64,000 nucleotides of DNA from Lachnospiraceae bacterium MD335 (GTDB lineage: Bacteria; Bacillota; Clostridia; Lachnospirales; Lachnospiraceae): positions 5,001 to 69,000 of the forward strand of contig KE159628.1 in the NCBI GenBank assembly GCA_000403335.2, given 5' to 3'. Position numbers and translations under genes: made by a program. The notes under the pieces were generated by a model that did no database searches, was not told the DNA's origin, and worked only from the letters and a program-made list of their open reading frames with translations. Positions 1 through 64,000 of the stretch are shown piece by piece. Within the stretch, counting starts at the first letter, position 1, and every line of letters begins with the position of its first letter.

Positions 1-80
1 TGAACTCTCCAACCACCTTTGGTTTCCCTCCCTCTGTTTTCTCAAATTGCTTTTACCCTATACACAATGTAATAATGTAA

Positions 81-1319
81 TTACTGCAGTTCTATCGTCT
101 GTATTGCGTGCTCTGTGACAAGCGTGTAGCGTGCAATGTTTCCCATTGGGAGAAGGCATAGGATCCGCTCCATAAATGTTCCCTGAAATTTTACACGGTT
201 ATCCCAATCATATAAAAGACATTCGTTGTCGTTTCGTATGATTATTGATGCGGTGTCAAACAGGATGTCCGTGTATTCCATGCTAAAATTAATTTCATTT
301 GTTTTCTTTGCGCTTGTGTCGTAAATTTCCAGGCGGTAGGTTGTTTCGCCTGTCGGATTAAAAAATACAATCCCTACATGATTCTTGTCATAAAAGACAC
401 TGCGTATTTCCTCGGAAATCAGTGTGTCTAAAATGCTTTCGGGCTTTTGTCTGCCTTTAAAAAACATCAGACGGTTATCTGCCACTGCAAACACCGTGTC
501 GTTTTCCATATAATGAACCATCGGTACCACAGCGTCCGCATAACCGTAACCACTGACCAAATTATCGGTATAATTTTGACCGACCGCCGAAAAATTGTAA
601 AAGCCAATACTTGACGACAGCTGTCCGTTGTCGGCTTTGATATAGGAAACCGCTACCTGTGTGCCGTCATCAGAAATATCTATGGCAATTGGGTAACCGG
701 ACTGGCTCATGGTTGTTTTAAAGTAAGCATGTTCCCCTTTGGTACTGTAAAGATGGATTGCCGTAACGGTGGAATCGTCAAGAACCGCTGCCACAATTCC
801 GTTTGAGGAAACACAGAAATCCCGTATCGGCATGGTGGTTTCTATCATGCCCAAAATACCCTGCGTATCGGATATGTAAATGCTTCTGCCATTATAGTCG
901 CCGACTGCTACGGTTTTTTTGCAGGTACGTACAATGGGATTTTGCATTTCATAGGTCTGATTCCAAATAACCTTTCCTTTTGTGTCAGTGCAGCTCATTC
1001 CGTCATTGCTGTAAGTAAACAACGTGCCTGCTAAATTCAGGCATCTTGAATCCGACGACTTTGTCCATTCGGTCTGCTGTACAACCTCATAGTCAACATA
1101 TACCTTACTTTTCCAGTTCAGATAAAAGACAAATGTCAGAACCGCTAAAACTGCTATTGCAATAAGAACCGTATATATTTTTATACGGCGGTGTCTTGCC
1201 AGCATGTGATCAATTGACCGCTGATTTTTGTCCTCCGCCTTTTTTTCTTTATCTTTATCCCTGTCTTTGTCCTTCTTTGCCAAGAACCGATGTTTGCTAA
1301 ATTCTTTTATCTCTGCCAT
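81..1319 (-). CDS. DUF5711-type membrane-anchored beta-propeller-like protein
   Basis: Single-pass membrane protein of unknown function. Residues 1-45 are very rich in alternating Lys and Asp/Glu and should be cytoplasmic. One hydrophobic segment lies at about residues 48-70. The remaining ~340 residues, probably outside the cell, are a series of short beta-rich stretches with Asp/Trp/Tyr turns, which suggests a WD/PQQ-like propeller. A GGAG lies about 11 nt before the ATG. It lies 59 nt downstream of the LysM gene on the same strand and is probably co-transcribed with it. The family assignment rests on overall pattern; the fold is an inference. Confidence 0.75.
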   Translation of the reverse strand: MAEIKEFSKHRFLAKKDKDRDKDKEKKAEDKNQRSIDHMLARHRRIKIYTVLIAIAVLAVLTFVFYLNWKSKVYVDYEVVQQTEWTKSSDSRCLNLAGTLFTYSNDGMSCTDTKGKVIWNQTYEMQNPIVRTCKKTVAVGDYNGRSIYISDTQGILGMIETTMPIRDFCVSSNGIVAAVLDDSTVTAIHLYSTKGEHAYFKTTMSQSGYPIAIDISDDGTQVAVSYIKADNGQLSSSIGFYNFSAVGQNYTDNLVSGYGYADAVVPMVHYMENDTVFAVADNRLMFFKGRQKPESILDTLISEEIRSVFYDKNHVGIVFFNPTGETTYRLEIYDTSAKKTNEINFSMEYTDILFDTASIIIRNDNECLLYDWDNRVKFQGTFMERILCLLPMGNIARYTLVTEHAIQTIELQ

Positions 1320-1378
1320 ATATTTTTGTGCTCCGTTTCAGCGCATTGTGCGTTTCCTAATACAGTATAACATTATTT

Positions 1379-2428
1379 TTACGGAAGTAAAAGCTTTTGA
1401 CCGGAAAGAATGCTGTCAGGGTTGTCCAAACCGTTCAGTTCACAGATTTCTTCCATTCGTGAATAGTCTCCGTAGGTATTAATGCAGATGCTTCTGAGCG
1501 TATCACCGCGCTGTACCACATAATATTGCGGAACGGGAGCCGTGACGGGCTGCGCCGGCTGCTGCGGCGCTGCTTCCGACGGCACGGAAGGCGATTCGGT
1601 CATTGTTTCAGCAGATGTTTCAGCCGTTTTTGGTGCGGGCGTATCAATTGAAATTTCTGTATATTCTTCAGAAACCTGTTCCTGCGTTTGGTTCGGCGGT
1701 GCAATATATTTCTCAAACGTTTGCGGTATATCGGTTTCTATGTTTTCCGATACAAACGACATGCAGTAATCAATGCTTTCCTGCATGTTTTTCATTTTTC
1801 CGTAACTGTTTAAAGAAATAATACCGTATGCGATTACACACACGACAAGGCTTAAGCTTAACACATTCATTGCGCCCCACACCAAACTGACTCTTGCCGC
1901 TTCCCGATTGTATGCCTGTGTCAGTCTTCCAAGCTTTGCAGCGTTATCCGCATAAGCACGGCTGCCTGATTTTGCCGTAGTTCTGCGCAGCTGCCGTTCG
2001 CGGCGTTCACTGTTCCATTCGATTAGGTAGTTCTGCATTTCCTCATTTTGGTCGTAGTAAATATAGAAGTCGTCGAGAATGACTTTTGTTCCCTTGGTAC
2101 TGATTTCAAAGCGGATGCCTTTGTCTTTGTTAAGGCTCACTAGTGCGGTACAAAGCGGTGTGACGGCTGAAAAGCAGTTCCTGCCTGCCTGCTCTGTCGT
2201 CGTCGCTCCTGATATAACCATGATGCTTTGTGACGACTGCTCAAAACGATTGCCATACAAGTTGATTGAAGTACCTGCGATGGTATCGGGTTCCTGCTCA
2301 TATATCAGTTTTTTGATGAACGTATGTACGTAGTCCTCCAGATAAAGTACGTAGATGCCCTCGGAAATGTTTTTTGCGTCACCTACCGTTCGGGTATTTA
2401 TCGGGATATTTGTTGTCTGCTTGTCCAT
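1379..2428 (-). CDS. Membrane protein with C-terminal LysM domain
   Basis: 349-residue protein. An N-terminal cytoplasmic region of ~180 residues matches no family I know. A single transmembrane segment sits near residues 185-205, followed by a Pro/Ala/Thr/Glu-rich linker (about 250-300) and a LysM peptidoglycan-binding domain in the last ~48 residues (YVVQRGDTLRSI start, LLLP end). The domain is therefore placed at the wall. I chose the ATG at 2428 because GGAGG lies 7 nt before it; the frame stays open a further 21 codons upstream with no ribosome binding site. Probably acts with the neighbouring DUF5711 protein; function unknown. Confidence 0.8.
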   Translation of the reverse strand: MDKQTTNIPINTRTVGDAKNISEGIYVLYLEDYVHTFIKKLIYEQEPDTIAGTSINLYGNRFEQSSQSIMVISGATTTEQAGRNCFSAVTPLCTALVSLNKDKGIRFEISTKGTKVILDDFYIYYDQNEEMQNYLIEWNSERRERQLRRTTAKSGSRAYADNAAKLGRLTQAYNREAARVSLVWGAMNVLSLSLVVCVIAYGIISLNSYGKMKNMQESIDYCMSFVSENIETDIPQTFEKYIAPPNQTQEQVSEEYTEISIDTPAPKTAETSAETMTESPSVPSEAAPQQPAQPVTAPVPQYYVVQRGDTLRSICINTYGDYSRMEEICELNGLDNPDSILSGQKLLLP

Positions 2429-2531
2429 TTTTTTCCTCCATTCCAAAGCGTTTGAGATCGTATTCCGGTTTCTGCCTATAACGCCTATCATAGCACGCTT
2501 TGTATGAGGATTTTGTCAAAACAAGTCAGCA

Positions 2532-2566
2532 AAGTCCCACAGATCCATAAGATTTTCTGTGGGACT
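2532..2566 (-). terminator. Hairpin terminator after galM
   Basis: Perfect 12-bp inverted repeat AAGTCCCACAGA / TCTGTGGGACTT with an 11-nt loop, 17 nt beyond the galM stop codon. The stretch that follows on the minus strand is T-rich but not a clean U run. It probably separates galM from the LysM gene. Confidence 0.6.
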
Positions 2567-2583
2567 TGTTCCTGTCATTTTGA

Positions 2584-3624
2584 TTAATTATAGAACTTAT
2601 AGATTGTTGTCGTATTGTAAGGTCTTTCGGGACCGTATACAACGTCTTGGAACTGCGGCTGGTTGACTGCGTCGGGGAAGGTCTGTGTTTCCAAACAAAG
2701 TCCGCTTCGTTTTTTGTAGGAAGCGCCGCCTTTTCCGGTTTCAGGCTGAATACAGTTTCCTGCGTAGAACTGAACGCCCGGCTGGTCTGTGTAGACTGCC
2801 ATTTTTCTGCCTGTTGCAGGGTCCTGAACTTCCGCTGCTTTTTTGATGCTGCCATCCCAGTTGTCGATTGCATAGTTGTGGTCGAAGCCTTGTCCGTATT
2901 TAAGCTGTGTATCGTCTGCGTCAATATCATCGCCGATTGTTTTCATTGTCCTGAAATCAAACGGTGTACCTTCCACAGGGACTAAATCGCCGGTCGGTAT
3001 CAGGCGCTCGTAAACAGGTGTGTAGTGGAATGCATCGATAAAGAGTTTGTGGTTTTCAATGCTTCCTGCGTCATGACCGGAAAGATTAAAATATGTATGG
3101 TTTGTCATGTTAATCAGGGTCGGCTTATCGCTTGTCACATGGTACTCAATTTTCAGTTCGTTCTCCTCGGTTACGGTGTAGGTTACCTGCACTTTTTTGT
3201 TGCCGGGGAAGCCCATTGTCGCATTGTCTTCAAGTGTAAATACCACGCAGTTGTCTTTTGGCCCGGCGTTCCAAACGCGCTTATGATAGCCGAGCGCTTC
3301 GTCACTGTGGAGGTTGTTTGTGCCGTCATTGACTTTAAGCTGATACTTCACACCGCCGATTTCCATGCTTGCATTGTCAATGCGGTTTGCACTCGGCCCG
3401 ATTGTGGAACCGAAGAATGAGCCGTTTGCAAAGTAGCCGTCTACCTTATCAAAGCCGAGAACGACATCCGCCATCGCTCCGTTTTTGTCCGGTACAAGAA
3501 GATTTACGAGAATTGCGCCGAAGTTTGTCACTTCCGCAGTAAAACCATTGCTGTTTTTGATGGTGTAGAGGGTTACCTCTGTGCCGTCCGGCGCGTTGCC
3601 GAATGTTTTGCTTGTTACTGCCAT
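2584..3624 (-). CDS. galM: Aldose 1-epimerase (galactose mutarotase)
   Basis: Interconverts alpha and beta anomers of aldoses such as galactose and glucose, feeding the Leloir pathway; cytoplasmic. At 346 residues it has the family's usual length and hallmarks: NFGAILVNLLVPD near the N-terminus, ANRIDNA, the catalytic-His region TNHTYFNLSGH (about 170-180), DHNYAID, and the C-terminal stretch FYAGN...GLCLETQTFPDA. An AGAAGG ribosome binding site precedes the ATG. It lies 43 nt downstream of recR, with a 14-bp palindrome in the gap, so it may be read through from the dnaX-ybaB-recR operon. Confidence 0.95.
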   Translation of the reverse strand: MAVTSKTFGNAPDGTEVTLYTIKNSNGFTAEVTNFGAILVNLLVPDKNGAMADVVLGFDKVDGYFANGSFFGSTIGPSANRIDNASMEIGGVKYQLKVNDGTNNLHSDEALGYHKRVWNAGPKDNCVVFTLEDNATMGFPGNKKVQVTYTVTEENELKIEYHVTSDKPTLINMTNHTYFNLSGHDAGSIENHKLFIDAFHYTPVYERLIPTGDLVPVEGTPFDFRTMKTIGDDIDADDTQLKYGQGFDHNYAIDNWDGSIKKAAEVQDPATGRKMAVYTDQPGVQFYAGNCIQPETGKGGASYKKRSGLCLETQTFPDAVNQPQFQDVVYGPERPYNTTTIYKFYN

Positions 3625-3649
3625 TTTGTTTACCTTCTTTCTTTATTTA

Positions 3650-3663
3650 TGACACATGTGTCA
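3650..3663. repeat. Palindrome TGACAC-AT-GTGTCA, copy 1
   Basis: Exact 14-bp palindrome in the 43-nt gap between galM and recR, just downstream of the recR stop. One of six identical-arm copies in the window (others at 9762, 30305, 32743, 44551, 61811). No protein or enzyme recognising it is known to me. Confidence 0.85.
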
Positions 3664-3667
3664 ATCC

Positions 3668-4264
3668 TTAGAGTTCCGTTCTTCCTTCGAGTGCGCGCAG
3701 AAGCGTCATTTCGTCGATACACTCCAAGTCGCCTCCTACAGGCACTCCGCTTGCAATACGGGTGACTTTGATGCCGCTTGGTTTTATCAGCTTTGAAATG
3801 TACATCGCGGTAGTTTCACCCTCCAAGCTGGAGTTTGTTGCAATAATGACTTCTCTTACGTCGCCTTCGAGTCGTTTTATGAGTTCTTTGAGTTTGATGT
3901 CGCCGGGTCCGACACCAAGCATAGGGGAAATCGCGCCGTGCAGTACATGATACACGCCGTCGAATTTGCCTGTCCGTTCGTATGCCGCTAAATCACGTAT
4001 GTTTTCGACCACCATAATTGTGGTATGATCGCGCCCCTGATTGGCGCAAATCGGGCAGATTTGGGCATCTGTAAGCGTGTAGCAGGTATTACAGTAATGA
4101 ATATTTTTCTTTGCGTCAATCATCACTTGCGCAAAGCGCTCCACATGTTCTTCGGGCATGTTGATAATATGTAATGCCAGCCTTTGGGCAGATTTGCTTC
4201 CCACACCGGGAAGCTTGGAAAACTGCTCAATCAGTTTATTAATATATTTGCTGTAGAGTTCCAT
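3668..4264 (-). CDS. recR: Recombination mediator RecR
   Basis: DNA repair protein of the RecFOR pathway that helps load RecA at gaps. 198 residues, standard length. N-terminal helix-hairpin-helix LPGVGSKSAQRLALHI (about 18-33), a four-cysteine zinc motif CNTC...CPIC (about 58-73), then a Toprim domain with the acidic signature VVENIRDLAAYE and ending ALEGRTEL. Its ATG overlaps the ybaB stop codon (TAATG), so the two are translationally coupled. It is the last member of the dnaX-ybaB-recR operon, an order conserved in Firmicutes. Confidence 0.97.
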   Translation of the reverse strand: MELYSKYINKLIEQFSKLPGVGSKSAQRLALHIINMPEEHVERFAQVMIDAKKNIHYCNTCYTLTDAQICPICANQGRDHTTIMVVENIRDLAAYERTGKFDGVYHVLHGAISPMLGVGPGDIKLKELIKRLEGDVREVIIATNSSLEGETTAMYISKLIKPSGIKVTRIASGVPVGGDLECIDEMTLLRALEGRTEL

Positions 4265-4620
4265 TAGAAGGGCAGTCCTCCAAGTCCTCCGAGACCGCCT
4301 GCCATTTTGCCCATCAGTTCGTTGTTTGCCTCTTCTGCCTGACGAAGCGCTTCGTTTGCCGCGGCAACAATCATATCCTGTAAAGTTTCAATATCATCAG
4401 GGTCCACTGCCTCTTCTGAAAGCGTCACTTTAAGCACTTCTTTCTTACCGGAAACAACAACTTCAACAGCGCCTCCGCCTGACTTTGCACTGAATTCTTT
4501 TGTTTCAAGCTCTTTTTGTCCTTCTTCCATCTGACGCTGCATACGCTGCGCCTGTTTCATCAGATTGCCCATGTTTCCCGGCATTCCCATGCCTCCCGGA
4601 AATCCTCCTCTTTTTGCCAT
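4264..4620 (-). CDS. ybaB: YbaB/EbfC-family nucleoid-associated protein
   Basis: Small dimeric DNA-binding protein of the YbaB/EbfC family, normally encoded between dnaX and recR. 118 residues: a Gly/Met-rich N-terminus, a helical stretch (MKQAQRMQRQMEEGQKEL), a central sheet (GGGAVEVVVSGKKEVLKV) and a Gly/Leu-rich tail. A GAAAGGAG lies about 12 nt upstream of the ATG, a long spacing that also occurs before uxuB and the HAD gene in this window. It is 21 nt from dnaX and overlaps recR by 1 nt. Confidence 0.95.
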   Translation of the reverse strand: MAKRGGFPGGMGMPGNMGNLMKQAQRMQRQMEEGQKELETKEFSAKSGGGAVEVVVSGKKEVLKVTLSEEAVDPDDIETLQDMIVAAANEALRQAEEANNELMGKMAGGLGGLGGLPF

Positions 4621-4641
4621 ATTTTTAACAATGCTCCTTTC

Positions 4642-6237
4642 TTATAATTCGTCCTCGTCTTCAATTTCAATATCCATGTTGATTTCCCTGTTAATAATCT
4701 GTTCCAAATCAACATAACTGTCCTCAAATCGGCTTCCCTGTTCCATGCTTTGGATCTGAACCGAAACCTCTTTTTGTATGGCGCTTGCAATCATATTTTC
4801 CAAGTGCTTTTGGTTTTCGGCGTTACTCAGATAATCGTAAGCGACACCGTCTCCGATTACAATCATCAGGCGGTTGTCGCCTCCCAGGCTTAAACGGGCT
4901 TTTTTGAGGTGTGTTTTTAACGGCTGCTGTGCCTGCGCCACGATTGCATGCCAGTTTTTCACAATCCGGTCCACATCCTCCGGAATTGCCTTTGGAAGCG
5001 CAGGTTTTTGCGGCGCGGGTTGTCCGCCCGACTGTACCGTCTGTGTTGATTGTATCGCAAGAGGGGCTGTCTGCACAATCCCTTTTTCCATTTTTTCTTC
5101 CAAATCTTTTACACGCGCTACCACGGCGTCGTTTGTTGTCTCCATTGCAGGCTTGCACAGTTTAATCAGGGTCATTTCAATTAAGATGCGCTTTTGCGTA
5201 GCATACTTAATCTGACCGGAAAGCTCCGAAAAAATGCGGATTTGGCGCATGATTTCTTCTGCGTCCATCGCGTCCGCTTCTTCTTTCAGGCGCGCGAGAT
5301 TATCGCTGGATACGTCAACAACGTCCTCGATTTCGGTATCCGACGTTTTTACGAGCAGAAGATTGCGCAAATACCATGTGACGTCGGTGACAAACTGGGT
5401 AAGCTCGCGCCCCTGCATGACGACGCTCTCCAAAAGGGAGATACAGCCGGTAACATCATGTGCGCGGATAAAGTCCATAAGCTGCGCGAATACCCGGGTG
5501 TCTACTGCCCCCAACACGTCAAGCACTTTATCGTAGGTCAGTTCTTCGCCGAAGTGGAAAGCGATACACTGATCAAGCAGGCTGAGTGCGTCGCGCATGG
5601 AGCCGTCTGCGGTTTTTGCAATATAGCGGAGGGCTTTTTCTTCCACGTTGACCTGTTCTTTTTCCATCAGCTCGCGCAGTCTCCCTGTTATGGTTTCGAT
5701 GGTGATTCGCTTGAAATCATAGCGTTGGCAGCGTGAGAGGATGGTCACGGGAATTTTATGCACTTCGGTTGTCGCCAAAATAAAAATCACATAGGAGGGC
5801 GGCTCTTCTAAAGTTTTTAGAAGGGCGTTGAATGCACCTATCGAGAGCATATGCACCTCGTCTATAATATAGACTTTATATTTTCCTTCCACGGGTGAGT
5901 AAGATACTTCGTCAATAATTTCACGAATATTGTCAACGCCGTTGTTGGAAGCGGCGTCAATTTCGATGACGTTGACGCTTGCGCCGGACGCGATGGTCTG
6001 ACAGCTTCTGCAGGTTCCGCACGGGCTTCCGTCAACGGGGTTTTCGCAGTTTACGGATTTGGCAAAAAGTTTTGCGATGGTGGTTTTGCCGGTGCCTCTT
6101 GTGCCGGTAAAAAGGTATGCGTGACCGATTCTGTCTGCTTTGATTTGGTTGCGCAGAGTGGTTACGATATGGTCCTGCCCTTTGACGTCCTCGAAGATGT
6201 CGGGGCGGAATTTGCGGTATAGTGCGGTGTATGACAT
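4642..6237 (-). CDS. dnaX: DNA polymerase III subunits gamma/tau
   Basis: Clamp-loader ATPase of the replisome. 531 residues. Walker A GTRGTGKT (about 45-52), four-Cys zinc module (CENPVDGSPCGTCRSC, about 64-79), Walker B IIDEVHML, sensor-1 ATTEVHKIP and SRCQRYDF are all present. The C-terminal half beyond ~370 is low-complexity (Gln/Pro-rich) followed by an acidic tail EIEDEDEL. First gene of the dnaX-ybaB-recR operon, with a plausible promoter upstream at 6290-6318. No signal recognition particle RNA was found in the 142-nt gap upstream. Confidence 0.97.
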   Translation of the reverse strand: MSYTALYRKFRPDIFEDVKGQDHIVTTLRNQIKADRIGHAYLFTGTRGTGKTTIAKLFAKSVNCENPVDGSPCGTCRSCQTIASGASVNVIEIDAASNNGVDNIREIIDEVSYSPVEGKYKVYIIDEVHMLSIGAFNALLKTLEEPPSYVIFILATTEVHKIPVTILSRCQRYDFKRITIETITGRLRELMEKEQVNVEEKALRYIAKTADGSMRDALSLLDQCIAFHFGEELTYDKVLDVLGAVDTRVFAQLMDFIRAHDVTGCISLLESVVMQGRELTQFVTDVTWYLRNLLLVKTSDTEIEDVVDVSSDNLARLKEEADAMDAEEIMRQIRIFSELSGQIKYATQKRILIEMTLIKLCKPAMETTNDAVVARVKDLEEKMEKGIVQTAPLAIQSTQTVQSGGQPAPQKPALPKAIPEDVDRIVKNWHAIVAQAQQPLKTHLKKARLSLGGDNRLMIVIGDGVAYDYLSNAENQKHLENMIASAIQKEVSVQIQSMEQGSRFEDSYVDLEQIINREINMDIEIEDEDEL

Positions 6238-6289
6238 TTTGTACCTCCAGTCTGCGGTGTTTTTGATGTGTTTAGGACAATTAAAATAT

Positions 6290-6318
6290 AGTATAACATA
6301 ATTGAGGGAACTTTTCCA
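6290..6318 (-). promoter_or_regulatory. Candidate sigma-A promoter of dnaX operon
   Basis: On the minus strand TGGAAA (-35), a 17-nt spacer and TATACT (-10) lie about 53 nt before the dnaX start codon. The -10 matches five of six consensus bases and the spacing is ideal. Confidence 0.5.
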
Positions 6319-6379
6319 CTTACGCTTTTATTTGCTGCAAAAAGGCAAAAAAAGTATTGATTATAATTCGTCAGTCTTC

Positions 6380-7423
6380 TTACACATTATTATGTTCTGC
6401 TGTCAGAATATTTACCACAAACGCCGTCCCCATTCCCAAATCGCTGTCTGCTTCGATTGTGCCGCCGTGTGCTTCGATGATTGTTTTGGCAAGTGGGAGT
6501 CCGAGCCCGATGCCTTGGGTTTCTTTGGAAAAGCGGCTGCGGTAGAAGCGTTTGAAAATATGATATTGGTCCTCCGGGTGAATACCGCTTCCGTTGTCTT
6601 TGACAGTAATTTGGAGGACGGTCGGGAGGCGGTTCCATTGGATTTGAACGCTGTCGCCAGCTTTGGTGTGGTCGAGGGCATTTTTTACGAGGTTGTCAAT
6701 GGCTTCCAAAAGCCAGCTTCGGTCGCATAGCAGTGTTGTATTTTCATCGCCTGATAAGAGGATTTCTTTTTTCTCCTGTGAGGCACGGAAAGAAAAATGT
6801 GCCTGCACGGCTTCCATTAATTCGGATACATTTTCCTGCTGTTTGTTCATTACAATGGCGCCTGCGTCGAATTTGGCGATTTTTAAGAGGCTTTGCACGA
6901 GTGCTTCCACTCTGTCCAGCTCCTGTTCGCTTCGCATGGCGAAGTCACGGACTGTCGGGTGGTTTTCGGCTTCTTCCTGTATAATGCCGTTATAGATATT
7001 GAGCGCGGCAAGAGGGGTTTTTAGTTGATGGGAAATGTCCGATATAGTGTTTTGCAAAAAAGTCTTGGATTTTGCTTCGTTTTCTGCATGTGCGCCCAAT
7101 ATAGAGGCGAGGGAGTTGATTTCGTGGAACAGCCGGTATAGCGCGCCTTCTTCGTTGCAGGCAATGCGGGCGTTCCGGTTTCCTGAAATGTAGTCTGCTA
7201 TCTGCGCGGCGGCAGATTCAAACAATTTGTCCTGTTTTATGAAATAATGGCAGCACACTGTAAGAACTACGGCTGCCATAATGAGGGCGTTTATCAGAAT
7301 GCAGACTGCGGCGTGTTCTTTTGCAATGCTCAAAATGGTTATCGACACGAACAAGAACATCAGTACGCACAGCAAGATCGTTTTAAAGAGGGTTTTTATG
7401 TCTTTGTTTGTCAATATTTTCAT
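6380..7423 (-). CDS. Sensor histidine kinase, short-loop membrane type
   Basis: Partner kinase of the response regulator immediately upstream. 347 residues from the chosen start. Two transmembrane segments close together near residues 12-32 and 36-58 leave almost no extracellular loop, as in intramembrane-sensing kinases. A HAMP-like linker follows, then the H-box ISDISHQLKTPLAAL (phospho-His), N-box AIDNLVKNALDH, G1 DNGSGIHPED and G2 GIGLGLPLAK. The start at 7423 has GAGGAAATAGAA before it; an earlier in-frame ATG at 7468 would overlap the regulator and lacks a good site. No BceAB-type transporter is adjacent. Confidence 0.92.
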   Translation of the reverse strand: MKILTNKDIKTLFKTILLCVLMFLFVSITILSIAKEHAAVCILINALIMAAVVLTVCCHYFIKQDKLFESAAAQIADYISGNRNARIACNEEGALYRLFHEINSLASILGAHAENEAKSKTFLQNTISDISHQLKTPLAALNIYNGIIQEEAENHPTVRDFAMRSEQELDRVEALVQSLLKIAKFDAGAIVMNKQQENVSELMEAVQAHFSFRASQEKKEILLSGDENTTLLCDRSWLLEAIDNLVKNALDHTKAGDSVQIQWNRLPTVLQITVKDNGSGIHPEDQYHIFKRFYRSRFSKETQGIGLGLPLAKTIIEAHGGTIEADSDLGMGTAFVVNILTAEHNNV

Positions 7424-7449
7424 TTCTATTTCCTCAATCTCCTTAATCT

Positions 7450-8136
7450 TTAATCTGATACATTCCATTTGTAGCCCATGCGCCGGACGGTGATAATCCG
7501 TTTGGGGGCACTTGGTTCGTCCTCTATTTTAGTTCGCAGTCTGCGAATATATACGGTGAGTGTGTTGTTGTCCACAAAATTGCCGCTGCTGTCCCACAGT
7601 CTGCCTAAAATCTGCTCGGAAGACAGAACGACGCCGGGATTTTCCATAAAAAGGCATAAGAGCTTGTATTCGCCTGCCGTCAGGTCAATCTCTGTGTCGT
7701 TTTTGTATACTTTTCCTTTTAAACGCTCTACCCGTATCCCGCCGGAAATAAGCTGTGTGTCTGCTTCGCAAAAATTACTGCTTCGGCGCAGCAGGGCGTT
7801 GATACGCGACATTAGTACGGCAAGTTTGAAGGGTTTTGTGATGTAGTCGTCACCGCCGATGTCAAGTCCCATGATAATGTCGGTTTCCTCGTCTGCGGCG
7901 GTCAAAAAAATAATCGGGACGTTTGAGACCCGGCGTATTTTTTTACAGATGTCATAGCCGGAACCGTCAGGAAGGGAGACGTCCAGGATTACCATGTCGA
8001 AGCGTTTGTTTGTCCATACGACGCCGGCTTCCGCGGCGGTGCGGATGACAGTTATTTCGTAGCCTTGTTTCTGGATTGCGAAAGATAACCCGTTGATTAG
8101 GCTTAGGTCGTCTTCGATTAGCAGAATGTGTTTCAT
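7450..8136 (-). CDS. OmpR/PhoB-family response regulator
   Basis: Transcription regulator phosphorylated by the downstream kinase. 228 residues: receiver domain 1-115 with acidic pair IEDD, phospho-acceptor Asp in MVILDVSLPDGSG, conserved Thr in FLTAADEE and Lys in ITKPF; winged-helix DNA-binding domain about 130-225 (TAGEYKLLCLF, NTLTVYIRRLRTKIE, MGYKW). The kinase start lies 26 nt beyond its stop. The target genes are not apparent from the surroundings. Confidence 0.95.
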   Translation of the reverse strand: MKHILLIEDDLSLINGLSFAIQKQGYEITVIRTAAEAGVVWTNKRFDMVILDVSLPDGSGYDICKKIRRVSNVPIIFLTAADEETDIIMGLDIGGDDYITKPFKLAVLMSRINALLRRSSNFCEADTQLISGGIRVERLKGKVYKNDTEIDLTAGEYKLLCLFMENPGVVLSSEQILGRLWDSSGNFVDNNTLTVYIRRLRTKIEDEPSAPKRIITVRRMGYKWNVSD

Positions 8137-8238
8137 TTGTCATTGCCCTTTCTTAGAATTATTTATTTCAACTATATACGCAAAACAGGTTGATTACAAG
8201 TGTTGCGGCAAAACAGGTTTTATATCCTATATAGGTTT

Positions 8239-8285
8239 AAAACCGGCGTTACTCCGCTCACGTATCGGAGGGAGACGCCGGTTTT
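8239..8285 (-). terminator. Strong nested hairpin downstream of the Rpn gene
   Basis: Outer arms AAAACCGGCGT / ACGCCGGTTTT with a nested CTCCG / CGGAG stem. It lies 18 nt past the Rpn-gene stop. On the minus strand the arm ends in TTTT, which fits a terminator; it may also be a REP-like hairpin. Confidence 0.55.
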
Positions 8286-8303
8286 GTAAACATCGCTCAC
8301 GAC

Positions 8304-9269
8304 TTAAATTTTAATGTAAGGCTTCTCAATCAAACCAATCTTTTCTTCAAAATCTTCTATTGATTTTGCTCTCGCGGCGATTTTGTTCCATTGCTTTAGC
8401 ACCTCTAAGTCCGTTTGGTGCATGATAAGTTCTCTTAATGTTTCAGATGGCGCGCCATAATCTTCCAGTAACTCAAGAATTGCTTCTGCCTTTCCTCTTG
8501 TTCTTCCTTCCGCTCTTCCTCTTTCTATTCCTTCCTCAAATCCTTCCTCCCGTATTCCTTTTACAAACACTTTCTCATCAAATTCCGTCAGGCACACGCT
8601 CATCACCTCCGATTTATGCTTTGTCAGAAATTCTTTCATAATTCCATCCGCTATACAACTATCAACTGCTGCATTTACTGCGCTTTTTATATCCATTCCG
8701 CTTTTTTGGTTCTCCCGTATGCGGTTCACCAGTTCCATGTATTCTGATAACGGCTTGCAGCGCTCCAGCAGCTCATTATTTTTTCCTTTGTTAAGGTTAT
8801 AAACAACCGCCGTCCACTCAAAACCGCCTTTACTCTCATTGATAAAAGCGTCTGACAGCTTCAATTCCACTACCGCCTCACTCTTTTCATTTCCGTTATA
8901 AAACACAACGTACTGCGGCGTCGGTATTTTCTGCAGTTTTGTTCCGTATATGTTCAGCTCGTTTGTCTTGATGTAACTGTCGTATAAATTTCCAAAGTAC
9001 ATCAGCCCTCTTACGGGCATATTGGGGTTTAAGGTACTCTGCTGCTCCCACAGGGGCATGTTTCCGTCCAGCAGAATGGAAACGTCATTTTTCATCTTTA
9101 TGTATATGACATCCTCAATTGTGACAATGGATATATCCGCTGCATTTTTGTAAGCTGTTCCGTTCAGTGCGTTGTATAAAGACAGCATATCCGCTTTGTA
9201 TTCCTCTGAGCCAAAACGGAGACAGAAAAGTCTGTCCTTATATTTCCTGTTTATTTTTGTTTCCGACAC
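8304..9269 (-). CDS. Rpn family (PD-(D/E)XK nuclease / transposase-like) protein
   Basis: Resembles the recombination-promoting nuclease (Rpn, formerly PDDEXK transposase-like) family common in Lachnospiraceae. 321 residues. N-terminal nuclease core with KYKDRLFCLRFGSEEYK, LLDGNMPLWEQQSTLNPNMP and the short-sheet YVVFYNGNE; a helical middle; and a charged C-terminal repeat tract of EEG/ERG/EGR units (about 240-265). The usual EHQST motif is EQQST here. It stands alone, followed by a hairpin, and is preceded by a small gene on the same strand. Role unproven; family members are linked to DNA cleavage, recombination and possibly phage defence. Confidence 0.85.
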   Translation of the reverse strand: MSETKINRKYKDRLFCLRFGSEEYKADMLSLYNALNGTAYKNAADISIVTIEDVIYIKMKNDVSILLDGNMPLWEQQSTLNPNMPVRGLMYFGNLYDSYIKTNELNIYGTKLQKIPTPQYVVFYNGNEKSEAVVELKLSDAFINESKGGFEWTAVVYNLNKGKNNELLERCKPLSEYMELVNRIRENQKSGMDIKSAVNAAVDSCIADGIMKEFLTKHKSEVMSVCLTEFDEKVFVKGIREEGFEEGIERGRAEGRTRGKAEAILELLEDYGAPSETLRELIMHQTDLEVLKQWNKIAARAKSIEDFEEKIGLIEKPYIKI

Positions 9270-9394
9270 GTGTATTGTTCTCCTTTATTATATCAATTAT
9301 TCTTAAAGCGTTCAATCGAATATTTGTTCTAATTATGTCTTCCAATATAACATATGTTCGATTTTCTGTCAGCAACGAAAAGCGCTTACAAATG

Positions 9395-9422
9395 AAAAAG
9401 GTGTAAAAACTTACACCTTTTT
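9395..9422. terminator. Bidirectional-looking terminator hairpin
   Basis: Perfect 12-bp inverted repeat AAAAAGGTGTAA / TTACACCTTTTT around a 4-nt loop, with A and T tracts at the ends so that it would terminate transcription from either side. It lies 22 nt downstream of the 41-residue gene and upstream of the Rpn gene. Confidence 0.75.
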
Positions 9423-9443
9423 GAGACTGATATTAAATTGCCA

Positions 9444-9569
9444 TCATATTTCGCTGTCTTCACGTGGTTCATGTGTTTCAATATATTCGATGATTTTTAA
9501 AATCTCTTCGCTGTCTATGCCTTTTTCGCGTAATTTACGAATGAGGTTTACTATTTCTTTTCCTGTCAT
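9444..9569 (-). CDS. 41-residue conserved-looking small protein
   Basis: Short reading frame encoding a compact amphipathic, Lys/Glu-rich peptide (starts MTGKEIVNLIRKLREKG, then EEILKIIEYIETHEP). The regular heptad-like pattern and codon use look like a real small protein. A second in-frame ATG at 9587 would give 47 residues, but GTAGG before the 9569 ATG favours the shorter form. It lies upstream of the Rpn gene and ends in a perfect terminator at 9395-9422, so it is probably a separate transcript. Function unknown. Confidence 0.5.
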   Translation of the reverse strand: MTGKEIVNLIRKLREKGIDSEEILKIIEYIETHEPREDSEI

Positions 9570-9685
9570 ACAATCGCCTACTTTCATTGATAACCGATAC
9601 TGATTGTTACATCTTAATCATAGCAGATACTGTAAAAGGTGTAAAGCATTAATTAATTTGCGTTATTAAAATAAATGTATTGTAA

Positions 9686-10138
9686 AAATGCAACGGCAAG
9701 GGAAGCTTTAAAGGCAAAATTAAGATTAACTTTACCATTCATCCACAGGATTTATCAAAAATGACACTCGTGTCATGTGACAGGATATATACCGGAAAGG
9801 CGGGCGCTCCCGTGGCGGACGCGGATATTCTCCCCGCAGATACGCAGATTCGCATTACGCTAAAGCATGGCAGCGGGAACGGTTATACGGGAACCTTTCA
9901 GGGAACATTCCGCATTGTAAAAGCCGACATCAAATCCGCAAAAGTCGAAATCCCGGCACAGACTTATACGGGCGATACGATTACTCCTAATAAAAAACAG
10001 ATTAAGGTAACGCTTGCCGGCAAGAAGCTGCGCGACGAAGACTACGATATTGTCCTTTGCACGGATAATGTGAAGAAGGGCAAAGCAACGATTACTTTGA
10101 AAGGAAAAGGGAATTATGGCGGCACGAAAACGGCGTAA
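9686..10138 (+). pseudogene. Remnant of a repetitive surface protein
   Basis: The open frame runs from just after an in-frame stop (TAA at 9683) to 10138. Its translation has the repeat chemistry of large Lachnospiraceae cell-surface proteins: GKGSFKGKIKINFTIHP, YTGKAGAPVADADILPADT, then a second unit YTGDTITPNKKQIKVT...KGKATITLKGKGNYGGT. It lacks a signal peptide, a ribosome binding site and any anchor, so it looks like an internal or C-terminal fragment of a once longer gene. The ATG at 9761 is part of a TGACAC-N2-GTGTCA palindrome and probably not a real start. Confidence 0.6.
9762..9775. repeat. Palindrome TGACAC-TC-GTGTCA, copy 2
   Basis: Exact copy of the dispersed 14-bp palindrome, here inside the surface-protein remnant and extended by one more pair (A...T) on the outside. 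Confidence 0.85.
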
Positions 10139-10170
10139 AATCCTATATGAAATGGACTTTACACCGTTTT
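10127..10170. terminator. Convergent terminator hairpin
   Basis: Arms AAAACGGCGTAAA and TTTACACCGTTTT pair over 13 positions with one mismatch. The hairpin spans the end of the surface-protein remnant and lies 9 nt past the stop of the opposing lipoprotein gene, so it can serve both strands. Confidence 0.65.
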
Positions 10171-10179
10171 ATTCCCTTG

Positions 10180-10815
10180 TCACTTACTGCTGTAATCCAC
10201 GTCATAATCCTTTTTCGCGGAGAATTTCGTCAGCATACCGTCTGCGCCAAAACCCATAAAATACTGGTACTCAATCATTGTCGGCTGGGAAAACCACATG
10301 TTTTGATCGCCTGTAAAGTCAGGAAATACTTCCCCTGCCTTTTCTCTTGAAAGCTCCGTAACGGGAACATTATTGAACGCGATTTTATCCAACCCTGTCT
10401 TATCCGTAGTGCTCAGCGAAATTTCCATATAGGCAATCACCGCGTCACCCATTCGAATGTCTTCCTCACCTGTGGCAAGTGAAACATGTGCAAACGTCGA
10501 GTCCGTCAGCCAAATAGATGCACCGGAATAGTAGGAATTAGCCTCCAGCATTTCCTCCGGATCAATCTCATACTCATTAAACTGTTTATCCGGCGTCATT
10601 TCGGATACCGTAACCTTCAAGCCTTTATCCAGCAATGCCTGCACTGTCGTTTCCCCGACACGGATTTCCGTACCGTCAATGGAAACCGGATACAGCACTG
10701 CCTCCGGCTTCTCCTCCTCTTTTGCCTTTTCTCCTGATGCGCAGCCTGCCGTCATCATGACCAATACAGTTAACAGCAGTGCCATAATGTTTATTTTTTT
10801 TCTAATTGTTTTCAT
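10180..10815 (-). CDS. Putative lipoprotein
   Basis: 211 residues with a type II signal peptide: KIRKK-type basic start, hydrophobic core and lipobox MTAGC (Cys about 25), then a Glu/Lys-rich spacer. The mature part contains a small sheet-rich domain (YPVSIDGTEIRVGETTVQAL) and no catalytic motif I recognise. Its ATG follows the stop of the upstream membrane-protein gene directly (TAAATG), so the two are coupled. Last gene of the 14.7-10.2 kb envelope cluster. Confidence 0.75.
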   Translation of the reverse strand: MKTIRKKINIMALLLTVLVMMTAGCASGEKAKEEEKPEAVLYPVSIDGTEIRVGETTVQALLDKGLKVTVSEMTPDKQFNEYEIDPEEMLEANSYYSGASIWLTDSTFAHVSLATGEEDIRMGDAVIAYMEISLSTTDKTGLDKIAFNNVPVTELSREKAGEVFPDFTGDQNMWFSQPTMIEYQYFMGFGADGMLTKFSAKKDYDVDYSSK

Positions 10816-11256
10816 TTATTTTGACGCCATCCTTTCCTGTTTTGCTTTTCCTGAATAAATTGCTGCCGCGAATAACAATCCGAAGCTTCCGAACAGACAT
10901 ACGAAATAAACGGTCGCAAGGGGTGTTGTGGAAGATACGCCCTCTATATTCGCAAACAGTCTGCCGTTGTTAGCCAAGTATGCCGTAACCGTTGCTCCCT
11001 GCGGATATTGATATGTATTGTACGCGTTTTCAAGCTTGTGCTTTTCTCCGTTGTACTCTACCGTAACTTCATAAAAGTCCGTGTGAGTACCTGTGGTACG
11101 GTTTCTGACCTGCTTTGTCACCGCATCCAAAACGCGCACCTCGACTTCCTCATACTCAATTTCCTGCCTGTCCACAACAAACCACATCACAACCGTGGCA
11201 ATCAGACATACCACGAATGCGCACCATAAAAGACCGGCTTTCTTTTTCATGCTCAT
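10816..11256 (-). CDS. Small two-helix membrane protein, DUF3592-like
   Basis: 146 residues with a transmembrane segment at each end (about 9-29 and 116-136) and an extracytoplasmic sheet-rich middle (VRVLDAVTKQVRNRTTG, FYEVTVEYNGEKHKL, YPQGATVTAYL). The arrangement resembles DUF3592 proteins, but the match is only by layout. AGGAGGG lies about 11 nt before the ATG. It is 17 nt downstream of the YjbR gene and abuts the lipoprotein gene. Confidence 0.6.
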   Translation of the reverse strand: MSMKKKAGLLWCAFVVCLIATVVMWFVVDRQEIEYEEVEVRVLDAVTKQVRNRTTGTHTDFYEVTVEYNGEKHKLENAYNTYQYPQGATVTAYLANNGRLFANIEGVSSTTPLATVYFVCLFGSFGLLFAAAIYSGKAKQERMASK

Positions 11257-11273
11257 GCCGAATAAATCCCTCC

Positions 11274-11651
11274 TTAATCTTGAACGATTTTCTTTGTTTT
11301 ACGCACGGTTTTGCGTGCTGCTTTCCCTACAATCAAATCATAGCTTTCCGCTATCATACGTTTGATGTCGTTTTCGGGAACGGAACCGTCAAGGATAATG
11401 GTATTCCAGTGCTCTTTATTCTGATGCCAGCCCGGTATCACCGCCTCATACGTCTGACGCCAAAAGTCCCTCCATTCCGGAGCGACTTTTACGTTTACCC
11501 ATATGCTCCCCCCGCGCTCATATACCAGCGCAAAGGTTTTCTTATTCTTTTTATAACGGGCAAGCTGCCAGTTATCATCGTGAAACGGCGCGTCCTGATA
11601 AACATTTGGAAATGTCAGACAGTAAGCCAATGCCTCTTCTCTCGTTGTCAT
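11274..11651 (-). CDS. MmcQ/YjbR family protein
   Basis: 125-residue cytoplasmic protein with the YjbR fold: MTTREEALAYCLTFPNVYQD at the start, DDNWQLARY, TFALVYERGGSIWVNVK, the WRDFWRQTYEAVIPGWH segment and HWNTIILDG. The family is a small double-wing-like domain of uncertain function, often called DNA-binding. GAGGAG lies about 8 nt before the ATG at 11651, which I prefer to the longer open frame reaching 11771. Confidence 0.85.
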   Translation of the reverse strand: MTTREEALAYCLTFPNVYQDAPFHDDNWQLARYKKNKKTFALVYERGGSIWVNVKVAPEWRDFWRQTYEAVIPGWHQNKEHWNTIILDGSVPENDIKRMIAESYDLIVGKAARKTVRKTKKIVQD

Positions 11652-11796
11652 ACACGAACTCCTCTTTATACTCGGCGTTTTTTCGTCCCCGCTTCTTATC
11701 ATAGCAGATTTTACCAAACCAGACAAGTGTTTAGACATGTTTTGGGTAAAGCTATAGAGGCTGCATCGCATGCTCGAGGGACATTAGTTGTGCTGT

Positions 11797-12816
11797 CTAT
11801 TTTGTTTCACACAAATCCAAGTCTGACAAAGGTCGAAACGTATACCCCATCTCCTCCCACTTTGTCAGCAGTTCATCTAAGATTTCGCCGTTTGTCCGCG
11901 ACGTGTTGTGCAGCAGCACAATTGCACCCGGGTGAATGCGCGCTGTCAATTTGTCAAACGCCTCCGCGTGGCTTGGCTGTTTTTCGGTGTCCCAGTCCAC
12001 ATAGGCAAGGCTCCAAAAAATAGTGCTGTAGCCGATTTCCTGCGCCATTTTAACGTTTGCGGCATTGCATTTGCCCTGCGGCGGGCGGTAATAGTTTGAA
12101 AGCTGCGTGCCAGTAATTTCATAGAACAGGCTTGCAACATCATCCAGCTCTTTTTGAAATGCCGCCTTGTCCGAGATTGACGACATATCGGGGTGATGGT
12201 AAGTGTGATTGCCCACTGTGTGACCCTCATCAACCATACGCCTGACCAAATCAGGCGCCGTTTCCAAGAAATGCCCTACCACAAAAAAGGCTGCTTCTAC
12301 ATGATGTTTTTGAAGCGCGTCCAAAATCGGCTCCGTGTTGCCGTTCTCGTATCCGCAGTCAAACGTGAGGTAAATGACCTTCTCGCTGTCATCTCCCACA
12401 TAATAAGCGTCATACCACGCAAGGTCCTGCGCTGAGGCGTTTCCTACGGATTGTGTCCCGGGCTCGCCAAAAGAAAGTCCCCAGTCGTCTGATGCAAACT
12501 TCAGTTCGAAGCCTTCCGGCGGTTGTTTTTTGACCGTGTTTTCTTCCGCCGTTTCGGTATTCAGGCTGGCGGTGTCCTGTTCTTTCATTTCCTGTATTTG
12601 CGACTGCTGCCCTGATGTCGGATCCTCCATTGAAGTTTTATCCACATCATTAAAATCAACAACTTCTATGGATGATTCCTCCGTCCTTGCCTGTCCTGCT
12701 GCCGTGTCCTGTAATTCGGAACCGCTGCATCCTGTCAAAATCATTGCAGCCGCAGCTATGGCGAAAATCCCCCATGCATGTCTGCCCCATTCTCTTATCT
12801 TTTCGTACTTCTTCAT
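11797..12816 (-). CDS. PdaA-like polysaccharide deacetylase lipoprotein
   Basis: Probable peptidoglycan N-acetylmuramic acid deacetylase (carbohydrate esterase 4, PdaA/delta-lactam type), attached to the outer membrane face. 339 residues: lipobox LTGC near residue 30, acidic linker to ~110, then the NodB domain with YLTFDCGYENGNTEP (Asp-Asp equivalent site), FFVVGHFLE, the metal-binding HTVGNHTYHHPD, YYRPPQGKCN and HPGAIVLLHNTS. In spore formers this family builds muramic-delta-lactam in the cortex. GAGGG precedes the ATG at 12816. It belongs to the envelope gene cluster together with the LysM protein upstream. Confidence 0.88.
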   Translation of the reverse strand: MKKYEKIREWGRHAWGIFAIAAAAMILTGCSGSELQDTAAGQARTEESSIEVVDFNDVDKTSMEDPTSGQQSQIQEMKEQDTASLNTETAEENTVKKQPPEGFELKFASDDWGLSFGEPGTQSVGNASAQDLAWYDAYYVGDDSEKVIYLTFDCGYENGNTEPILDALQKHHVEAAFFVVGHFLETAPDLVRRMVDEGHTVGNHTYHHPDMSSISDKAAFQKELDDVASLFYEITGTQLSNYYRPPQGKCNAANVKMAQEIGYSTIFWSLAYVDWDTEKQPSHAEAFDKLTARIHPGAIVLLHNTSRTNGEILDELLTKWEEMGYTFRPLSDLDLCETK

Positions 12817-12846
12817 TGCATTATCCCTCATATTTTCATCTTATCA

Positions 12847-13857
12847 TCAGTCCAAAATCCGCTCCCGCACGCTTTTCTTCTCCGGCGGCAGATTGGATAG
12901 TTGACTGCAAATTCCGTCATAATATTCTTCAACCCACACAAACGGATTGTGAATCCCCGCAACTGCCCACGGCTCGGACGGACTTAACTGAACATTATAA
13001 CCGTTTACGGAAGAATCCGCGCCGTCCGCCTCCGTAAGCTCCTCAAAATTTCCCGCCATGTAAAGCACAAGATCCTCAATGCCTTCCTCCAGTTGAAATC
13101 CCGTAAGCTCCGCCTGAATATGCTGTGTCTGACAGATCGCCTCACAGACATGAACGTCCAGGCTGCCCGTATATCCGTACTGTGCCCCGTCAATCGCATA
13201 GCAATAAGAAAACAAATAAATATCCGCTCCGTTCTCCGACTGATACTGGTGAAACGTTAAATCCGAAACCTGCTTTTTATAATGCGCATCCACATAATCT
13301 GTAATCAATTCCTGACAGTGCTCCCAATCCGACAGGCTTTTTATTCCCGCTTCCTCTTTGTCACGCAGCAAACAGACAACATTTCCGTCCGCCTTTCGCG
13401 CATAAAACGCATAATTGGAAAATGCCCCGCCCTCTTCCAAAATACCAAATGCCCAATTTTCCGGTGTTCCAAGCCGGTACTCCGGCGTTTTGATGCCGTT
13501 TACGCCTGTCCGCTTTTTCACATAGACATTGCGGTTAATTTGTAAATTCATGTCAGGATAAATCAAATCGGGATTTTTTACTATGTCCGCATTCTGTCCC
13601 GCAAGCAAACGATACGCTTCGCCGTCCCCCATAAGTTTCTCACAAATGCGCCAAAGACTGTCACCTTCGCGCACTGTATATTCTCCCAGGTCTTCCGTCA
13701 GCACGGTGTAGTCTTCACGCTCTTCCTGCGATACCTGATAGCGCGTCTGGTACGGTTCCTTCGCACACACCGACGCAGCGCTGCCCAATGCCAAAATTCC
13801 CGCAAGCATTGTTATCCTTGTTATTTTCGTTATTGCCGTTCTTTCCAATAATCCCAT
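12847..13857 (-). CDS. Secreted LysM-domain protein
   Basis: 336 residues with an N-terminal signal peptide (cleavage probably after SVCA, about residue 32) and one LysM domain at roughly 57-105 (YTVREGDSLWRICEKLMGD...YPDMNLQI). The C-terminal ~220 residues are Cys/Tyr-rich and unassigned. The ATG at 13857 has GGGGAG upstream and overlaps the end of the preceding gene by 28 nt, so translation is coupled. Likely binds peptidoglycan at the same site as the neighbouring PdaA-like enzyme. Confidence 0.8.
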   Translation of the reverse strand: MGLLERTAITKITRITMLAGILALGSAASVCAKEPYQTRYQVSQEEREDYTVLTEDLGEYTVREGDSLWRICEKLMGDGEAYRLLAGQNADIVKNPDLIYPDMNLQINRNVYVKKRTGVNGIKTPEYRLGTPENWAFGILEEGGAFSNYAFYARKADGNVVCLLRDKEEAGIKSLSDWEHCQELITDYVDAHYKKQVSDLTFHQYQSENGADIYLFSYCYAIDGAQYGYTGSLDVHVCEAICQTQHIQAELTGFQLEEGIEDLVLYMAGNFEELTEADGADSSVNGYNVQLSPSEPWAVAGIHNPFVWVEEYYDGICSQLSNLPPEKKSVRERILD

Positions 13858-14747
13858 ACGCCTGCGTTCTCCCCTAACCAAATATTTTCCTGTAGTTCCT
13901 CACATTCCACAACCTCACCGATATTCTCCGACTTGTCATACAACTCCCAAAATTCCGACTCCGTGCGCAGCGGTTCCAGGTCCGCCGCCGCAAAATGCCC
14001 GAAAAAGCTGTTATCCTTCGGTACATTGCCTGCAATTTTATTTATCTTTGGATCGTATGAAATTCCGATAACAAAGTCCTTGTTTTCGTCTATGTAAAAA
14101 AACGGCGTAAAGATATAAGATTCCTCTGCCTCCTTGTCCTCTCCCAAAAACCATGCGGCAAATGTCTCACGCACGTCCTCGTCATTGGTAATCACACCGT
14201 CATAATTTCCGTCCGCCTCCAACTGTTTGCACCAAAGCTCCATAAAGCTGTCGTCAATTTTGAAAATATCGGTAAGCTGATACTGCTCGCCTGTCATCAG
14301 GTTGATGTTGGCACACCGCTGCGTCATATGGACGTAGTACACCGGCGAAACGGGTGCATAGGCTTCCTGAAAGCCTACGCTCAGCAGGTATTGACTGTGA
14401 AAGTCAACATTGCAGTGCACATCGCTGCTGTAAATGGAATACTCTTCCTGCAATGCCTTGACTTCCTCATTCGGTGTGAGATGCCAGTAGTTTACTTTTT
14501 CCATTGCCATGTCGTAAAGCGTCTTGTTAATCGCCTCCGTCTGTTCCCCGTCAATTCCCGACAGAATTGGATACTCTACCGTGACGACGTCCCAATAATC
14601 GTACTGTTCCGTATACTCTGCGACGTACTGTTCCTTTTTGACGGTATAGTCCTTATAGCCTTTGGATGCGCCAAGACTTCCGCATCCGCTTAGTCCAAGC
14701 AGTACACTAAGTGCAATGACCGTGATTTTTGTTTGTTTTTTCCGCAT
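13830..14747 (-). CDS. Lipoprotein with DUF3298-like domain
   Basis: 305 residues. Signal peptide with lipobox LSGC near residue 23. The mature protein has the layout of DUF4163/DUF3298 lipoproteins: an N-terminal part beginning with DYWDVVTVEYPILSG and a C-terminal part starting near NLMTGEQYQLTDIF and including FTPFFYIDENKDFVIGISYD. These are thought to be extracytoplasmic ligand or envelope-stress proteins. AGGGGG precedes the ATG at 14747. First gene of the envelope cluster; three tandem 11-bp repeats lie upstream at 14827-14860. Confidence 0.7.
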   Translation of the reverse strand: MRKKQTKITVIALSVLLGLSGCGSLGASKGYKDYTVKKEQYVAEYTEQYDYWDVVTVEYPILSGIDGEQTEAINKTLYDMAMEKVNYWHLTPNEEVKALQEEYSIYSSDVHCNVDFHSQYLLSVGFQEAYAPVSPVYYVHMTQRCANINLMTGEQYQLTDIFKIDDSFMELWCKQLEADGNYDGVITNDEDVRETFAAWFLGEDKEAEESYIFTPFFYIDENKDFVIGISYDPKINKIAGNVPKDNSFFGHFAAADLEPLRTESEFWELYDKSENIGEVVECEELQENIWLGENAGVWDYWKERQ

Positions 14748-14826
14748 CTTTTTATCCCCCTTGTGTCCTGATACATTCCGAATCTGCCATTTTTCGTTAA
14801 TTCCATTGTATGGCTCCAACGCACCA

Positions 14827-14860
14827 AATTTGTATCATAATTGTATCATAATTGCATCAT
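14827..14860 (-). promoter_or_regulatory. Three tandem 11-12-bp repeats upstream of envelope operon
   Basis: Plus-strand units AATTTGTATCAT, AATTGTATCAT and AATTGCATCAT lie head to tail, 80-113 nt before the lipoprotein ATG. Spacing of one helical turn is what OmpR- or LytTR-type regulators bind. Which regulator uses it is unknown. Confidence 0.45.
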
Positions 14861-14894
14861 TTTCTTTCCTGCCCAATTCATAAAAACGAAAACA

Positions 14895-14917
14895 GGAACA
14901 CTCTTTTCAAGTGTTCC
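14895..14917 (-). terminator. Terminator overlapping the stop codon of the alarmone-synthetase fusion
   Basis: Arms GGAACACT / AGTGTTCC with a 7-nt loop, followed on the minus strand by a T-rich run. The TGA stop of the upstream gene (14907-14909) lies in the loop. Confidence 0.7.
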
Positions 14918-15977
14918 CGCCCAAGGCAGTCTCTGCCGGATGATCAATTTTATTACGGATTTCCTGCATCTGATAATCCAACGCTTCAATGGAATCCGCA
15001 CACGCTTTTAATTGCTGCTCAATCTCTTCCGTATTATTAATATCCTTTTTATACCGCAGCTTATGCTCCAGGCTTGCCCAAAAATCCATCGCGATTGTCC
15101 GAAACTGTACTTCCGCCTTAATATACTTTTTCTCGTTCGGCAAAAAAACAGGGACACTTAAAATCAGGTGAAGACTGCGGTAACCGTTTGATTTCGGCGA
15201 CTTAATGTAATCCTTTTCCTTTAGCAGAATAATGTCATCCTGCCGGATTAAAAGCCCCGCCAGGCGGTAAATATCATCCGGAAAGGAACAGATTACGCGC
15301 AGCCCTGCCACGTCCACCACATATTCCCTAATATTTTCTATTGTAACCGGATAGCCTTTCCGTTCCAGTTTTTTGTAAATGCTGTCAGTTTTTTTCAGCC
15401 TGCTCTTAATCGACTCAAACGGATTTCTTTTATACTCTTCGGAAAACATGGCGTTGAGCACTTTAAGCCTTGTCTCAACCTCCATAATCGCCGAACTGTA
15501 CTCAATCATCATTTTGTTAAACGGCTCCAGCCGCCCCAAACGAGCCTCCTGCAGACGGATAATTTTGGACTGCTCCTCTAACCGGATTTCAAGCTGGTTT
15601 TTGCGGTTAAACATTTCTATCGTATTTCTTACCCTGTTTTTGACAATAGAGGCTTCAAACGGTTTATGGATAAAATCAGAAACGCCCAGCTGAAAACATT
15701 GGTTTTCAACCTCGACCGCACGTTCACCGCTGATAATCAAAATTGGTACCCTGTCAATCCAACCGTTTTTCTGCATGTGCGCAATCACGCCGAATCCGTC
15801 GAGCTTTGGCATCTGCAGGTCCAAGAGAAGCGCCGCCGTTTCCTTATGGCATTTTTCCAGCTTATAAAGCGCCTCCTCCCCGTCCTGCGCCATTTCCACA
15901 ATATAATCGTTTTTTAACATATTACACAGGATTTCACGGTTTACCTCCGCGTCGTCCACTACCAATATCTTTTGCAT
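14907..15977 (-). CDS. Response-regulator receiver fused to (p)ppGpp synthetase
   Basis: 356 residues. Residues 2-120 are a complete receiver domain: acidic pair VVDD, phospho-Asp in LLLDLQMPKLDG, Ser in LIISGE, Lys in IHKPFE. A coiled linker (about 125-160, RLEEQSKIIRLQEARLGRL) leads to a RelA/SpoT synthetase domain (about 190-310) with SIYKKLERKGY, DVAGLRVICSF, DDIYRL, DYIKSPKSNGYRSLH and the catalytic EVQFRTIAMDFWASLEHKL. No HD hydrolase, TGS or ACT domain is present, so it should only make (p)ppGpp, probably gated by phosphorylation. The ATG at 15977 has AGGGG 8 nt upstream. It lies 11 nt downstream of the ferredoxin gene. No cognate kinase is adjacent. Confidence 0.92.
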   Translation of the reverse strand: MQKILVVDDAEVNREILCNMLKNDYIVEMAQDGEEALYKLEKCHKETAALLLDLQMPKLDGFGVIAHMQKNGWIDRVPILIISGERAVEVENQCFQLGVSDFIHKPFEASIVKNRVRNTIEMFNRKNQLEIRLEEQSKIIRLQEARLGRLEPFNKMMIEYSSAIMEVETRLKVLNAMFSEEYKRNPFESIKSRLKKTDSIYKKLERKGYPVTIENIREYVVDVAGLRVICSFPDDIYRLAGLLIRQDDIILLKEKDYIKSPKSNGYRSLHLILSVPVFLPNEKKYIKAEVQFRTIAMDFWASLEHKLRYKKDINNTEEIEQQLKACADSIEALDYQMQEIRNKIDHPAETALGGNT

Positions 15978-15988
15978 ATCCGCAGCCC

Positions 15989-16177
15989 CTACTCCAAAAC
16001 CAATGCCTTTTTGGGGCAAAAGCCCGAACATTTACCGCACCGGATACACTTTTCATGATCGACAGTCGGCGCCTGAAAGCCCTTCTGTGTCAGCGCGCCG
16101 ACCGGACAGATTTCCACTGACGGACAGCTGTGATTTTGGGGGCAGTTCTCTACAATAACTCTTAGTTTCTTTTCCAT
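15989..16177 (-). CDS. Small 4Fe-4S ferredoxin-like protein
   Basis: 62 residues. The second cluster motif is canonical, CIRCGKCSGFCP (C-x2-C-x2-C-x3-CP). The first, CPQNHSCPSVEICP, has wider C-x5-C-x5-C spacing and may bind a cluster differently. AGGAGG lies 8 nt before the ATG at 16177; the earlier ATG at 16183 is too close to it. It ends 11 nt before the receiver/(p)ppGpp-synthetase gene and is surely co-transcribed, hinting at a redox link that is not proven. Confidence 0.85.
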   Translation of the reverse strand: MEKKLRVIVENCPQNHSCPSVEICPVGALTQKGFQAPTVDHEKCIRCGKCSGFCPKKALVLE

Positions 16178-16304
16178 GACCATTTCCTCCTAAACCGTTC
16201 TCTTATTGCTTTAGTATAACTTATGCAGAAAAAACATGCTGTCATGCCTATTAATATTATAGCGTGTTTGGAAGGCTTACTCAACAAAAATTTCAATGCG
16301 GTGA

Positions 16305-16391
16305 TATATTAGGAATGTAAAAGATTATGAGAAATCCAAAGTCAAGGCATTATTACCGGACGATTTTGTTAAATTGGCGGCACATGATTGA
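16305..16391 (+). pseudogene. Coding remnant, C-terminal end of a lost gene
   Basis: A short frame between stops reads as a plausible protein end (NVKDYEKSKVKALLPDDFVK, then LAAHD and stop). There is no start or ribosome binding site. It converges on the broken restriction-enzyme gene and may be debris of the same island. It could equally be chance. Confidence 0.3.
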
Positions 16392-16396
16392 GGATG

Positions 16397-17500
16397 TCAT
16401 AATTCTTTCTTTTGCTTCCACAGGCAAATACAACGCTTAATTTGCTGTTCCCAATCATTATAATGCTCACAGGATACGGAGCAGCCCGCAATTTGCGCAA
16501 GCAGCTCTTTCAGCGCGTCAATATCACATTCATGTTGATAGATAAAGCTTATTATATCAATATATTGTTCAATTGTCAGCGGAATAACAGGCACCGGCGC
16601 TCCGATCCAGCTTTCCCTGTTTAAAATAAAAAACTGCCACATTGTCCTGACATGAATGCGGGACGACAGAAACATTCCAAGCACCTGCTTTTCTTTGTTT
16701 TCATTCATAAAACTCAATACATGGTCAATAACGCTGGATGCCTCATGCTCCCACTGGCGCACCCCTGTCATAAGAGACACTTCGGGAACAATAATATATC
16801 CGTTTTTATATAATTCCATATCCGGTGTATTTCCGACTCCCGGCGCAAAACTCTTTGGCGTTAAATCATCCTCTATTTTAAAATTTCTTTTTACAACCTG
16901 TTCTCCGGAAATTGCAATAAGTGATTTCCAAGTATTCACCTCAAGCCATAGCGCACTCATATCGTCGTTTGCCAAAATATCATCAAACTTGTCTAAAATG
17001 CGCTTTCTCTCGTCATCAGTCTTTGATAAATATTTAACAAAACATTCTTCATTATGAGAGACAATTGCGTCACTTAAGATGTTCTCAAATGTCTTTAGCT
17101 CTCCTGTATCCGATGTCTGCGCCGCTTTAGAGACAATTTTTTGAATTTCTGCTAACGACACTTCCACCTTACATTGGTACGGTTCATCCTCTTCCCTGAG
17201 TTTTGCTTTAAGAATTGCTGCTTTTTCCGCAATAATAGTTTTTCTTTCCTCAGGATTTTCCCAGGGTAATGTCACATTATGCGTATCTCCGAACCATTTC
17301 ATATAAGTATCAAGAGAAGTATGTTCTGGGCAATTAAACGCAAATTTTTCCTGAAGCATTTTTACTTTTGCCTTCGAATGTACCGCAATTCGAATCTTCG
17401 TCGCAATGCTTCTTCCTGAGGAAGCAAATAATCCTGTATACAGCAGTGTTCTTGATAATGCCTCCGCATAATCATAATAACTGTCGACTTTATTTTCCAT
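16397..17500 (-). pseudogene. AlwI-type restriction endonuclease, C-terminal piece
   Basis: Carries the probable catalytic region of a type II restriction enzyme of the AlwI family: FAPGVGNTPDMELYKNGY followed by IIVPEVSLMTGVRQWEHEA, a PD...E-x-S arrangement of the PD-(D/E)XK fold. The frame remains meaningful upstream of its first ATG (SSIYQNIYGN), which joins smoothly to the N-terminal piece if one A is added to an A6 tract at 17537-17542. So this is the second half of one ~590-residue gene broken by a single-base frameshift. It has no ribosome binding site of its own. No methyltransferase gene is nearby. Confidence 0.75.
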
Positions 17501-18171
17501 ATTTCCGTATATATTTTGATAAATACTGCTGAAAAGTTTTTTACCCCGGCAATGTCATTCTTATTTTTCAGCTCCGCATATGCTTCCTTAAATTTCCCAA
17601 TTGCATCCATTGTTTTGGGTATATCTGCCGCGTCATCACAGCCGAAGATAAAAGCTAATTCACTTCTGTTCAGACTTTCATATCTTTCAAATGCTTTCAA
17701 AATTATTTGCATGGGAAATATGAATTTTGCGTCCTTCATTTTTGATTTATTATAGACAAAATTAGGCAGCCGTAGTTTTAACAGTTGTTTTAAATAATCT
17801 TCATCATCAAACGTCCCCTGAACAATTTTGTCTCCGACTTCTGTAACCGCAATGGCGCCGTTTTCTTTTACATATCCGAATCCAAAGAATTCATACGTCC
17901 CTTTATCCATGCGTCCGTTCGCTTCTGTCTCTTTTTCATCTTTTTTACCGGATAAATAATCCTTTAAAGATATGGAGGAAAGCCAAACGTCCTCATCACT
18001 GTGTGCAGAATGAATGTAAGTTCTTCTTATCGGGTGAATCGCTTTTTTGTCTTTCTTACTTATATGAACAGACTTTTTATTCCAATTTTCACCCTTTAAG
18101 GATGCAAAATACGGAAACCATTGTATTGTTTTTATAATACTTCTCGGTTTTGTTTTCCATGACCAGCTCAT
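17362..18171 (-). pseudogene. AlwI-type restriction endonuclease, N-terminal piece
   Basis: Starts with the family signature MSWSWKTKPRS and contains the mid-domain GTYEFFGFGYVKENGAIAVT followed by EVGDKIVQG and LKQLLKLRLPN, as in AlwI-like (GGATC-type) enzymes. The last ~60 residues (after GVKNF) no longer resemble the family, because the frame shifts at the A6 tract 17537-17542; the true continuation is in the overlapping frame of 16397-17500. AGGAGAT precedes the ATG. Expressed alone it would lack the catalytic domain. Recognition sequence cannot be read from the protein. Confidence 0.75.
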
Positions 18172-18211
18172 GTGGAAATCTCCTTTGTGTTTTTATAATC
18201 ACTAACACCTT

Positions 18212-18397
18212 TTATAAACTTTCTATACAAGTGTTATTAATCTTTAATGATTTGGCGATTGTTGACAGCAATTCCCTATCTGCAAAAAGCCGCTGGACCA
18301 ACGCCAATTCCTGCTTGTTAAACCGCTTCGAAGAGACTAAATCCCACAGTTGTTCTAACAAGAGAAAAACTGTGGGATGTTTATTATTGTTTTCTAT
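18212..18397 (-). pseudogene. Coding remnant upstream of the restriction gene
   Basis: From the uxuB stop region to a TAA at 18212-18214 the minus strand is open in one frame. Its latter part looks like a true protein end (LVSSKRFNKQELALVQRLFA, then LLSTIAKSL...NNTCIESL). It has no start and sits 40 nt before the restriction-enzyme gene, where a methyltransferase or control gene would be expected. I infer a deletion that fused the end of that gene to the uxuB terminator region. The family is not recognised. Confidence 0.45.
18341..18378 (-). terminator. Hairpin terminator after uxuB
   Basis: Perfect 11-bp arms ATCCCACAGTT / AACTGTGGGAT with a 16-nt loop, 16 nt beyond the uxuB stop. Similar in core (CCCACAG/CTGTGGG) to the terminator after galM. 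Confidence 0.6.
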
Positions 18398-20007
18398 TGA
18401 TTAAAACGTTCCAAAACCTTCGCAACCGCGCCAACGCCCTCTATCATCTCGCCAAACAGCGCTGTCACCTTCTCGCCAAGCACGTTCTGCGTCAAATCTA
18501 CGCCGAAAATATCCGCACGCTTCAAAATCGGCGCTGTCACTGCCTTCACATCGCAAGCCTCTCCAAGCTTCACATCGGCAAGCATCGGCGTCAGCGTCTC
18601 CAACAGCGGGTCAGGACTTGGCGTAAACGCCTTCCCGTTATCATCAACCCCCATCAGATACCGCAGCCACCCCGCAAATACCATCGGAATGCCTTCCAGT
18701 GTATTCACATCCAAATCCTCCGAAGCCATATACGCCTTAATCGTCTCGCCAAACCGGATGGACAATTTCTGCGACGTATCTGTCGCAATGCGCTGCGGCG
18801 TGTCAGGCATAAACGGATTCGGAATACGCATTTGCAAAACCTCGTCGATAAACTGTTTCGGCTCCAAAATTCCAGGATTTACAACCACCGGTAATCCCTC
18901 CTGATACCCGATACGCTCCACCAGTTTCTTCAGCGCCGGATTTTTCATTTCTTCGGAAATCAGCTCATACCCCAGCAGACACCCAAACACCGCAAGCGTC
19001 GTGTGCAGCGGATTAAGACAGGTACATACCTTCATTTTCTCTACCTTATCCACCGTTTCCCGCGCGGTAAACATCACGCCCGTTTCTTCCAAAGCAGGTC
19101 TGCCGTTGGGGAACGCGTCCTCAATTACAAGATACTGGCACTCCTCCGCATTCACAAACGGCGCAACCCATGTATTCTTGCTCGTCACTGCCTTTTCCAG
19201 CCCCTCAATATTATCCGCCTCCAAAATCGCCTCTACCTTCGGGTCGGGACGCGGCGTAATCTTGTCAATCATGCTCCAAGGGAACGTCAGTTTGGAGGTA
19301 TCGTTTACATACTCCAAGAAAGCAGCCTCCGCCGTACCAGCTTTTACCCAAGCTTCCGCAAACGCAGTCACCGCCGCTTTCAGCTTGTCGCCGTTGTGCG
19401 AACAATTATCCATACTCACAAGCGCGAGCGCAAGCTGTCCTTTAAGATACCGCTCATACACCAATGCGCAGACTTTACCCAAATAGCTCTCCGGTTTTGC
19501 GGGTCCGTTCTCCAAATCCCGTGCAACCGCGGGCAGCGTATCACCCTTGCCGTCCACAAGACTATAGCCTTTTTCCGTAATCGTAAAGCTTGCCATTTTC
19601 AGCGACGGCGCGGCAAAAATCTCCTTTAAACGGGAAAACTCTTCGTCATTTTCACTGTCCAAAATCAGCGACTCCACGATACTCCCAATCACCGTTTTCT
19701 CTACTTCGCCGTTGCCCTTTAACGTGACAAGAATGCTGTAATCGTCATGCGGGCGGTACATCTTTTCAATAATTTCATAGTCAAAACCTTCCGCCACGAT
19801 TAATCCCGTGTCGCTCTTTCCCTCTTCCATCAGCTGCTGCATCAGGTTCGCCTGATACGCACGGAAAATATTGCCCGCGCCAAAATGAATCCACTCGGGA
19901 TTTTTCTTCGTATTCTCAGTCAACTGCTCCCTGTCATACGAAGGCACATGATACCCCAGTGCTTTCCACGCCTCGCGTTCCTGTAAACCTGTTTTATCTA
20001 ATCTCAT
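18394..20007 (-). CDS. uxuB: Fructuronate reductase (mannitol dehydrogenase family)
   Basis: NADH-dependent reduction of D-fructuronate to D-mannonate, the step before UxuA; cytoplasmic. 537 residues from the ATG at 20007 (an ATG four codons earlier, at 20019, sits only 1 nt after the AAAGGAG). The N-terminal Rossmann motif IHFGAGNIFRAYQ (about 42-54), SMDNCSHNGDK, SMIDKITPRPDP, the catalytic-Lys region CLNPLHTTLAVFGCLLGYE and VNPGILEPKQFIDEVLQMRI match the long-chain mannitol dehydrogenase family. Tagaturonate reductase (UxaB) is an alternative, but the uxuA neighbour favours UxuB. Last gene of the uronate cluster. Confidence 0.92.
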   Translation of the reverse strand: MRLDKTGLQEREAWKALGYHVPSYDREQLTENTKKNPEWIHFGAGNIFRAYQANLMQQLMEEGKSDTGLIVAEGFDYEIIEKMYRPHDDYSILVTLKGNGEVEKTVIGSIVESLILDSENDEEFSRLKEIFAAPSLKMASFTITEKGYSLVDGKGDTLPAVARDLENGPAKPESYLGKVCALVYERYLKGQLALALVSMDNCSHNGDKLKAAVTAFAEAWVKAGTAEAAFLEYVNDTSKLTFPWSMIDKITPRPDPKVEAILEADNIEGLEKAVTSKNTWVAPFVNAEECQYLVIEDAFPNGRPALEETGVMFTARETVDKVEKMKVCTCLNPLHTTLAVFGCLLGYELISEEMKNPALKKLVERIGYQEGLPVVVNPGILEPKQFIDEVLQMRIPNPFMPDTPQRIATDTSQKLSIRFGETIKAYMASEDLDVNTLEGIPMVFAGWLRYLMGVDDNGKAFTPSPDPLLETLTPMLADVKLGEACDVKAVTAPILKRADIFGVDLTQNVLGEKVTALFGEMIEGVGAVAKVLERFNQ

Positions 20008-20038
20008 ATTGATAACCATGCTCCTTTCTCAGTCTGCG

Positions 20039-20087
20039 AATTTGTGCCCTAAGCACAAATTTGCCGTGTGAAAAATTTATTTTTCAC
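20039..20087 (-). repeat. Intercistronic stem-loop element between uxuA and uxuB
   Basis: Two adjacent hairpins: AATTTGTGC / GCACAAATT, then GTGAAAAAT / ATTTTTCAC, joined by a GCCGT linker. The first hairpin and linker recur almost unchanged between grpE and dnaK (35759-35790). The flank AGTCTGC next to the uxuB ribosome binding site recurs before the HAD gene at 44125-44131. Probably an RNA processing or stability element. Confidence 0.65.
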
Positions 20088-20115
20088 ATTATAAACCCGT
20101 TCCTTTCTCAGCCCG

Positions 20116-21186
20116 CTATCTCGTATTACTTTTCGTAATCGCTTCCCATAAACCGTTCAGGTAAGTCGCGCCTAACGCCCTGTCATACAATCCATAGCCC
20201 GGCATCGCCACCTCGCCCCAAATCATACGACCGTGGTCGGGACGAATCGGACCCTCAAATCCAATATCGTAAAGCGCCTTCATAATCTCATACATATCAA
20301 AACTTCCGTCCGACGACAAATGTGCCGCTTCCTCAAAATCACCCGGATAATTGTGCTGCAAATTGCGCACATGCGCAAAGTGTACGCGTCCCTCAAGCGC
20401 TCTGATCATACCCGGCAGATCGTTATCCGGATTGGTTCCGTAAGAGCCCGAGCAGAACGTAACGCCGTTATGCGGATTGTCCACCATCTTCATCATTCGC
20501 TGGATATTCGGCAGGTTCGTGATAATACGCGGCAGTCCGAACACACTCCACGCAGGATCGTCAGGGTGAATCGCCATATTAATATCATACTTATCGCAAA
20601 CAGGCATAATCGCCTCCAAGAAATACTGTAAATTCGCAAACAGCTTTTCCTCGTCCACATCCTTATACAACCCAAACAATTCCTTAATCCGCTCCATGCG
20701 CTCCGGCTCCCAGCCCGGCATCACAAAGCCGTTCGTATCGCCCGAAATTGACTCGAACATCTTTTCGGGATTTAAGTTATCAACCGTTTCCTGATGGTAT
20801 GCCAAAACCGTCGAGCCGTCGGGACGCTTTCTTGCAAGCTCCGTTCTCGTCCAGTCAAACACAGGCATGAAATTATAGCACACCATATGAATATCTTCCT
20901 GCCCCAGCTTCTCCAGTGTCTTGATATAATTGTCAATATACTTGTCGCGCTCCTTCAAGCCAATCTTAATCGCATCATGAATATTCACGCTCTCAATGCC
21001 CGCAATGTGCAGTCCGCCTGCGGCTACCTCCGCCTTCAGCGCGCGGATGTCCTCAAGGCTCCACTCATCGCCGGGCGCCGTGTCGTAAAGCGTCGTAATT
21101 ACGCCCTTTACTCCCGGAATCTGCCGAATCTGCTCCAGCGTCACCGAATCCGATTTGCTCCCGTACCACCGTAATGTCATTTCCAT
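20116..21186 (-). CDS. uxuA: Mannonate dehydratase
   Basis: Dehydrates D-mannonate to 2-keto-3-deoxygluconate in glucuronate catabolism. 356 residues, usual length. MEMTLRWYGSKSDSVTLEQI at the start, then IRQIPGV, the metal-site residues around AGIESVNIHD, VCYNFMPVFDWTRT, MAIHPDDPAWSVFGLPRI, FCSGSYGTNPDNDLPG, HFAHVRN and RPDHGRMIWGE near the end. The ATG at 21186 has GGAG 9 nt upstream. It is 108 nt upstream of uxuB and 97 nt downstream of the MFS gene, which also holds a 12-bp tandem repeat. Confidence 0.97.
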   Translation of the reverse strand: MEMTLRWYGSKSDSVTLEQIRQIPGVKGVITTLYDTAPGDEWSLEDIRALKAEVAAGGLHIAGIESVNIHDAIKIGLKERDKYIDNYIKTLEKLGQEDIHMVCYNFMPVFDWTRTELARKRPDGSTVLAYHQETVDNLNPEKMFESISGDTNGFVMPGWEPERMERIKELFGLYKDVDEEKLFANLQYFLEAIMPVCDKYDINMAIHPDDPAWSVFGLPRIITNLPNIQRMMKMVDNPHNGVTFCSGSYGTNPDNDLPGMIRALEGRVHFAHVRNLQHNYPGDFEEAAHLSSDGSFDMYEIMKALYDIGFEGPIRPDHGRMIWGEVAMPGYGLYDRALGATYLNGLWEAITKSNTR

Positions 21187-21236
21187 AAAAATATGCTCCT
21201 TTCTTTCCCAACTATATTTTTTCAATTGTTACCGTT

Positions 21237-21260
21237 ATTAAAACCATTATTAAAACCATT
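21237..21260 (-). repeat. Tandem 12-bp repeat upstream of uxuA
   Basis: Plus-strand ATTAAAACCATT occurs twice head to tail, 51-74 nt before the uxuA ATG. It could be a regulator site for an internal promoter; nothing else supports this. Confidence 0.35.
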
Positions 21261-21283
21261 GATTGATAGACAGCCTGCCGTTT

Positions 21284-22474
21284 TTATTCGGCAAACGCCT
21301 CCCTGTGCCGCCTGATATAAAAATTCAATGCCACAATCAAAGCCAGGTCAATCAGCACCACCACGACAATCGAGCTCATTCCGTACGCAATGCCCGCGCT
21401 CTCAGCAATCCGTCCGATAATCATCGGCATCAAAATCGACCCAAAACTTGCCAGCGTCAGAATAAAGCTCCATGCCATCGAATACTTCTGTATCAGTCTG
21501 CCGCAAAACGACACGGTTGTCGGATAAATCCCCGCCATACTGTAGCCAAAACCCATAATGCCGATAATAATTGGCACCGTGCTCTTCGAGAACAACAGCC
21601 AAAAGAAGAATCCCACAAAACCGATGCCCATGACAAGCAAAAGCTTCTGCTTTTCCACTTTCCCTGACAGCGCGGCTGCGGTAAGTCTGCCTGCTAAAAT
21701 CATCACCCACAAAACGCTTGCCATAAGCTGTGACAGCGCATCACTCAGTAATTGCGTATCCACAAAGTACGTTATCAGCCAGCCGATAACACCCTGTTCC
21801 GCGCACAGATAAAAAAACAGCGTAAACGTACACAGATAAAACAACGGTTCCTTAAAAAAACCGACACCACTGTCATTTTTCTTCTTCTCTGTCTTCTCCT
21901 TTACAGGCTCCGAAATCGGAACCATAAAGTACAAAATCCAACTCAGCACGCCCATTGCAATCATGAAATAACATGCATAAACCCAGCCGTCCGCATTGGT
22001 GCGCGTTAAAACGGTCAGCAAAATCGGAAACGAAAACGCACCGATGGAAAACATCGCATGAAGCGCATTCAAAAAACCAGCCCGTCCCGGCGCAATGCTG
22101 TTCACGGTATAATTTCCAAAGTTGCTTGACGCGCCTCTTGCCAGTCCCGTCATCAGAAACGCAAGCGCCAGCATCAGATTGCCATTTCCAAACAAAATCA
22201 TCACATAAGCAACTGCATAGCAGGCATTAAACAGCAGAATGCTCTTCTTCCTTCCCAAAAACACGGAAAGCGTCCCCGATGCAAAGCTCGAAAACAGGTT
22301 TCCAACGGAATGCAGGCTGACAATCAGACCTGCAAATGCATAGTTTAATCCCTTCGCCTCCCGTATAAACGGCAGGAGAGAGCCAATCGACAACGCCAAT
22401 ACACCGTTTAGCATAAATGCCAAATACGTAAAGCACAATTGCTTTTTTTCGTCCGCAGTTTTCAGATAACCCAT
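21284..22474 (-). CDS. MFS transporter
   Basis: 396 residues with about 12 predicted membrane spans in two halves split by a charged cytoplasmic loop (PVKEKTEKKKNDSG, about 195-208). The N-terminal half has the MFS motif A-like stretch between helices 2 and 3 (SGTLSVFLGRKKSI). Located between a TRAP-type binding protein gene and uxuA, so a role in uptake or export of a uronate, its oligomer, or a pathway by-product is likely but the substrate is not evident from sequence. Confidence 0.85.
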   Translation of the reverse strand: MGYLKTADEKKQLCFTYLAFMLNGVLALSIGSLLPFIREAKGLNYAFAGLIVSLHSVGNLFSSFASGTLSVFLGRKKSILLFNACYAVAYVMILFGNGNLMLALAFLMTGLARGASSNFGNYTVNSIAPGRAGFLNALHAMFSIGAFSFPILLTVLTRTNADGWVYACYFMIAMGVLSWILYFMVPISEPVKEKTEKKKNDSGVGFFKEPLFYLCTFTLFFYLCAEQGVIGWLITYFVDTQLLSDALSQLMASVLWVMILAGRLTAAALSGKVEKQKLLLVMGIGFVGFFFWLLFSKSTVPIIIGIMGFGYSMAGIYPTTVSFCGRLIQKYSMAWSFILTLASFGSILMPMIIGRIAESAGIAYGMSSIVVVVLIDLALIVALNFYIRRHREAFAE

Positions 22475-22499
22475 TTTCTTATATTTCCTTTCCTGTCTG

Positions 22500-23540
22500 T
22501 CACTCTTTTTTATTCAAATTCCCCAAGGCGCGTATCTGCGCAATATCCTCGCCATACTCCGCATCATACCGCTCATAAAGCGGTTTCACCGCGTCCTGAA
22601 ATTTTTTCTTCTCCTGCGCGGAAAGCACAATCTCCTCCACTTGATTTTCAAGCGCCGTCTCCCGCGCCGTCCGCTCGTACTCTTTCCAAAGCCTGCGCTC
22701 ATAGAGCGCCGACTCTTTCGCACATTCCAAAATAATAACCCTGTCTTCTTCCGAGAGCTGCTCCCATGTATGCTTCGCGCAAATCTGCATCTCCGGAATA
22801 CGAATATGCTCATCCACCGTATAGTAGCGTGCCACCTCGTAATGCTGCATCGCCTCATAAGATGACCAGTTATTTTCCGCGCCGTCTACCTGCCTGCGCT
22901 CCAATGCCGCATACACCTGATCATACGGAATCTTGACCGGAACGGCTCCCAATGCAGTTATCATTTCCGACATGGTGTCCGACTCCTGCACGCGGATATT
23001 CAATCCCTTAATATCCTCCAAGGTCCGCACCGGTTTTGTCGAACAATAGATATTGCGCGCCCCCGCGTCGTACCACGAAAGTCCGATTAAGTCATACTGC
23101 TCCGGATAGTGCAGAAACCGTTCACCGATTTCCCCATCCAAAACCCGCCACATATGGTCCGCATCTTCATACAGATACGGAAGCTGCAGCACATTCATTT
23201 CAGGAATATGGTCCGCCACCTGCGCCAGCGAGATACGTGCAAAATCAATACCCCCGTATCGCATCTGCCGGATTACCTCCGTCTCAGAACCAAGTACGCC
23301 CTCCGCCTGAACCAGTATCCGAATGCGCCCCTGTGTACGCTCCCCCACCAACGCGGCAAACTTCATGCCGCCCATTGTCGTAGGATAATCCTTTGTTTGA
23401 TTTTCAGCGTAAGTAAAGACATACTTTGGCACAACCGCTTTTGTCTGTTGAAACAGGAACAAACCGGCACACAATCCTACTGCTGCCGCCATCGCCAAAA
23501 ACAAATACACTTTTTTCCCGCTCCGATTTCCTGTTCCCAT
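22500..23540 (-). CDS. TRAP-type (DctP family) binding protein in the two-component operon
   Basis: 346 residues with an uncleaved-looking N-terminal hydrophobic anchor (about 10-30, no lipobox Cys) and a full DctP domain: TYAENQTKDYPTTMGG, VLGSETEVIRQMRYGGIDFARIS, the Arg-containing ligand motif LNIRVQESDTMSEMI, GAVPVKIPYDQVYAALERRQ and DGAENNWSS. It is not next to TRAP permease genes; the true transporter binding protein is at 28324-29445. Its neighbours are a sensor kinase and AraC-type regulator, so it may present ligand to the kinase. AGGCATAT precedes the ATG. Confidence 0.88.
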   Translation of the reverse strand: MGTGNRSGKKVYLFLAMAAAVGLCAGLFLFQQTKAVVPKYVFTYAENQTKDYPTTMGGMKFAALVGERTQGRIRILVQAEGVLGSETEVIRQMRYGGIDFARISLAQVADHIPEMNVLQLPYLYEDADHMWRVLDGEIGERFLHYPEQYDLIGLSWYDAGARNIYCSTKPVRTLEDIKGLNIRVQESDTMSEMITALGAVPVKIPYDQVYAALERRQVDGAENNWSSYEAMQHYEVARYYTVDEHIRIPEMQICAKHTWEQLSEEDRVIILECAKESALYERRLWKEYERTARETALENQVEEIVLSAQEKKKFQDAVKPLYERYDAEYGEDIAQIRALGNLNKKE

Positions 23541-23564
23541 ATATGCCTCTCACTCTGTCCAGTC

Positions 23565-24350
23565 TCACATTGATGCGCCGTATCGATACTCGCTCGGCGT
23601 CATGCCTGTAACCCGCTTAAAAACCTTGGTAAAATAGCTTGAATCGCGGTACCCGACTCTTTGCCCGATCTCCTTAATGTTAATCGTAACATCCGACAAT
23701 AATTCTTTTGCTTTCTCCACTCGCAGCTCCGACAAATACACGATAAAGTTTTTATCAAAATTCTGCTTGAAAAACCTGCAAAAATACGCATCCGAATAAT
23801 GAAGCTGCTTTGCTGCATCCTGCAGGCAAATGTCCTCCATGTAATGCGCCTCGATATACTCCCGTATATGCTCTGCCAAAACCTGATTTTTTATCACTTC
23901 CTGTTTTTCGTCTTTTTCTTCCGTTTCTGTCCTCTGCAAAGAAGTCACCTCTTTCGTACTGTGCCTGCTTACATACACAGCTTCCTCCAAAACCGCAATC
24001 AACTCGTCTTTCGCACTTGGCTTTAACAGGTAGTCCATCGCGCGCACTTTAATTGCCCTTTTCGCATATTCAAACTCGTCGTACGCGGTTAAAAAAATAA
24101 TGCTGCACGCCGGATTTTCCTTTCGGATTTTTTCTGCCGCCTCCAAGCCGTCAATTCCCGGCATGGAAATATCCAACAGCGCAATCTGACAATCCTGCTC
24201 CAAAAACCGCGCAATTGCTTCCCGACCGTTTTCGGCTTCAACAATCTCAAGCTCGTCTCCGAAATAATTGCGCACTGCCTTACTGATTACCATTCGTTCA
24301 ATCGGTTCATCATCGGCAATTAAAATACGGCATATTTCATTTTCCACCAT
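23565..24350 (-). CDS. AraC-type response regulator (YesN-like)
   Basis: 261 residues. Receiver domain 1-125 with IADDEP, phospho-Asp in IALLDISMPGIDG, Thr in FLTAYDEFEYAKRA and Lys in YLLKPS; linker; C-terminal two-helix-turn-helix AraC domain (about 165-258) with LHYSDAYFCRFFKQ and the signature IGQRVGYRDSSYFTKVFKRV followed by TGMTPSEYR. It overlaps the end of the kinase gene and its ATG at 24350 has GGGG 6 nt before it. Expected to activate the TRAP/uxu genes when the kinase detects substrate. Confidence 0.95.
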   Translation of the reverse strand: MVENEICRILIADDEPIERMVISKAVRNYFGDELEIVEAENGREAIARFLEQDCQIALLDISMPGIDGLEAAEKIRKENPACSIIFLTAYDEFEYAKRAIKVRAMDYLLKPSAKDELIAVLEEAVYVSRHSTKEVTSLQRTETEEKDEKQEVIKNQVLAEHIREYIEAHYMEDICLQDAAKQLHYSDAYFCRFFKQNFDKNFIVYLSELRVEKAKELLSDVTINIKEIGQRVGYRDSSYFTKVFKRVTGMTPSEYRYGASM

Positions 24351-25845
24351 GATTTCCCCTTTCATCTTCTATCCAAATTCTGATAATCGTGCCGCGTCCG
24401 CATTTGCTGTGTATTCTCATTGTGCCATTTTGATACATCATATGAACTCTCTTATAAATATTGGAAAGCCCGATGCTCGTCCGGTCTGTCCGCCCCGTCT
24501 CGTTTCCCCGCAGCTCCTGCCTAAGACAACGCAGCGCATCCAAATCCATTCCGACGCCGCTGTCCGCCACGACAATGCATATCCTGCCATGCCGTTCCCG
24601 AACACGGATTAAAATCCTGCCGCCCTCCTCTTTCGGCGCAAGACCGTGTATAATCGCATTCTCCACAAGAGGCTGAAATGTAAAGGTCGGAATCAGCACA
24701 ACCTCCGCGTCCGTTTGGCAGTCAATTTCATACATAATTCTGCCGCCAAACCGCATTTCCTGTAAAAACATATAGTCCCTGACAATCTTTAACTCCCGTG
24801 CCAGCGACACCTTTTTCTCCGGTGTCTTTAAGTTGTATCGGAATAAAAAACTCAGCGACTGTATCATTGCCTCCGTCGTCTGCGCGCCCTCCAAATCCGC
24901 CATACCGCCGATTACATTCAGCGTATTAAAAAGGAAGTGCGGATTAATCTGGCTCTTTAACAAATCCAACTCCATCGCATCAAGACGTGCCGCAATCTTA
25001 ATCTTTTCAAGTTCCTCGGCATGGTACAAATCCATTGCCTTTCGCCGCTCCTCCAGTGCCATGATATATTCGCCGGTGGCATATTTCATTTTATTAAAAG
25101 CAACCACCAGTTCGCCCAATTCATCCTCACTCCGTACTTTAATGTCATCAATAAAAAAATCATTTTCCGCAATTCTTCGGGAAGCCTCCGCCAACTCCAC
25201 GACAGGGGAAACAATCGAGATATTGAGCAGCTCCGCAAGCTTTCGCGTACAGAAGAAAAAAAGAAGCTCAAACAATAGCAGCAATGCCGGCAGCACCATA
25301 ATCATCCGGACTTTCCCTGCATAAACACTGACCCCGTCCTCCAGCGTATCCCGCATCAGCAGTTTGGCGTAATTTTGCAGATAATTCTGCATATCGTATA
25401 CTTCATACAAATCGGTGATATACTCTAATGTCCGCTCTCCTCCATTCAGAATACGATCCCTTTTTGTACAATATACCTGATACATATTTAATATTGACCA
25501 TGTCTTGGCATAACGCGCTTCTCCCGTCTTTTCATAATCATACGGAAGCTGTTCGACAACTTTCTGTGTCTGCGCAATCGCTTGTTCCAACGCGTCACGC
25601 GCGTCTTTCTTTCCCGTTTTGGCATAAGTCACAAAAAGGCTTTCTTCTTCCTCCATGCACTGCACAAAATCGGTTGCAACCGAATTGCTGTTTAATATGA
25701 CAGAAAAATCAAACAGGGAATATTTCACTGTCCAAATCGCCAAAACAATGGATAAGAAAATCAATAAAAATATAATTGTAGTGAAGGCTTTTATCTTTTG
25801 CTTGATTTTTAATGAATTCCATACCGTTTTCAGGCGCTGCCTCAT
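24337..25845 (-). CDS. Sensor histidine kinase, YesM/LytS type
   Basis: 502 residues. Transmembrane helices at about 18-38 and 180-200 enclose a ~140-residue all-helical extracellular domain. A HAMP domain (about 205-260) precedes the His_kinase domain with KSQINPHFLFNTLNVIGGMA (phospho-His), and an HATPase_c domain (PLVENAIIHGLAPKEEGG, ADSGVGMD, GIGLSNIYKRV-like SIGLSNIYKRV). AGGAGG-like GGAGG precedes the ATG. Forms a cassette with the AraC regulator and the binding protein downstream. The ligand is probably a uronate or uronide. Confidence 0.93.
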   Translation of the reverse strand: MRQRLKTVWNSLKIKQKIKAFTTIIFLLIFLSIVLAIWTVKYSLFDFSVILNSNSVATDFVQCMEEEESLFVTYAKTGKKDARDALEQAIAQTQKVVEQLPYDYEKTGEARYAKTWSILNMYQVYCTKRDRILNGGERTLEYITDLYEVYDMQNYLQNYAKLLMRDTLEDGVSVYAGKVRMIMVLPALLLLFELLFFFCTRKLAELLNISIVSPVVELAEASRRIAENDFFIDDIKVRSEDELGELVVAFNKMKYATGEYIMALEERRKAMDLYHAEELEKIKIAARLDAMELDLLKSQINPHFLFNTLNVIGGMADLEGAQTTEAMIQSLSFLFRYNLKTPEKKVSLARELKIVRDYMFLQEMRFGGRIMYEIDCQTDAEVVLIPTFTFQPLVENAIIHGLAPKEEGGRILIRVRERHGRICIVVADSGVGMDLDALRCLRQELRGNETGRTDRTSIGLSNIYKRVHMMYQNGTMRIHSKCGRGTIIRIWIEDERGNHGGK

Positions 25846-25872
25846 AAAATACCTCCGACTGCTTGACCCGCA

Positions 25873-26370
25873 CTAACTGCGCCGTTTGGAAGAAAACGCA
25901 TACTCGTTTATCCGCGCTTCCACATAACGGTAAAAGTCGTCCCGTTCTCTGCCAAGTACATGTCTTGTCAGCATGTATCCGTGATTGACGTCCGTGTAAA
26001 CAATGACAATTCCCGCTTCTTTGCGCACGCCTTTCACTTTATCCCACCGGATTTGTTCACTCTTATCCCCCAATGTCACATGGATGCCGTCTTCCGCAAA
26101 GACAAGCTGCGTTCCCTGCGGAATGACGGAAACCTGCGCTTTTGCCTTTAGGTAAGCGCCCAGCGGCTGTATCACCGGAACCAGAAGGCACGCAAGAAAC
26201 AGAAATGCCTGCACGGCATCGCTTGCCTGATTCCAAAATCGAACCGTTAAAAGGATCATTGCAATGGCAAAAACAATGTTGCACACCCCCACAAGCGAGT
26301 GGTAGGTGCGGTACATTGATAATGCCCAAAAATCCACCGGCCGCACTTTACTTTGATATTGATAACGCAT
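25873..26370 (-). CDS. YcxB-like membrane protein
   Basis: 165 residues: a short N-terminus, two hydrophobic helices (about 30-50 and 56-76), and a C-terminal sheet domain (TQLVFAEDGIHVTLGDKSEQ, then IRWDKVKGV, IVIVYTDVNHGYMLTRHVLG). This layout is that of the YcxB family (PF14317-like), whose function is unknown. The ATG at 26370 gives a usual YcxB length; an upstream frame to 26400 adds ten residues. It sits between the TRAP permease and the kinase and is probably in the same transcript. Confidence 0.65.
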   Translation of the reverse strand: MRYQYQSKVRPVDFWALSMYRTYHSLVGVCNIVFAIAMILLTVRFWNQASDAVQAFLFLACLLVPVIQPLGAYLKAKAQVSVIPQGTQLVFAEDGIHVTLGDKSEQIRWDKVKGVRKEAGIVIVYTDVNHGYMLTRHVLGRERDDFYRYVEARINEYAFSSKRRS

Positions 26371-26431
26371 ATAACACCAATACCTTTCTCTCACATACAC
26401 TATTTACACGCGAATCAGCCGCTCAAACAAT

Positions 26432-27724
26432 TTAACCGAATAAATTGGGAAGAAACATTGTAATCTGCGGGAAGAATGTCAGCAGCAGCAAAACTGCAAT
26501 CATGCACACATAAAACGGCATCGTCGCCTTGACAACCTTCTCCATTTTAACTTTGCCGACCGCGGAACCGATAAACAATACGGAACCTACCGGCGGTGTT
26601 AACAGACCAATACCACAATTTAAGATAACCATTATACCAAACTGAATCGGGTTAATACCGATTGAAGTTGCAATCGGGAGTAAAATCGGCGTTGCAATCA
26701 AAATAATCGGCGCCATATCCATAATACATCCCAGTATAAGCAAAATCAAATTCAACATCAGCGCAATCAAAACAGGATTATCCGTCAGACCGACTATCGC
26801 TTCCGACGCAAGAACCGGCACATGCAGCGTCGTCAGACAGTAACCGAAAATGCTTGATGTCGAAATCAAAATCAATACAATCGACAGCGTATCAATACAG
26901 TTTTCCAATACCTTCCATACGCCCTTCCAGTCCAGTCCCTTATAAATATACACGCTTACAAGGAGACTGTAAATAACCGCAACCGCCGCAGACTCCGTCG
27001 CCGTAAACCAACCGCCGACCACGCCGACAACAACGATAATAACCGCTGCCAATGCCCAAAACGAAACACCGAGCTGTTTGATTAAATTCTTAAAGCTGAA
27101 CTTATCGCCCTTCGGGTAATTCCTGCGCTTCGAAATAATATACGAGCCAATCATCAGCGAAATCGCAAGCAGCGCGCCCGGAATATATCCCGCGAGGAAC
27201 AGGCTTCCTACGGAAACACCGCCTGCCGACATTGCATAGATTACCATATTATGGCTGGGCGGTACCAAAAGACCTTCACATGATGATGTAATCGTTACTG
27301 CCGTCGAAAAATCGTCATCATAGCCCTGATCCACCATCATCGGGATAAGAATACTTCCAAGAGAAGCCGTGTCTGCCGCCGCGGAACCCGAAATACCGCC
27401 AAAGAAGTAAGACGCCACGATGTTTACCATTGCCATACCGCCTGTCATCCACCCGACGCAGGCGTTTGCCAAGGCAATGAGCTTTTCCGAAATACCCCCG
27501 CTTCCCATAAGACAGCCCATTGTGATAAAAAACGGCACCGCCATCAGGCTAAACGAATTAATGCCTTTCACCATCTGCTGGCAAATCGTCGTAAACGGCA
27601 GTCCCTGATACAATAAACATAAAAGAGAAGAAAGCGCAACTGCATACGCAATTGGAAAGCGCAGAAAAATCATTACCGCAAAACTAACAAGCAGAACCAA
27701 AATTGCCATTGTCTGTGTACTCAT
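26432..27724 (-). CDS. TRAP transporter large permease (DctM/SiaM type)
   Basis: Main transport subunit of a sodium-driven TRAP importer for acidic sugars. 430 residues, about 11-12 membrane helices, with family hallmarks LRFPIAYAVALSSLL, PFFITMGCLMGSGGISEKL, GGISGSAAADTASLGSILIP, GLLVPPSHNMVIYA and CGIGLLTPPVGSVLF. The ATG overlaps the small-subunit stop (ATGA), so subunits are translated together. Substrate inferred from context (uxuAB) as a hexuronate. Confidence 0.96.
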   Translation of the reverse strand: MSTQTMAILVLLVSFAVMIFLRFPIAYAVALSSLLCLLYQGLPFTTICQQMVKGINSFSLMAVPFFITMGCLMGSGGISEKLIALANACVGWMTGGMAMVNIVASYFFGGISGSAAADTASLGSILIPMMVDQGYDDDFSTAVTITSSCEGLLVPPSHNMVIYAMSAGGVSVGSLFLAGYIPGALLAISLMIGSYIISKRRNYPKGDKFSFKNLIKQLGVSFWALAAVIIVVVGVVGGWFTATESAAVAVIYSLLVSVYIYKGLDWKGVWKVLENCIDTLSIVLILISTSSIFGYCLTTLHVPVLASEAIVGLTDNPVLIALMLNLILLILGCIMDMAPIILIATPILLPIATSIGINPIQFGIMVILNCGIGLLTPPVGSVLFIGSAVGKVKMEKVVKATMPFYVCMIAVLLLLTFFPQITMFLPNLFG

Positions 27725-28245
27725 GCTTTCCCCTCCTTTAATACAATACTCTTTAAATGATTATAAAGCGTTTCAAGCTCAAAAATCAGCATCGCGATAC
27801 CGGCTACAGGCACCGGAAAATACATCCAAAATCTTGAAAGCCACGGCATGCTGACATAGCTTCCTTTTGCGCCAAGTCCCGACGCATATTTCCAGCCTAC
27901 AACAATCATCACAACTGCCAAAATCAAGACGCAGACGTCTGCCAAAATGTCCAAAAACCGAAGCAGACCTTGCGGCAGAAAACGGTCGAGCGCTGTCATT
28001 CGGATATGCGCCCCGCGCCGGATTGCAAGCGCTGCGGACAGCACTGCCATATATGCCATACAAGTCAGCACAACCTCCTCACTCCATGCGGGGTCCGGAA
28101 TAAACGAAACATATCTGCCGATAACACTCATCGTCGTGATTAAAATATCGGCAATCAGCAACAGCTTACAAACAAACAGAACAATTTTATATGTAATGTC
28201 AAATACCGGTTTGATTTTATCAACCTGTTCAAAAAAAGCAGACAT
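27721..28245 (-). CDS. TRAP transporter small permease (DctQ type)
   Basis: 174 residues with four membrane helices. The family signature is visible around TTMSVIGRYVSFIPDPAWSE followed by EVVLTCMAYMAVLSAALAIRRGAHIRM. It pairs with the large subunit to form the membrane part of the TRAP importer. GAGGAGG precedes the ATG. It is 78 nt downstream of the binding-protein gene, a gap that holds two hairpins. Confidence 0.95.
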   Translation of the reverse strand: MSAFFEQVDKIKPVFDITYKIVLFVCKLLLIADILITTMSVIGRYVSFIPDPAWSEEVVLTCMAYMAVLSAALAIRRGAHIRMTALDRFLPQGLLRFLDILADVCVLILAVVMIVVGWKYASGLGAKGSYVSMPWLSRFWMYFPVPVAGIAMLIFELETLYNHLKSIVLKEGKA

Positions 28246-28274
28246 AAAATACCTCCTCTCTTATAGGTGGGAAA

Positions 28275-28318
28275 AGGCGCCGCTTTGCGGCGACGCCTGA
28301 TAAGAATGCTTCGCATTC
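28275..28318 (-). other. Two hairpins between binding-protein and permease genes
   Basis: A G+C-rich hairpin (AGGCG-CCGC-TTT-GCGGCGACGCCT, 28275-28298) and a short perfect one (GAATGC-TTC-GCATTC, 28304-28318) directly follow the dctP stop. No U run follows, so they probably stabilise the dctP message or dampen read-through, which would give more binding protein than permease. Confidence 0.55.
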
Positions 28319-28323
28319 AAAGT

Positions 28324-29445
28324 TTATTTTGCCAAGTCAAGAATCTTCTGATACAGTTCTTCCTGACCCTTTGTGTTTTCTTCAATAACACCCTTTACAG
28401 CTTCCTGCCAAGGAGTAACGTCGCTTACTTCCACTACGTTTACGCCGTCTGCCTTTAACTGCTCTAAAACTTCATTTTCAGCGTCCTCAGAAATCTGTCT
28501 GTTGAACTGTGATGCATACTCGCCTGCCTCAACCAGGATGTTCTGCTGCTCTTCTGTCAGAGAATCCCAAGCTTCATCTGTGATGATAACCTGAATTGCG
28601 CCAAGTGTATGTCCGTCTAAAATCAGGTTCGGAGCAACTTCAGGGAATGCATTTGACTTGTAGTTTGCAATCGGCTGCTCTGCACCGTCAACTACGCCTG
28701 TCTGCAATGCAGAATAAAGCTCGTTAAATGATACAACCGTCGGGTTTGCGCCAAGCGACTCAACGAGACCGTTCATAACCGGATCGTTGGAAACGCGAAG
28801 CTTCATGCCTGCCAAATCTTCCATGCCGGCGATTTCCTTTGTCGTAAAGAAATGACGGAAGCCTTCTTCACCGTAGAAGAGACCTCTTACGCCGCTGCCG
28901 TTCTCATGCGGCTCAAGCAAGAATTCTTCTGCCAAATCCGATGTTGCAAACGACCAAAAATGTTCACGGTTTACAAAAGTGTAAGGCAGAGAAAGAAGCA
29001 TTGACTTTTCGCCGCCGTAGCTTGTAAGAGCAAATGCGGAAATACGAGACATATGTATTGTACCGCCGCCGCCTAACATGGTATCCAAAACGTCGTTCTC
29101 AGAACCAAGCACACCGCTTGCCTGAATATCAATTTTAATTGTACCGCCGGAAAGCTCTGCAACCTTATCGGCATATGCCGTTGCTGTCTGTCCAACAATT
29201 GTGTCAAGCGGGTTTACCTCTGCGTATACTAAGGTTACTTCCGGCTCTGCCGCAGGTGTTGTTGTGTCTGCAGGCGCTGCCGGCTCTGCCGCGCCTGTTT
29301 CCGCAGGTGCTGCTGCCTGTGTCTGTGCAGGCGCCGGCTCTGCCGCGCCTCCCGTTGACGATGTATCCGGCGATTTCAGCCCGCAGGCTGTTACGGATAC
29401 AATCATAGTCAATGCAAGCATGACTGATAATACTTTCTTTTTCAT
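28324..29445 (-). CDS. TRAP transporter substrate-binding lipoprotein (DctP family)
   Basis: 373 residues. Lipobox VTAC near residue 21, an Ala/Pro/Thr-rich tether to about 65, then a DctP domain: LVYAEVNPLDTIVGQTATAY, SGVLGSENDVLDTMLGGGG, LKLRVSNDPVMNGLVESLGA-like MKLRVSNDPVMNGLVESLG with the ligand-binding Arg, NPTVVSFNELYSALQTGVVD and GAEQPIANYKSN. AAGGAGG precedes the ATG. First gene of the uronate cluster; the 149-nt AT-rich region upstream should carry its promoter. Confidence 0.95.
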   Translation of the reverse strand: MKKKVLSVMLALTMIVSVTACGLKSPDTSSTGGAAEPAPAQTQAAAPAETGAAEPAAPADTTTPAAEPEVTLVYAEVNPLDTIVGQTATAYADKVAELSGGTIKIDIQASGVLGSENDVLDTMLGGGGTIHMSRISAFALTSYGGEKSMLLSLPYTFVNREHFWSFATSDLAEEFLLEPHENGSGVRGLFYGEEGFRHFFTTKEIAGMEDLAGMKLRVSNDPVMNGLVESLGANPTVVSFNELYSALQTGVVDGAEQPIANYKSNAFPEVAPNLILDGHTLGAIQVIITDEAWDSLTEEQQNILVEAGEYASQFNRQISEDAENEVLEQLKADGVNVVEVSDVTPWQEAVKGVIEENTKGQEELYQKILDLAK

Positions 29446-29594
29446 AAATAAAATCCTCCTTTTTATTTTGTTAATAAAATTATAAGAAATTTTTTATAAA
29501 AAAGAAATCCTATATTTTTAATATTTTTGGTATTTTTTTAATATTTTATCATTTAACTTCCACATTTTTAGGCAAAACATACAAATCGGACCAA

Positions 29595-30353
29595 TTACCC
29601 TTCTAATTGATACATGATCCATGCCATAACTGTCATGCCTGCGGTCTCGGTACGCAGAATGCGTTTTCCAAGTGTAACGGGCTTCATGCCAAGTGAAATC
29701 GCCGCGTCAATTTCGTCCTCCTCGAAGCCGCCCTCGGGACCGATAAAAACGGCAATGCGCTGTCCGGCGTGCAGGCCTTCCATAATCTTTTTCGTACCTG
29801 CCATTCCAGACGCGCCGTCCAGTATATTTTCCATTTCGTATGGTACAATTTTTACGTCCATATCTTTGGCATATTCCAATGCCTGGCGGTAGGTCATCAC
29901 ATTTTGAACCTGCGGAATAACGGCGCGCTTGCTCTGCTTTGCGGCGGCCTCTGCAATTCCCTGCCATCTTGCGGTCTTTGATTTTGCTTTTTTTTCGTCA
30001 AGCTTCACCACACAGCGTTTCATGGCGACGGGAATGATTTCGTAAACGCCCAGCTCTACCATCTTTTGAATGATCAGTTCCATTTTGTCGCCTTTGGGAA
30101 GTCCTTGGAACAGGTACACCTTTGCGGGCAGCTCCACGCCGTCCTCCTTGATAAAACGCAGTCTGCATACAACCTGTGTTTCCGTGATTTCCTCTATCCC
30201 ACAGCGATAGTCTTTGCCATCCTCTCCGTTGCTGACGCTGATTTCATCGCCGATTTTCAGGCGGATTACGTTTTTAATATGATTGACATCATCGCCTGTA
30301 ATTATGACACTTGTGTCATAAATTTGGCTCGAATTTACAAAAAAATGGTACAT
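29595..30353 (-). CDS. rsmE: 16S rRNA (uracil-1498-N3)-methyltransferase
   Basis: SPOUT-class methyltransferase acting on U1498 of the 30S subunit. 252 residues from the ATG at 30353 (MYHFFVNSSQIYD). N-terminal PUA-like domain (DDVNHIKNVIRLKIGDEISV) and SPOUT domain with IIQKMVELGVYEIIPV, KAKSKTARWQGIAEAAAKQS, the SAM-binding knot FIGPEGGFEEDEID and LGKRILRTETAG. Downstream partner of prmA and dnaJ as in other Firmicutes, here separated by two inserted genes (NUDIX, GNAT). A dispersed palindrome copy lies in codons 12-17. Confidence 0.96.
   Translation of the reverse strand: MYHFFVNSSQIYDTSVIITGDDVNHIKNVIRLKIGDEISVSNGEDGKDYRCGIEEITETQVVCRLRFIKEDGVELPAKVYLFQGLPKGDKMELIIQKMVELGVYEIIPVAMKRCVVKLDEKKAKSKTARWQGIAEAAAKQSKRAVIPQVQNVMTYRQALEYAKDMDVKIVPYEMENILDGASGMAGTKKIMEGLHAGQRIAVFIGPEGGFEEDEIDAAISLGMKPVTLGKRILRTETAGMTVMAWIMYQLEG
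30305..30318. repeat. Palindrome TGACAC-TT-GTGTCA, copy 3
   Basis: Exact copy of the dispersed palindrome inside the rsmE coding sequence, where it encodes the residues YDTSV. The arms extend by one further complementary pair (A...T). Confidence 0.85.
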
Positions 30354-30378
30354 TGTGTCGTTCCTTCCCTTCTTTATA

Positions 30379-30804
30379 TCACAGTCTTCTTTGCACTTCG
30401 GCAATCAGCAGCGGCTGTATCTGCGGGTATGTCCATTTGCCTGGCAGCTCGTCAAGAAGCAAGACTTGCTCCATTTCGCTATGCAATTCCTTTTCAAACG
30501 CACTGATTTCCGCATAATAAAGCATTCCGAAGCTTTCCTCGCCCGTTTCGTTTACCCTCGTTTTTCCGGTCACGGAGTATACGCATACCGGTTTGATATC
30601 AAATGCAATGGCTCCTGTTTCCTCAAATAATTCCCTCTTTGCCGCCTCCAAAATCGTTTCGCCGTTCTCCCGATGCCCGCCGGGGACCTCATAGGTATCC
30701 CGCTCCTTATGCTTGCAAAACACCCATTTACCATTGGACTTGGAAACAATTACTGCGAATTTTAAAAGTGTGTCATCTGCGGTTTCGTAGAAATGTACGT
30801 GCAT
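30379..30804 (-). CDS. NUDIX hydrolase
   Basis: 141 residues. Complete Nudix box GGHRENGETILEAAKRELFE followed by ETGA (G-x5-E-x7-RE-x2-EE-x-G), about residues 44-67. The fold hydrolyses nucleoside diphosphates linked to other groups; the substrate cannot be told from sequence. The second ATG (30804) has GAGGG 5 nt before it and is preferred over the ATG at 30816. Inserted, together with the GNAT gene, between prmA and rsmE. Confidence 0.9.
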   Translation of the reverse strand: MHVHFYETADDTLLKFAVIVSKSNGKWVFCKHKERDTYEVPGGHRENGETILEAAKRELFEETGAIAFDIKPVCVYSVTGKTRVNETGEESFGMLYYAEISAFEKELHSEMEQVLLLDELPGKWTYPQIQPLLIAEVQRRL

Positions 30805-30834
30805 ATTATCCCTCATTTCAGTTTTATCTTACAA

Positions 30835-31350
30835 TTACTCCGCATCTTCCTTTACCAAAGCATACATCTTCATATCCAGCACCCGACCATTTTTGACGGC
30901 ATTTTTTCGAAGCAGTCCTTCCAATTGAAATCCCGCTTTTTCAAGCACGCGGCAGGACGCGATGTTACTGCCAAACGGCTCGGCAAAAATCCGGATAATG
31001 TCCGTATGTTCAAATATATACTGACACGTCTGCCTTACTGCGCTTGTCATAATTCCCTTTCCCCAGTATGCTTCACCAATATAGTAACCCATTTCCGCCG
31101 TCCGGAAATGAATATTTTCACACCGAAACACGCCGATACTGCCAACCACTTTCTCATCAAGCGTAATTGCGAAAGCATATGTATTTTCCGGATTCGCCGA
31201 AAGCATTGTCGCGATATAGTCTTCCGCGTCTTTTACTGTATAGGGATACGGCAAACCGTCGCGCAGATTATCCATAATCTTTTTGTTATTCAACAACCTT
31301 GCCAAATCAACAGCATCTGTAATATTCCATTTTCTGATAGCACATTCCAT
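30835..31350 (-). CDS. GNAT acetyltransferase (RimJ/RimL type)
   Basis: 171 residues. Begins with MECAIRKWNITDAVDLARLL, and carries the acetyl-CoA binding elements VVGSIGVFRC, AEMGYYIGEAYWGKGIMTSA and the RimJ/RimL-like end NIASCRVLEKAGFQLEGLLR followed by KNAVKNGRVLDMKMYALVK. It should acetylate a protein or small-molecule amine. GAGGAGT precedes the ATG. Confidence 0.9.
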   Translation of the reverse strand: MECAIRKWNITDAVDLARLLNNKKIMDNLRDGLPYPYTVKDAEDYIATMLSANPENTYAFAITLDEKVVGSIGVFRCENIHFRTAEMGYYIGEAYWGKGIMTSAVRQTCQYIFEHTDIIRIFAEPFGSNIASCRVLEKAGFQLEGLLRKNAVKNGRVLDMKMYALVKEDAE

Positions 31351-31450
31351 AACGCAAATACTCCTCTTGATAAATGTATTATATCATTTCTTAATGAAAG
31401 TATTAAGAAAATACTCCTTCGAAATGTCATCACGGCATATCCAAATGCCC

Positions 31451-32416
31451 CTACCGCTTCCGCGCCGTCACATTGACCCACTCTCCCTGATATGTCACGT
31501 CAATTACTTCAAGTCCCGCCTGTGTCACCGCGTCGCGCACGACCTGCTCCTTATTATCGATAATTCCGGAAGTAATATAAACGCCACCCGGCTTTAGCTG
31601 ATTTACAATGACAGGTGTCAGCGGCACCAATACGTCCGCTAAAATATTCGCGACAACAATGTCATATTTTTCATAACCGACACTGTCCTGAACAGACTTG
31701 TCCGTTATAATATTCCCAATCATCATTTCAAAACATTCTGGCTGAATATTGTTCGCCTTCATATTTTCACGCACAGCCTCCACCGCACATGGATCCAAAT
31801 CTGTCCCCACCGCATGTTTAATACCGTACATTAAGGAAATAATCGCAAGAATCCCGCTGCCTGTTCCCACGTCAAGAAGCTCTGTTTCCGGTGTAAGATG
31901 CTTTTTCAACTGCCGGATGCAAAGCTGCGTCGTCTCATGCATCCCCGTCCCAAACGCCGTGCCGGGATCAATATGAAGAATTTTCTTATCTTTATCCTCA
32001 GGCTTTACCTCCTCCCACGAAGGAATCACAAGCAAATCGTCAATATAGAATTGATGGAAAAACTGCTTCCAGTTGTTAATCCAATCAATATCCTCCGTTT
32101 CCGACACCATGACCGAACCCTCGCCTACATCCATAAAATTGCGCAGACCGTCCAGCTCCTGCTTTATTTTCGCAGTCAATTCATCACTGTCAACCGGGTT
32201 CTCCTCACTATCCTCCACAAAAAAGCTCAAATACGCAATCCCGTCGTCCTTTGGTCCGTCAGGAAGAATATCAACAAACATCTGCTCTTTCTCAAGCGGC
32301 GTAAGCGGCACCTTATCTTCAATCTGCGCTCCCTCAAGCCCAATATCATAAAGCGTGCTGATAATAATATCCTCCGCATCCGTAATTGTCTTTACCGTAA
32401 ATTTTTTCCACTTCAT
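31451..32416 (-). CDS. prmA: Ribosomal protein L11 methyltransferase
   Basis: Methylates lysines and the N-terminus of ribosomal protein L11. 321 residues. N-terminal substrate domain with many acidic residues, then a class I methyltransferase domain: LHIDPGTAFGTGMHETTQLC, LLDVGTGSGILAIISLMYG (SAM loop), AVGTDLDPCAVEAVREN, VVANILADVLVPL (NPPF-like N-x-x-A). GGGG precedes the ATG. Follows dnaJ, as in other Firmicutes. Confidence 0.96.
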   Translation of the reverse strand: MKWKKFTVKTITDAEDIIISTLYDIGLEGAQIEDKVPLTPLEKEQMFVDILPDGPKDDGIAYLSFFVEDSEENPVDSDELTAKIKQELDGLRNFMDVGEGSVMVSETEDIDWINNWKQFFHQFYIDDLLVIPSWEEVKPEDKDKKILHIDPGTAFGTGMHETTQLCIRQLKKHLTPETELLDVGTGSGILAIISLMYGIKHAVGTDLDPCAVEAVRENMKANNIQPECFEMMIGNIITDKSVQDSVGYEKYDIVVANILADVLVPLTPVIVNQLKPGGVYITSGIIDNKEQVVRDAVTQAGLEVIDVTYQGEWVNVTARKR

Positions 32417-32509
32417 ATGTTTCCCCTTTCAACTGTCTTATTGAATCAAAAAAACTTCCGTACAATACAATATCTTAACCAATATCATACCATACGGAAG
32501 TTCAAATTG

Positions 32510-33682
32510 CTATTTAAAAAAACCTTTGCGTTTCTTTTCCTTTTTCTCTTTTTCGTCATTCGGCTCGCTGTTTTCCATATTTTTCACGGCTTCCAAACTG
32601 TTCCCCGTCTCACTGTCAAACTTGCGCAAAAGCTCCTTTGCCTCGTTCGAAAGCTTCTCCGGTACCTGTACGACAAGCGTCACATAATGGTCGCCGCGCA
32701 CATCTTTGTTGCGGAGCGACGGAACACCCTTTCCGCGCAATCTGACACGCGTGTCAGTTTGTGTGCCCGCTTTCACGTCGTACACAACCTTGCCGTCCAC
32801 CGTATCAATCAGCACCTCTCCGCCAAGCGCCGCCACCGCAAAGGAAACCGGAACAGTAGAGAATATGTTCATATCCTGCCGCTGGAAAATCGGATGCCTG
32901 TCAACCACAACCTCTACCAGCAAATCGCCGCGCGGTCCGCCGTTGACGCCCGGCTCGCCCTTATCCCTGATACGCACGCTCTGCCCGTTATCAATACCTG
33001 CCGGAATGGATACCTGTATTTTTTTCCTTCCGGAAATATATCCGCTTCCGCCGCAGTCGGGGCATTTATCTTTTATAGTCTTTCCAGTACCGCCGCAGTC
33101 AGGACACGTCTGCGAATTCTGAATGGTGCCAAACGGTGTCTGACGCCTTGTCACCACCTGACCGCGCCCGCCGCATCGGTGGCACGTCTCCGGTGAAGTT
33201 CCGGGTTTTGCACCGCTTCCGTTACAGGTCTTACACGTATCCTTGAGATTTAAGTCAAGCTCTTTTTCTACGCCAAACACAGCCTCCGAAAATGTGATTC
33301 GGACACTGGTGCGCAGATTTGCGCCTCTCATTGGTCCATTGCTTGAACGGCGGCTGCCGCCACCGAAAAAGTCGCCAAAAATATCTCCAAATATGTCAGA
33401 AAAATCGGCGCCGCCAAAGTCAAAGCCACCAAAGCCGCCGGCGCCGCCGCCTTCAAACGCAGCATGACCAAACTGGTCATACTGGCGTCTCTTTTCAGGA
33501 TCACTCAGCACCGCATATGCCTCTGATGCCTCCTTAAATTTCTTTTCGGCCTCAGCGTCACCCGGATTCATATCGGGATGATATTTCTTGGCAAGCTGTC
33601 TGTATGCTTTTTTTATTGAGGCATCGTCGGCGCCGCGCTCGACGCCTAATACCTCATAGTAATCTCTTTTTTGTTCTGCCAT
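32510..33682 (-). CDS. dnaJ: Chaperone DnaJ
   Basis: Hsp40 co-chaperone that stimulates DnaK ATPase and binds unfolded chains. 390 residues: J domain 5-70 with HPD (YHPDMNPGD), Gly/Phe-rich linker ([14 protein letters not shown]), four zinc repeats [24 protein letters not shown] and CPDCGGSG (about 148-215), two C-terminal substrate domains and a Lys/Glu-rich tail. Located 126 nt after dnaK, a gap with two hairpins (33724-33748 and 33756-33803). A dispersed palindrome copy lies within it at 32743. Confidence 0.98.
32743..32756. repeat. Palindrome TGACAC-GC-GTGTCA, copy 4
   Basis: Exact copy inside dnaJ, encoding TDTRV on the minus strand. The whole 14-mer is self-complementary here because the spacer GC is too. 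Confidence 0.85.
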
Positions 33683-33723
33683 AGTTATAGCCTTTCTTAA
33701 TTTACAGTATATTATGCTACATA

Positions 33724-33748
33724 AAGAACGCCTCTCTTTGGCGTTCTT
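33724..33748 (-). terminator. Hairpin between dnaK and dnaJ
   Basis: Perfect 9-bp arms AAGAACGCC / GGCGTTCTT with a 7-nt loop, 42 nt upstream of the dnaJ start. On the minus strand it ends CTTTATG, a weak U run. Possibly a partial terminator that lowers dnaJ relative to dnaK. Confidence 0.5.
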
Positions 33749-33755
33749 TTAAAAA

Positions 33756-33803
33756 CTTAGCAAGTCTTGGGCGGCGTATTTTGCCGCCTTAGAGTTGCTT
33801 AGA
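33756..33803 (-). repeat. Intercistronic stem-loop family, dnaK-dnaJ copy
   Basis: Nested hairpin 5 nt after the dnaK stop: outer TTAGCAA / TTGCTTA, middle TCT / AGA, inner GGCGGC / GCCGCC around GTATTTT. It shares the CTT(A/G)G flanks and GTRTTTT loop with copies at 35785-35843 and 44139-44197 while the inner stem sequence differs but still pairs. On the minus strand it is followed by TTTTT. Confidence 0.65.
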
Positions 33804-33808
33804 TTTTT

Positions 33809-35710
<1,902 letters not shown>

Positions 35711-35758
35711 TCATTTTAATTTGTTCTCTTTTCATAATCTTACTTTTTCGACGCGTGA

Positions 35759-35790
35759 ATTTGTGCCTCTGCACAAATTTGCCGTATGAA
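35759..35790 (-). repeat. Intercistronic AATTTGTGC hairpin, grpE-dnaK copy
   Basis: Arms AATTTGTGC / GCACAAATT followed by TGCCGTATGAA. The same hairpin and linker lie between uxuA and uxuB (20039-20070). It sits next to the second stem-loop (35785-35843) in the dnaK leader. Confidence 0.65.
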
Positions 35791-35843
35791 GCTTTAGAAA
35801 TTCTTAGTCTGTGTATTTTGCAGACTTAGAATTTCTCTTCATA
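35785..35843 (-). repeat. Intercistronic stem-loop family, grpE-dnaK copy
   Basis: Long hairpin directly after the grpE stop: outer TATGAAG / CTTCATA, inner TTCTTAGTCTG / CAGACTTAGAA (one mismatch) around TGTATTTTG. The inner stem AGTCTG/CAGACT replaces GGCGGC/GCCGCC and AGCCG/CGGCT of the other copies, so pairing rather than sequence is kept. Confidence 0.65.
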
Positions 35844-35845
35844 CT

Positions 35846-36481
35846 CTATTCCACAACGGCTACCATGCTGTGGCGCACGACGCTGTCGCGGTATGTGTAA
35901 CCTTTTTGAAGCTCCTGTGCAATAATGCCCGATTCATATTCCTCACTTGCAACCTGCATTACCGCATTGTGCAGCTCGGGATTAAACTCGCAGCCGACTG
36001 CCTCGATTGGCTTTACTTCAAGCTTTTCAAGCTCCGTGATAAGCTGCTTATAAACCATGTTCATGCCCTCGGCAAACGGTTCCTTCATTTCCTCCTCGGA
36101 AAGTCCTGCAAGCCCCCGCTCAAAGTTATCTACCACTGGAAGGATTTTTTCAACAACGCTTTTTGCTCCGGTTTCAAACATTGCCGCTTTTTCCTTTTCG
36201 GAGCGCTTGCGGAAATTATCGAACTCTGCCATTTGACGCTTTACGCGATCTTCTAGTTCATCTACTTTTTCCTGAAGCTTGTTAGGCTTTTTTTCTTTTC
36301 CCAACAGCGATTTTTTCTTTCCCTTTTTTTCATTCGGATCTGCATCCTGCGCCGTATCCTGCTCTGCTGCGTCAGCCTCCTGAGGATTTTCTTCCTCCAA
36401 ATTTTTGTCTTCGGAAACAGTTTCCTGTGAATCCGTATTCTCTAAATCCTGTTTGTCTAAATCCTTTTCTTCCACGCTCAA
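35846..36481 (-). CDS. grpE: Nucleotide exchange factor GrpE
   Basis: Releases ADP from DnaK. 211 residues with a Glu/Asp-rich N-terminal extension (1-70), a long coiled helix (about 72-115, including EFDNFRKRSEKEK) and the C-terminal head with VVDNFERGLAGL, EAVGCEFNPELHNAVMQ and GYTYRDSVVRHSMV. I take the TTG at 36481 as start because AAAGGA lies 6 nt before it; a GTG two codons later is possible. 34 nt from hrcA. Confidence 0.95.
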   Translation of the reverse strand: MSVEEKDLDKQDLENTDSQETVSEDKNLEEENPQEADAAEQDTAQDADPNEKKGKKKSLLGKEKKPNKLQEKVDELEDRVKRQMAEFDNFRKRSEKEKAAMFETGAKSVVEKILPVVDNFERGLAGLSEEEMKEPFAEGMNMVYKQLITELEKLEVKPIEAVGCEFNPELHNAVMQVASEEYESGIIAQELQKGYTYRDSVVRHSMVAVVE

Positions 36482-36515
36482 TCGTCGTCCTTTCCATATT
36501 ATAATAATCTATCGT

Positions 36516-37577
36516 TCAAGTCTGCCCGTCATCTTTTTTGTAAATGGTGTCCAGCTGGCTTTTTAACGTTTTCAATGTATCAATTACCTTGTCATAATCC
36601 ATTCGTCTTGGTCCGATAATACCGATGGTTCCTTTCACACCCTCCTCAAGCTCGTAGGTCGCCGTAACCACGCTGCAATCCTTCATCGTCTTGACCGGCG
36701 TTTCGTTTCCGATATAAACCTGTATGCCCGTTCCTGTCTCATCGGTGAGCGTTTCATTGACCAACTCGGTCAGAAGCTGTTTTTCCTCAAACGTTGTAAT
36801 CAGCTCACTTGCCCTTTGATTGTCCGCAAGCTCGGGATATTTGAAAATGTTGTTTGCGCCGCTTGTGTAGATTTCAATGTTCTCGTCATTTTTAATCTGT
36901 GACGCCACCGCATCCATCACTTCCGCTACAATGCCTGCATGGTCACCTGCCTGCTGTTTTAATTTTGCAATCATCGCAAGGTTGATTTCCTCGATTGGCA
37001 ATCCGTTTAAGTTTGTGTTCAGCAGGATATTCAGCTTCAAAAGCGTTTCGTCGTCAAGCGGGTCGCCGACGGTAATCATGCTGTTTTTAATCACATTTCC
37101 CTCGACCACAATCGTCGTAAGCAGCTGATGTTTGTCAACTCTTGAGAGCTGGATAAATTTGAGCTTATTTCCCCTGACCTGCGGCGCCGAAATCATAGTT
37201 GCGTAGTTTGTGTTTGCAGCAAGCATTTTTGCCATCTGCTTGAGCACCGACTCCATCTTGTCTTCCCGCTCAAGGAGAATGCGCTGCATTTCTTTGACCT
37301 CCTGCGTCGCCTGATTGAGCTGCTCTTCTTTCTCAAGCATCATGCGGTCCACATACAGCCGGTAGCCTTTGTCCGAAGGGATACGTCCCGCGGAGGTATG
37401 CGGCTGAAGAATATAGCCAAGCTCCTCCAAGTCGGACATTTCATTTCGGATTGTGGCGGAGCTTAGGTTCAAATCCGTGTACTTTGAAATTGTCCTGCTG
37501 CCTACAGGCTCGCCCGTCTCCAAATAATTTCGGATAATCGCCTGCAGAATTTTCAGCTTCCGCTCGTCTAAGTCCAA
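36516..37577 (-). CDS. hrcA: Heat-inducible transcription repressor HrcA
   Basis: Represses the hrcA-grpE-dnaK-dnaJ operon by binding CIRCE, helped by GroEL. 353 residues from a TTG at 37577 (MDLDERKLKILQAIIRNYLE), chosen because AAAGGGG lies 9 nt upstream and because the frame farther upstream runs into the CIRCE element. N-terminal winged helix (GEPVGSRTISKY, SSATIRNEMSDLEELGYILQ, HTSAGRIPSDKGYR) and C-terminal GAF-like domain ending TIGIIGPRRMDYDKVI. First gene of the heat-shock operon. Confidence 0.96.
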   Translation of the reverse strand: MDLDERKLKILQAIIRNYLETGEPVGSRTISKYTDLNLSSATIRNEMSDLEELGYILQPHTSAGRIPSDKGYRLYVDRMMLEKEEQLNQATQEVKEMQRILLEREDKMESVLKQMAKMLAANTNYATMISAPQVRGNKLKFIQLSRVDKHQLLTTIVVEGNVIKNSMITVGDPLDDETLLKLNILLNTNLNGLPIEEINLAMIAKLKQQAGDHAGIVAEVMDAVASQIKNDENIEIYTSGANNIFKYPELADNQRASELITTFEEKQLLTELVNETLTDETGTGIQVYIGNETPVKTMKDCSVVTATYELEEGVKGTIGIIGPRRMDYDKVIDTLKTLKSQLDTIYKKDDGQT

Positions 37578-37615
37578 CCTGCCACGCCCCTTTCTGACTG
37601 ATGTTCGGGAATTTA

Positions 37616-37642
37616 TTAGCACTCCTTGCTATTGAGTGCTAA
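37616..37642 (-). promoter_or_regulatory. CIRCE element (HrcA operator)
   Basis: Canonical inverted repeat TTAGCACTC-N9-GAGTGCTAA with perfect 9-bp arms, 39 nt upstream of the hrcA start. It shows that the operon is autoregulated by HrcA. Confidence 0.98.
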
Positions 37643-37679
37643 TATTTACATATACTAACTTACTACTTTCCAAAATTAT

Positions 37680-37685
37680 TGTCAA
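37680..37685 (-). promoter_or_regulatory. -35 box of hrcA promoter
   Basis: Consensus TTGACA on the minus strand, 38 nt before CIRCE. The -10 is less clear (TAAGTT at 17-nt spacing or TAGTAT farther on), so the exact start point is uncertain. Confidence 0.5.
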
Positions 37686-37725
37686 CAATCTTTTTTGAAT
37701 TATTTATAAACATTTTCTAAACTAT

Positions 37726-37762
37726 AACATGCCCCTTTTCTTATACTGAAAAGAGGCATGTT
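37726..37762 (-). terminator. Terminator after the 842-residue surface protein gene
   Basis: Arms AACATGCCCCTTTTC / GAAAAGAGGCATGTT pair over 15 positions with one mismatch. It lies 6 nt past the stop codon and just before the hrcA promoter. Confidence 0.75.
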
Positions 37763-37768
37763 TTACGT

Positions 37769-40297
37769 TTATCTTATATACGTCACAAACGCATTGCCAT
37801 TCTGCCAAAACATGTTTGTCGCATCGTTCATTCCGACCTTATATACCGTTCCCGTCTCCGGGTTCATCACGACTACATTGAGTTCGTTAAAACCAATCAA
37901 AAGCACCGCTTTCCCGTCTTCAAGGTTCACAAGCACCGGAATATCCTTGTTTGTGTAATAAAGAACAGCATCAAGACTCACACCACGAAGCTCAAGTACC
38001 CTTGCGCCCTCTAAATTCTCCTCAAGGATTTGCTCGACACTCCTGCCGCGGTCAAGCATCGGCTGTACATTTTTCACGATACCCTCGAACTCAAGAATCG
38101 TGTCCAAACAGGTTGCAAGCTGACTTCCGTTTTCATCCACCGTTTTGCCTGTTATCGCCATAATTTGATTTCTCGTGCTGCGGGAGGTCTTTTTCCAAAT
38201 ATAATCGCCGTTCTCGTCCACCACCGTGCCGTTTATCGCATACGCAAGATTAATTGCATCCGCCTCATGCGTAAAGGTTCCGTCTATCCCGTATTTTCCA
38301 TATACATAATAACGGCTTATGGGATTTTCAATCGTAATTTTCATTTCCCTTGAACCTTCAAACATCAGAAGAAGGGGCTTCGTGTGTTTCAGCTTTCTTG
38401 GCTCCACCACATTCTTTAAAACAATCTGCACAATCTTCTCATAGTTCTGCGTGGCAACAAGCTCCGACGTATTGTATCCGCTCTCATCCACCACATTGTT
38501 GACAATTTGGTCGGACGTGTACTCCTCATAACCGCCCGTCTCCTCGTCCTTCACCATTCTTACAAGTGTAATCAGATTGTCCTCAATCGACGCACCCGTG
38601 ACATAAATTCCGTCATGTTCATACGTCTTTAAAATCTCGCCCTGCTCATTCTGTATATACACGGCATGCATTAAAAATGTCACCGCTCCGGAAACGTCTA
38701 CCTTGATATCGTCATATTTTGCCACACCGTAAATCAAATCCTCGTTGATAAATCCAAGCGGCAAAAGCCTGCTGTTTCCCTGTGCCTTGATTTCGCCCGT
38801 AACACCCGTGTTCAGGTTCATACAAATCAGCTTTGTGCAGTCATACGCATCCGCAGAATTCTGCCAAACAAGCATCTTATCACTCTCAGATACCTGAAAG
38901 CTTCCCTGCTGGAGGTTATCCGCAACCACGCTGCTGGTGCGTTCAATCAAATTAAGCGCCAAAATCTCGCCATCCAAATAAATATAAAATACACCGCCTT
39001 TATTAATGTAGGAAAGCTGATCAATATCTGTTTTCAAAGTTGCAAACGACTTATCATACGGTATGAACATCAGTTCTTCTACCGTGTTGAGCATTCCGTT
39101 GTACTCATAAATTTCGACACCGATGTTCCCCTCATGATTTCCCCGGTTCATGTAACCGTACACAATGAAAATCACATTCCCCGTCTCATCAACGTTAAGC
39201 AGCTTAATTCCGTGGCTGTCGTAGCTGCTGCGCGGATCATCTCCGTCATAAAAGCTGAACAGATATGCCATCTTTTTGTCCGCCGAATGGTAACAAAACA
39301 ACTGATTTTCATTGATAAACGCAAGATTGGAGCCGCCGTCGCTCTCAAGCATTGTCACATCGCTGTTTCTGATTCCAAGCATAATTTTATTGCTCGCATA
39401 AACGTCCGCCTCCGGATCGAACAACTGGTTCATGCTGCGCTCATAGTCCAGCAGATAAATTCTGTCCTCTGTATACCGGATTCGGAAAAACTCCACGATA
39501 TTATACGTATACGTTTCCTTATTCCAGGAACCTCCCGCCGAGGTCTGCACCCTGTAATAAAGCTTTACGGACGCTGTGCTCTCGTCAATTTCGCTAATCA
39601 TAATCTGCGGCTGCGTCACCTTTTTCACGTTCAGGTCCGCCCATGTCACCTGCTTGAGGCTGCAATGAATATTAACGTAACTCAGCGTCGTGTTGTCGCC
39701 TTTGGTATTCGACTCCAAATACGTCACAAGATCATTCGCCTGTTCCTTGTCAAACGTTTTTTCATGAAAATCCTGCACGAATGCAAGCTTCTCCGCCGTG
39801 TGATATGCCGTACCGTCTATAATACGCGTGTAATAACGCACAGTCTCCCCACCGGTCTCTAGCATCAAAATCCAGTTATATTCCACACCGTTTTCGATTA
39901 AATCCTTAATGGTCACGGTGGCATTAATCTGCTGCGTATCCTCGTCATAATCCTCCACGGACGTACGTTCCACAAGCCGCTCCCCGTCAATACTGCGCAC
40001 CTCAAAAGATATTTTGTCAATGCTGTTTCCATATTTATCAATTGTAAAGCCCAGCGTTCTGCCGTCGCCGAGCGGCGTAATCGTATCCCGAAAAAAGCTT
40101 CCGTTGAGCTCCTGGCGCAGTCCGTGCATGTAATTATGAGAAATCCCGTTTGTCGTGACATACACCAACGGAAGTGACGCCTCTGTCATATTTGCCGTCA
40201 TTTCCTCGTTCCCTTTGTTGTAGATACTGCTGCTCACAAAAAGAGTAAGGATAAACACCGCAAGACAGACAATCACCTTACTGATTGCATTTTTCAT
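37769..40297 (-). CDS. Large membrane-anchored extracellular protein, function unknown
   Basis: 842 residues: one N-terminal transmembrane anchor (about 6-26) and a long extracellular part. The middle (about 260-620) has repeated beta-strand segments of propeller type (LAFINENQLFCYHSADKKMA, IYLDGEILALNLIERTSSVV). The final ~170 residues resemble a papain-like C39 peptidase domain: a Cys in QLATCLDTILEFEG and VLLIGFNELNVVVMNPETG at the place where an active His would be expected, but no His is there, so it is probably not a protease. I know it only as a Lachnospiraceae-type conserved protein. 51 nt from the methyltransferase gene. Confidence 0.7.
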   Translation of the reverse strand: MKNAISKVIVCLAVFILTLFVSSSIYNKGNEEMTANMTEASLPLVYVTTNGISHNYMHGLRQELNGSFFRDTITPLGDGRTLGFTIDKYGNSIDKISFEVRSIDGERLVERTSVEDYDEDTQQINATVTIKDLIENGVEYNWILMLETGGETVRYYTRIIDGTAYHTAEKLAFVQDFHEKTFDKEQANDLVTYLESNTKGDNTTLSYVNIHCSLKQVTWADLNVKKVTQPQIMISEIDESTASVKLYYRVQTSAGGSWNKETYTYNIVEFFRIRYTEDRIYLLDYERSMNQLFDPEADVYASNKIMLGIRNSDVTMLESDGGSNLAFINENQLFCYHSADKKMAYLFSFYDGDDPRSSYDSHGIKLLNVDETGNVIFIVYGYMNRGNHEGNIGVEIYEYNGMLNTVEELMFIPYDKSFATLKTDIDQLSYINKGGVFYIYLDGEILALNLIERTSSVVADNLQQGSFQVSESDKMLVWQNSADAYDCTKLICMNLNTGVTGEIKAQGNSRLLPLGFINEDLIYGVAKYDDIKVDVSGAVTFLMHAVYIQNEQGEILKTYEHDGIYVTGASIEDNLITLVRMVKDEETGGYEEYTSDQIVNNVVDESGYNTSELVATQNYEKIVQIVLKNVVEPRKLKHTKPLLLMFEGSREMKITIENPISRYYVYGKYGIDGTFTHEADAINLAYAINGTVVDENGDYIWKKTSRSTRNQIMAITGKTVDENGSQLATCLDTILEFEGIVKNVQPMLDRGRSVEQILEENLEGARVLELRGVSLDAVLYYTNKDIPVLVNLEDGKAVLLIGFNELNVVVMNPETGTVYKVGMNDATNMFWQNGNAFVTYIR

Positions 40298-40348
40298 TGA
40301 TCGTTTCCTGCTCCTTTCAAAATTCGCAAGATTAGTGTACTGACCGTT

Positions 40349-41530
40349 TTACTTCATATTTAAAAGCTTTTCAAGCGTGGGACTGACATTCAGAAACGTC
40401 TCAAGCTCCGCAATCTGCGCCGTTTTCGCCCTTCCTCTCATATGTCCCTTTTTCACCGCCCTGATTAACAGGTTTTTCGGTGTGTTTTCCATATCTATAA
40501 ATTCCAAAAGCTGCGTGTCATAGCCCTGCTCTTCCAAAAGGTTTGCGCGGATGGCATCCGTCATAAGCGCCGCCATCCGTTCCTTTATAATGCCATACTT
40601 TAACACGGGGGCAAGCGCGGGACATTTGAGCTGCCTGTTCAGCTCGTGCTGACAGCACGGAACGGAGAGTATTACCTTCGCATTCCACTTTACCGCCTTC
40701 GCAAGTGCGTAATCCGTCGCGGTATCGCATGCATGGAGCGTCACCACCATGTCAACCTGCGTGGCACCTTCATACGTACCAATATCTCCTACAAGAAATT
40801 TTAACCCGTCATATCCAAATTTATCCGCAAGCGCCTGACACGTCTCGATCACATCCTTTTTTAAGTCCAGTCCAGTGACACAAATGTCATAATTATTCAT
40901 CACTTTAAGATAATAATATAACGCAAAGGTTAGATACGACTTACCGCACCCGAAATCAATAATCTGAAGCGGTCTGCCTTCCTCGTTCGAAAGATTAGGC
41001 ATTATATCGCGCACAAATTCAAGGTATCTGTTAATCTGACGGAATTTATCATATTTTGCATTTATGATTTTCCCTTCAGGCGTCTGCACGCCAAGCTCCA
41101 CCAAAAACGGGACAGGAATATCTTGCGGAAGAATATAGTTTTTTTCTTTATTGTGGGAAAAATCGCAGTAATTTGTCTGAGGAGCGTTATCATTTTGTGC
41201 TGCGGCTGCCTTTTCTTTGATTGTCAATTTCCCTTTTTTGCTTATCAGGACCGTAAGGCTGTGCCTGTCCGTTTTTGCCTCAAGCTGCTTAAAATCCTGC
41301 TCCATCGCACATGCCAAAAAGTTCGCCAGGTCATTTTGTTCGATGGTTTTGTGGAATACTTTTGTGCCGACGAAGCTCTCCGCCTGATATACAAGAACTT
41401 CCTTTTTGCGTACAGGGCGGACTTTCAGTTTCTGTATCTTTTCCCTGTCACGCGGGTTGCTTGCGGTTACGGTCAAAATTGTTTCATTTTTATTTATATA
41501 ATTGTTGATGATTTTTCTTAAATTTTCCAT
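40349..41530 (-). CDS. SAM-dependent methyltransferase (Methyltransf_32 type)
   Basis: 393 residues. N-terminal ~140 residues unassigned, Lys-rich. C-terminal methyltransferase domain with LQIIDFGCGKSYLTFALYYY (SAM loop, about 190-209), TGLDLKKDVIETC, DMVVTLHACDTATDYALAKA and SVPCCQHELNRQL. The HACDTATD and CCQHE motifs are typical of a family of putative tRNA/rRNA methyltransferases; the target is unknown. The ATG at 41530 has no ribosome binding site. Instead TGCTATAAT ends 7 nt upstream, so the message is probably leaderless. Confidence 0.88.
   Translation of the reverse strand: MENLRKIINNYINKNETILTVTASNPRDREKIQKLKVRPVRKKEVLVYQAESFVGTKVFHKTIEQNDLANFLACAMEQDFKQLEAKTDRHSLTVLISKKGKLTIKEKAAAAQNDNAPQTNYCDFSHNKEKNYILPQDIPVPFLVELGVQTPEGKIINAKYDKFRQINRYLEFVRDIMPNLSNEEGRPLQIIDFGCGKSYLTFALYYYLKVMNNYDICVTGLDLKKDVIETCQALADKFGYDGLKFLVGDIGTYEGATQVDMVVTLHACDTATDYALAKAVKWNAKVILSVPCCQHELNRQLKCPALAPVLKYGIIKERMAALMTDAIRANLLEEQGYDTQLLEFIDMENTPKNLLIRAVKKGHMRGRAKTAQIAELETFLNVSPTLEKLLNMK
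40876..40889. repeat. One-mismatch variant of the TGACAC-N2-GTGTCA palindrome
   Basis: TGACACAAATGTCA inside the methyltransferase gene differs from the palindrome at one base. A second such variant is at 47199-47212 (TGACACACCTGTCA). Either may be chance or a decayed copy. Confidence 0.35.
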
Positions 41531-41537
41531 GATAATG

Positions 41538-41546
41538 ATTATAGCA
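41538..41546 (-). promoter_or_regulatory. Extended -10 promoter giving a leaderless message
   Basis: TGCTATAAT on the minus strand: a consensus -10 with the TG extension, which makes a good -35 dispensable. Only 7 nt separate it from the methyltransferase ATG, so transcription should begin at or beside the start codon. Confidence 0.6.
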
Positions 41547-41582
41547 CGGTTTGGCAGGAATAGGAAATGAAATATTCCTAAA

Positions 41583-41628
41583 AAAACACTAAGAAATGAT
41601 GCTCGCCTGACAATCATTTCTTAGTGTT
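41583..41628 (-). terminator. Terminator after the cupin gene
   Basis: Perfect 17-bp arms AAACACTAAGAAATGAT / ATCATTTCTTAGTGTTT with a 12-nt loop, 49 nt past the cupin stop; a T run follows on the minus strand. Confidence 0.8.
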
Positions 41629-41676
41629 TATACATTACATATTAAATCTTGTTCATTCTCTTTATATTGTTAATTA

Positions 41677-42018
41677 TTAAACAAATTCATCTCGCATAGG
41701 ATTAAAAATATCAACCAAAATGCCTTCTTTCAAGCAGACGCAGCCATGCTCAATTCCGTTTCTTTTTAACAGCACATCACCCGCGTTTACAATTTTCTTC
41801 TCCTCACCGACTGTAAACTCAAACTGCCCGGACACAACATATGTAATCTGCGTGTGCGGATGACTATGCATTGCACCGATTGCACCTTCTTTAAAATAGT
41901 TTTCCACGCACATCATTTCATCGGCATATGCCATAATTTTACGTTCTACGCCCTCTGCGCAAGGCTCGGCATCAATTTCGGTGTTAAAATTCCAAATATG
42001 ATTTTTTGTCGTTTTCAT
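41677..42018 (-). CDS. Cupin-domain protein
   Basis: 113 residues, a single small beta-barrel. Metal-ligand motif GAMHSHPHTQITYVVSGQFE (H-x-H...E pattern, about 50-70) and the second cupin motif GDVLLKRNGIEHGCVCLKEG with another His. Many such proteins bind a sugar, hormone or metal or act as simple isomerases; the role here is unknown. AAAGGA lies about 11 nt before the ATG at 42018. It stands alone, with a strong terminator. Confidence 0.88.
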   Translation of the reverse strand: MKTTKNHIWNFNTEIDAEPCAEGVERKIMAYADEMMCVENYFKEGAIGAMHSHPHTQITYVVSGQFEFTVGEEKKIVNAGDVLLKRNGIEHGCVCLKEGILVDIFNPMRDEFV

Positions 42019-42270
42019 GGTAATCGGTTCCTTTCTTTTTAATCCTGTTAAACTGGCACAATACATGCTTCATTATAATATGAAAGCATTTTATCATTCA
42101 TTTTCCATTTACATCATATCATGTCATCCCTCAAATTACCACCCCTAAAAAGTTCACGAATTCTGCTCCCGAAAATTTTTACCAGCATACCGCACCGCAT
42201 TCCCACAAAAAATAAAACCGTAACCCGTTGTAAAATCAATTATCAAAACGAAACAAAAACGGAGGCGCTT

Positions 42271-42747
42271 ATGAATAACCAAACTACATGCCAATGTACC
42301 GCCGAAACCCTTGCAATGGCATCTGTTCCCATGCAGGAATGGTGTGAGCCTTACGACCTTGCCGCTGCAATCTACAACGGTACGCTTTTCCCATGCCTGA
42401 ACATGAATTTTTTTGACGCCGAGGATATTCCTTGTCCGTTTTGTGACAAACCCGCGCTCACAAAGGCAGCGGAACAGGAAAAGGCATTCATTGAAATCTG
42501 TAAAATTGGCTTTGCACTCAATGACCTTACGCTTTATCTTGACATGCATCCCGATTGTCAAAACGGTATCAATCTTATGAAGGACCTTTTACAGCAGCGT
42601 CTTGACGCGCTTGCGGAATTTGCCAAAAACTACTACCCGCTGACGCAGCTATCTATCGTCACGGGTACACCCGAAGCAACGCAGTACGAATGGGATGAGG
42701 GTCCGCTCCCGTGGGACCCGTTCGCAAACTGCGCGGCATCCAAATAA
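42271..42747 (+). CDS. CotJA-CotJB fusion spore coat protein
   Basis: 158 residues. Residues 15-45 match CotJA (LAMASVPMQEWCEPYDL, GTLFPCLNMNFF). After a Cys-rich linker (CPFCDKPAL), residues 68-158 match CotJB (EICKIGFALNDLTLYLDMHP, YYPLTQLSIVTG, YEWDEGPLPWD). In Bacillus and most Clostridia these are two genes; here one frame holds both with no stop or ribosome binding site between. GGAGG precedes the ATG at 42271. The cotJC gene follows after 15 nt. Expected to be made in the mother cell and placed in the spore coat. Confidence 0.85.
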   Translation: MNNQTTCQCTAETLAMASVPMQEWCEPYDLAAAIYNGTLFPCLNMNFFDAEDIPCPFCDKPALTKAAEQEKAFIEICKIGFALNDLTLYLDMHPDCQNGINLMKDLLQQRLDALAEFAKNYYPLTQLSIVTGTPEATQYEWDEGPLPWDPFANCAASK

Positions 42748-42762
42748 GAGGAGGAAACAGTT

Positions 42763-43374
42763 ATGTGGGCTTATGAAAAACGACTTCAATACCCAGTTAA
42801 AATTACCAAAACATGCCCAAAGACCGCACAGCTTATTATCAGCCAGTATGGCGGACCTGACGGCGAACTTTCCGCGTCCATGCGTTATCTTGCACAGCGC
42901 TATTCCATGCCCGTCAAAAAAGTCGGCGGGTTGTTAACAGACATTGGTACGGAAGAAATAAATCATATGGAAATTATCTGTGCCATTGTCTATCAGCTTA
43001 CAAAAAACCTGACGCCCGAGCAGGCAAAAACGGCAGGCTTTGATGCCTACTATATCGACCACACCGCCGGACTTTGGCCGCAGGCGGCCGCGGGCGTGCC
43101 CTTCACGTCATTAGAATTTCAATCCAAAGGCGACGCATTTGCCGATTTATATGAAGACTTAGCGGCAGAGCAAAAAGCACGAACCGTCTACGAAAACCTG
43201 TTGCGCGTCATCGACGATCCCGACGTGCGTGCACCGCTGAAATTCCTGCGTGCAAGGGAAATCGTGCATTTCCAGCGTTTTGGAGAAGCACTTGAAATGA
43301 CGAAAGACAAACTTGACCACAACAATTATTATTTCTTTAATCCGGAATTTGATAAGAAATTTTTGAAAAAATAA
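42763..43374 (+). CDS. cotJC: Spore coat protein CotJC (manganese catalase family)
   Basis: 203 residues of the ferritin-like manganese catalase fold. MWAYEKRLQYPVKITKTCPK, GGPDGELSASMRYLAQRYSM, the metal-ligand helices TEEINHMEIICAIVYQL (E...EH..E) and RAREIVHFQRFGEAL (E..H). Coat-associated catalase that may protect the spore. GAGGAGG precedes the ATG. Second gene of the cotJ operon and followed by a terminator. Confidence 0.95.
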   Translation: MWAYEKRLQYPVKITKTCPKTAQLIISQYGGPDGELSASMRYLAQRYSMPVKKVGGLLTDIGTEEINHMEIICAIVYQLTKNLTPEQAKTAGFDAYYIDHTAGLWPQAAAGVPFTSLEFQSKGDAFADLYEDLAAEQKARTVYENLLRVIDDPDVRAPLKFLRAREIVHFQRFGEALEMTKDKLDHNNYYFFNPEFDKKFLKK

Positions 43375-43386
43375 TCGGATACAGAA

Positions 43387-43437
43387 AAGGAGCTGTTACC
43401 TCAATAGCGAAATGACCTATTGAAGAAGCAGCTCCTT
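43387..43437 (+). terminator. Terminator of the cotJ operon
   Basis: Arms AAGGAGCTG / CAGCTCCTT with a nested TCAATAG / CTATTGA, 12 nt past the cotJC stop. It may also serve the converging HAD gene. Confidence 0.7.
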
Positions 43438-43456
43438 CCTAAATACATGAAATTAT

Positions 43457-44101
43457 TTATAAAAAATAAATCTTTTCCATAATCTTTGGCAATTCTGCAA
43501 ACTCCGCCAAAACATAATCCGGCTCATTTGCCTCTCCAAAACCATACGACGCGTACACAAACGGAATTCCCGCCACCCGCGCGGACTCTTCGTCGCCCGC
43601 CGTGTCGCCGACATAAACCGCCCGCGTGACATTGTTGCGCTCCATAATCAGCTTATTGTTCTCGCCTTTCGGAAGTAAATTATTCCCCCAGCACTCAATA
43701 TCATCAAAGCATTTCTCGAGCTGATGCGCCTTGATAAAGCTTTCAATATATCCCTTTTGACAGTTGCTGACCACAAAAAGCCGATACTCTCTTTTCAGCG
43801 CAAGCAGCGTCTCCTCCAGCTTTGGATACAACACACCGCCATGCTCGCTTAAATACGCATTTTCCAGCGCACAGCACTCATCCATAAGCATCTCCTGCTG
43901 CTGCCCTGCTGCCTTCGGAAACAGGCGCGCTGCAATCTCCGTCATCGGAAGCCCGAAACAGCCCCTCAGCTCTTCCTCAGAAATCAAACCTCTCCCGCAT
44001 TCTGGATGATTTGCGACCACCTCATTCCATGTCCGCAAAATCCCGTCAACCGCATTCCACATCGTCCCATCCAAGTCAAATAAAATTGCTTCTGCTTTCA
44101 T
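43457..44101 (-). CDS. HAD-superfamily hydrolase (phosphoglycolate-phosphatase-like)
   Basis: 214 residues from the ATG at 44101. Motif I ILFDLDGTMWN (nucleophile Asp), motif II VVSNCQ, motif III Lys near LLPKGENNKLI, and motif IV AVYVGDTAGDEESARVAGIP; the cap domain is helical (about 18-85). Probably a small phosphatase of the PGP/beta-phosphoglucomutase-like subgroup. An ATG four codons earlier (44113) sits just 1-2 nt after AAAGGAG, as at uxuB. Downstream of metG and its stem-loop. Confidence 0.9.
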   Translation of the reverse strand: MKAEAILFDLDGTMWNAVDGILRTWNEVVANHPECGRGLISEEELRGCFGLPMTEIAARLFPKAAGQQQEMLMDECCALENAYLSEHGGVLYPKLEETLLALKREYRLFVVSNCQKGYIESFIKAHQLEKCFDDIECWGNNLLPKGENNKLIMERNNVTRAVYVGDTAGDEESARVAGIPFVYASYGFGEANEPDYVLAEFAELPKIMEKIYFL

Positions 44102-44138
44102 CTCTGCAACCATACTCCTTTCAAAGTCTGCACTTGCC

Positions 44139-44197
44139 CAATGAAATTCAGCTTTTCTTAGCCGGCGTGTTTTTGCGGCTTAGAAAACTTTTCATTG
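44139..44197 (-). repeat. Intercistronic stem-loop family, metG-HAD copy
   Basis: Outer arms CAATGAAA / TTTCATTG, middle TTTTCTTAGCCG / CGGCTTAGAAAA (nearly complete pairing) around GCGTGTTTTTG. The TGA stop of metG lies in the arm. On the HAD side it is followed by GCCC...AGTCTGC and AAAGGAG, the same flank as at the uxuB leader, with the AATTTGTGC hairpin apparently deleted. Confidence 0.65.
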
Positions 44198-46162
44198 TAT
44201 CTCCGCTCCTGGAGGCATCGGCTTTTCCGCCGTCATCAGCGCAAGATTTCCTTCCGCGTCCTCCGCACACAAAAGCATTCCCTCCGACAGCACGCCCGCC
44301 AGCTTTGCCGGCTTCAAATTCACAAGCACCATCACCTTTTTACCCACCATTTCCTCCGGCGTGTAATAAGCCTTAATGCCTGACACAATCTGTTTTACCT
44401 GCGAACCGATTTTTACCTGGCTGCAAAGCAGCTTTTTCGACTTCGGCACCGCCTCGCACGCGATAATCTCGCCCATCTGAAACTGCATTTTTGCAAAGTC
44501 GTCATACGTGATTTCTGCCTTCGGCTCTATATCAATTACCGCATCATTTATGACACTCGTGTCATTTTCCTGCGCCGCATTCTGCCGCTCGGCAATCTCC
44601 TGTGCCTTTGCCGCAATCTCTTTAGCATCCAAACGCGCAAATAAAATCTCCGGTGCATCCGTTACCTTTGTCCCCGACGTATAGACGCCAAATGTTTTTG
44701 TTGAATCAAAATCGCGGATTTCACTGTTTAACTGCTTCATAATTCTCGCGGCAGTTTCCGGCATAAACGGCTCAAGCAGCCCCGCGCCGATGGAAATGCC
44801 CTCCACAAGATTATACAGCACCGTGGCAAGCCTGTCCTTCTTTGCCTCATCCTTTGCCAGTACCCACGGCTCCGTCTCGTCAATATATTTGTTGCAGCGC
44901 TTAAACAGATTGAAAATCTCCGTCAGCGCATCCGCAACGCGCAGGCTGTCCATTTTTGCTTCTACCTTATCATACGTGCCTGTCGCAACCGCCTTTAAAT
45001 CCTCGTCGACTGCCTCCGCAGCGCCCTTGTCCGAAACCACGCCGCCAAAATATTTATTGCTCATGGAAATCGTCCTGTTGACAAGGTTTCCGAGCGTATT
45101 TGCAAGATCGGAATTTAACCGCTCCACCATCAAATCCCATGTGATGGACCCGTCGTTTTCAAACGGCATCTCATGCAGTACGAAATAGCGCACCGCGTCC
45201 ACGCCGAACACCTCGGCGAGGTCGTCGGCATACATAATATTTCCCTTTGACTTACTCATCTTGTCATTATTCTGCAAAAGCCAGGGATGTCCGAAAATCT
45301 GATGCGGCAGCTCCTCGCCGAGCGCCATCAGGAAAATCGGCCAGTAAATCGTATGAAAACGAATAATATCCTTTCCTATTAAGTGCAGGTCGGCGGGCCA
45401 AAGCTTTCCGAACTGCTCCGAACTGTTTCCGTCTGCATCATAACCGATACCCGTGATATAATTCGTTAACGCGTCAAGCCACACATAGACCACATGCCTG
45501 TCATCAAAGTCAACCGGAATACCCCACTTGAACGACGTACGCGACACACACAAATCCTGAAGTCCCGGAAGAAGAAAATTGTTCATCATCTCATTTTTTC
45601 TCGATACAGGCTGAATGAACTCAGGGTGTTTATTGATATGGTCAATCAGTCGGTCGGCATACTTACTCATCTTAAAAAAATATGCTTCTTCTTTCGCAGG
45701 CTTTACCTCGCGCCCACAGTCGGGACACTTGCCGTCCTTCAACTGCGACTCCGTCCAAAAAGACTCGCAGGGTGTACAATAAAGCCCCTCATATGCGCCT
45801 TTGTAAATATCGCCTTGGTCGTAAAGGCGTTTGAAAATCTTCTGTACCTGTTTCTCGTGAAAATCGTCCGTAGTGCGGATAAATTTATCATACGAAATGT
45901 TGAGCATATCGCAAAGCCCTTTGATAACCCCTGCCACATTGTCGACAAACTCTTTTGGCGTCACGCCTGCTTCCGCCGCCTTCAACTCAATTTTCTGTCC
46001 GTGCTCGTCCGTACCCGTTTGGAAAAAAACGTCGCAGCCGTCCTTTCTTTTATACCGCGCAATGCTGTCCGCAAGCACGATTTCATAATTATTTCCGATA
46101 TGCGGTTTGCCCGATGTGTAGGCAATCGCTGTTGTGATATAATATTTGCCCTTATTCTGCAT
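44192..46162 (-). CDS. metG: Methionyl-tRNA synthetase
   Basis: Charges tRNA-Met. 656 residues. HIGH-type motif TSGKPHIGNNYEI, zinc module CTPCESFW...CPDCGRE (about 127-148), KMSKSKGN, anticodon-binding helical domain, and a C-terminal EMAP/tRNA-binding OB domain (MQFQMGEIIACEAVPKSKKL, LVNLKPAKLAGVLSEGML). No T-box or S-box leader was seen upstream. A dispersed palindrome copy is in the linker before the OB domain. Confidence 0.98.
   Translation of the reverse strand: MQNKGKYYITTAIAYTSGKPHIGNNYEIVLADSIARYKRKDGCDVFFQTGTDEHGQKIELKAAEAGVTPKEFVDNVAGVIKGLCDMLNISYDKFIRTTDDFHEKQVQKIFKRLYDQGDIYKGAYEGLYCTPCESFWTESQLKDGKCPDCGREVKPAKEEAYFFKMSKYADRLIDHINKHPEFIQPVSRKNEMMNNFLLPGLQDLCVSRTSFKWGIPVDFDDRHVVYVWLDALTNYITGIGYDADGNSSEQFGKLWPADLHLIGKDIIRFHTIYWPIFLMALGEELPHQIFGHPWLLQNNDKMSKSKGNIMYADDLAEVFGVDAVRYFVLHEMPFENDGSITWDLMVERLNSDLANTLGNLVNRTISMSNKYFGGVVSDKGAAEAVDEDLKAVATGTYDKVEAKMDSLRVADALTEIFNLFKRCNKYIDETEPWVLAKDEAKKDRLATVLYNLVEGISIGAGLLEPFMPETAARIMKQLNSEIRDFDSTKTFGVYTSGTKVTDAPEILFARLDAKEIAAKAQEIAERQNAAQENDTSVINDAVIDIEPKAEITYDDFAKMQFQMGEIIACEAVPKSKKLLCSQVKIGSQVKQIVSGIKAYYTPEEMVGKKVMVLVNLKPAKLAGVLSEGMLLCAEDAEGNLALMTAEKPMPPGAEIQ
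44551..44564. repeat. Palindrome TGACAC-TC-GTGTCA, copy 5
   Basis: Exact copy in the metG linker, encoding NDTSV on the minus strand, with one more complementary pair (A...T) outside the arms. Confidence 0.85.
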
Positions 46163-46293
46163 TGATTTTCATCGCCTTTCCTTATTTCTTTTCATTAACG
46201 CCCATTTTATCATATAACAGGGGGTTTTGTAAACATATGCCCCGTTAACTTTATCAGAACGGCAAATGCTTCGTCTTTTCTGACAATTCAAAG

Positions 46294-46322
46294 TTGACAG
46301 ACAACACCTCAAATTATACAAT
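46294..46322 (+). promoter_or_regulatory. Sigma-A promoter of the LRR protein gene
   Basis: TTGACA, 17 nt, TACAAT; 55 nt before the start codon. Confidence 0.8.
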
Positions 46323-46377
46323 AATTATAGGTAATTATTTGTCTGTTTCAAAATAACACTGCGAAAGGAGAAGTCCT

Positions 46378-47385
46378 ATGAAAAAATTAATCCTGTCCCT
46401 TTTTACTCTGATGTTTATCCTTGTATGCGTACCGGCAGTTCACGCCGATGCAGCCGAAGATAATGCCGTATGGACCAACGCCGGAAATATGACGTGGACC
46501 CTTCAGCGCGACGACGGCACCAATATCACCGTAAAACTAATCGGAAATGTGCTCCATGTACAGGGAACCGGCGCTGTCCCCTCTTATTCACCGGAAGCTT
46601 TGGGGCTCAGACCGTGGCATGTCGCAAACATTTCTGTCTATGAAATCCTTGTCTATGACGGAATTACCGAAATCGGCTCAAGGGCATTTTCCGACATGAC
46701 ATTCCTCAAAAAAGTAACCTTGAATGCAAATGTGTTTATAAAGGACGGCACTGCGTTTGCAGGTGCAGCGGAAGGATGCCGTTTTCATTTTCTTGGCACG
46801 AACATGGCAACCGAACTGATCGGCGGCAAAATCCCCTACACCTCGCTTGACAGCATCGTACATTTTGGACTCGCCAATAACAACGGCTGGTACACCTACA
46901 TCTTTGCCAACCATTATATGAAACGTATGGTAGACCTAAAATCGGGAGGAAAGCTTTTCAACGTGGTCGCATCCGATGATTACGATACCACCGCAAACGC
47001 AAACTATCCGTATATTGACATCACCACAAAAGTAAAAAAGGTTTCCGGCGACCTCCATTATCTCACATCCATCACCACCCAAAGCAATATTCAGGGAAGA
47101 AGCGCACTTGAAGCCTTTGCGATTATGATGGGTGATAACCAGTACGTGGGCGCCTACAACGTGTCCCTTAATTTAAACGATAAGATTGTCAAAAAAACTG
47201 ACACACCTGTCACTTATTCGTTGGAAATTCCAAACGCATATAAATTTCCAAACCGTCATTTTTCCCTAATACAGTTCGGCGAGGGCGTCATCAACGTACT
47301 TACGGACGAGGATGCGGATGACAACACCATGACATTTACCACAAGCTATCCTTCTACCGTATATGCATTAGTTTATCACGATTAA
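46378..47385 (+). CDS. Secreted protein with BspA-type leucine-rich repeat
   Basis: 335 residues. Signal peptide 1-23 (cleavage near VHADA). Residues about 30-145 resemble a BspA-like LRR_5 module (NAGNMTWTLQRDDGTNITVK, VYEILVYDGITEIGSRAFSD, FLKKVTLNANVFI). The C-terminal ~190 residues are sheet-rich and unassigned. No anchor is visible, so it is probably released. AAAGGAGA precedes the ATG and a consensus promoter is upstream. Unrelated in sequence to the FIST gene that follows, from which it is separated by its own promoter. Confidence 0.75.
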   Translation: MKKLILSLFTLMFILVCVPAVHADAAEDNAVWTNAGNMTWTLQRDDGTNITVKLIGNVLHVQGTGAVPSYSPEALGLRPWHVANISVYEILVYDGITEIGSRAFSDMTFLKKVTLNANVFIKDGTAFAGAAEGCRFHFLGTNMATELIGGKIPYTSLDSIVHFGLANNNGWYTYIFANHYMKRMVDLKSGGKLFNVVASDDYDTTANANYPYIDITTKVKKVSGDLHYLTSITTQSNIQGRSALEAFAIMMGDNQYVGAYNVSLNLNDKIVKKTDTPVTYSLEIPNAYKFPNRHFSLIQFGEGVINVLTDEDADDNTMTFTTSYPSTVYALVYHD

Positions 47386-47394
47386 AAAATATAA

Positions 47395-47423
47395 TTGACC
47401 TTTTGTTCTATTATCAGTATAAT
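47395..47423 (+). promoter_or_regulatory. Sigma-A promoter of the FIST/chemoreceptor operon
   Basis: TTGACC, 17 nt, TATAAT; 67 nt before the FIST start codon. Confidence 0.8.
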
Positions 47424-47489
47424 TATATTTATTATTTATTTATCATATCGAAACAAAAGATATGAGATATAAGAAAGGATGGAAGCTGT

Positions 47490-48545
47490 ATGAGGCAGTT
47501 TTTTGGAACAAGTCAGAGCGGAGATTTGGCGGCGGCAGTCCGCAGCTTAAACAACCCGAAATTTATTATGCTCTTATCAAACAGCAATCAGTTTGAAGCA
47601 CATGTAAAAACATTAGAATCCCTATATCCCAAAGTCCCAAGTATCGGCTGCATTGGCATGAGCTACGATACCAATATCACGGAAAACGGCGTCAGCGTAA
47701 TTGCATTTCTCGACGATGTCAGCGCAGCGGCAAACGTGCTTGAGCAGGTGTCTGTCATGCCGGTAAAATACATCGAGCGATTGGAGAAGGATGTCACAAA
47801 AATCGGCGCTTCCGCTCAGGATACCGTATGTATCGATTTTTGCAGCGGCAACGACGCGTGTGTCCTCACAACCATTTATTCCTGCCTGAAGCACAGAGGC
47901 ATTCAGCTCGTGGGCGGAACCGGGGACGGCGGAAAGGTATCCGCAAACGGCAAGGTTTACCATGACGCTGTAGCTTACGCACTCGTTAAAAACCACGGCG
48001 GCCGCGTCAAAACATATAAGGAAAATATTTATCACAAGCTTGGCAATTACCGTTTTATCGCATCCAATACGGACCGTGCAAACTACATAATCGGCACACT
48101 CAACGGAATCCCTGCAAAACAGGTGTACAAGGATATTCTTCATGTGACCGACGAGGGAATCCTCACGCAGACCTTCAAAAATCCGTTTGGAAAAATAGAC
48201 GGAAACGACACCTGTATTATTTCTATTAAAGAAGTCAGCGGAAACGCATTGGCATGCTTCCGCCAGGTAAACGACTCCGACGTTTTGATTTTATTGGAAT
48301 TAGGGGACTACAGAGCAACCGTAAGAAATACGATTGAGACTATTCGACGCGAATTTCCGAAGCGTTCCGCGGTTTTTTCTGTAAATTGTCTGTTCCGGTA
48401 TAAGCTTTTTTGCGAGCATAACTACATGAATGCGTATCTGAAGGATATGGGAGCGCTTGGCGCTCACGCCGGTCTTGTCGGATACGGAGAACATTACAAC
48501 AACCGCTTTGTCAACCAGTCGATGACTTGCGTTGTGTTTGAATAA
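47490..48545 (+). CDS. FIST-domain sensory protein
   Basis: 351 residues, cytoplasmic. The FIST N domain covers about 5-200 (FFGTSQSGDLAAAVRSL, SIGCIGMSYDTNITENGVSV, GGTGDGGKVSANGKVYHDAV) and FIST C about 210-350 (NGIPAKQVYKDIL, PFGKIDGNDTCIISIKEVSG, GAHAGLVGYGEHY). FIST is a sensory domain thought to bind small ligands such as amino acids. It precedes a soluble chemoreceptor by 15 nt, so the two almost surely work together. AAAGGATGG precedes the ATG. Confidence 0.92.
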   Translation: MRQFFGTSQSGDLAAAVRSLNNPKFIMLLSNSNQFEAHVKTLESLYPKVPSIGCIGMSYDTNITENGVSVIAFLDDVSAAANVLEQVSVMPVKYIERLEKDVTKIGASAQDTVCIDFCSGNDACVLTTIYSCLKHRGIQLVGGTGDGGKVSANGKVYHDAVAYALVKNHGGRVKTYKENIYHKLGNYRFIASNTDRANYIIGTLNGIPAKQVYKDILHVTDEGILTQTFKNPFGKIDGNDTCIISIKEVSGNALACFRQVNDSDVLILLELGDYRATVRNTIETIRREFPKRSAVFSVNCLFRYKLFCEHNYMNAYLKDMGALGAHAGLVGYGEHYNNRFVNQSMTCVVFE

Positions 48546-48560
48546 AGGAGGTAGCGCATC

Positions 48561-49487
48561 ATGTTTTCAAAAAAGAGTCGGGGAAAAGCGGGACAATCTA
48601 ACAACCTTTATCCGGTCCTGCATGTGACAAGCAGTTTAAACGACTACCAAAAACAGCTTGCACAAAAAGAAGTAGAATCCTTATCGGAACTGAGTATGGT
48701 CAGCAGCTCCTTTGCAGGCGTACTCAACGAAGCGGAAAACTTTCAGGCACAATTGCAGGATTTTGGTGACTCATTTTCCAGTGTTAATCAGGCGGCAAGC
48801 CAGTTTGCACAGGTAAAAGAGGATATTGCCCAAACCGTGTCCGGTGCGCAGGACCGGGTGGAGGAGCTTAAAATGACCTCCGCAAAGGTACAGGAATCCT
48901 ACAGCGCAATGGAAAGCACTTTCGAGCAGCTTCAGCTCGCCGTAAGGGATATTAAACGGTGTATGGGAAAAATCGTATCTATTGCGGACGAAACAAATAT
49001 CCTTGCTTTAAACGCGTCAATTGAGGCAGCAAGAGCCGGCAGCCACGGCAAAGGCTTTGCAATTGTTGCGGAAAAGGTTGGCGAACTTGCCAAGGAAATC
49101 AAAGGGTTAACGGATGACGTTGATCTGAGCGTACATAATGTGGAAGAAGGCGCAGGTCAGTTAAGCGACAGCATCATGGCGTCGCAAGAGGCATTGGGAC
49201 ATGGCTATGACATTGTTAACAATACTTCCAAATCATTTGAGCAGATTACGGAAGCCGCAGAAGGCGCATCATCCGTACAATCGGACATTTCCGATGTTAT
49301 CATTGATTCGCAGAGTAAACTGCAGTTACTTTGTCAATTTTTTGACAAGATAAAATACCAGTATCAGGAGGTTGTAAAGCACATCGACCGTGCAAGCAGC
49401 CTTGGCACGACAAAGAGTACAATGTTTGAGGATATGAACAATATGCTCTCCCAAATCGAGCCAATGATGAAAGATACGGACGCTTAA
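48561..49487 (+). CDS. Cytosolic methyl-accepting chemotaxis-type protein
   Basis: 308 residues with no transmembrane helix. Long coiled coil with the chemoreceptor signalling tip [20 protein letters not shown] followed by [20 protein letters not shown] (about 139-180). Only a short N-terminal region precedes the coil, so sensing probably occurs through the FIST partner. AAAGGAGG precedes the ATG. No cheA/cheW gene is in the window; the protein may dock to a distant array or control another output. Confidence 0.92.
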
Positions 49488-49496
49488 ATATTTTAG

Positions 49497-49534
49497 AAAA
49501 ACGGCAGTTCCCTTTTTGGGTTTCTGCCGTTTTT
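49497..49534 (+). terminator. Terminator after the chemoreceptor gene
   Basis: Perfect arms AAAAACGGCAG / CTGCCGTTTTT with an inner CCC...GGG, followed by a T-rich stretch; typical Rho-independent terminator and usable from both strands. Confidence 0.85.
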
Positions 49535-49561
49535 AACATTGTATTTTTGTATTTTTTCTGT

Positions 49562-50929
49562 CTATATTTTAATCTTCGTCCATTTGCCCGAATTAAACCG
49601 AATGGAAGTCAACAGAAATCTTGAAATCTGATCTGCCAGCACGCCGAGCCAAATTCCGGTGATGCCCCATTTCAGCACAATCCCGCACAAATACGAAAAA
49701 CCGGTTCGAATAATCGTAACGCTAAGCGTCGAAACAAATGCCGTATAGCGCGTGTCACCTGCTCCGCGCAGACATCCCATGTAAATCACCTGTGCCACCT
49801 GAAACAGCACAATAAAAATAATCACATTCACTATCCGAACGCCATACGCCACAATATCGTCCTCCACAAAAAACAGACGATACAGCGCCTCCCCGCCAAA
49901 GAAATACAAAACGGCAAGCGTCACCGCGATACACAGCCCGATACGCCGGCATACTCTTCCATAAAGCTTTGCCCGCTCCGCCGAACCTTCGCCAAGACTC
50001 TTTCCAATCAGCGCTACTGCCGCCACCTGCATTCCGTCGCCAAACGAAAATGTCAGCGCCATAATATTCATGCCCACCTGATGCGCCGCCATCGCCGCAG
50101 TTCCCATGCCAGCCGCCATCATTGCAGTTGACATGAACCCAATACGCATCAGTATCTGCTCGATAAATACCGAATATCCCACATGAATAATACGCTTTAA
50201 CTGCGCAAACGAAGGTTTGATTTTCTCCGCGATAATGTATGGTATGCTCACAAAATTGTCCCGCTTCATCAGGGAATGCACACTCATAACACACGCAATT
50301 ACCGTACCGAACACCGTCGCAATCGCAGCTCCGTGAATACCGAGCGCCGGAAAACCGAAATGTCCGTTGATTAACAGGTAGTTTCCGATTACGTTAACCA
50401 CATTTGAGACAATATTGGTGCGCATCGCGATTTTTGTGTTGCCCGAACCGCGCTGCGCCGCGTTAATCACAATGGAAAGCACGTTAAACACCGCACCGCC
50501 CATAATAATCCGAAAATAAATAACTGCCGTGCCATGCGTATCCTGCTCGGAACCGCAAAACCGGATAATCTCGTTTGCAAAGCCCACCAAAAGTACCGAT
50601 ACCACTGCCACCGACGCCAGCGTAAACAAAACCGCCGCTAAGAGCAGCTCGTTTGCTTCCCGCTTTTTCTTCTCACCGCGCCGTCTCGCCACAAGTGCAG
50701 ACAAGGACACGTTCACGGCAAGAAACAGCGCCAGCCCCATAAATTTCGGCTGCGTTGTCAAACCCACAGCCGCTACTGCATACGAGCCGATTGAGCTTAC
50801 CATAAGCGAATCGACCAGTCCTGCCAATGCCACAAAAAATGACTCGCATACCGCAGGCCATGCCATTTGGATGGTCTCCCCTATGACTTCCCTGGAAGCC
50901 TGCACTCTGTTCTCCTTACTTTTATTCAT
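49562..50929 (-). CDS. MATE-family efflux transporter
   Basis: 455 residues, 12 predicted helices in two similar halves (MAWPAVCESFFVALAGLVDS in the first, RIIHVGYSVFIEQILMRIGF in the second). Cation-coupled multidrug or metabolite exporter; substrate unknown. An inserted Lys/Arg loop RRRGEKKKRE lies between helices 2 and 3. The site upstream (AAGGTGTG) is weak. Confidence 0.93.
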   Translation of the reverse strand: MNKSKENRVQASREVIGETIQMAWPAVCESFFVALAGLVDSLMVSSIGSYAVAAVGLTTQPKFMGLALFLAVNVSLSALVARRRGEKKKREANELLLAAVLFTLASVAVVSVLLVGFANEIIRFCGSEQDTHGTAVIYFRIIMGGAVFNVLSIVINAAQRGSGNTKIAMRTNIVSNVVNVIGNYLLINGHFGFPALGIHGAAIATVFGTVIACVMSVHSLMKRDNFVSIPYIIAEKIKPSFAQLKRIIHVGYSVFIEQILMRIGFMSTAMMAAGMGTAAMAAHQVGMNIMALTFSFGDGMQVAAVALIGKSLGEGSAERAKLYGRVCRRIGLCIAVTLAVLYFFGGEALYRLFFVEDDIVAYGVRIVNVIIFIVLFQVAQVIYMGCLRGAGDTRYTAFVSTLSVTIIRTGFSYLCGIVLKWGITGIWLGVLADQISRFLLTSIRFNSGKWTKIKI

Positions 50930-50990
50930 CTGTTATTCACACCTTATTCTGTTTTTTATCCAACTGCAGCAGCAAGGAATAACATCTGCA

Positions 50991-51023
50991 AAAGCGTGTA
51001 CGGTTTGTCACCATACACGCTTT
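50991..51023 (-). terminator. Hairpin between the DUF3006 and MATE genes
   Basis: Perfect 10-bp arms AAAGCGTGTA / TACACGCTTT, 13-nt loop, in the 132-nt gap. No U run follows, so termination is uncertain. Confidence 0.5.
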
Positions 51024-51061
51024 ACGCATTTTTCCTTAAAGCAGTTATACCCAAATCAATT

Positions 51062-51244
51062 CTACTCAATTTGAGTATACTCCATCATCTCATACAGAAG
51101 CCTTGAACCCTCCGCTATCTCCGCAGGAAGCAGCGCCCTTGCAACGCATTTCGCCTCTTCGGACGCATCGCCCTCCTCCCGCCTGAGATATGCATAGTCG
51201 CCCTCAAGACGTTCCACAACATAATAAATCTTGTCCAGCAGCAT
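51062..51244 (-). CDS. DUF3006-like small protein
   Basis: 60 residues with the DUF3006 pattern: YYVVERLEGDYAYLRREEGD, then ARALLPAEIAEGSRLLYEM. A small beta-rich domain of unknown function found singly or next to metallo-beta-lactamase genes. GGAGG precedes the ATG. It follows the RpiB-like gene by 49 nt. Confidence 0.75.
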   Translation of the reverse strand: MLLDKIYYVVERLEGDYAYLRREEGDASEEAKCVARALLPAEIAEGSRLLYEMMEYTQIE

Positions 51245-51293
51245 ACAGCCTCCATTCCTGATAAACCTGCGAACGATTGCACAAATTTCTTTC

Positions 51294-51932
51294 TTATGCC
51301 AAAACTGCTTTCACTGCATCAGCAATTTTCTCGTCCTTGCAGTTTGCAAAGAAATATTCCTGAAACTTCTCGCCGCTTAGCGCACCCTTGCACAGCTCCC
51401 TGTCAAGCTTCGGCAGAATGTCACAAAGATTCGCATGTGTCACGGTCTTTACCTCGTCAAGAATTTTTTTATTTCTCTGCTCCGGTACGACACGCTCCTT
51501 CGGGTATCCGCCTCCGCCCGGCGTACAAAACAGTTTTTCGAATATGTATTCGAGGTTCAATTCTCCGCCCCAGCCGAAGTTTTCCGCAAAGGGAAGCGCA
51601 ACGCAGTTTCCGTCATTAACCTGTGAGAACAGATATGCGTCAAGCGGTGACTCGATGTGTCCGCAAAGCACCTTCGGGAATGAATTGCAGGCAAGCATTG
51701 CACCCTCACCTGTACCGCAGCCCGTAATCACAAAATCTGCGGCTCCTGAATTTAATAAAACTGCGGCAAGAATGCCGTTTTGTACATAAGTAAGCTGGTG
51801 CGCATCCTCCGCCGTGTACATACCGTAGTTAAAAACCTCATGCCCCATCGGTTCCACAACTTTTTTAAGCGTTTCACAAATCATGGCGTTTTTGGCTGCC
51901 TGACTATTTTCGTTAATTAATGCGATTTTCAT
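51294..51932 (-). CDS. RpiB/LacAB-family sugar-phosphate isomerase
   Basis: 212 residues. MKIALINENSQAAKNAMICE start, then GHEVFNYGMYT, the family motif VITGCGTGEGAMLACNSFPK with the catalytic Cys, and a helical C-terminal extension of ~60 residues longer than classical RpiB (about 145). Probably isomerises a pentose or hexose phosphate. The ATG at 51932 has AGGAAG upstream; the longer frame to 52004 lacks one. Confidence 0.88.
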   Translation of the reverse strand: MKIALINENSQAAKNAMICETLKKVVEPMGHEVFNYGMYTAEDAHQLTYVQNGILAAVLLNSGAADFVITGCGTGEGAMLACNSFPKVLCGHIESPLDAYLFSQVNDGNCVALPFAENFGWGGELNLEYIFEKLFCTPGGGGYPKERVVPEQRNKKILDEVKTVTHANLCDILPKLDRELCKGALSGEKFQEYFFANCKDEKIADAVKAVLA

Positions 51933-52122
51933 TTTAACATCTTCCTTTCCTGTTTCTATCTTTTGATACCCTAAGTATATCACCAACCCCCTCATGAATA
52001 CCACTGTTTCTTGAAAATATTTTAATCCGATTCAATTAAATTTACATAACAATTCTATTTTTGGAAAACTTTATAAAAAATTTCTGTTCTTTCATTTTTT
52101 TTTGTATAATTTATACATTTTT

Positions 52123-52176
52123 AATTGCTTTCATAAGCAATTTGGGATATAGTAAAATTACAAGATACATTTTACT
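52123..52176 (+). promoter_or_regulatory. Promoter with two inverted repeats before the alarmone synthetase
   Basis: TTGCTT (52125-52130), 17 nt, TATAGT (52148-52153). AATTGCTT-TCAT-AAGCAATT (52123-52142) covers the -35 and AGTAAAAT...ATTTTACT (52151-52176) begins in the -10. A second TATAAT lies at 52105. The repeats are good operator candidates, but no regulator is identified. Confidence 0.5.
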
Positions 52177-52206
52177 AGTCGATCCAGTCATCAGGAGGTA
52201 TTTAGA

Positions 52207-52941
52207 TTGATTGCAAGGAAAAATGACTATCCGTCAGAACTATTAAAAGAAATGAATACGGAACGAATATACGAGTCCACCCGATCACTTGCCTTCGTAG
52301 CCGCCTCCGCAAAAACCGAGCGCATCTCCCAAGAGGAGTACGACCAGTTAGTTGAGCCTTACCGTGAAGCAATGACCCGCCTTGAGGTTCGCATGAACGG
52401 CTTAAATGAAGATTACCGAAAAAAGTACCGCGATTACCCAATACATAATATACAGGCTCGCATTAAGAGCAGAAAAAGCATTGAGAAAAAACTCGCATTT
52501 CGTGAACTTCCGATTACGGCATACGCCGCCAAAGATAACTTGACAGATATTGCAGGAATCCGCGTCATCTGTTATTTTGTGGAGGATATTTTTAGCATTC
52601 TTTCCCTCGTAAGAACACAGACCGATTTGCTTATCCTGAAAGAAAGCGACTATATCCATTATCCCAAAAGCAGCGGGTACAAAAGTTATCACATGGTTCT
52701 TGGCGTTCCGGTATACCGTATTGAAGGGATGCAGTATTATCCTGTGGAAATTCAGTTCCGCACGCTCGCAATGGATTTGTGGGCAAGTATGGAGCACCGC
52801 ATCTGCTACAAAGGTGAAACCACCGACGAAACGACGGAAGCTTTCCAAAATTATTCCGCGGAGCTTTCCGAGATGGAGCGGCGCATGAAGCATCTGCTCG
52901 ACGAGGCGCGGAGGGATAACCCGCAGGAGCCGATGCAGTAG
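52207..52941 (+). CDS. Stand-alone (p)ppGpp synthetase (RelQ/YjbM type)
   Basis: Small alarmone synthetase that transfers pyrophosphate from ATP to GDP/GTP. 244 residues, starting at a TTG with AGGAGG 8 nt upstream. RelA/SpoT synthetase domain: IKSRKSIEKKL, LTDIAGIRVICYFVEDIFSI, SDYIHYPKSSGYKSYHMVL and VEIQFRTLAMDLWASMEHRI. No hydrolase domain. It shares motifs with the receiver-fused enzyme at 14907-15977. Its N-terminal ~75 residues are unlike that protein. Confidence 0.93.
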   Translation: MIARKNDYPSELLKEMNTERIYESTRSLAFVAASAKTERISQEEYDQLVEPYREAMTRLEVRMNGLNEDYRKKYRDYPIHNIQARIKSRKSIEKKLAFRELPITAYAAKDNLTDIAGIRVICYFVEDIFSILSLVRTQTDLLILKESDYIHYPKSSGYKSYHMVLGVPVYRIEGMQYYPVEIQFRTLAMDLWASMEHRICYKGETTDETTEAFQNYSAELSEMERRMKHLLDEARRDNPQEPMQ

Positions 52942-52973
52942 CTTTGTTTGTTAACAACTTTTTCTCCTTTCTT

Positions 52974-53007
52974 AAAAGGCAGACCGTTTTTATATGGTCT
53001 GCCTTTT
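52974..53007 (+). terminator. Terminator after the alarmone synthetase
   Basis: Perfect 12-bp arms AAAAGGCAGACC / GGTCTGCCTTTT with a 10-nt loop, followed by ATTATG; usable from both sides. Confidence 0.85.
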
Positions 53008-53047
53008 ATTATGCACACGGGCACGGATCAAAATCTTTCCTGCCCCG

Positions 53048-53506
53048 TTAGTCATTCTCATGAAGCGATGTAATATGTACCGCAATATTACAGTCTGCAA
53101 TAAACTGATAATTCGCCTCAAGCCCATACTCTATTGAAATATGAAGGGCATCTTCTGTCTCCTGCGTCTCAACCTTCTTGGTATCGAGTGCGACCATAAT
53201 ATTCCCAAACGGCGTATGATAATCGGTCATGGTCTTTTTGCCCTCTGAAAACACCATCTGTACGTTTACCGGACCTTTTTTTGAAATCATGAACTCTCTG
53301 TCCCTAAGCTTTAGCAGATTTTTAACCGGTCCCTCAAACCCGTCCACAAGCTCCTCATACAGAATAAAATGTCCGTCATTTTTGTAATAATATTCACCGG
53401 GACAGATTGTCTCTATCGCGTCAAGCTCTTCGTCGCTTGCTGACGCTCTCACATCCACATCGGCAAACTGCAGTCCCCTTATTGACACCAGCACATCCTT
53501 CGTCAT
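53048..53506 (-). CDS. DUF1934 protein
   Basis: 152 residues, lipocalin-like beta-barrel family of unknown function (DUF1934/YwiB). MTKDVLVSIRGLQFADVDV, then EYYYKNDGHFILYEEL, MVFSEGKKTMTDYHTPFGN and the final strand HISIEYGLEANYQFIADCNI. Usually near small metabolic genes in Firmicutes. Follows a 77-residue gene by 15 nt. Confidence 0.85.
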   Translation of the reverse strand: MTKDVLVSIRGLQFADVDVRASASDEELDAIETICPGEYYYKNDGHFILYEELVDGFEGPVKNLLKLRDREFMISKKGPVNVQMVFSEGKKTMTDYHTPFGNIMVALDTKKVETQETEDALHISIEYGLEANYQFIADCNIAVHITSLHEND

Positions 53507-53521
53507 TTATACTATCCTCGC

Positions 53522-53755
53522 TTAATCTTTTCCAAGCAGCTCCAAAATTCCAAGCTTCCATTCCAGCTTGGGGCTCTGCCTGTCATCCGTTTTATTTTTG
53601 TAGAAATACAGCTCCATAAACTCTTGTGCCTCCTCTTCATCAAGCGCGTTTCCGTTCTCGTCAAAGATACACCCGGAAGCTCCGTCTATCAAAATTTCCG
53701 GGGAAAGCGCACCAATCCAAAGCACTACCCCAAACATCAGTATCATATTGCGCAT
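53522..53755 (-). CDS. Small membrane or secreted protein, unknown
   Basis: 77 residues. A hydrophobic N-terminus (4-22, MILMFGVVLWIGALSPEI) acts as signal or anchor; the rest is acidic with ENGNALDEEEAQEFMELYFY and a Lys-rich end. GGAGG lies 9 nt before the ATG. No family recognised. Possibly co-transcribed with the DUF1934 gene. Confidence 0.55.
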   Translation of the reverse strand: MRNMILMFGVVLWIGALSPEILIDGASGCIFDENGNALDEEEAQEFMELYFYKNKTDDRQSPKLEWKLGILELLGKD

Positions 53756-53815
53756 CTGTCCATACCTCCTATATTTGATGTATAGGATAAGTATGGTCCG
53801 CTTTGTGCATCTTAT

Positions 53816-54502
53816 TCACCTGCGCTGCTTTTTTTCACCTTTTTCAAGCTGAAGCTGCCGGATAATTGCCTCCTCCTGATTGTCAATATGCTTTTTCACA
53901 ACACTTGCAGCGGCTTTTTTATCCTTACACTGAATGCAGCGGTACATTTCCTTGTGCTCCTGTACAAGCATATCATGCTGGCTCTCGTCCTTGATATACT
54001 CAAACCGGTATCGGTACATTTGTTCGGAAAGATTGTTGACAAGCTGAATGAGCCGCTTATTACCTGTCGACATCACAATAATATCGTGGAACGCCACATC
54101 CGCCTCCGCAATTTTTCTTGTGTCTTTTGTCTCTGTCGCCTGCTCAAAACGTTCGCACGCCTTGTAGAGCAGCTCCAAATCATCCTGCCCCATGCGCTCA
54201 CATGCCAGCTCTATCGCGAGCGCGTCAAGTGCGCTGCGCACCTCAAGCACGTCTTTTAAGCTCTTCCACGAAATCTGTGCTACCTCCGCACCTCTGCGCG
54301 GTATCATAATCACGAGTCCCTCGAGTTCAAGCTTTCTGATTGCCTCTCTTATCGGTGTGCGGCTTACGCCAAGCTTATTTGCCAAATGAATTTCCATCAG
54401 CCGTTCACCCGGCTTAAGCTTTCCCGTCAAAATCTCCTGCCGCAGCGTATTAAACACCACGTCCCGAAGCGGCAGATACTCGTCATCCATATTCATGCTC
54501 AT
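53816..54502 (-). CDS. GntR-family regulator (FadR/FCD subgroup)
   Basis: 228 residues. N-terminal winged helix (VFNTLRQEILTGKLKPGERL, LGVSRTPIREAIRKLELEGL, VIMIPRRGAEVA) and a helical FCD ligand-binding domain (about 80-215) with ALDALAIELAC, DVAFHDIIV and HKEMYRCIQ. These regulate carboxylic acid and sugar-acid pathways, including uronates in many bacteria, so it could act on the 18-29 kb locus; this is only a guess. AGGAGG precedes the ATG. Downstream of ispE by 32 nt. Confidence 0.92.
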   Translation of the reverse strand: MSMNMDDEYLPLRDVVFNTLRQEILTGKLKPGERLMEIHLANKLGVSRTPIREAIRKLELEGLVIMIPRRGAEVAQISWKSLKDVLEVRSALDALAIELACERMGQDDLELLYKACERFEQATETKDTRKIAEADVAFHDIIVMSTGNKRLIQLVNNLSEQMYRYRFEYIKDESQHDMLVQEHKEMYRCIQCKDKKAAASVVKKHIDNQEEAIIRQLQLEKGEKKQRR

Positions 54503-54534
54503 ACGGCTCCTCCTTTCCTCCCGGCATTGTGTTT

Positions 54535-55422
54535 TTATTCCTGATCATTATAAAATGTCGTGACATAAATCTGTGCGCAAATCTCTTTCTGCCGCAGTGT
54601 TCTGTCCACATATTGCGCTGCTGCTTCCGCCATCGCCGTGTCCGTAAACACGCCGAAGATACTCGGACCGCTCCCGCTCATCATCGCGCCCAGCGCACCG
54701 TTTCCTGTCAGCATATTTTTTATATCCGTGATAATCGGAAACTCCATCTCCGTGACCGTCTCCATAACGTTTTCCATGCGCCGCACAATACCATCTAAAT
54801 CGCCGTCCGCAAGCGCCGCCGTCATGCCGTCAATGTCCGGATGCGTTTTCAGCCCGTTTAAATCAAGGCTTTGATACACTTTTCCCGTCGGCACCATAAT
54901 CGGCGGTTTTACCACCACAAGCCTGGCACAGGGCGGCGCGGGCAGCGGCGTCAGCTTTTCGCCAATTCCCTCCGCAAGCGCCGTTCCGCCCATAATACAA
55001 AACGGAATATCTGCGCCAAGCGGCAGTGCAAGAGTCATCAGCTCTTTTTTGCTTCTGTTCAGCCCAAACAGCTCATTCATTGCAAGCATCACACCCGCCG
55101 CATCCGTGCTGCCCCCAGCCATTCCCGCTGCAACGGGAATGTTTTTTTTCAGACGAATCTCAATCCCCTGTGCAATGCCGTAATGCTCCCTCATCCGTTT
55201 TGCCGCTTTATAAATCAAATTATCCTCAGGTTTTCCAAGATCATCCACACTATTCACAATCAAAATAATATCCGGCTCCTGCCGTTTTGTCAGAATTAGC
55301 TCATCATAGATGTCCACTGTCTGCATAATCATTTTTACTTCATGATAACCGTTTTCAAGCCGCCTGCATACATCTAAACCTAAGTTTATCTTTGCCCTTG
55401 CTTTGTAGTTTAATGAATCCAT
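54535..55422 (-). CDS. ispE: 4-diphosphocytidyl-2-C-methyl-D-erythritol kinase
   Basis: Phosphorylates CDP-methylerythritol in the non-mevalonate isoprenoid pathway. 295 residues, GHMP kinase fold. YKARAKINLGLDVCRRLENG at the N-terminus, the ATP motif IPVAAGMAGGSTDAAGVMLA (about 91-110), LGADIPFCIMGGTALAEGIG and MSGSGPSIFGVF. Followed by the GntR gene, an order seen in other Clostridia. Confidence 0.97.
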   Translation of the reverse strand: MDSLNYKARAKINLGLDVCRRLENGYHEVKMIMQTVDIYDELILTKRQEPDIILIVNSVDDLGKPEDNLIYKAAKRMREHYGIAQGIEIRLKKNIPVAAGMAGGSTDAAGVMLAMNELFGLNRSKKELMTLALPLGADIPFCIMGGTALAEGIGEKLTPLPAPPCARLVVVKPPIMVPTGKVYQSLDLNGLKTHPDIDGMTAALADGDLDGIVRRMENVMETVTEMEFPIITDIKNMLTGNGALGAMMSGSGPSIFGVFTDTAMAEAAAQYVDRTLRQKEICAQIYVTTFYNDQE

Positions 55423-55475
55423 TCCGATCCCCTTTTTGTATTTTTTTCAGTACAATTTTGATTATATCGGAAAAC

Positions 55476-56099
55476 CTACGCTTCGTCAACCTCCCAAAGA
55501 CTTACATCGTTCTCGTAATGGCGCTTTTTGAACATTGCCGCATAAACTGTATCAAGCGCCTTGCGCTGTACTGCGGTTTCATCAAACGCTGCGATGGTGT
55601 TTGCCATTGGCTCATTTGGGGCAAAATCGTATATTAAAATACTATAGGTTACGCCAAACAGGCATGAAACAAGCTTTGTGCCCCGGCAGCCGTTATTTTC
55701 ATAAAATGCAATCCTGCGCCGCCGGATTTCGCGTTCCTGCTCATCCTTTGCAAAATCAATGTTTTCGGACTCGATAAAAAATCCGTCGAGCGACGGATTT
55801 TTTTCTTTTAAAGTATGTTCAACCAGCGCAAAAAAGTGATGCCCGATACCTGTACCGCGGTACTCTTTTACAACGGCGAGATAATCGAGCAAACCGTAGG
55901 ATTGTCCTTCCGGAACAATAAAAACTGCATAGGCACGCAAATCATTATTTTCATAAAGTCCGAACGCACTGCTTAACCCGGTTTGCATTGTGTGTATCAT
56001 GCGCTCAAGGGGTTTCAGCTCATCTTGAGGGAAATCGGTTATCATATGGGTTTTGTATATGGCTGTGAATTGTTGGATTGTTAGTTCTTTTAGATACAT
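55476..56099 (-). CDS. GNAT-like acetyltransferase
   Basis: 207 residues. MYLKELTIQQFTAIYKTHMI, a GNAT core with FGLYENNDLRAYAVFIV, LLDYLAVVKEYRGTGIGHHF (acetyl-CoA loop) and IAFYENNGCRGTKLVSCLF. The C-terminal ~40 residues are an extension. Substrate unknown. Confidence 0.85.
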   Translation of the reverse strand: MYLKELTIQQFTAIYKTHMITDFPQDELKPLERMIHTMQTGLSSAFGLYENNDLRAYAVFIVPEGQSYGLLDYLAVVKEYRGTGIGHHFFALVEHTLKEKNPSLDGFFIESENIDFAKDEQEREIRRRRIAFYENNGCRGTKLVSCLFGVTYSILIYDFAPNEPMANTIAAFDETAVQRKALDTVYAAMFKKRHYENDVSLWEVDEA

Positions 56100-56256
56100 A
56101 ATGATTTTGATTCCTTTCTTTATTACATTTTTATTTGTTCAACCGCTTCGTCCCATTTACGGGAATTCGCGCAATCTAACTTTCCTTCAATGGACATTTA
56201 CCACAAAACAATACTATAATTACTTCCCTTAATTATACGCACAAACACCGTCATCG

Positions 56257-57150
56257 TCAAATCTCCTCTTTTTCCTTCCGCTCCCTGCAAATTTTTGAAA
56301 CCTGACTTACCGCAATCCCCGCCGCGACCAAAATACCCGCCCCAAACTCACGCTTATTCAACGCCCCGCCGCCAAAAACGTCCAACAGCATTCCGCAGAA
56401 AAGCTGACCGCAAAACAGAAAAAGCGACAACTGATACGCCGGAATTTTGGGAACAATCACATTTGTCATCGCAACCGTAGTCACGCCCAACATTCCCCCG
56501 CACCATATCCACAGCCGAAAATCCCCTGCCATAAAAGGCACCGCTGCAGAAGACTCATTTACACCAACACCAATCGCCAACAGCAAGCAAAACGGCAAAC
56601 CAACCAAATGATTGACAAGCGACCCTTGCAGCGCACCGATGCGCTGCGACAAATGCGCATTCACAATTCTCGAAAGAACCACCGTAATCCCCGCCCCCAG
56701 TGAAATCAAAACAGAACCCCAACCGCCCGCTGCCGGATTTTCCAGCATCAGCGCAATTCCCGCAACTGAAAGCAGCGTCCCGCAAATGCTTAGCTTTTCC
56801 CTACGCCGCTCCATACCAAACCAGCCAAACGTGTCAATGAAATAGGAAAACACAAGCTGCGCAAAAAGCCCCAGCGCAACAATGCTCGTCAAACTGATAC
56901 GCGAAAACGCAAAATTATTAAACAGCGTCGTCAAAACACCGATTGCACCGCCCAAATACATCCACAAGGACGTCCGCTGCATATTTCCTTTCCGCGTCCG
57001 TGTGCATAAAACAAACGCTGCAAACACCGCGCCGACAATATGAATATACAGCGCCGCATGGTAAGCGCCGACCTGCGCGCTCAAGTCCCCGTTCCACTGT
57101 ATCATGACAGCAAGAATCGCCCCACAAAGAATTGCTAAAAAGTAAAACAT
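56257..57150 (-). CDS. YdcZ/DUF606-type DMT transporter
   Basis: 297 residues, about ten helices formed by two tandem DUF606 (YdcZ) units: first starting AILCGAILAVMIQWNGDLSA, second near SVLISLGAGITVVLSRIVNA. Drug/metabolite exporter-importer superfamily. The ATG at 57150 has GGAGGAG upstream. Divergent from a Crp/Fnr regulator; the region between carries a perfect palindrome, so shared control is likely. Confidence 0.88.
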   Translation of the reverse strand: MFYFLAILCGAILAVMIQWNGDLSAQVGAYHAALYIHIVGAVFAAFVLCTRTRKGNMQRTSLWMYLGGAIGVLTTLFNNFAFSRISLTSIVALGLFAQLVFSYFIDTFGWFGMERRREKLSICGTLLSVAGIALMLENPAAGGWGSVLISLGAGITVVLSRIVNAHLSQRIGALQGSLVNHLVGLPFCLLLAIGVGVNESSAAVPFMAGDFRLWIWCGGMLGVTTVAMTNVIVPKIPAYQLSLFLFCGQLFCGMLLDVFGGGALNKREFGAGILVAAGIAVSQVSKICRERKEKEEI

Positions 57151-57210
57151 AAGCTTCTCCTCCATTTCCTTTTTATGCTGACAGTCTAACACAGGAAACC
57201 CTCTTCTAAA

Positions 57211-57226
57211 TAGGACATTTGTCCTA
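57211..57226. promoter_or_regulatory. Palindromic operator overlapping the crp-type gene promoter
   Basis: TAGGACA-TT-TGTCCTA, 7-bp perfect arms, 2-nt spacer, covering the first base pair of the -35 and beyond (-35 at 57219-57224). Placed between two divergent genes, it is a natural site for the Crp/Fnr protein encoded there. Confidence 0.55.
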
Positions 57227-57247
57227 CCGCTTGTTTTGTGCTATACT
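57219..57247 (+). promoter_or_regulatory. Promoter of the Crp/Fnr-type gene
   Basis: TTGTCC, 17 nt, TATACT with an upstream TG (extended -10); 95 nt before the start codon. Confidence 0.65.
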
Positions 57248-57342
57248 AAAAAAGACAAGTGCCAGCGCACTTATCCAGCAAAAATCCTGCAATTTCCGAT
57301 ATCATAAAAAGAACCCATTTTGAAAGGAGCATCCTAATCCCT

Positions 57343-58002
57343 ATGAAAGAAACCTTTACCATCACGCCGCACGACACCGCCCTGATACAACAGTACGGAC
57401 TGGCTCCCAAAAAACTGCAAAACTGTTCCGTGCGCTCCTATTCCTTTGGAGAACGCATCATATCCGAAGGGCGCCCGAACGGACTGCTTTTTATTATCAC
57501 AGGCGGCAAAGCCAAAGTCGGCGTCACGGCGCCCAACGGAAAAAATATTGTTCTATGCTTTTACATATCCAAAGGACTGTTGGGCGAAGTGGAGTTGTTT
57601 TCCGACACTTCCGCCGCCAGCACCACTGTCACTGCCATGAACGAGCTGCGCTGCATTGTCATTCCCACGGACCGCAACAAAGCATACCTTCTCGGCAATC
57701 CGGCATTTACCCGAATTGCCGCGTCACAACTGTCAGAAAAACTCATGCAAAGCACGGACAAAACAGTGGAAAACACCCTGTACACCGCTGAAATCCGCCT
57801 CTGTCGTTATATCTTCGCCGCCGCAAACAACGCCCTTTTCCGGGATGTCATGACCGATGTTTCCTATTCCATAGGGACAAGCTACCGCCACCTGTACCGC
57901 ATGATTGGCGCCCTCTGCAAAGACCGCATCTTGGAAAAAACAAACGAAGGCTACCGGATTTGCAATATGGAGCAATTAAAAGAACGCGCAGGACAGCATT
58001 AG
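57343..58002 (+). CDS. Crp/Fnr-family transcription regulator
   Basis: 219 residues. Cyclic-nucleotide-like beta-roll (about 25-125: IISEGRPNGLLFIITGGKAK, KGLLGEVELFSDTSAASTTV) and a C-terminal helix-turn-helix (DVSYSIGTSYRHLYRMIGAL). Contains a few scattered cysteines but no Fnr-type N-terminal Cys cluster. The type resembles YeiL. GAAAGGAGC lies about 12 nt before the ATG at 57343. Divergent from the YdcZ-type transporter, which it probably regulates. Confidence 0.9.
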   Translation: MKETFTITPHDTALIQQYGLAPKKLQNCSVRSYSFGERIISEGRPNGLLFIITGGKAKVGVTAPNGKNIVLCFYISKGLLGEVELFSDTSAASTTVTAMNELRCIVIPTDRNKAYLLGNPAFTRIAASQLSEKLMQSTDKTVENTLYTAEIRLCRYIFAAANNALFRDVMTDVSYSIGTSYRHLYRMIGALCKDRILEKTNEGYRICNMEQLKERAGQH

Positions 58003-58017
58003 CGTCAAATTTCCCTT

Positions 58018-59472
58018 TTACTGGCGGATATCCACATATCCGACCTCCAAAGAATGGTCGCACAAATTATAACTGTCTCCATAACTGTCCAAATTCAGAT
58101 ACAGATACGCCAATTCTTCCTCCGGCACAAGCCACGCCATATGAACCGTCGCCGTCTCCCCTGCTTTCAAATGCGTGATATAATTGTTATTCCGCTCGCC
58201 GCCATGCACATCATAATACCACATCTCCACATGCCGCGCGGCTCCTGTCAGTACCGCGTCGTCCCAATCCGCACTTGGTCCAAATGTCTTACCGTCATAT
58301 CGTTTTATCTGACCGTTTTCTTCCGCAAATTTCATAAGACTCCCAAAGAACAACAGTTCTTCCAACTCCTCCGTCCCCTTATTTGTGTATTCCACCGTAG
58401 CATAAATCAGTTTTTGCGGAACTTCGCGGCTTTCCACAACCGTATCAACGGAATTAACGCCGTCCCCGAATTTCATATAATTGATTTTTGCCGGAAGCAG
58501 TTCGCCTGACGGTGTTGTTTCACTCTGCAATTCCGCCTTAAAATCCTCATCTAACGCAGACAAGTCAAGCAGGCTGATATTATCACTCACCTGTACGTCT
58601 GACACCTTAATTTCCACGTTTCCCAAGCCCTCCAAATCCTCTTTTTGGGGATTTGCCGCAAATACGTCTCCGATTGCGTGTGTGTTTTTCATTTCCTCTC
58701 CTGATACAGCAGGCGCTGCATCTTCAACCACTTCTTCATGATTGGACGCAAGAAAATCACTCCACTTATAAGCCGCAATGGCATCGGATAACGCATTGTC
58801 TGAAACAGGCTGCAAACGAATGCCCTCTGCAATTTTTATAGCCTCCTCCTTCGATACATCGGATGCCGCATACAATTCCATCACATAATGCACATCAGGA
58901 TATGCCACATAAATACGCTGATTAAAGGATATGTCCTCGCCCCCGATTGACTGCAAGGCAAAATAAACGCCTTCATGCCCCCCAACACTGATGTTTTCCG
59001 ACTCTTTCACGTTTTTCGTCAACATTTCAAACGCCGCATCACCAGTATCCATTTTGTAAAATACAATTGAAACACCGCCTTTGTACATGGCATTTGCAAA
59101 ACTGTATTTTCCGTCTTCCGTTTTTACCATTCCGTCCGGCAGGTACGAAACCTCCATTGTAACATCAGGAATGTTTGGTATCTGCCCGTTTTCCAAACTG
59201 TTGTTCCCATCTTTTTCTATCTTTGTTTTCACCGCATACTTTCCAACCGATTCACTGCGCATGTGATACGCAATCGCTGCAAATACGGTTGTTCCAAGCA
59301 GCATTGCAGCTGCAAATGCAACAATCAAGGACCTTTTTATTGTATGTTTTGTATATTTTCTTCTGTTCCCCGTCACGCTCTCCCTGAGTTGTCTGCGTAC
59401 CTCATGCTCAACCATGTTCCGCAATTCATCCGGCATTTGGGGAAATTCCTGCTTTAAATCTTCCAATCTCAT
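58018..59472 (-). CDS. Anti-sigma factor-like membrane protein
   Basis: 484 residues. Short cytoplasmic N-terminal part (1-48) with MRLEDLKQEFPQMPDELRNM, a transmembrane segment at about 49-70 and a large extracellular portion. Residues ~100-220 resemble a DUF4367 domain (DVTMEVSYLPDGMVKTEDGK, YVAYPDVHYVMELYAASDVS); the last ~200 are an Ig-like sheet region (KLIYATVEYTNKGTEELEEL). Placed 5 nt after an ECF sigma gene, so it is the likely anti-sigma factor. It converges on the Crp gene. Confidence 0.82.
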   Translation of the reverse strand: MRLEDLKQEFPQMPDELRNMVEHEVRRQLRESVTGNRRKYTKHTIKRSLIVAFAAAMLLGTTVFAAIAYHMRSESVGKYAVKTKIEKDGNNSLENGQIPNIPDVTMEVSYLPDGMVKTEDGKYSFANAMYKGGVSIVFYKMDTGDAAFEMLTKNVKESENISVGGHEGVYFALQSIGGEDISFNQRIYVAYPDVHYVMELYAASDVSKEEAIKIAEGIRLQPVSDNALSDAIAAYKWSDFLASNHEEVVEDAAPAVSGEEMKNTHAIGDVFAANPQKEDLEGLGNVEIKVSDVQVSDNISLLDLSALDEDFKAELQSETTPSGELLPAKINYMKFGDGVNSVDTVVESREVPQKLIYATVEYTNKGTEELEELLFFGSLMKFAEENGQIKRYDGKTFGPSADWDDAVLTGAARHVEMWYYDVHGGERNNNYITHLKAGETATVHMAWLVPEEELAYLYLNLDSYGDSYNLCDHSLEVGYVDIRQ

Positions 59473-59477
59473 ACTTC

Positions 59478-59969
59478 CTAAACCTCCATTTCCGTTTCCA
59501 GTTCCTCTTTCAGCCTCGCCCTTGCCCGCATCAGGCGGTTTTTCACCGCGCTCTCTGTCGTTTTCATCAAAGCTGCAATCTCCTTAATGCGGTAACCTTC
59601 CATATAATAAAGGGTAACGGTCAGCCTCGTCTCCTCTGAAAGGCGGCTCATTGCTTCATACAAATCGGAATAATCACCCTCTTCTATTACCTTTTGCTGC
59701 AAGGAAATGCCCTCCGCAGAAGCGTCCTCCAGCGAAATCAGCCTCTTTTCTCGCCGCATGACAGCATAGCATTCATTGATGACAATGCGCACTAACCACG
59801 TTTTCCCATATGAATCCTTGCGCAGCATATGCAGCCCCGAAAACGCCTTTACGATTGCCTCCTGAATTGCGTCCGCACAATCCGCATCATTTCGCAGCAG
59901 CGTTTTTGCCACGCGGTACATCATATCCTCCGACGCAATAATTAAATTTCCCAATTGTTCCTTCGTCAT
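59478..59969 (-). CDS. ECF-type RNA polymerase sigma factor
   Basis: 163 residues. Region 2 (about 10-70: AKTLLRNDADCADAIQEAIV, TWLVRIVINECY) and region 4 (about 105-155: LSEETRLTVTLYYMEGYRIK, EIAALMKTTESAVKNRLMRA) without region 3. Controls an extracytoplasmic response together with the downstream membrane protein. AGAAAGGAT precedes the ATG. I did not find a clear copy of its own promoter. Confidence 0.94.
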   Translation of the reverse strand: MTKEQLGNLIIASEDMMYRVAKTLLRNDADCADAIQEAIVKAFSGLHMLRKDSYGKTWLVRIVINECYAVMRREKRLISLEDASAEGISLQQKVIEEGDYSDLYEAMSRLSEETRLTVTLYYMEGYRIKEIAALMKTTESAVKNRLMRARARLKEELETEMEV

Positions 59970-60104
59970 AATATCCTTTCTGCCGGCTTTTGTTTTGTAA
60001 TATTGTGCACTGATTTTTTCTTACATCTGTTAGATGTATTATAAATACATTTGGTCGCATTCGAAACAGACAAAATTTCTATATATTTTTAGTCTGCACA
60101 AAAC

Positions 60105-60133
60105 TTGCCCGCAAATCATAAATATTGTACAAT
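60105..60133 (+). promoter_or_regulatory. Promoter of second OmpR-type two-component operon
   Basis: TTGCCC, 17 nt, TACAAT; 46 nt before the response-regulator ATG. Confidence 0.65.
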
Positions 60134-60178
60134 TATTTTTATCAAAATTATTCAAAACGACATGGGAGGTCTCCTAAA

Positions 60179-60859
60179 ATGAAACAGCTCCTTATCATCG
60201 TAGAAGACGACAAAAGCCTAAATCAGGGATTATGCAAGGCGTTAGCCGACCAAAACCGTCAAGTCATTTCCTGCCAAAATATCCGCTCCGCACGTGAGCA
60301 GCTTGCACTTGGCGGCGCGGCGCTTGTGCTGCTTGACATCAATCTTCCCGACGGAAACGGGCTTGACTTTTTACAGGAAATCAAAGCCGCATCACCCAGC
60401 CTTCCCGTCATTATGCTGACGGCAAACGATACTGACATGGACATTGTAGAGGGCTTGGAAAAGGGCGCGGATGACTACATTACAAAGCCGTTCTCCCTCT
60501 CCGTGCTGCGCGCACGCGTCAATGCAAGACTGCGCCAAACTACAGACAACGCAGCAGAGCAGCTCCATGAAAACGGTAAGTTTTGCTTTGACTTCGACCA
60601 TATGCATTTCACCGTAAACGGCAATGCAGTGGAGCTGAGCAAAACGGAACAAAAACTCCTGCGTCTTTTCGTTGAAAATCAGGGAAACACCCTAAGCCGC
60701 AGCTTTCTCGTGGACCGTATTTGGACCGACGGTGCAGAGTATGTCGATGAAAACGCCCTTTCCGTCACTGTAAAGCGGCTGCGCGACAAGCTGGACGCGC
60801 AGGAGCATATAAAGACCATATACGGAATCGGATATAAGTTTGAATGGCTCGTGAAATAA
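60179..60859 (+). CDS. OmpR/PhoB-family response regulator
   Basis: 226 residues. Receiver 1-115 (IIVEDD, VLLDINLPDGNGLDF, MLTANDTDMD, YITKPFS) and winged helix 130-224 (VELSKTEQKLLRLFVENQGN, ENALSVTVKRLRDKLD, YGIGYKFEW). GGGAGG precedes the ATG at 60179; the frame is open to 60125 without a site. Paired with the kinase 28 nt downstream. Confidence 0.95.
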   Translation: MKQLLIIVEDDKSLNQGLCKALADQNRQVISCQNIRSAREQLALGGAALVLLDINLPDGNGLDFLQEIKAASPSLPVIMLTANDTDMDIVEGLEKGADDYITKPFSLSVLRARVNARLRQTTDNAAEQLHENGKFCFDFDHMHFTVNGNAVELSKTEQKLLRLFVENQGNTLSRSFLVDRIWTDGAEYVDENALSVTVKRLRDKLDAQEHIKTIYGIGYKFEWLVK

Positions 60860-60886
60860 CCTATTGGCAGACGAGGAGAACCCCAA

Positions 60887-61813
60887 ATGATACTACGAAT
60901 TGACAATAACATGATATGGCTTATCAGTGCGGCGTGTATGCTCACGGCGGCGCTTGTCATTTTCTATAATTACCACCGTACCAAAAAAACGATGAACACC
61001 ATTGAACAGATGCTTGAATGCGCCGACGACGTGCGCTTTTTAGAAAAAAAATTTGACGAAAGCCGTATGTCCGCGCTTGAGACAAAATTTGCACACTTTC
61101 TGACCGCCTCCGCCGTTTCCGCCAAAAACGTCGCAGCGGAAAAAGAGAAAATTGAAACGCTGATTTCCGACATCTCCCACCAGACAAAAACGCCGATTGC
61201 AAACCTGCTGCTCTACAGCGAACTGCTGCAGGAGGCAGACCTGCAAGGCGATGTGCGCGGCAACGCGGAGGCAATCTATGCGCAGACCGAAAAACTCCGC
61301 TTTTTAATCGACTCCCTTGTCAAGCTCTCGCGCTTAGAAAACGGCATTATCACGCTCTCCCCCAAGCCAACGCCGCTGCTGCCCATGCTCCGGTCTATTC
61401 ACAGCCAGCTTGCGCCGAAAGCGGCAGACAAAGGGCTTTATCTGCAACTGAATGACACGGAAACTACCGCAGAACTTTCCGCCGTATGCGATGCAAAATG
61501 GACAGCCGAGGCAGTCTGCAATCTCATAGACAATGCCATTAAGTATACCGCGCAAGGGGGTATCACGATTTCCATTACCGCATACGAGCTGTTTGCACGC
61601 ATTGATATTGCGGACACTGGTATCGGCATCGCAGAGGAGGAGCACGCCAAAATCTTCTCCCGCTTTTACCGCTCACAGAACGCGCAGGATAAGGAAGGCG
61701 TCGGTATCGGTCTGTATCTTGCGCGGGAAATCGTAAACGGTGAGGGCGGGTATATTAAAGTGACCTCCTCCATAGGAAACGGCGCTGTTTTTTCCGTCTT
61801 TCTTCCAAAATGA
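60887..61813 (+). CDS. Sensor histidine kinase
   Basis: 308 residues, one transmembrane segment (about 9-29) and no extracellular domain. H-box SDISHQTKTPIANLLLYSEL (phospho-His), N-box VCNLIDNAIKYTAQGG, G1 DIADTGIGIAEEE, F-box SRFYRSQ, G2 GVGIGLYLAREI. Likely works with a membrane partner encoded elsewhere. GAGGAG precedes the ATG. Its TGA stop is part of a dispersed palindrome copy. Confidence 0.94.
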   Translation: MILRIDNNMIWLISAACMLTAALVIFYNYHRTKKTMNTIEQMLECADDVRFLEKKFDESRMSALETKFAHFLTASAVSAKNVAAEKEKIETLISDISHQTKTPIANLLLYSELLQEADLQGDVRGNAEAIYAQTEKLRFLIDSLVKLSRLENGIITLSPKPTPLLPMLRSIHSQLAPKAADKGLYLQLNDTETTAELSAVCDAKWTAEAVCNLIDNAIKYTAQGGITISITAYELFARIDIADTGIGIAEEEHAKIFSRFYRSQNAQDKEGVGIGLYLAREIVNGEGGYIKVTSSIGNGAVFSVFLPK

Positions 61814-61824
61814 CACAAGTGTCA
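61811..61824. repeat. Palindrome TGACAC-AA-GTGTCA, copy 6
   Basis: Exact copy; its first three bases are the stop codon of the histidine kinase gene. Confidence 0.85.
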
Positions 61825-61841
61825 GTTTTGTGTACTGTGCG

Positions 61842-61870
61842 TTGACTCTAAAAGTCATCCGTGATAAAAT
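61842..61870 (+). promoter_or_regulatory. Promoter of the DUF1266 gene
   Basis: TTGACT, 17 nt, TAAAAT; 68 nt before the start codon. Confidence 0.7.
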
Positions 61871-61938
61871 TATGGAAAACCAATACTCTGAACATAAACC
61901 GTTTGTTTAAAAAATGATATATTATAGGAGGACGACAA

Positions 61939-62784
61939 ATGAGTATTTTCGACCGCTTTAAAAAACAGGACAACTCCAGCGAAGCCACACCGGATATTTT
62001 GGACACGGAACAGCTTAAGGACTTCCACCCTTTTGACACGGGATTATCCCAAACGATTTCGGCTCTGTCCAAAGAATTTCACGAGAACGGACTCCCCGCC
62101 CGCAAGCCTTGCGACAGGGAACAGTTTATCGCCTTGCTTGCAGGCATCTCCGCCTTGCGCAAAACGCCGGGCATTCCCGCACCCGGACAGTCGGACGGAA
62201 ATTACTTTACGACGCTGCCCCGATGCGCCACTCCGGAGGCTGAGGCGGAGTGCCGCGCGCATTTGGAAAAGGTTTTTGGTATTACGGACAAGGAGTCCTT
62301 GGTGGGCTTTTGTATGCAGGAGATTTGCTGCCACCGTCAGTACCTTGATTTTGTGGGCTTTTGGGAAGGAAATCCGCCGTTTGACATGGCGCAGTTAAAC
62401 GAGGACGCGCGCCAATATTTTCAGACAGCACGAGACTTCTCCGCACAGTTTTATCCGATTGTTAAACATCACGGCTATCTGGCTTGGGACATCACCGAGT
62501 GCGCGGGGCACCTGCGGGCTGGATACGCGTGCGGGATACTGACGAAAAACGAATTAAATGACCTGGCGGAGCACTGGATTACACAGGCACAGGTTTTTGA
62601 GAACTGGGCGGACTTTGCCGAGAGCGTGTTGTGCGGTTATCTGTACTGGGACTTCCGGCACGATGCCAAACTGCCCGAGCTAAACGAAGGACTTGATTTG
62701 TGGACAAAGCTGGTTCGTATTTTGCTAAACGACGATACCGCATGGGGGAGTGGTATGTGGTATACGCCGATTGGCGAAGCGTAA
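61939..62784 (+). CDS. DUF1266-domain protein
   Basis: 281 residues, no signal or membrane segment. The C-terminal ~130 residues carry the DUF1266 pattern: YLAWDITECAGHLRAGYACG, LTKNELNDLAEHWITQAQVF, ENWADFAESVLCGYLYW. The N-terminal ~140 residues are not assigned. The domain occurs in many enteric and Firmicute genomes with no known function. AGGAGG precedes the ATG. Confidence 0.8.
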   Translation: MSIFDRFKKQDNSSEATPDILDTEQLKDFHPFDTGLSQTISALSKEFHENGLPARKPCDREQFIALLAGISALRKTPGIPAPGQSDGNYFTTLPRCATPEAEAECRAHLEKVFGITDKESLVGFCMQEICCHRQYLDFVGFWEGNPPFDMAQLNEDARQYFQTARDFSAQFYPIVKHHGYLAWDITECAGHLRAGYACGILTKNELNDLAEHWITQAQVFENWADFAESVLCGYLYWDFRHDAKLPELNEGLDLWTKLVRILLNDDTAWGSGMWYTPIGEA

Positions 62785-62813
62785 TATATTTTTGGGGGAA
62801 AATCGGGAATGGA

Positions 62814-63713
62814 TTATACTGGTGGTTTCTGTTTTAGAAGCCGTTCCATGCCACAATCCAGTATCTTCTTTTTCCGTTCCCTGACCATTACTTTGTAAAA
62901 TTCTTTCTGTATCGGTTCCAAAAACGGCGTTTCCTCTATCAAACTGTCAATGCGCCCCATATCAATACGTGCGTGGATACGTTTCAGAGCTGCATTGCAA
63001 TCTTCGTTTTTCAGCGAAGATATAAAGCTAAAATAAGATACCTTCTTACTGTGTTCTTCTATTGCAGAAGTCGGATACACAAAGATGCGCTTGTCAATCT
63101 CCTCTTCCTGTTCCATAACTCCCTGCATTTCCCCCAATGCAAGCTGTGGATAAAGGCAGGAACCACAGTCATATACCGGCGCAATCTCTGCTGTCTGTTT
63201 TTCCTCATCAACCAAAATACCCCAGTTTCCATTATGACGGTCAAAATTTCCAAGCAAGGCATCTATAATGAACATCTCCCAAAAAAAAGATTTTAATTCC
63301 GCATGCGGTATCAGTGTCTGTTCATCAATTGCTGTCAAAATCGTGGAGAGTTCTGTACCATACCCGTTCTGTTCGCTGTCTATACAGGTGTTTTTCAACT
63401 GTGCAAATTCAATCAGTTTCTTCCCGCCGTCTGTAAAATCGCGGCAGGCAACTACGACCTTTTCCTTCCCCCGTCTGTCCGTATAAGTGCCAAGGATTGT
63501 TTCCTGTACCTTCGCTCCAAGCAGTCCGTAAATATGGCATGCAAGGTATTCACTGATGCAGCTGTTTGTATAACTCATGGTTTTGCTGCGCCCGGGCACT
63601 GACGGAAACTTCAGCATATATCCCTTCCCCTGATACCGTATGTGTATCTTGTTTCCATTCGCACCGCCATAAGCCTTAAATTTATTCACTTCGCACGGCG
63701 TAAAGTCAATCAT
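62814..63713 (-). CDS. HipA-like kinase domain protein (CtkA type)
   Basis: 299 residues from the ATG at 63713. HipA C-terminal kinase features: YTNSCISEYLACHIYGLLGA, the catalytic loop IDALLGNFDRHNGNWGILVD (Asp and Asn), and the DFG-equivalent APVYDCGSCL. It lacks the HipA N-terminal domain and there is no HipB-like XRE antitoxin. Its start overlaps the end of the upstream small gene by 8 nt, so the two form a unit that may be a toxin-antitoxin-like or regulatory kinase pair. Confidence 0.82.
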   Translation of the reverse strand: MIDFTPCEVNKFKAYGGANGNKIHIRYQGKGYMLKFPSVPGRSKTMSYTNSCISEYLACHIYGLLGAKVQETILGTYTDRRGKEKVVVACRDFTDGGKKLIEFAQLKNTCIDSEQNGYGTELSTILTAIDEQTLIPHAELKSFFWEMFIIDALLGNFDRHNGNWGILVDEEKQTAEIAPVYDCGSCLYPQLALGEMQGVMEQEEEIDKRIFVYPTSAIEEHSKKVSYFSFISSLKNEDCNAALKRIHARIDMGRIDSLIEETPFLEPIQKEFYKVMVRERKKKILDCGMERLLKQKPPV

Positions 63714-63987
63714 TTTCCTCTGCCTCCTCTCCAAACAGGTATTTTGCACGCAAATAGTCTGCCTGTTCCTTTGTTATCCTGTCCCCCCACTGGCAAGCAT
63801 TGATAGAGCCGTACAGTTCTCCCCAAAGACAGTCCAAATGGGACACCTGCTCCTTCTCCCCCTGTATAAATTCATCAAGGGAATGCTGCAGACTTTCCGG
63901 CAGCCCTGTCTCCAAATACTTTTTATCTCTAGGTTTCCCACACTGGTCCATATCACTTCCTGTTTCCAAAAGCACCAGCTCTTCCAC
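63706..63987 (-). CDS. Partner protein of the HipA-like kinase (5' end may lie beyond the window)
   Basis: At least 93 residues from a GTG at 63987; the frame stays open to the window edge, so the true start may be outside. Acidic and hydrophilic, with ETGLPESLQHSLDEFIQGEK and WGDRITKEQADYLRAKYLFG. No DNA-binding motif is seen. Overlap with the kinase gene implies a stoichiometric partner. Family not recognised. Confidence 0.6.
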   Translation of the reverse strand: MEELVLLETGSDMDQCGKPRDKKYLETGLPESLQHSLDEFIQGEKEQVSHLDCLWGELYGSINACQWGDRITKEQADYLRAKYLFGEEAEEND

Positions 63988-64000
63988 GCTGGTCCCAAGC

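Follow-up and report, generated by a model that had tools for sequence, protein, structure and literature searches.

A dispersed, mostly intragenic palindrome in a Lachnospiraceae genus and its probable recognition by a TetR-family protein

Introduction

In a window of 64,000 nucleotides from a Lachnospiraceae genome (the whole stretch of DNA that was analysed, here the 64-kb window), the palindrome TGACAC-N2-GTGTCA occurs six times in exact form, which raises the question of what reads this DNA word and why it stands where it does. Systems of dispersed binding sites (Noc, SlmA, MatP) are known from few model bacteria, and the cyanobacterial HIP1, an iterated palindrome in coding DNA, has far more copies and is linked to methyltransferases. 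Our literature searches returned no publication for the exact motif string, only plant papers for the broad motif string, nothing for the RacA motif string, and no publication for either a PanR TetR pantothenate regulon or Lachnospiraceae nucleoid palindromic chromosome organization. Here we describe the distribution of the palindrome in the window, the genome and related genomes, and a TetR-family protein that probably binds it.

Results

The six exact copies lie at the coordinates, and carry the spacers, that a sequence-only reading of the window had given. A hundred dinucleotide shuffles yielded no exact copy, the window contains none of 179 permutations of the arms at equal spacing, and base composition predicts 0.0037 exact copies, in agreement with the earlier estimate of about 0.004. 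The contexts that it had named (the galM-recR gap, rsmE, dnaJ, metG and a stop codon) all hold. When the definition is widened to TGACA-N4-TGTCA the window holds eight copies, the extra two at 40876 and 47199; in the following list no strand is assigned to any copy.

3650..3663, exact site TGACACATGTGTCA, between galM and recR, with the galM start 26 bp downstream
9762..9775, exact site TGACACTCGTGTCA, where a 125-aa ORF begins for which no Pfam match was found
30305..30318, exact site TGACACTTGTGTCA, within rsmE (minus-strand codons TAT GAC ACA AGT GTC ATA)
32743..32756, exact site TGACACGCGTGTCA, within dnaJ (codons ACT GAC ACG CGT GTC AGA)
40876..40889, broad-motif copy TGACACAAATGTCA, within a Methyltransf_32 gene; weaker, because its left flank is not A/T-rich
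44551..44564, exact site TGACACTCGTGTCA, within metG, in the stretch that separates the anticodon-binding domain from the C-terminal tRNA-binding domain
47199..47212, broad-motif copy TGACACACCTGTCA, within a 335-aa ORF without a Pfam match
61811..61824, exact site TGACACAAGTGTCA, over the TGA stop of the histidine-kinase ORF 60887-61813

Genome-wide, we counted 84 exact copies and none of a reversed control, an outcome that does not refute the reading from the window. Since 39 of 43 one-mismatch copies in 868 kb differed solely at the inner C/G, we take the fixed part to be TGACA-N4-TGTCA, with narrower arms than first claimed; together with A/T flanks this wider motif is present in 160 copies (control, 1). 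All 37 genus-mates carry between 8 and 165 wider-motif copies, and 74 of 78 genomes outside the genus carry 0-3. Site density peaks on the origin contig, at 27.3/Mb. No depletion was seen around the terminus, where the 400 kb surrounding the GC-skew terminus (on contig C13, and placed only to ~100 kb) hold 8 exact sites against 6.8 expected. Close repeats are found inside some genes, with four gaps of <150 bp in four contigs where 0.23 would be expected.

Most copies are intragenic: 118 of 129 lie inside ORFs, which matches an ORF coverage of ~88% (the ORFs were called mechanically, and overlaps were perhaps counted twice in that coverage), and their profile along ORFs is roughly flat. Of the 11 non-ORF copies, however, 10 precede a start codon by 17-49 bp. 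Of 3000 random non-ORF positions, 28% precede a start by no more than 60 bp (p 2.5e-5 for the difference), and when all 129 copies are considered the 10 compare with 4.2 expected (p 0.01). The earlier view that the copies share no promoter setting is therefore only partly right: most are intragenic, but some copies may serve regulation.

Comparison between species revealed that the arms stay while the centre, and even the encoded residues, vary, with the inner C being the least conserved arm base, in an alignment that leaves out one misaligned locus (L088) and two loci that failed to align. The flanks vary from copy to copy. At named Lachnospiraceae loci 19 of 19 sites were conserved (the alignment covered the site at 19 of 52 loci), a figure that overstates conservation because the stretches from the genome under study (G000) were mostly picked around exact sites; the sample from genome G011, with 23 sites taken in contig order and none dropped, is fairer. 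Of 15 relatives, eight keep both 5+5 arms of the rsmE site without change (one of them with N in the centre), two have one mismatch and five lack the arms. The peptide encoded at the dnaJ site is identical in 20 of 20 relatives, and its codons are identical in eight and synonymous in the others. In these two genes the orthologs align without an indel at the sites, and the differences are substitutions, so that, as far as these alignments go, both sites arose by substitution. The sites are thus conserved at the DNA level and probably kept by selection; the picture of a dispersed, over-represented and mostly intragenic palindrome, put forward from the window, is borne out. These sites constrain the codons of housekeeping genes, which is relevant when conservation in such genes is read.

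The genome-wide enumeration of candidate binders covered TetR genes, and a regex search over 1.21 Mb for other HTH genes found little. There are 17 TetR_N genes in G000, two of which have, by inspection, a helix of the SRGG type: L285, the chosen candidate, and L296 (LSRGGLYCHY), which was a weak match only (E 1.2e-14) in a search with the candidate. The candidate (G000:C1:827574-828155) is a protein of 194 aa with the recognition segment ISRGGLYLYF; it scores 67.6 bits against the Pfam PF00440 TetR_N HTH, for which the gathering score is 24, and has an all-helical TetR fold across its full length. Its closest solved structure by sequence is B. subtilis YfiR (PDB 1rkt; E 3.4e-17, 25% identity), which is also the top Foldseek match. 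TetR conservation was computed on 26 of 30 sequences from the genus. The gene follows an uncharacterised gene whose ~153-aa product belongs to no known family (DUF6508 at no better than E 0.02), lacks a convincing counterpart by sequence in the PDB (best E 0.87) and has no fold match at E <0.001. In the genus, the 150 bp ahead of the TetR start contained no operator of this kind at any of 30 loci.

Outside the family the arrangement is different. The palindrome adjoins a TetR gene at 20 of 28 loci outside Lachnospiraceae, versus 0 of 52 Lachnospiraceae loci, in a scan whose profile was built from 11 seeds, some of them taken from loci that were then scanned. A parallel therefore exists for a sequence that had been thought to have none. 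At these genes the palindromes occur alone or in tandem, the arrangement expected of an operator, and pantothenate/CoA or ECF-transporter genes are neighbours at several of the loci. Such TetR genes, with TGACAN4TGTCA at the locus itself, occur in Enterococcus, Leuconostoc, Ornithinibacillus, Clostridium Marseille-P3244, G052, G089 and G095; they share the palindrome and a recognition segment SRGG(I/L)YLYF with the candidate, but have one or two sites only, and the last three genomes contain only 2-3 W-flanked copies each. Between genera, TetR and sites co-occur: of 78 genomes from outside the genus, the three that best match the candidate are also the richest in sites, a ranking that is independent of the ortholog cut-off (E<1e-39, set after the list had been viewed).

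Within the genus the TetR gene has been lost repeatedly, and afterwards sites are fewer in some lineages but not in all. Genomes that lost it are modestly poorer in sites (median 12.7 vs 21.2; one-sided p=0.045, uncorrected for kinship). Among them, G014 and G017 retain 20 and 18 sites per Mb, and G002 is no poorer than G015, G021 and G037. Likewise, G003 and G007 keep an intact rsmE site despite the loss of TetR, and several relatives that carry TetR lack that site. In G010 a full-length TetR with the same helix is accompanied by only 8 sites; this genome, and the persistence of sites after TetR loss, count against the protein as the binder. G043, G059 and G068 are few-site relatives.

Discussion

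We consider it probable, at roughly 0.7, that the palindromes are binding sites of the TetR-family dimer whose gene lies elsewhere in the genome, and infer that the protein binds them in vivo. One HTH domain would read each TGACA arm, leaving the four central bases nearly free, with help from the A/T flanks. Relatives of the candidate elsewhere would be local regulators with one or two palindromes at their own gene, while in this genus the same DNA word would be maintained by selection at up to ~160 places, mostly intragenic. In light of the adjacency to TetR genes outside Lachnospiraceae and the co-occurrence of TetR and sites, a local TetR seems to have turned into a chromosome-wide binder. 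As a guess, and at somewhat less than even odds, we favour a main task at the level of the chromosome (nucleoid organisation, or a link with division or segregation) over gene-by-gene regulation. For a dispersed, conserved, intragenic palindrome the earlier suggestion of a nucleoid-type site was a sound guess, even though it overlooked the parallel at TetR genes. Methylation and uptake are, in our judgement, unneeded as readings and fit poorly with about 160 copies, a 5+5 bp core, A/T flanks and a co-occurring TetR gene; HIP1 is linked to methyltransferases, whereas the palindrome here is linked to a TetR gene.

The same TetR might instead be a global transcription regulator, with start-near copies as operators and intragenic ones as road-blocks or silent by-products. 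We think this rather unlikely, since the numbers inside ORFs follow coverage, the profile along ORFs is flat, and the recognised site-bearing genes (dnaJ, metG, rsmE, mnmE and others) have by inspection no evident common function. TetR proteins do usually regulate transcription, however, and E. coli RutR, also of this family, is reported to bind within genes. Moreover, the start-codon preference of the non-ORF copies speaks for regulation and against a chromosome-level role, as does the lack of terminus depletion against the latter; that preference raised the odds that we give the regulator from a lower starting point, and reduced those of the chromosome-level role from just short of even. One form of the latter, a nucleoid-occlusion or division-placement system like Noc, SlmA or RefZ, appears about equally unlikely to us. 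SlmA (E. coli nucleoid occlusion, with DNA-activated FtsZ antagonism) and RefZ (Bacillus sporulation) are TetR-family proteins, the copy number, length and dispersal of the SlmA and Noc sites resemble what is seen here, and density is greatest on the origin contig. The SBS of SlmA are 24-52 dispersed palindromes and the NBS of B. subtilis Noc ~70 dispersed 14-bp palindromes, both under-represented at Ter (PMC4726725), and RefZ has near-palindromic chromosomal sites, five of them conserved (PMC6657595). Here, by contrast, the terminus is not depleted, sites are several times more numerous than those of SlmA, and up to ~160 compare with the five of RefZ. The SlmA model (NCBIfam PRK09480) gives the candidate 16.5 bits (cut-off 120; residues 6-76 only) and the RefZ model (NCBIfam NF037937) 25.5 bits (cut-off 180; residues 9-77 only), so that both match the HTH only, far under their cut-offs. 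Noc belongs to the ParB family, unlike the candidate, and the sites of MatP (matS) are confined to the terminus, in contrast to the peak on the origin contig seen here.

That a different protein (ParB/Noc-like, MerR/RacA-like or WhiA) binds the palindrome, the TetR correlation being coincidental, is in our view quite doubtful, although the genome-wide enumeration was restricted to TetR genes. RacA is a MerR-type anchoring protein of B. subtilis whose ram site, TGACGCCGGCGTCA, is a 14-bp inverted repeat with TGAC...GTCA ends; these ends resemble the arms, as does the GACAC core of WhiA, and the core sequence of ram differs. The ram sites are dense near the origin and also occur elsewhere (PMC6593407). 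A WhiA-type site was rejected, its core (GACAC / GAYACRCY) being asymmetric, in contrast to a symmetric 5+5 palindrome whose inner C is the least conserved arm base. Inspection of the ORFs listed for C12:412.9-530 kb identified one ParB (C12:510934-511824) and, beside parAB, no Noc-like gene. Also against this reading, the three genomes outside the genus that best match the TetR are those richest in sites, and the motif adjoins TetR genes of the same type elsewhere. That the palindrome is a selfish element, or an insertion, copied into genes would fit the lineage-specific abundance and the close repeats, but is very improbable given varying flanks and substitutions only in dnaJ and rsmE; an element of the REP/RPE type was rejected on the absence of indels at the sites in these two genes. 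Least probable of all is a hairpin acting in mRNA. UGACA-N4-UGUCA arms could pair, but the arms preserve their sequence beyond mere pairing, adjacent bases are without pairing covariation (ATGACAC..GTGTCAT in 27 of 78, about 26 under independence), and the lack of a wobble bias on the coding strand (13 vs 12) led us to reject it.

Returning to the TetR dimer as binder, it is possible, though we would not quite expect it, that a vitamin-type single-locus TetR became an architectural protein in one Lachnospiraceae group, the operator at its own gene having gone, the word having come to stand at 100-200 mostly intragenic positions and the ~153-aa partner having been fixed beside the gene. If so, it would have arisen separately from Noc, SlmA, RefZ and MatP, and single-operator relatives, few-site relatives and losses would all be visible in living genomes; and if small-molecule sensing were retained, metabolic state would be coupled to chromosome organisation or division. 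In this one genus each genome has tens to >100 sites and there is a candidate binder; relatives of that binder have one or two operators at their own gene, and several lineages lost the binder and retain sites, so that both the route from local regulator to chromosome-wide binder and the decay of sites after loss become testable.

Tandem TGACAN4TGTCA arrays were also seen in phage contigs, in at least 120 stretches; among the 120 stretches listed, none has a TetR ORF within 600 bp and one has an ORF of a crudely defined Xre type within that distance.

A palindromic motif shared across the genus

The palindrome TGACAC-N2-GTGTCA was found at all six places in the window where the sequence-only reading had put it, and in none of 100 dinucleotide shuffles. 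The genome-wide count for which that reading had asked gave 84 exact copies in the genome of Lachnospiraceae bacterium MD335 (G000; 4,962,672 bases), against none of the reversed control motif. In this genome the window corresponds to C12:5001-69000. In the 78 of these sites that were fetched, positions -2 to -6 of the flanks are A/T-rich, and a pyrimidine-purine step is absent from the centre (0/78). Since the inner C/G was the sole difference in 39 of 43 one-mismatch copies (868 kb), the motif is better described as TGACA-N4-TGTCA with A/T flanks. Non-exact copies of this broad motif, unlike the exact ones, have a central pyrimidine-purine step in 11 of 51 cases.

The pattern WWNTGACANNNNTGTCANWW occurs 160 times in G000 (control 1) and 8 to 165 times in each of the 37 other genomes of the genus (controls 0-2), exact copies being present in 36 of these. 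Outside the genus, 74 of 78 genomes hold 0-3 copies, with four exceptions: G045 (4; control 2), G043 (6), G059 (20) and G068 (20). Among 249 genomes sampled from the phylum, the top count below that of G000 was 4. Lachnospiraceae MAG contigs have sites in common with G000.

Placement and conservation of the sites

Within 1.21 Mb, 118 of 129 broad copies fall inside ORFs (minimum length 110 aa; coverage about 88% of this sequence), and their profile along the ORF is roughly flat. The lack of a shared promoter setting, remarked on in the window, holds only in part: 10 of the 11 copies outside ORFs are followed by a start codon within 60 bp, compared with 28% of 3000 random non-ORF positions (p 2.5e-5). 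Over all 129 copies this amounts to 10 near starts versus 4.2 expected (p 0.01), so that near-start positions are mildly favoured and intergenic DNA overall is not. Coding copies use two of the three reading frames, encoding DTxV (42) or (M/V/L)TxVS (28); the unused third would bring TGA in frame.

Along the chromosome, exact sites are clustered (17 gaps below 5 kb versus 7.4 expected, four contigs) and their density is unequal among contigs (chi-square p=0.004), reaching 27.3/Mb on the contig bearing dnaA (C12:529949, identified by reading) and 13.7/Mb on the contig bearing the GC-skew terminus. Exact sites are not depleted at the terminus, with 8 in the surrounding 400 kb versus 6.8 expected. 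Motif copies are absent from 101 kb close to the origin (C12:408.7-509.8 kb), parts of which read as N; on reading, the ORFs of this stretch look rich in recombinases and other mobile genes.

Copies are conserved between species, a point the sequence-only reading had raised. Over 20 sites aligned between the comparison genome G011 and G000, 198 of 200 arm bases are identical, compared with 30/40 at the central NN, 531/760 in columns 7-25 outside and 82% beyond 60 bp. Following the contig order, 23 G011 sites were compared with G000: 15 have an exact counterpart there, 3 have intact 5+5 arms with the inner base changed and 2 differ by a single arm base; of the others, 1 is misaligned and 2 lack an alignment over the site. 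In dnaJ, the 11-residue peptide over the site is identical in 20/20 relatives, the codons ACT GAC ACG CGT GTC AGA being the same as in the window in 8 and synonymous in 12. In rsmE, both arms are kept in 8 of 15 relatives, with one mismatch in 2 and the site absent in 5; where the arms are kept, the centre varies (CGCG, CAAA, CACG, GAAG, GGAC or AGAG) and a T residue becomes R or K. Neither alignment has indels at the site. An RNA hairpin is made less likely by the symmetry of the mismatches on the coding strand.

A candidate TetR-family binder

A scan for WWWATGACACNNGTGTCATWWW in a collection of 84,980 species' genomes gave at least 107 stretches, of which 80 were examined. The sequence-only reading knew of no palindrome with this sequence; among the matches listed, however, it lies within 300 bp of a TetR ORF at 20 of 28 non-Lachnospiraceae loci (13% of random positions) and at 0 of 52 Lachnospiraceae loci. 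Twelve of these 20 loci are from Enterococcus, Vagococcus, Leuconostoc, Ornithinibacillus, Clostridium Marseille-P3244, Izimaplasma and Sporosalibacterium, and the helix SRGG(I/L)YLYF is present at nine. Ten neighbouring proteins were tested; at some of the loci they include an ECF transporter component or products of pantothenate/CoA genes, namely DFP, flavoprotein, type III pantothenate kinase and PanB. G000 has 17 TetR_N genes, and the helix SRGGLYLYF is in the one at C1:827574. The candidate and the gene before it are:

C1:827574-828155 of G000, TetR-family protein, 194 aa
L446:10070-10531, example of the ~153-aa partner gene that precedes the TetR gene in the genus; helical and conserved

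The predicted structure of the TetR protein is a normal TetR fold; its nearest sequence relative is YfiR, and it belongs to neither the SlmA nor the RefZ model. Full-length orthologs are present in 30 of 38 genus genomes, and the best three matches among the 78 others come from the three site-richest of these genomes, G059, G068 and G043; that in G052 follows (E 2e-34). Within the genus, identity is 92% over residues 28-48 versus 54% over the rest of the protein. Such a contrast would be expected of a protein whose specificity is fixed by many sites, but it is weak by itself, since TetRs are usually more conserved in the HTH than elsewhere. At four loci (L424, L431, L434 and L425, in G015, G021, G036 and G037) the recognition segment is LYLHF, not LYLYF; as an exploratory remark, these genomes have low site densities (7.6-14.2 per Mb).

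At none of the 30 genus loci do the 150 bp before the TetR start contain a site, and at one of them (G001) a site falls in the 250 bp before the start of the partner gene. Eight of the 30 have a site inside the TetR ORF itself, those at offset 353 being in members of different sub-clades:

Offset 353: G032, G018, G009, G028, G025, G016, G019
Offset 490: G001

Site density is 0.46/kb in TetR ORFs versus 0.055/kb elsewhere in the same loci, with a Fisher p of 0.0005 that is an overstatement because the seven offset-353 sites have a common origin. These internal sites link the gene to the motif and could reflect intragenic autoregulation.

Two tandem sites stand at the own TetR genes of G052 and G089, and one at that of G095. 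In G095 and G089 (L443, L444), TetR relatives with one or two operators adjoin CoA-synthesis genes, which suggests that the candidate descended from a pantothenate/CoA regulator.

The partner gene, for whose protein no known family was found, is present in 36 of 38 genus genomes and in G059, G068 and G041; G041 has neither sites nor a TetR of this type next to the gene. No partner gene was found in G043, where the TetR contig ends ~220 bp upstream. It is kept where the TetR gene is lost.

Loss of the TetR gene and site density

The TetR gene is absent beside the partner gene in G002, G003 and G007. In G014 (L463) and G017 (L462) only C-terminal remnants follow the partner gene, which suggests recent losses, with sites still numerous (19.8 and 17.5 per Mb). 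G020 has the two ends of the gene on two contig ends; in G005 and G008, 76% and 66% complete, neither gene was found. On the partner-gene tree, the label 'lost' requires at least three changes on well-supported branches.

Densities per Mb were 4.9 in G007 versus 24.8 in its sister G033, 12.7 in G003 versus 19.0 in G012, and 8.9 in G002 versus 7.6-14.2 in its neighbours. The medians, which leave out G005, G008 and G020, were 12.7 (5 lost) versus 21.2 (30 with full-length TetR; one-sided p=0.045, ignoring kinship). The rsmE site is intact in TetR-lost G003 and G007; the dnaJ site is intact neither in these two nor in TetR-bearing G032, G033 and G034. G010 keeps the TetR gene and helix with only 8 sites. 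Taken together, TetR and sites co-occur strongly when genera are compared; within the genus, the association is supportive but noisy.

Possible function

That the putative binding sites are mostly intragenic, conserved and clustered points to a chromosome-level role, for which PMC4726725 and PMC6657595 supply TetR-family precedents in SlmA and RefZ. Whereas Noc and SlmA sites are depleted in Ter, those of G000 are not, which makes it less likely that the timing logic of Noc/SlmA is copied here. Regulation is also plausible: RutR, a TetR protein of E. coli, reportedly binds within genes. At least some regulatory use is favoured because the few intergenic copies are biased to near-start positions; a chromosome-level role and regulation may both be true.

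Other occurrences of the palindrome

In G068, of a distant genus, the 20 sites are clustered (L137-L139), six of them inside 19 kb of one contig, and their inner base is frequently G instead of C. At three Pseudoalteromonas loci (L320, L335, L338) the palindrome is flanked by a glutamate synthase-like gene (by reading) and a gene for a membrane-fusion-type adaptor; no TetR ORF was found within 300 bp. Viral contigs (L156-L275) carry TGACAN4TGTCA in tandem, with 5-35 bp spacing, and at least 120 phage stretches have such arrays; a TetR ORF lies within 600 bp at 0 of the 120 listed, and these arrays are perhaps operators of another phage repressor.
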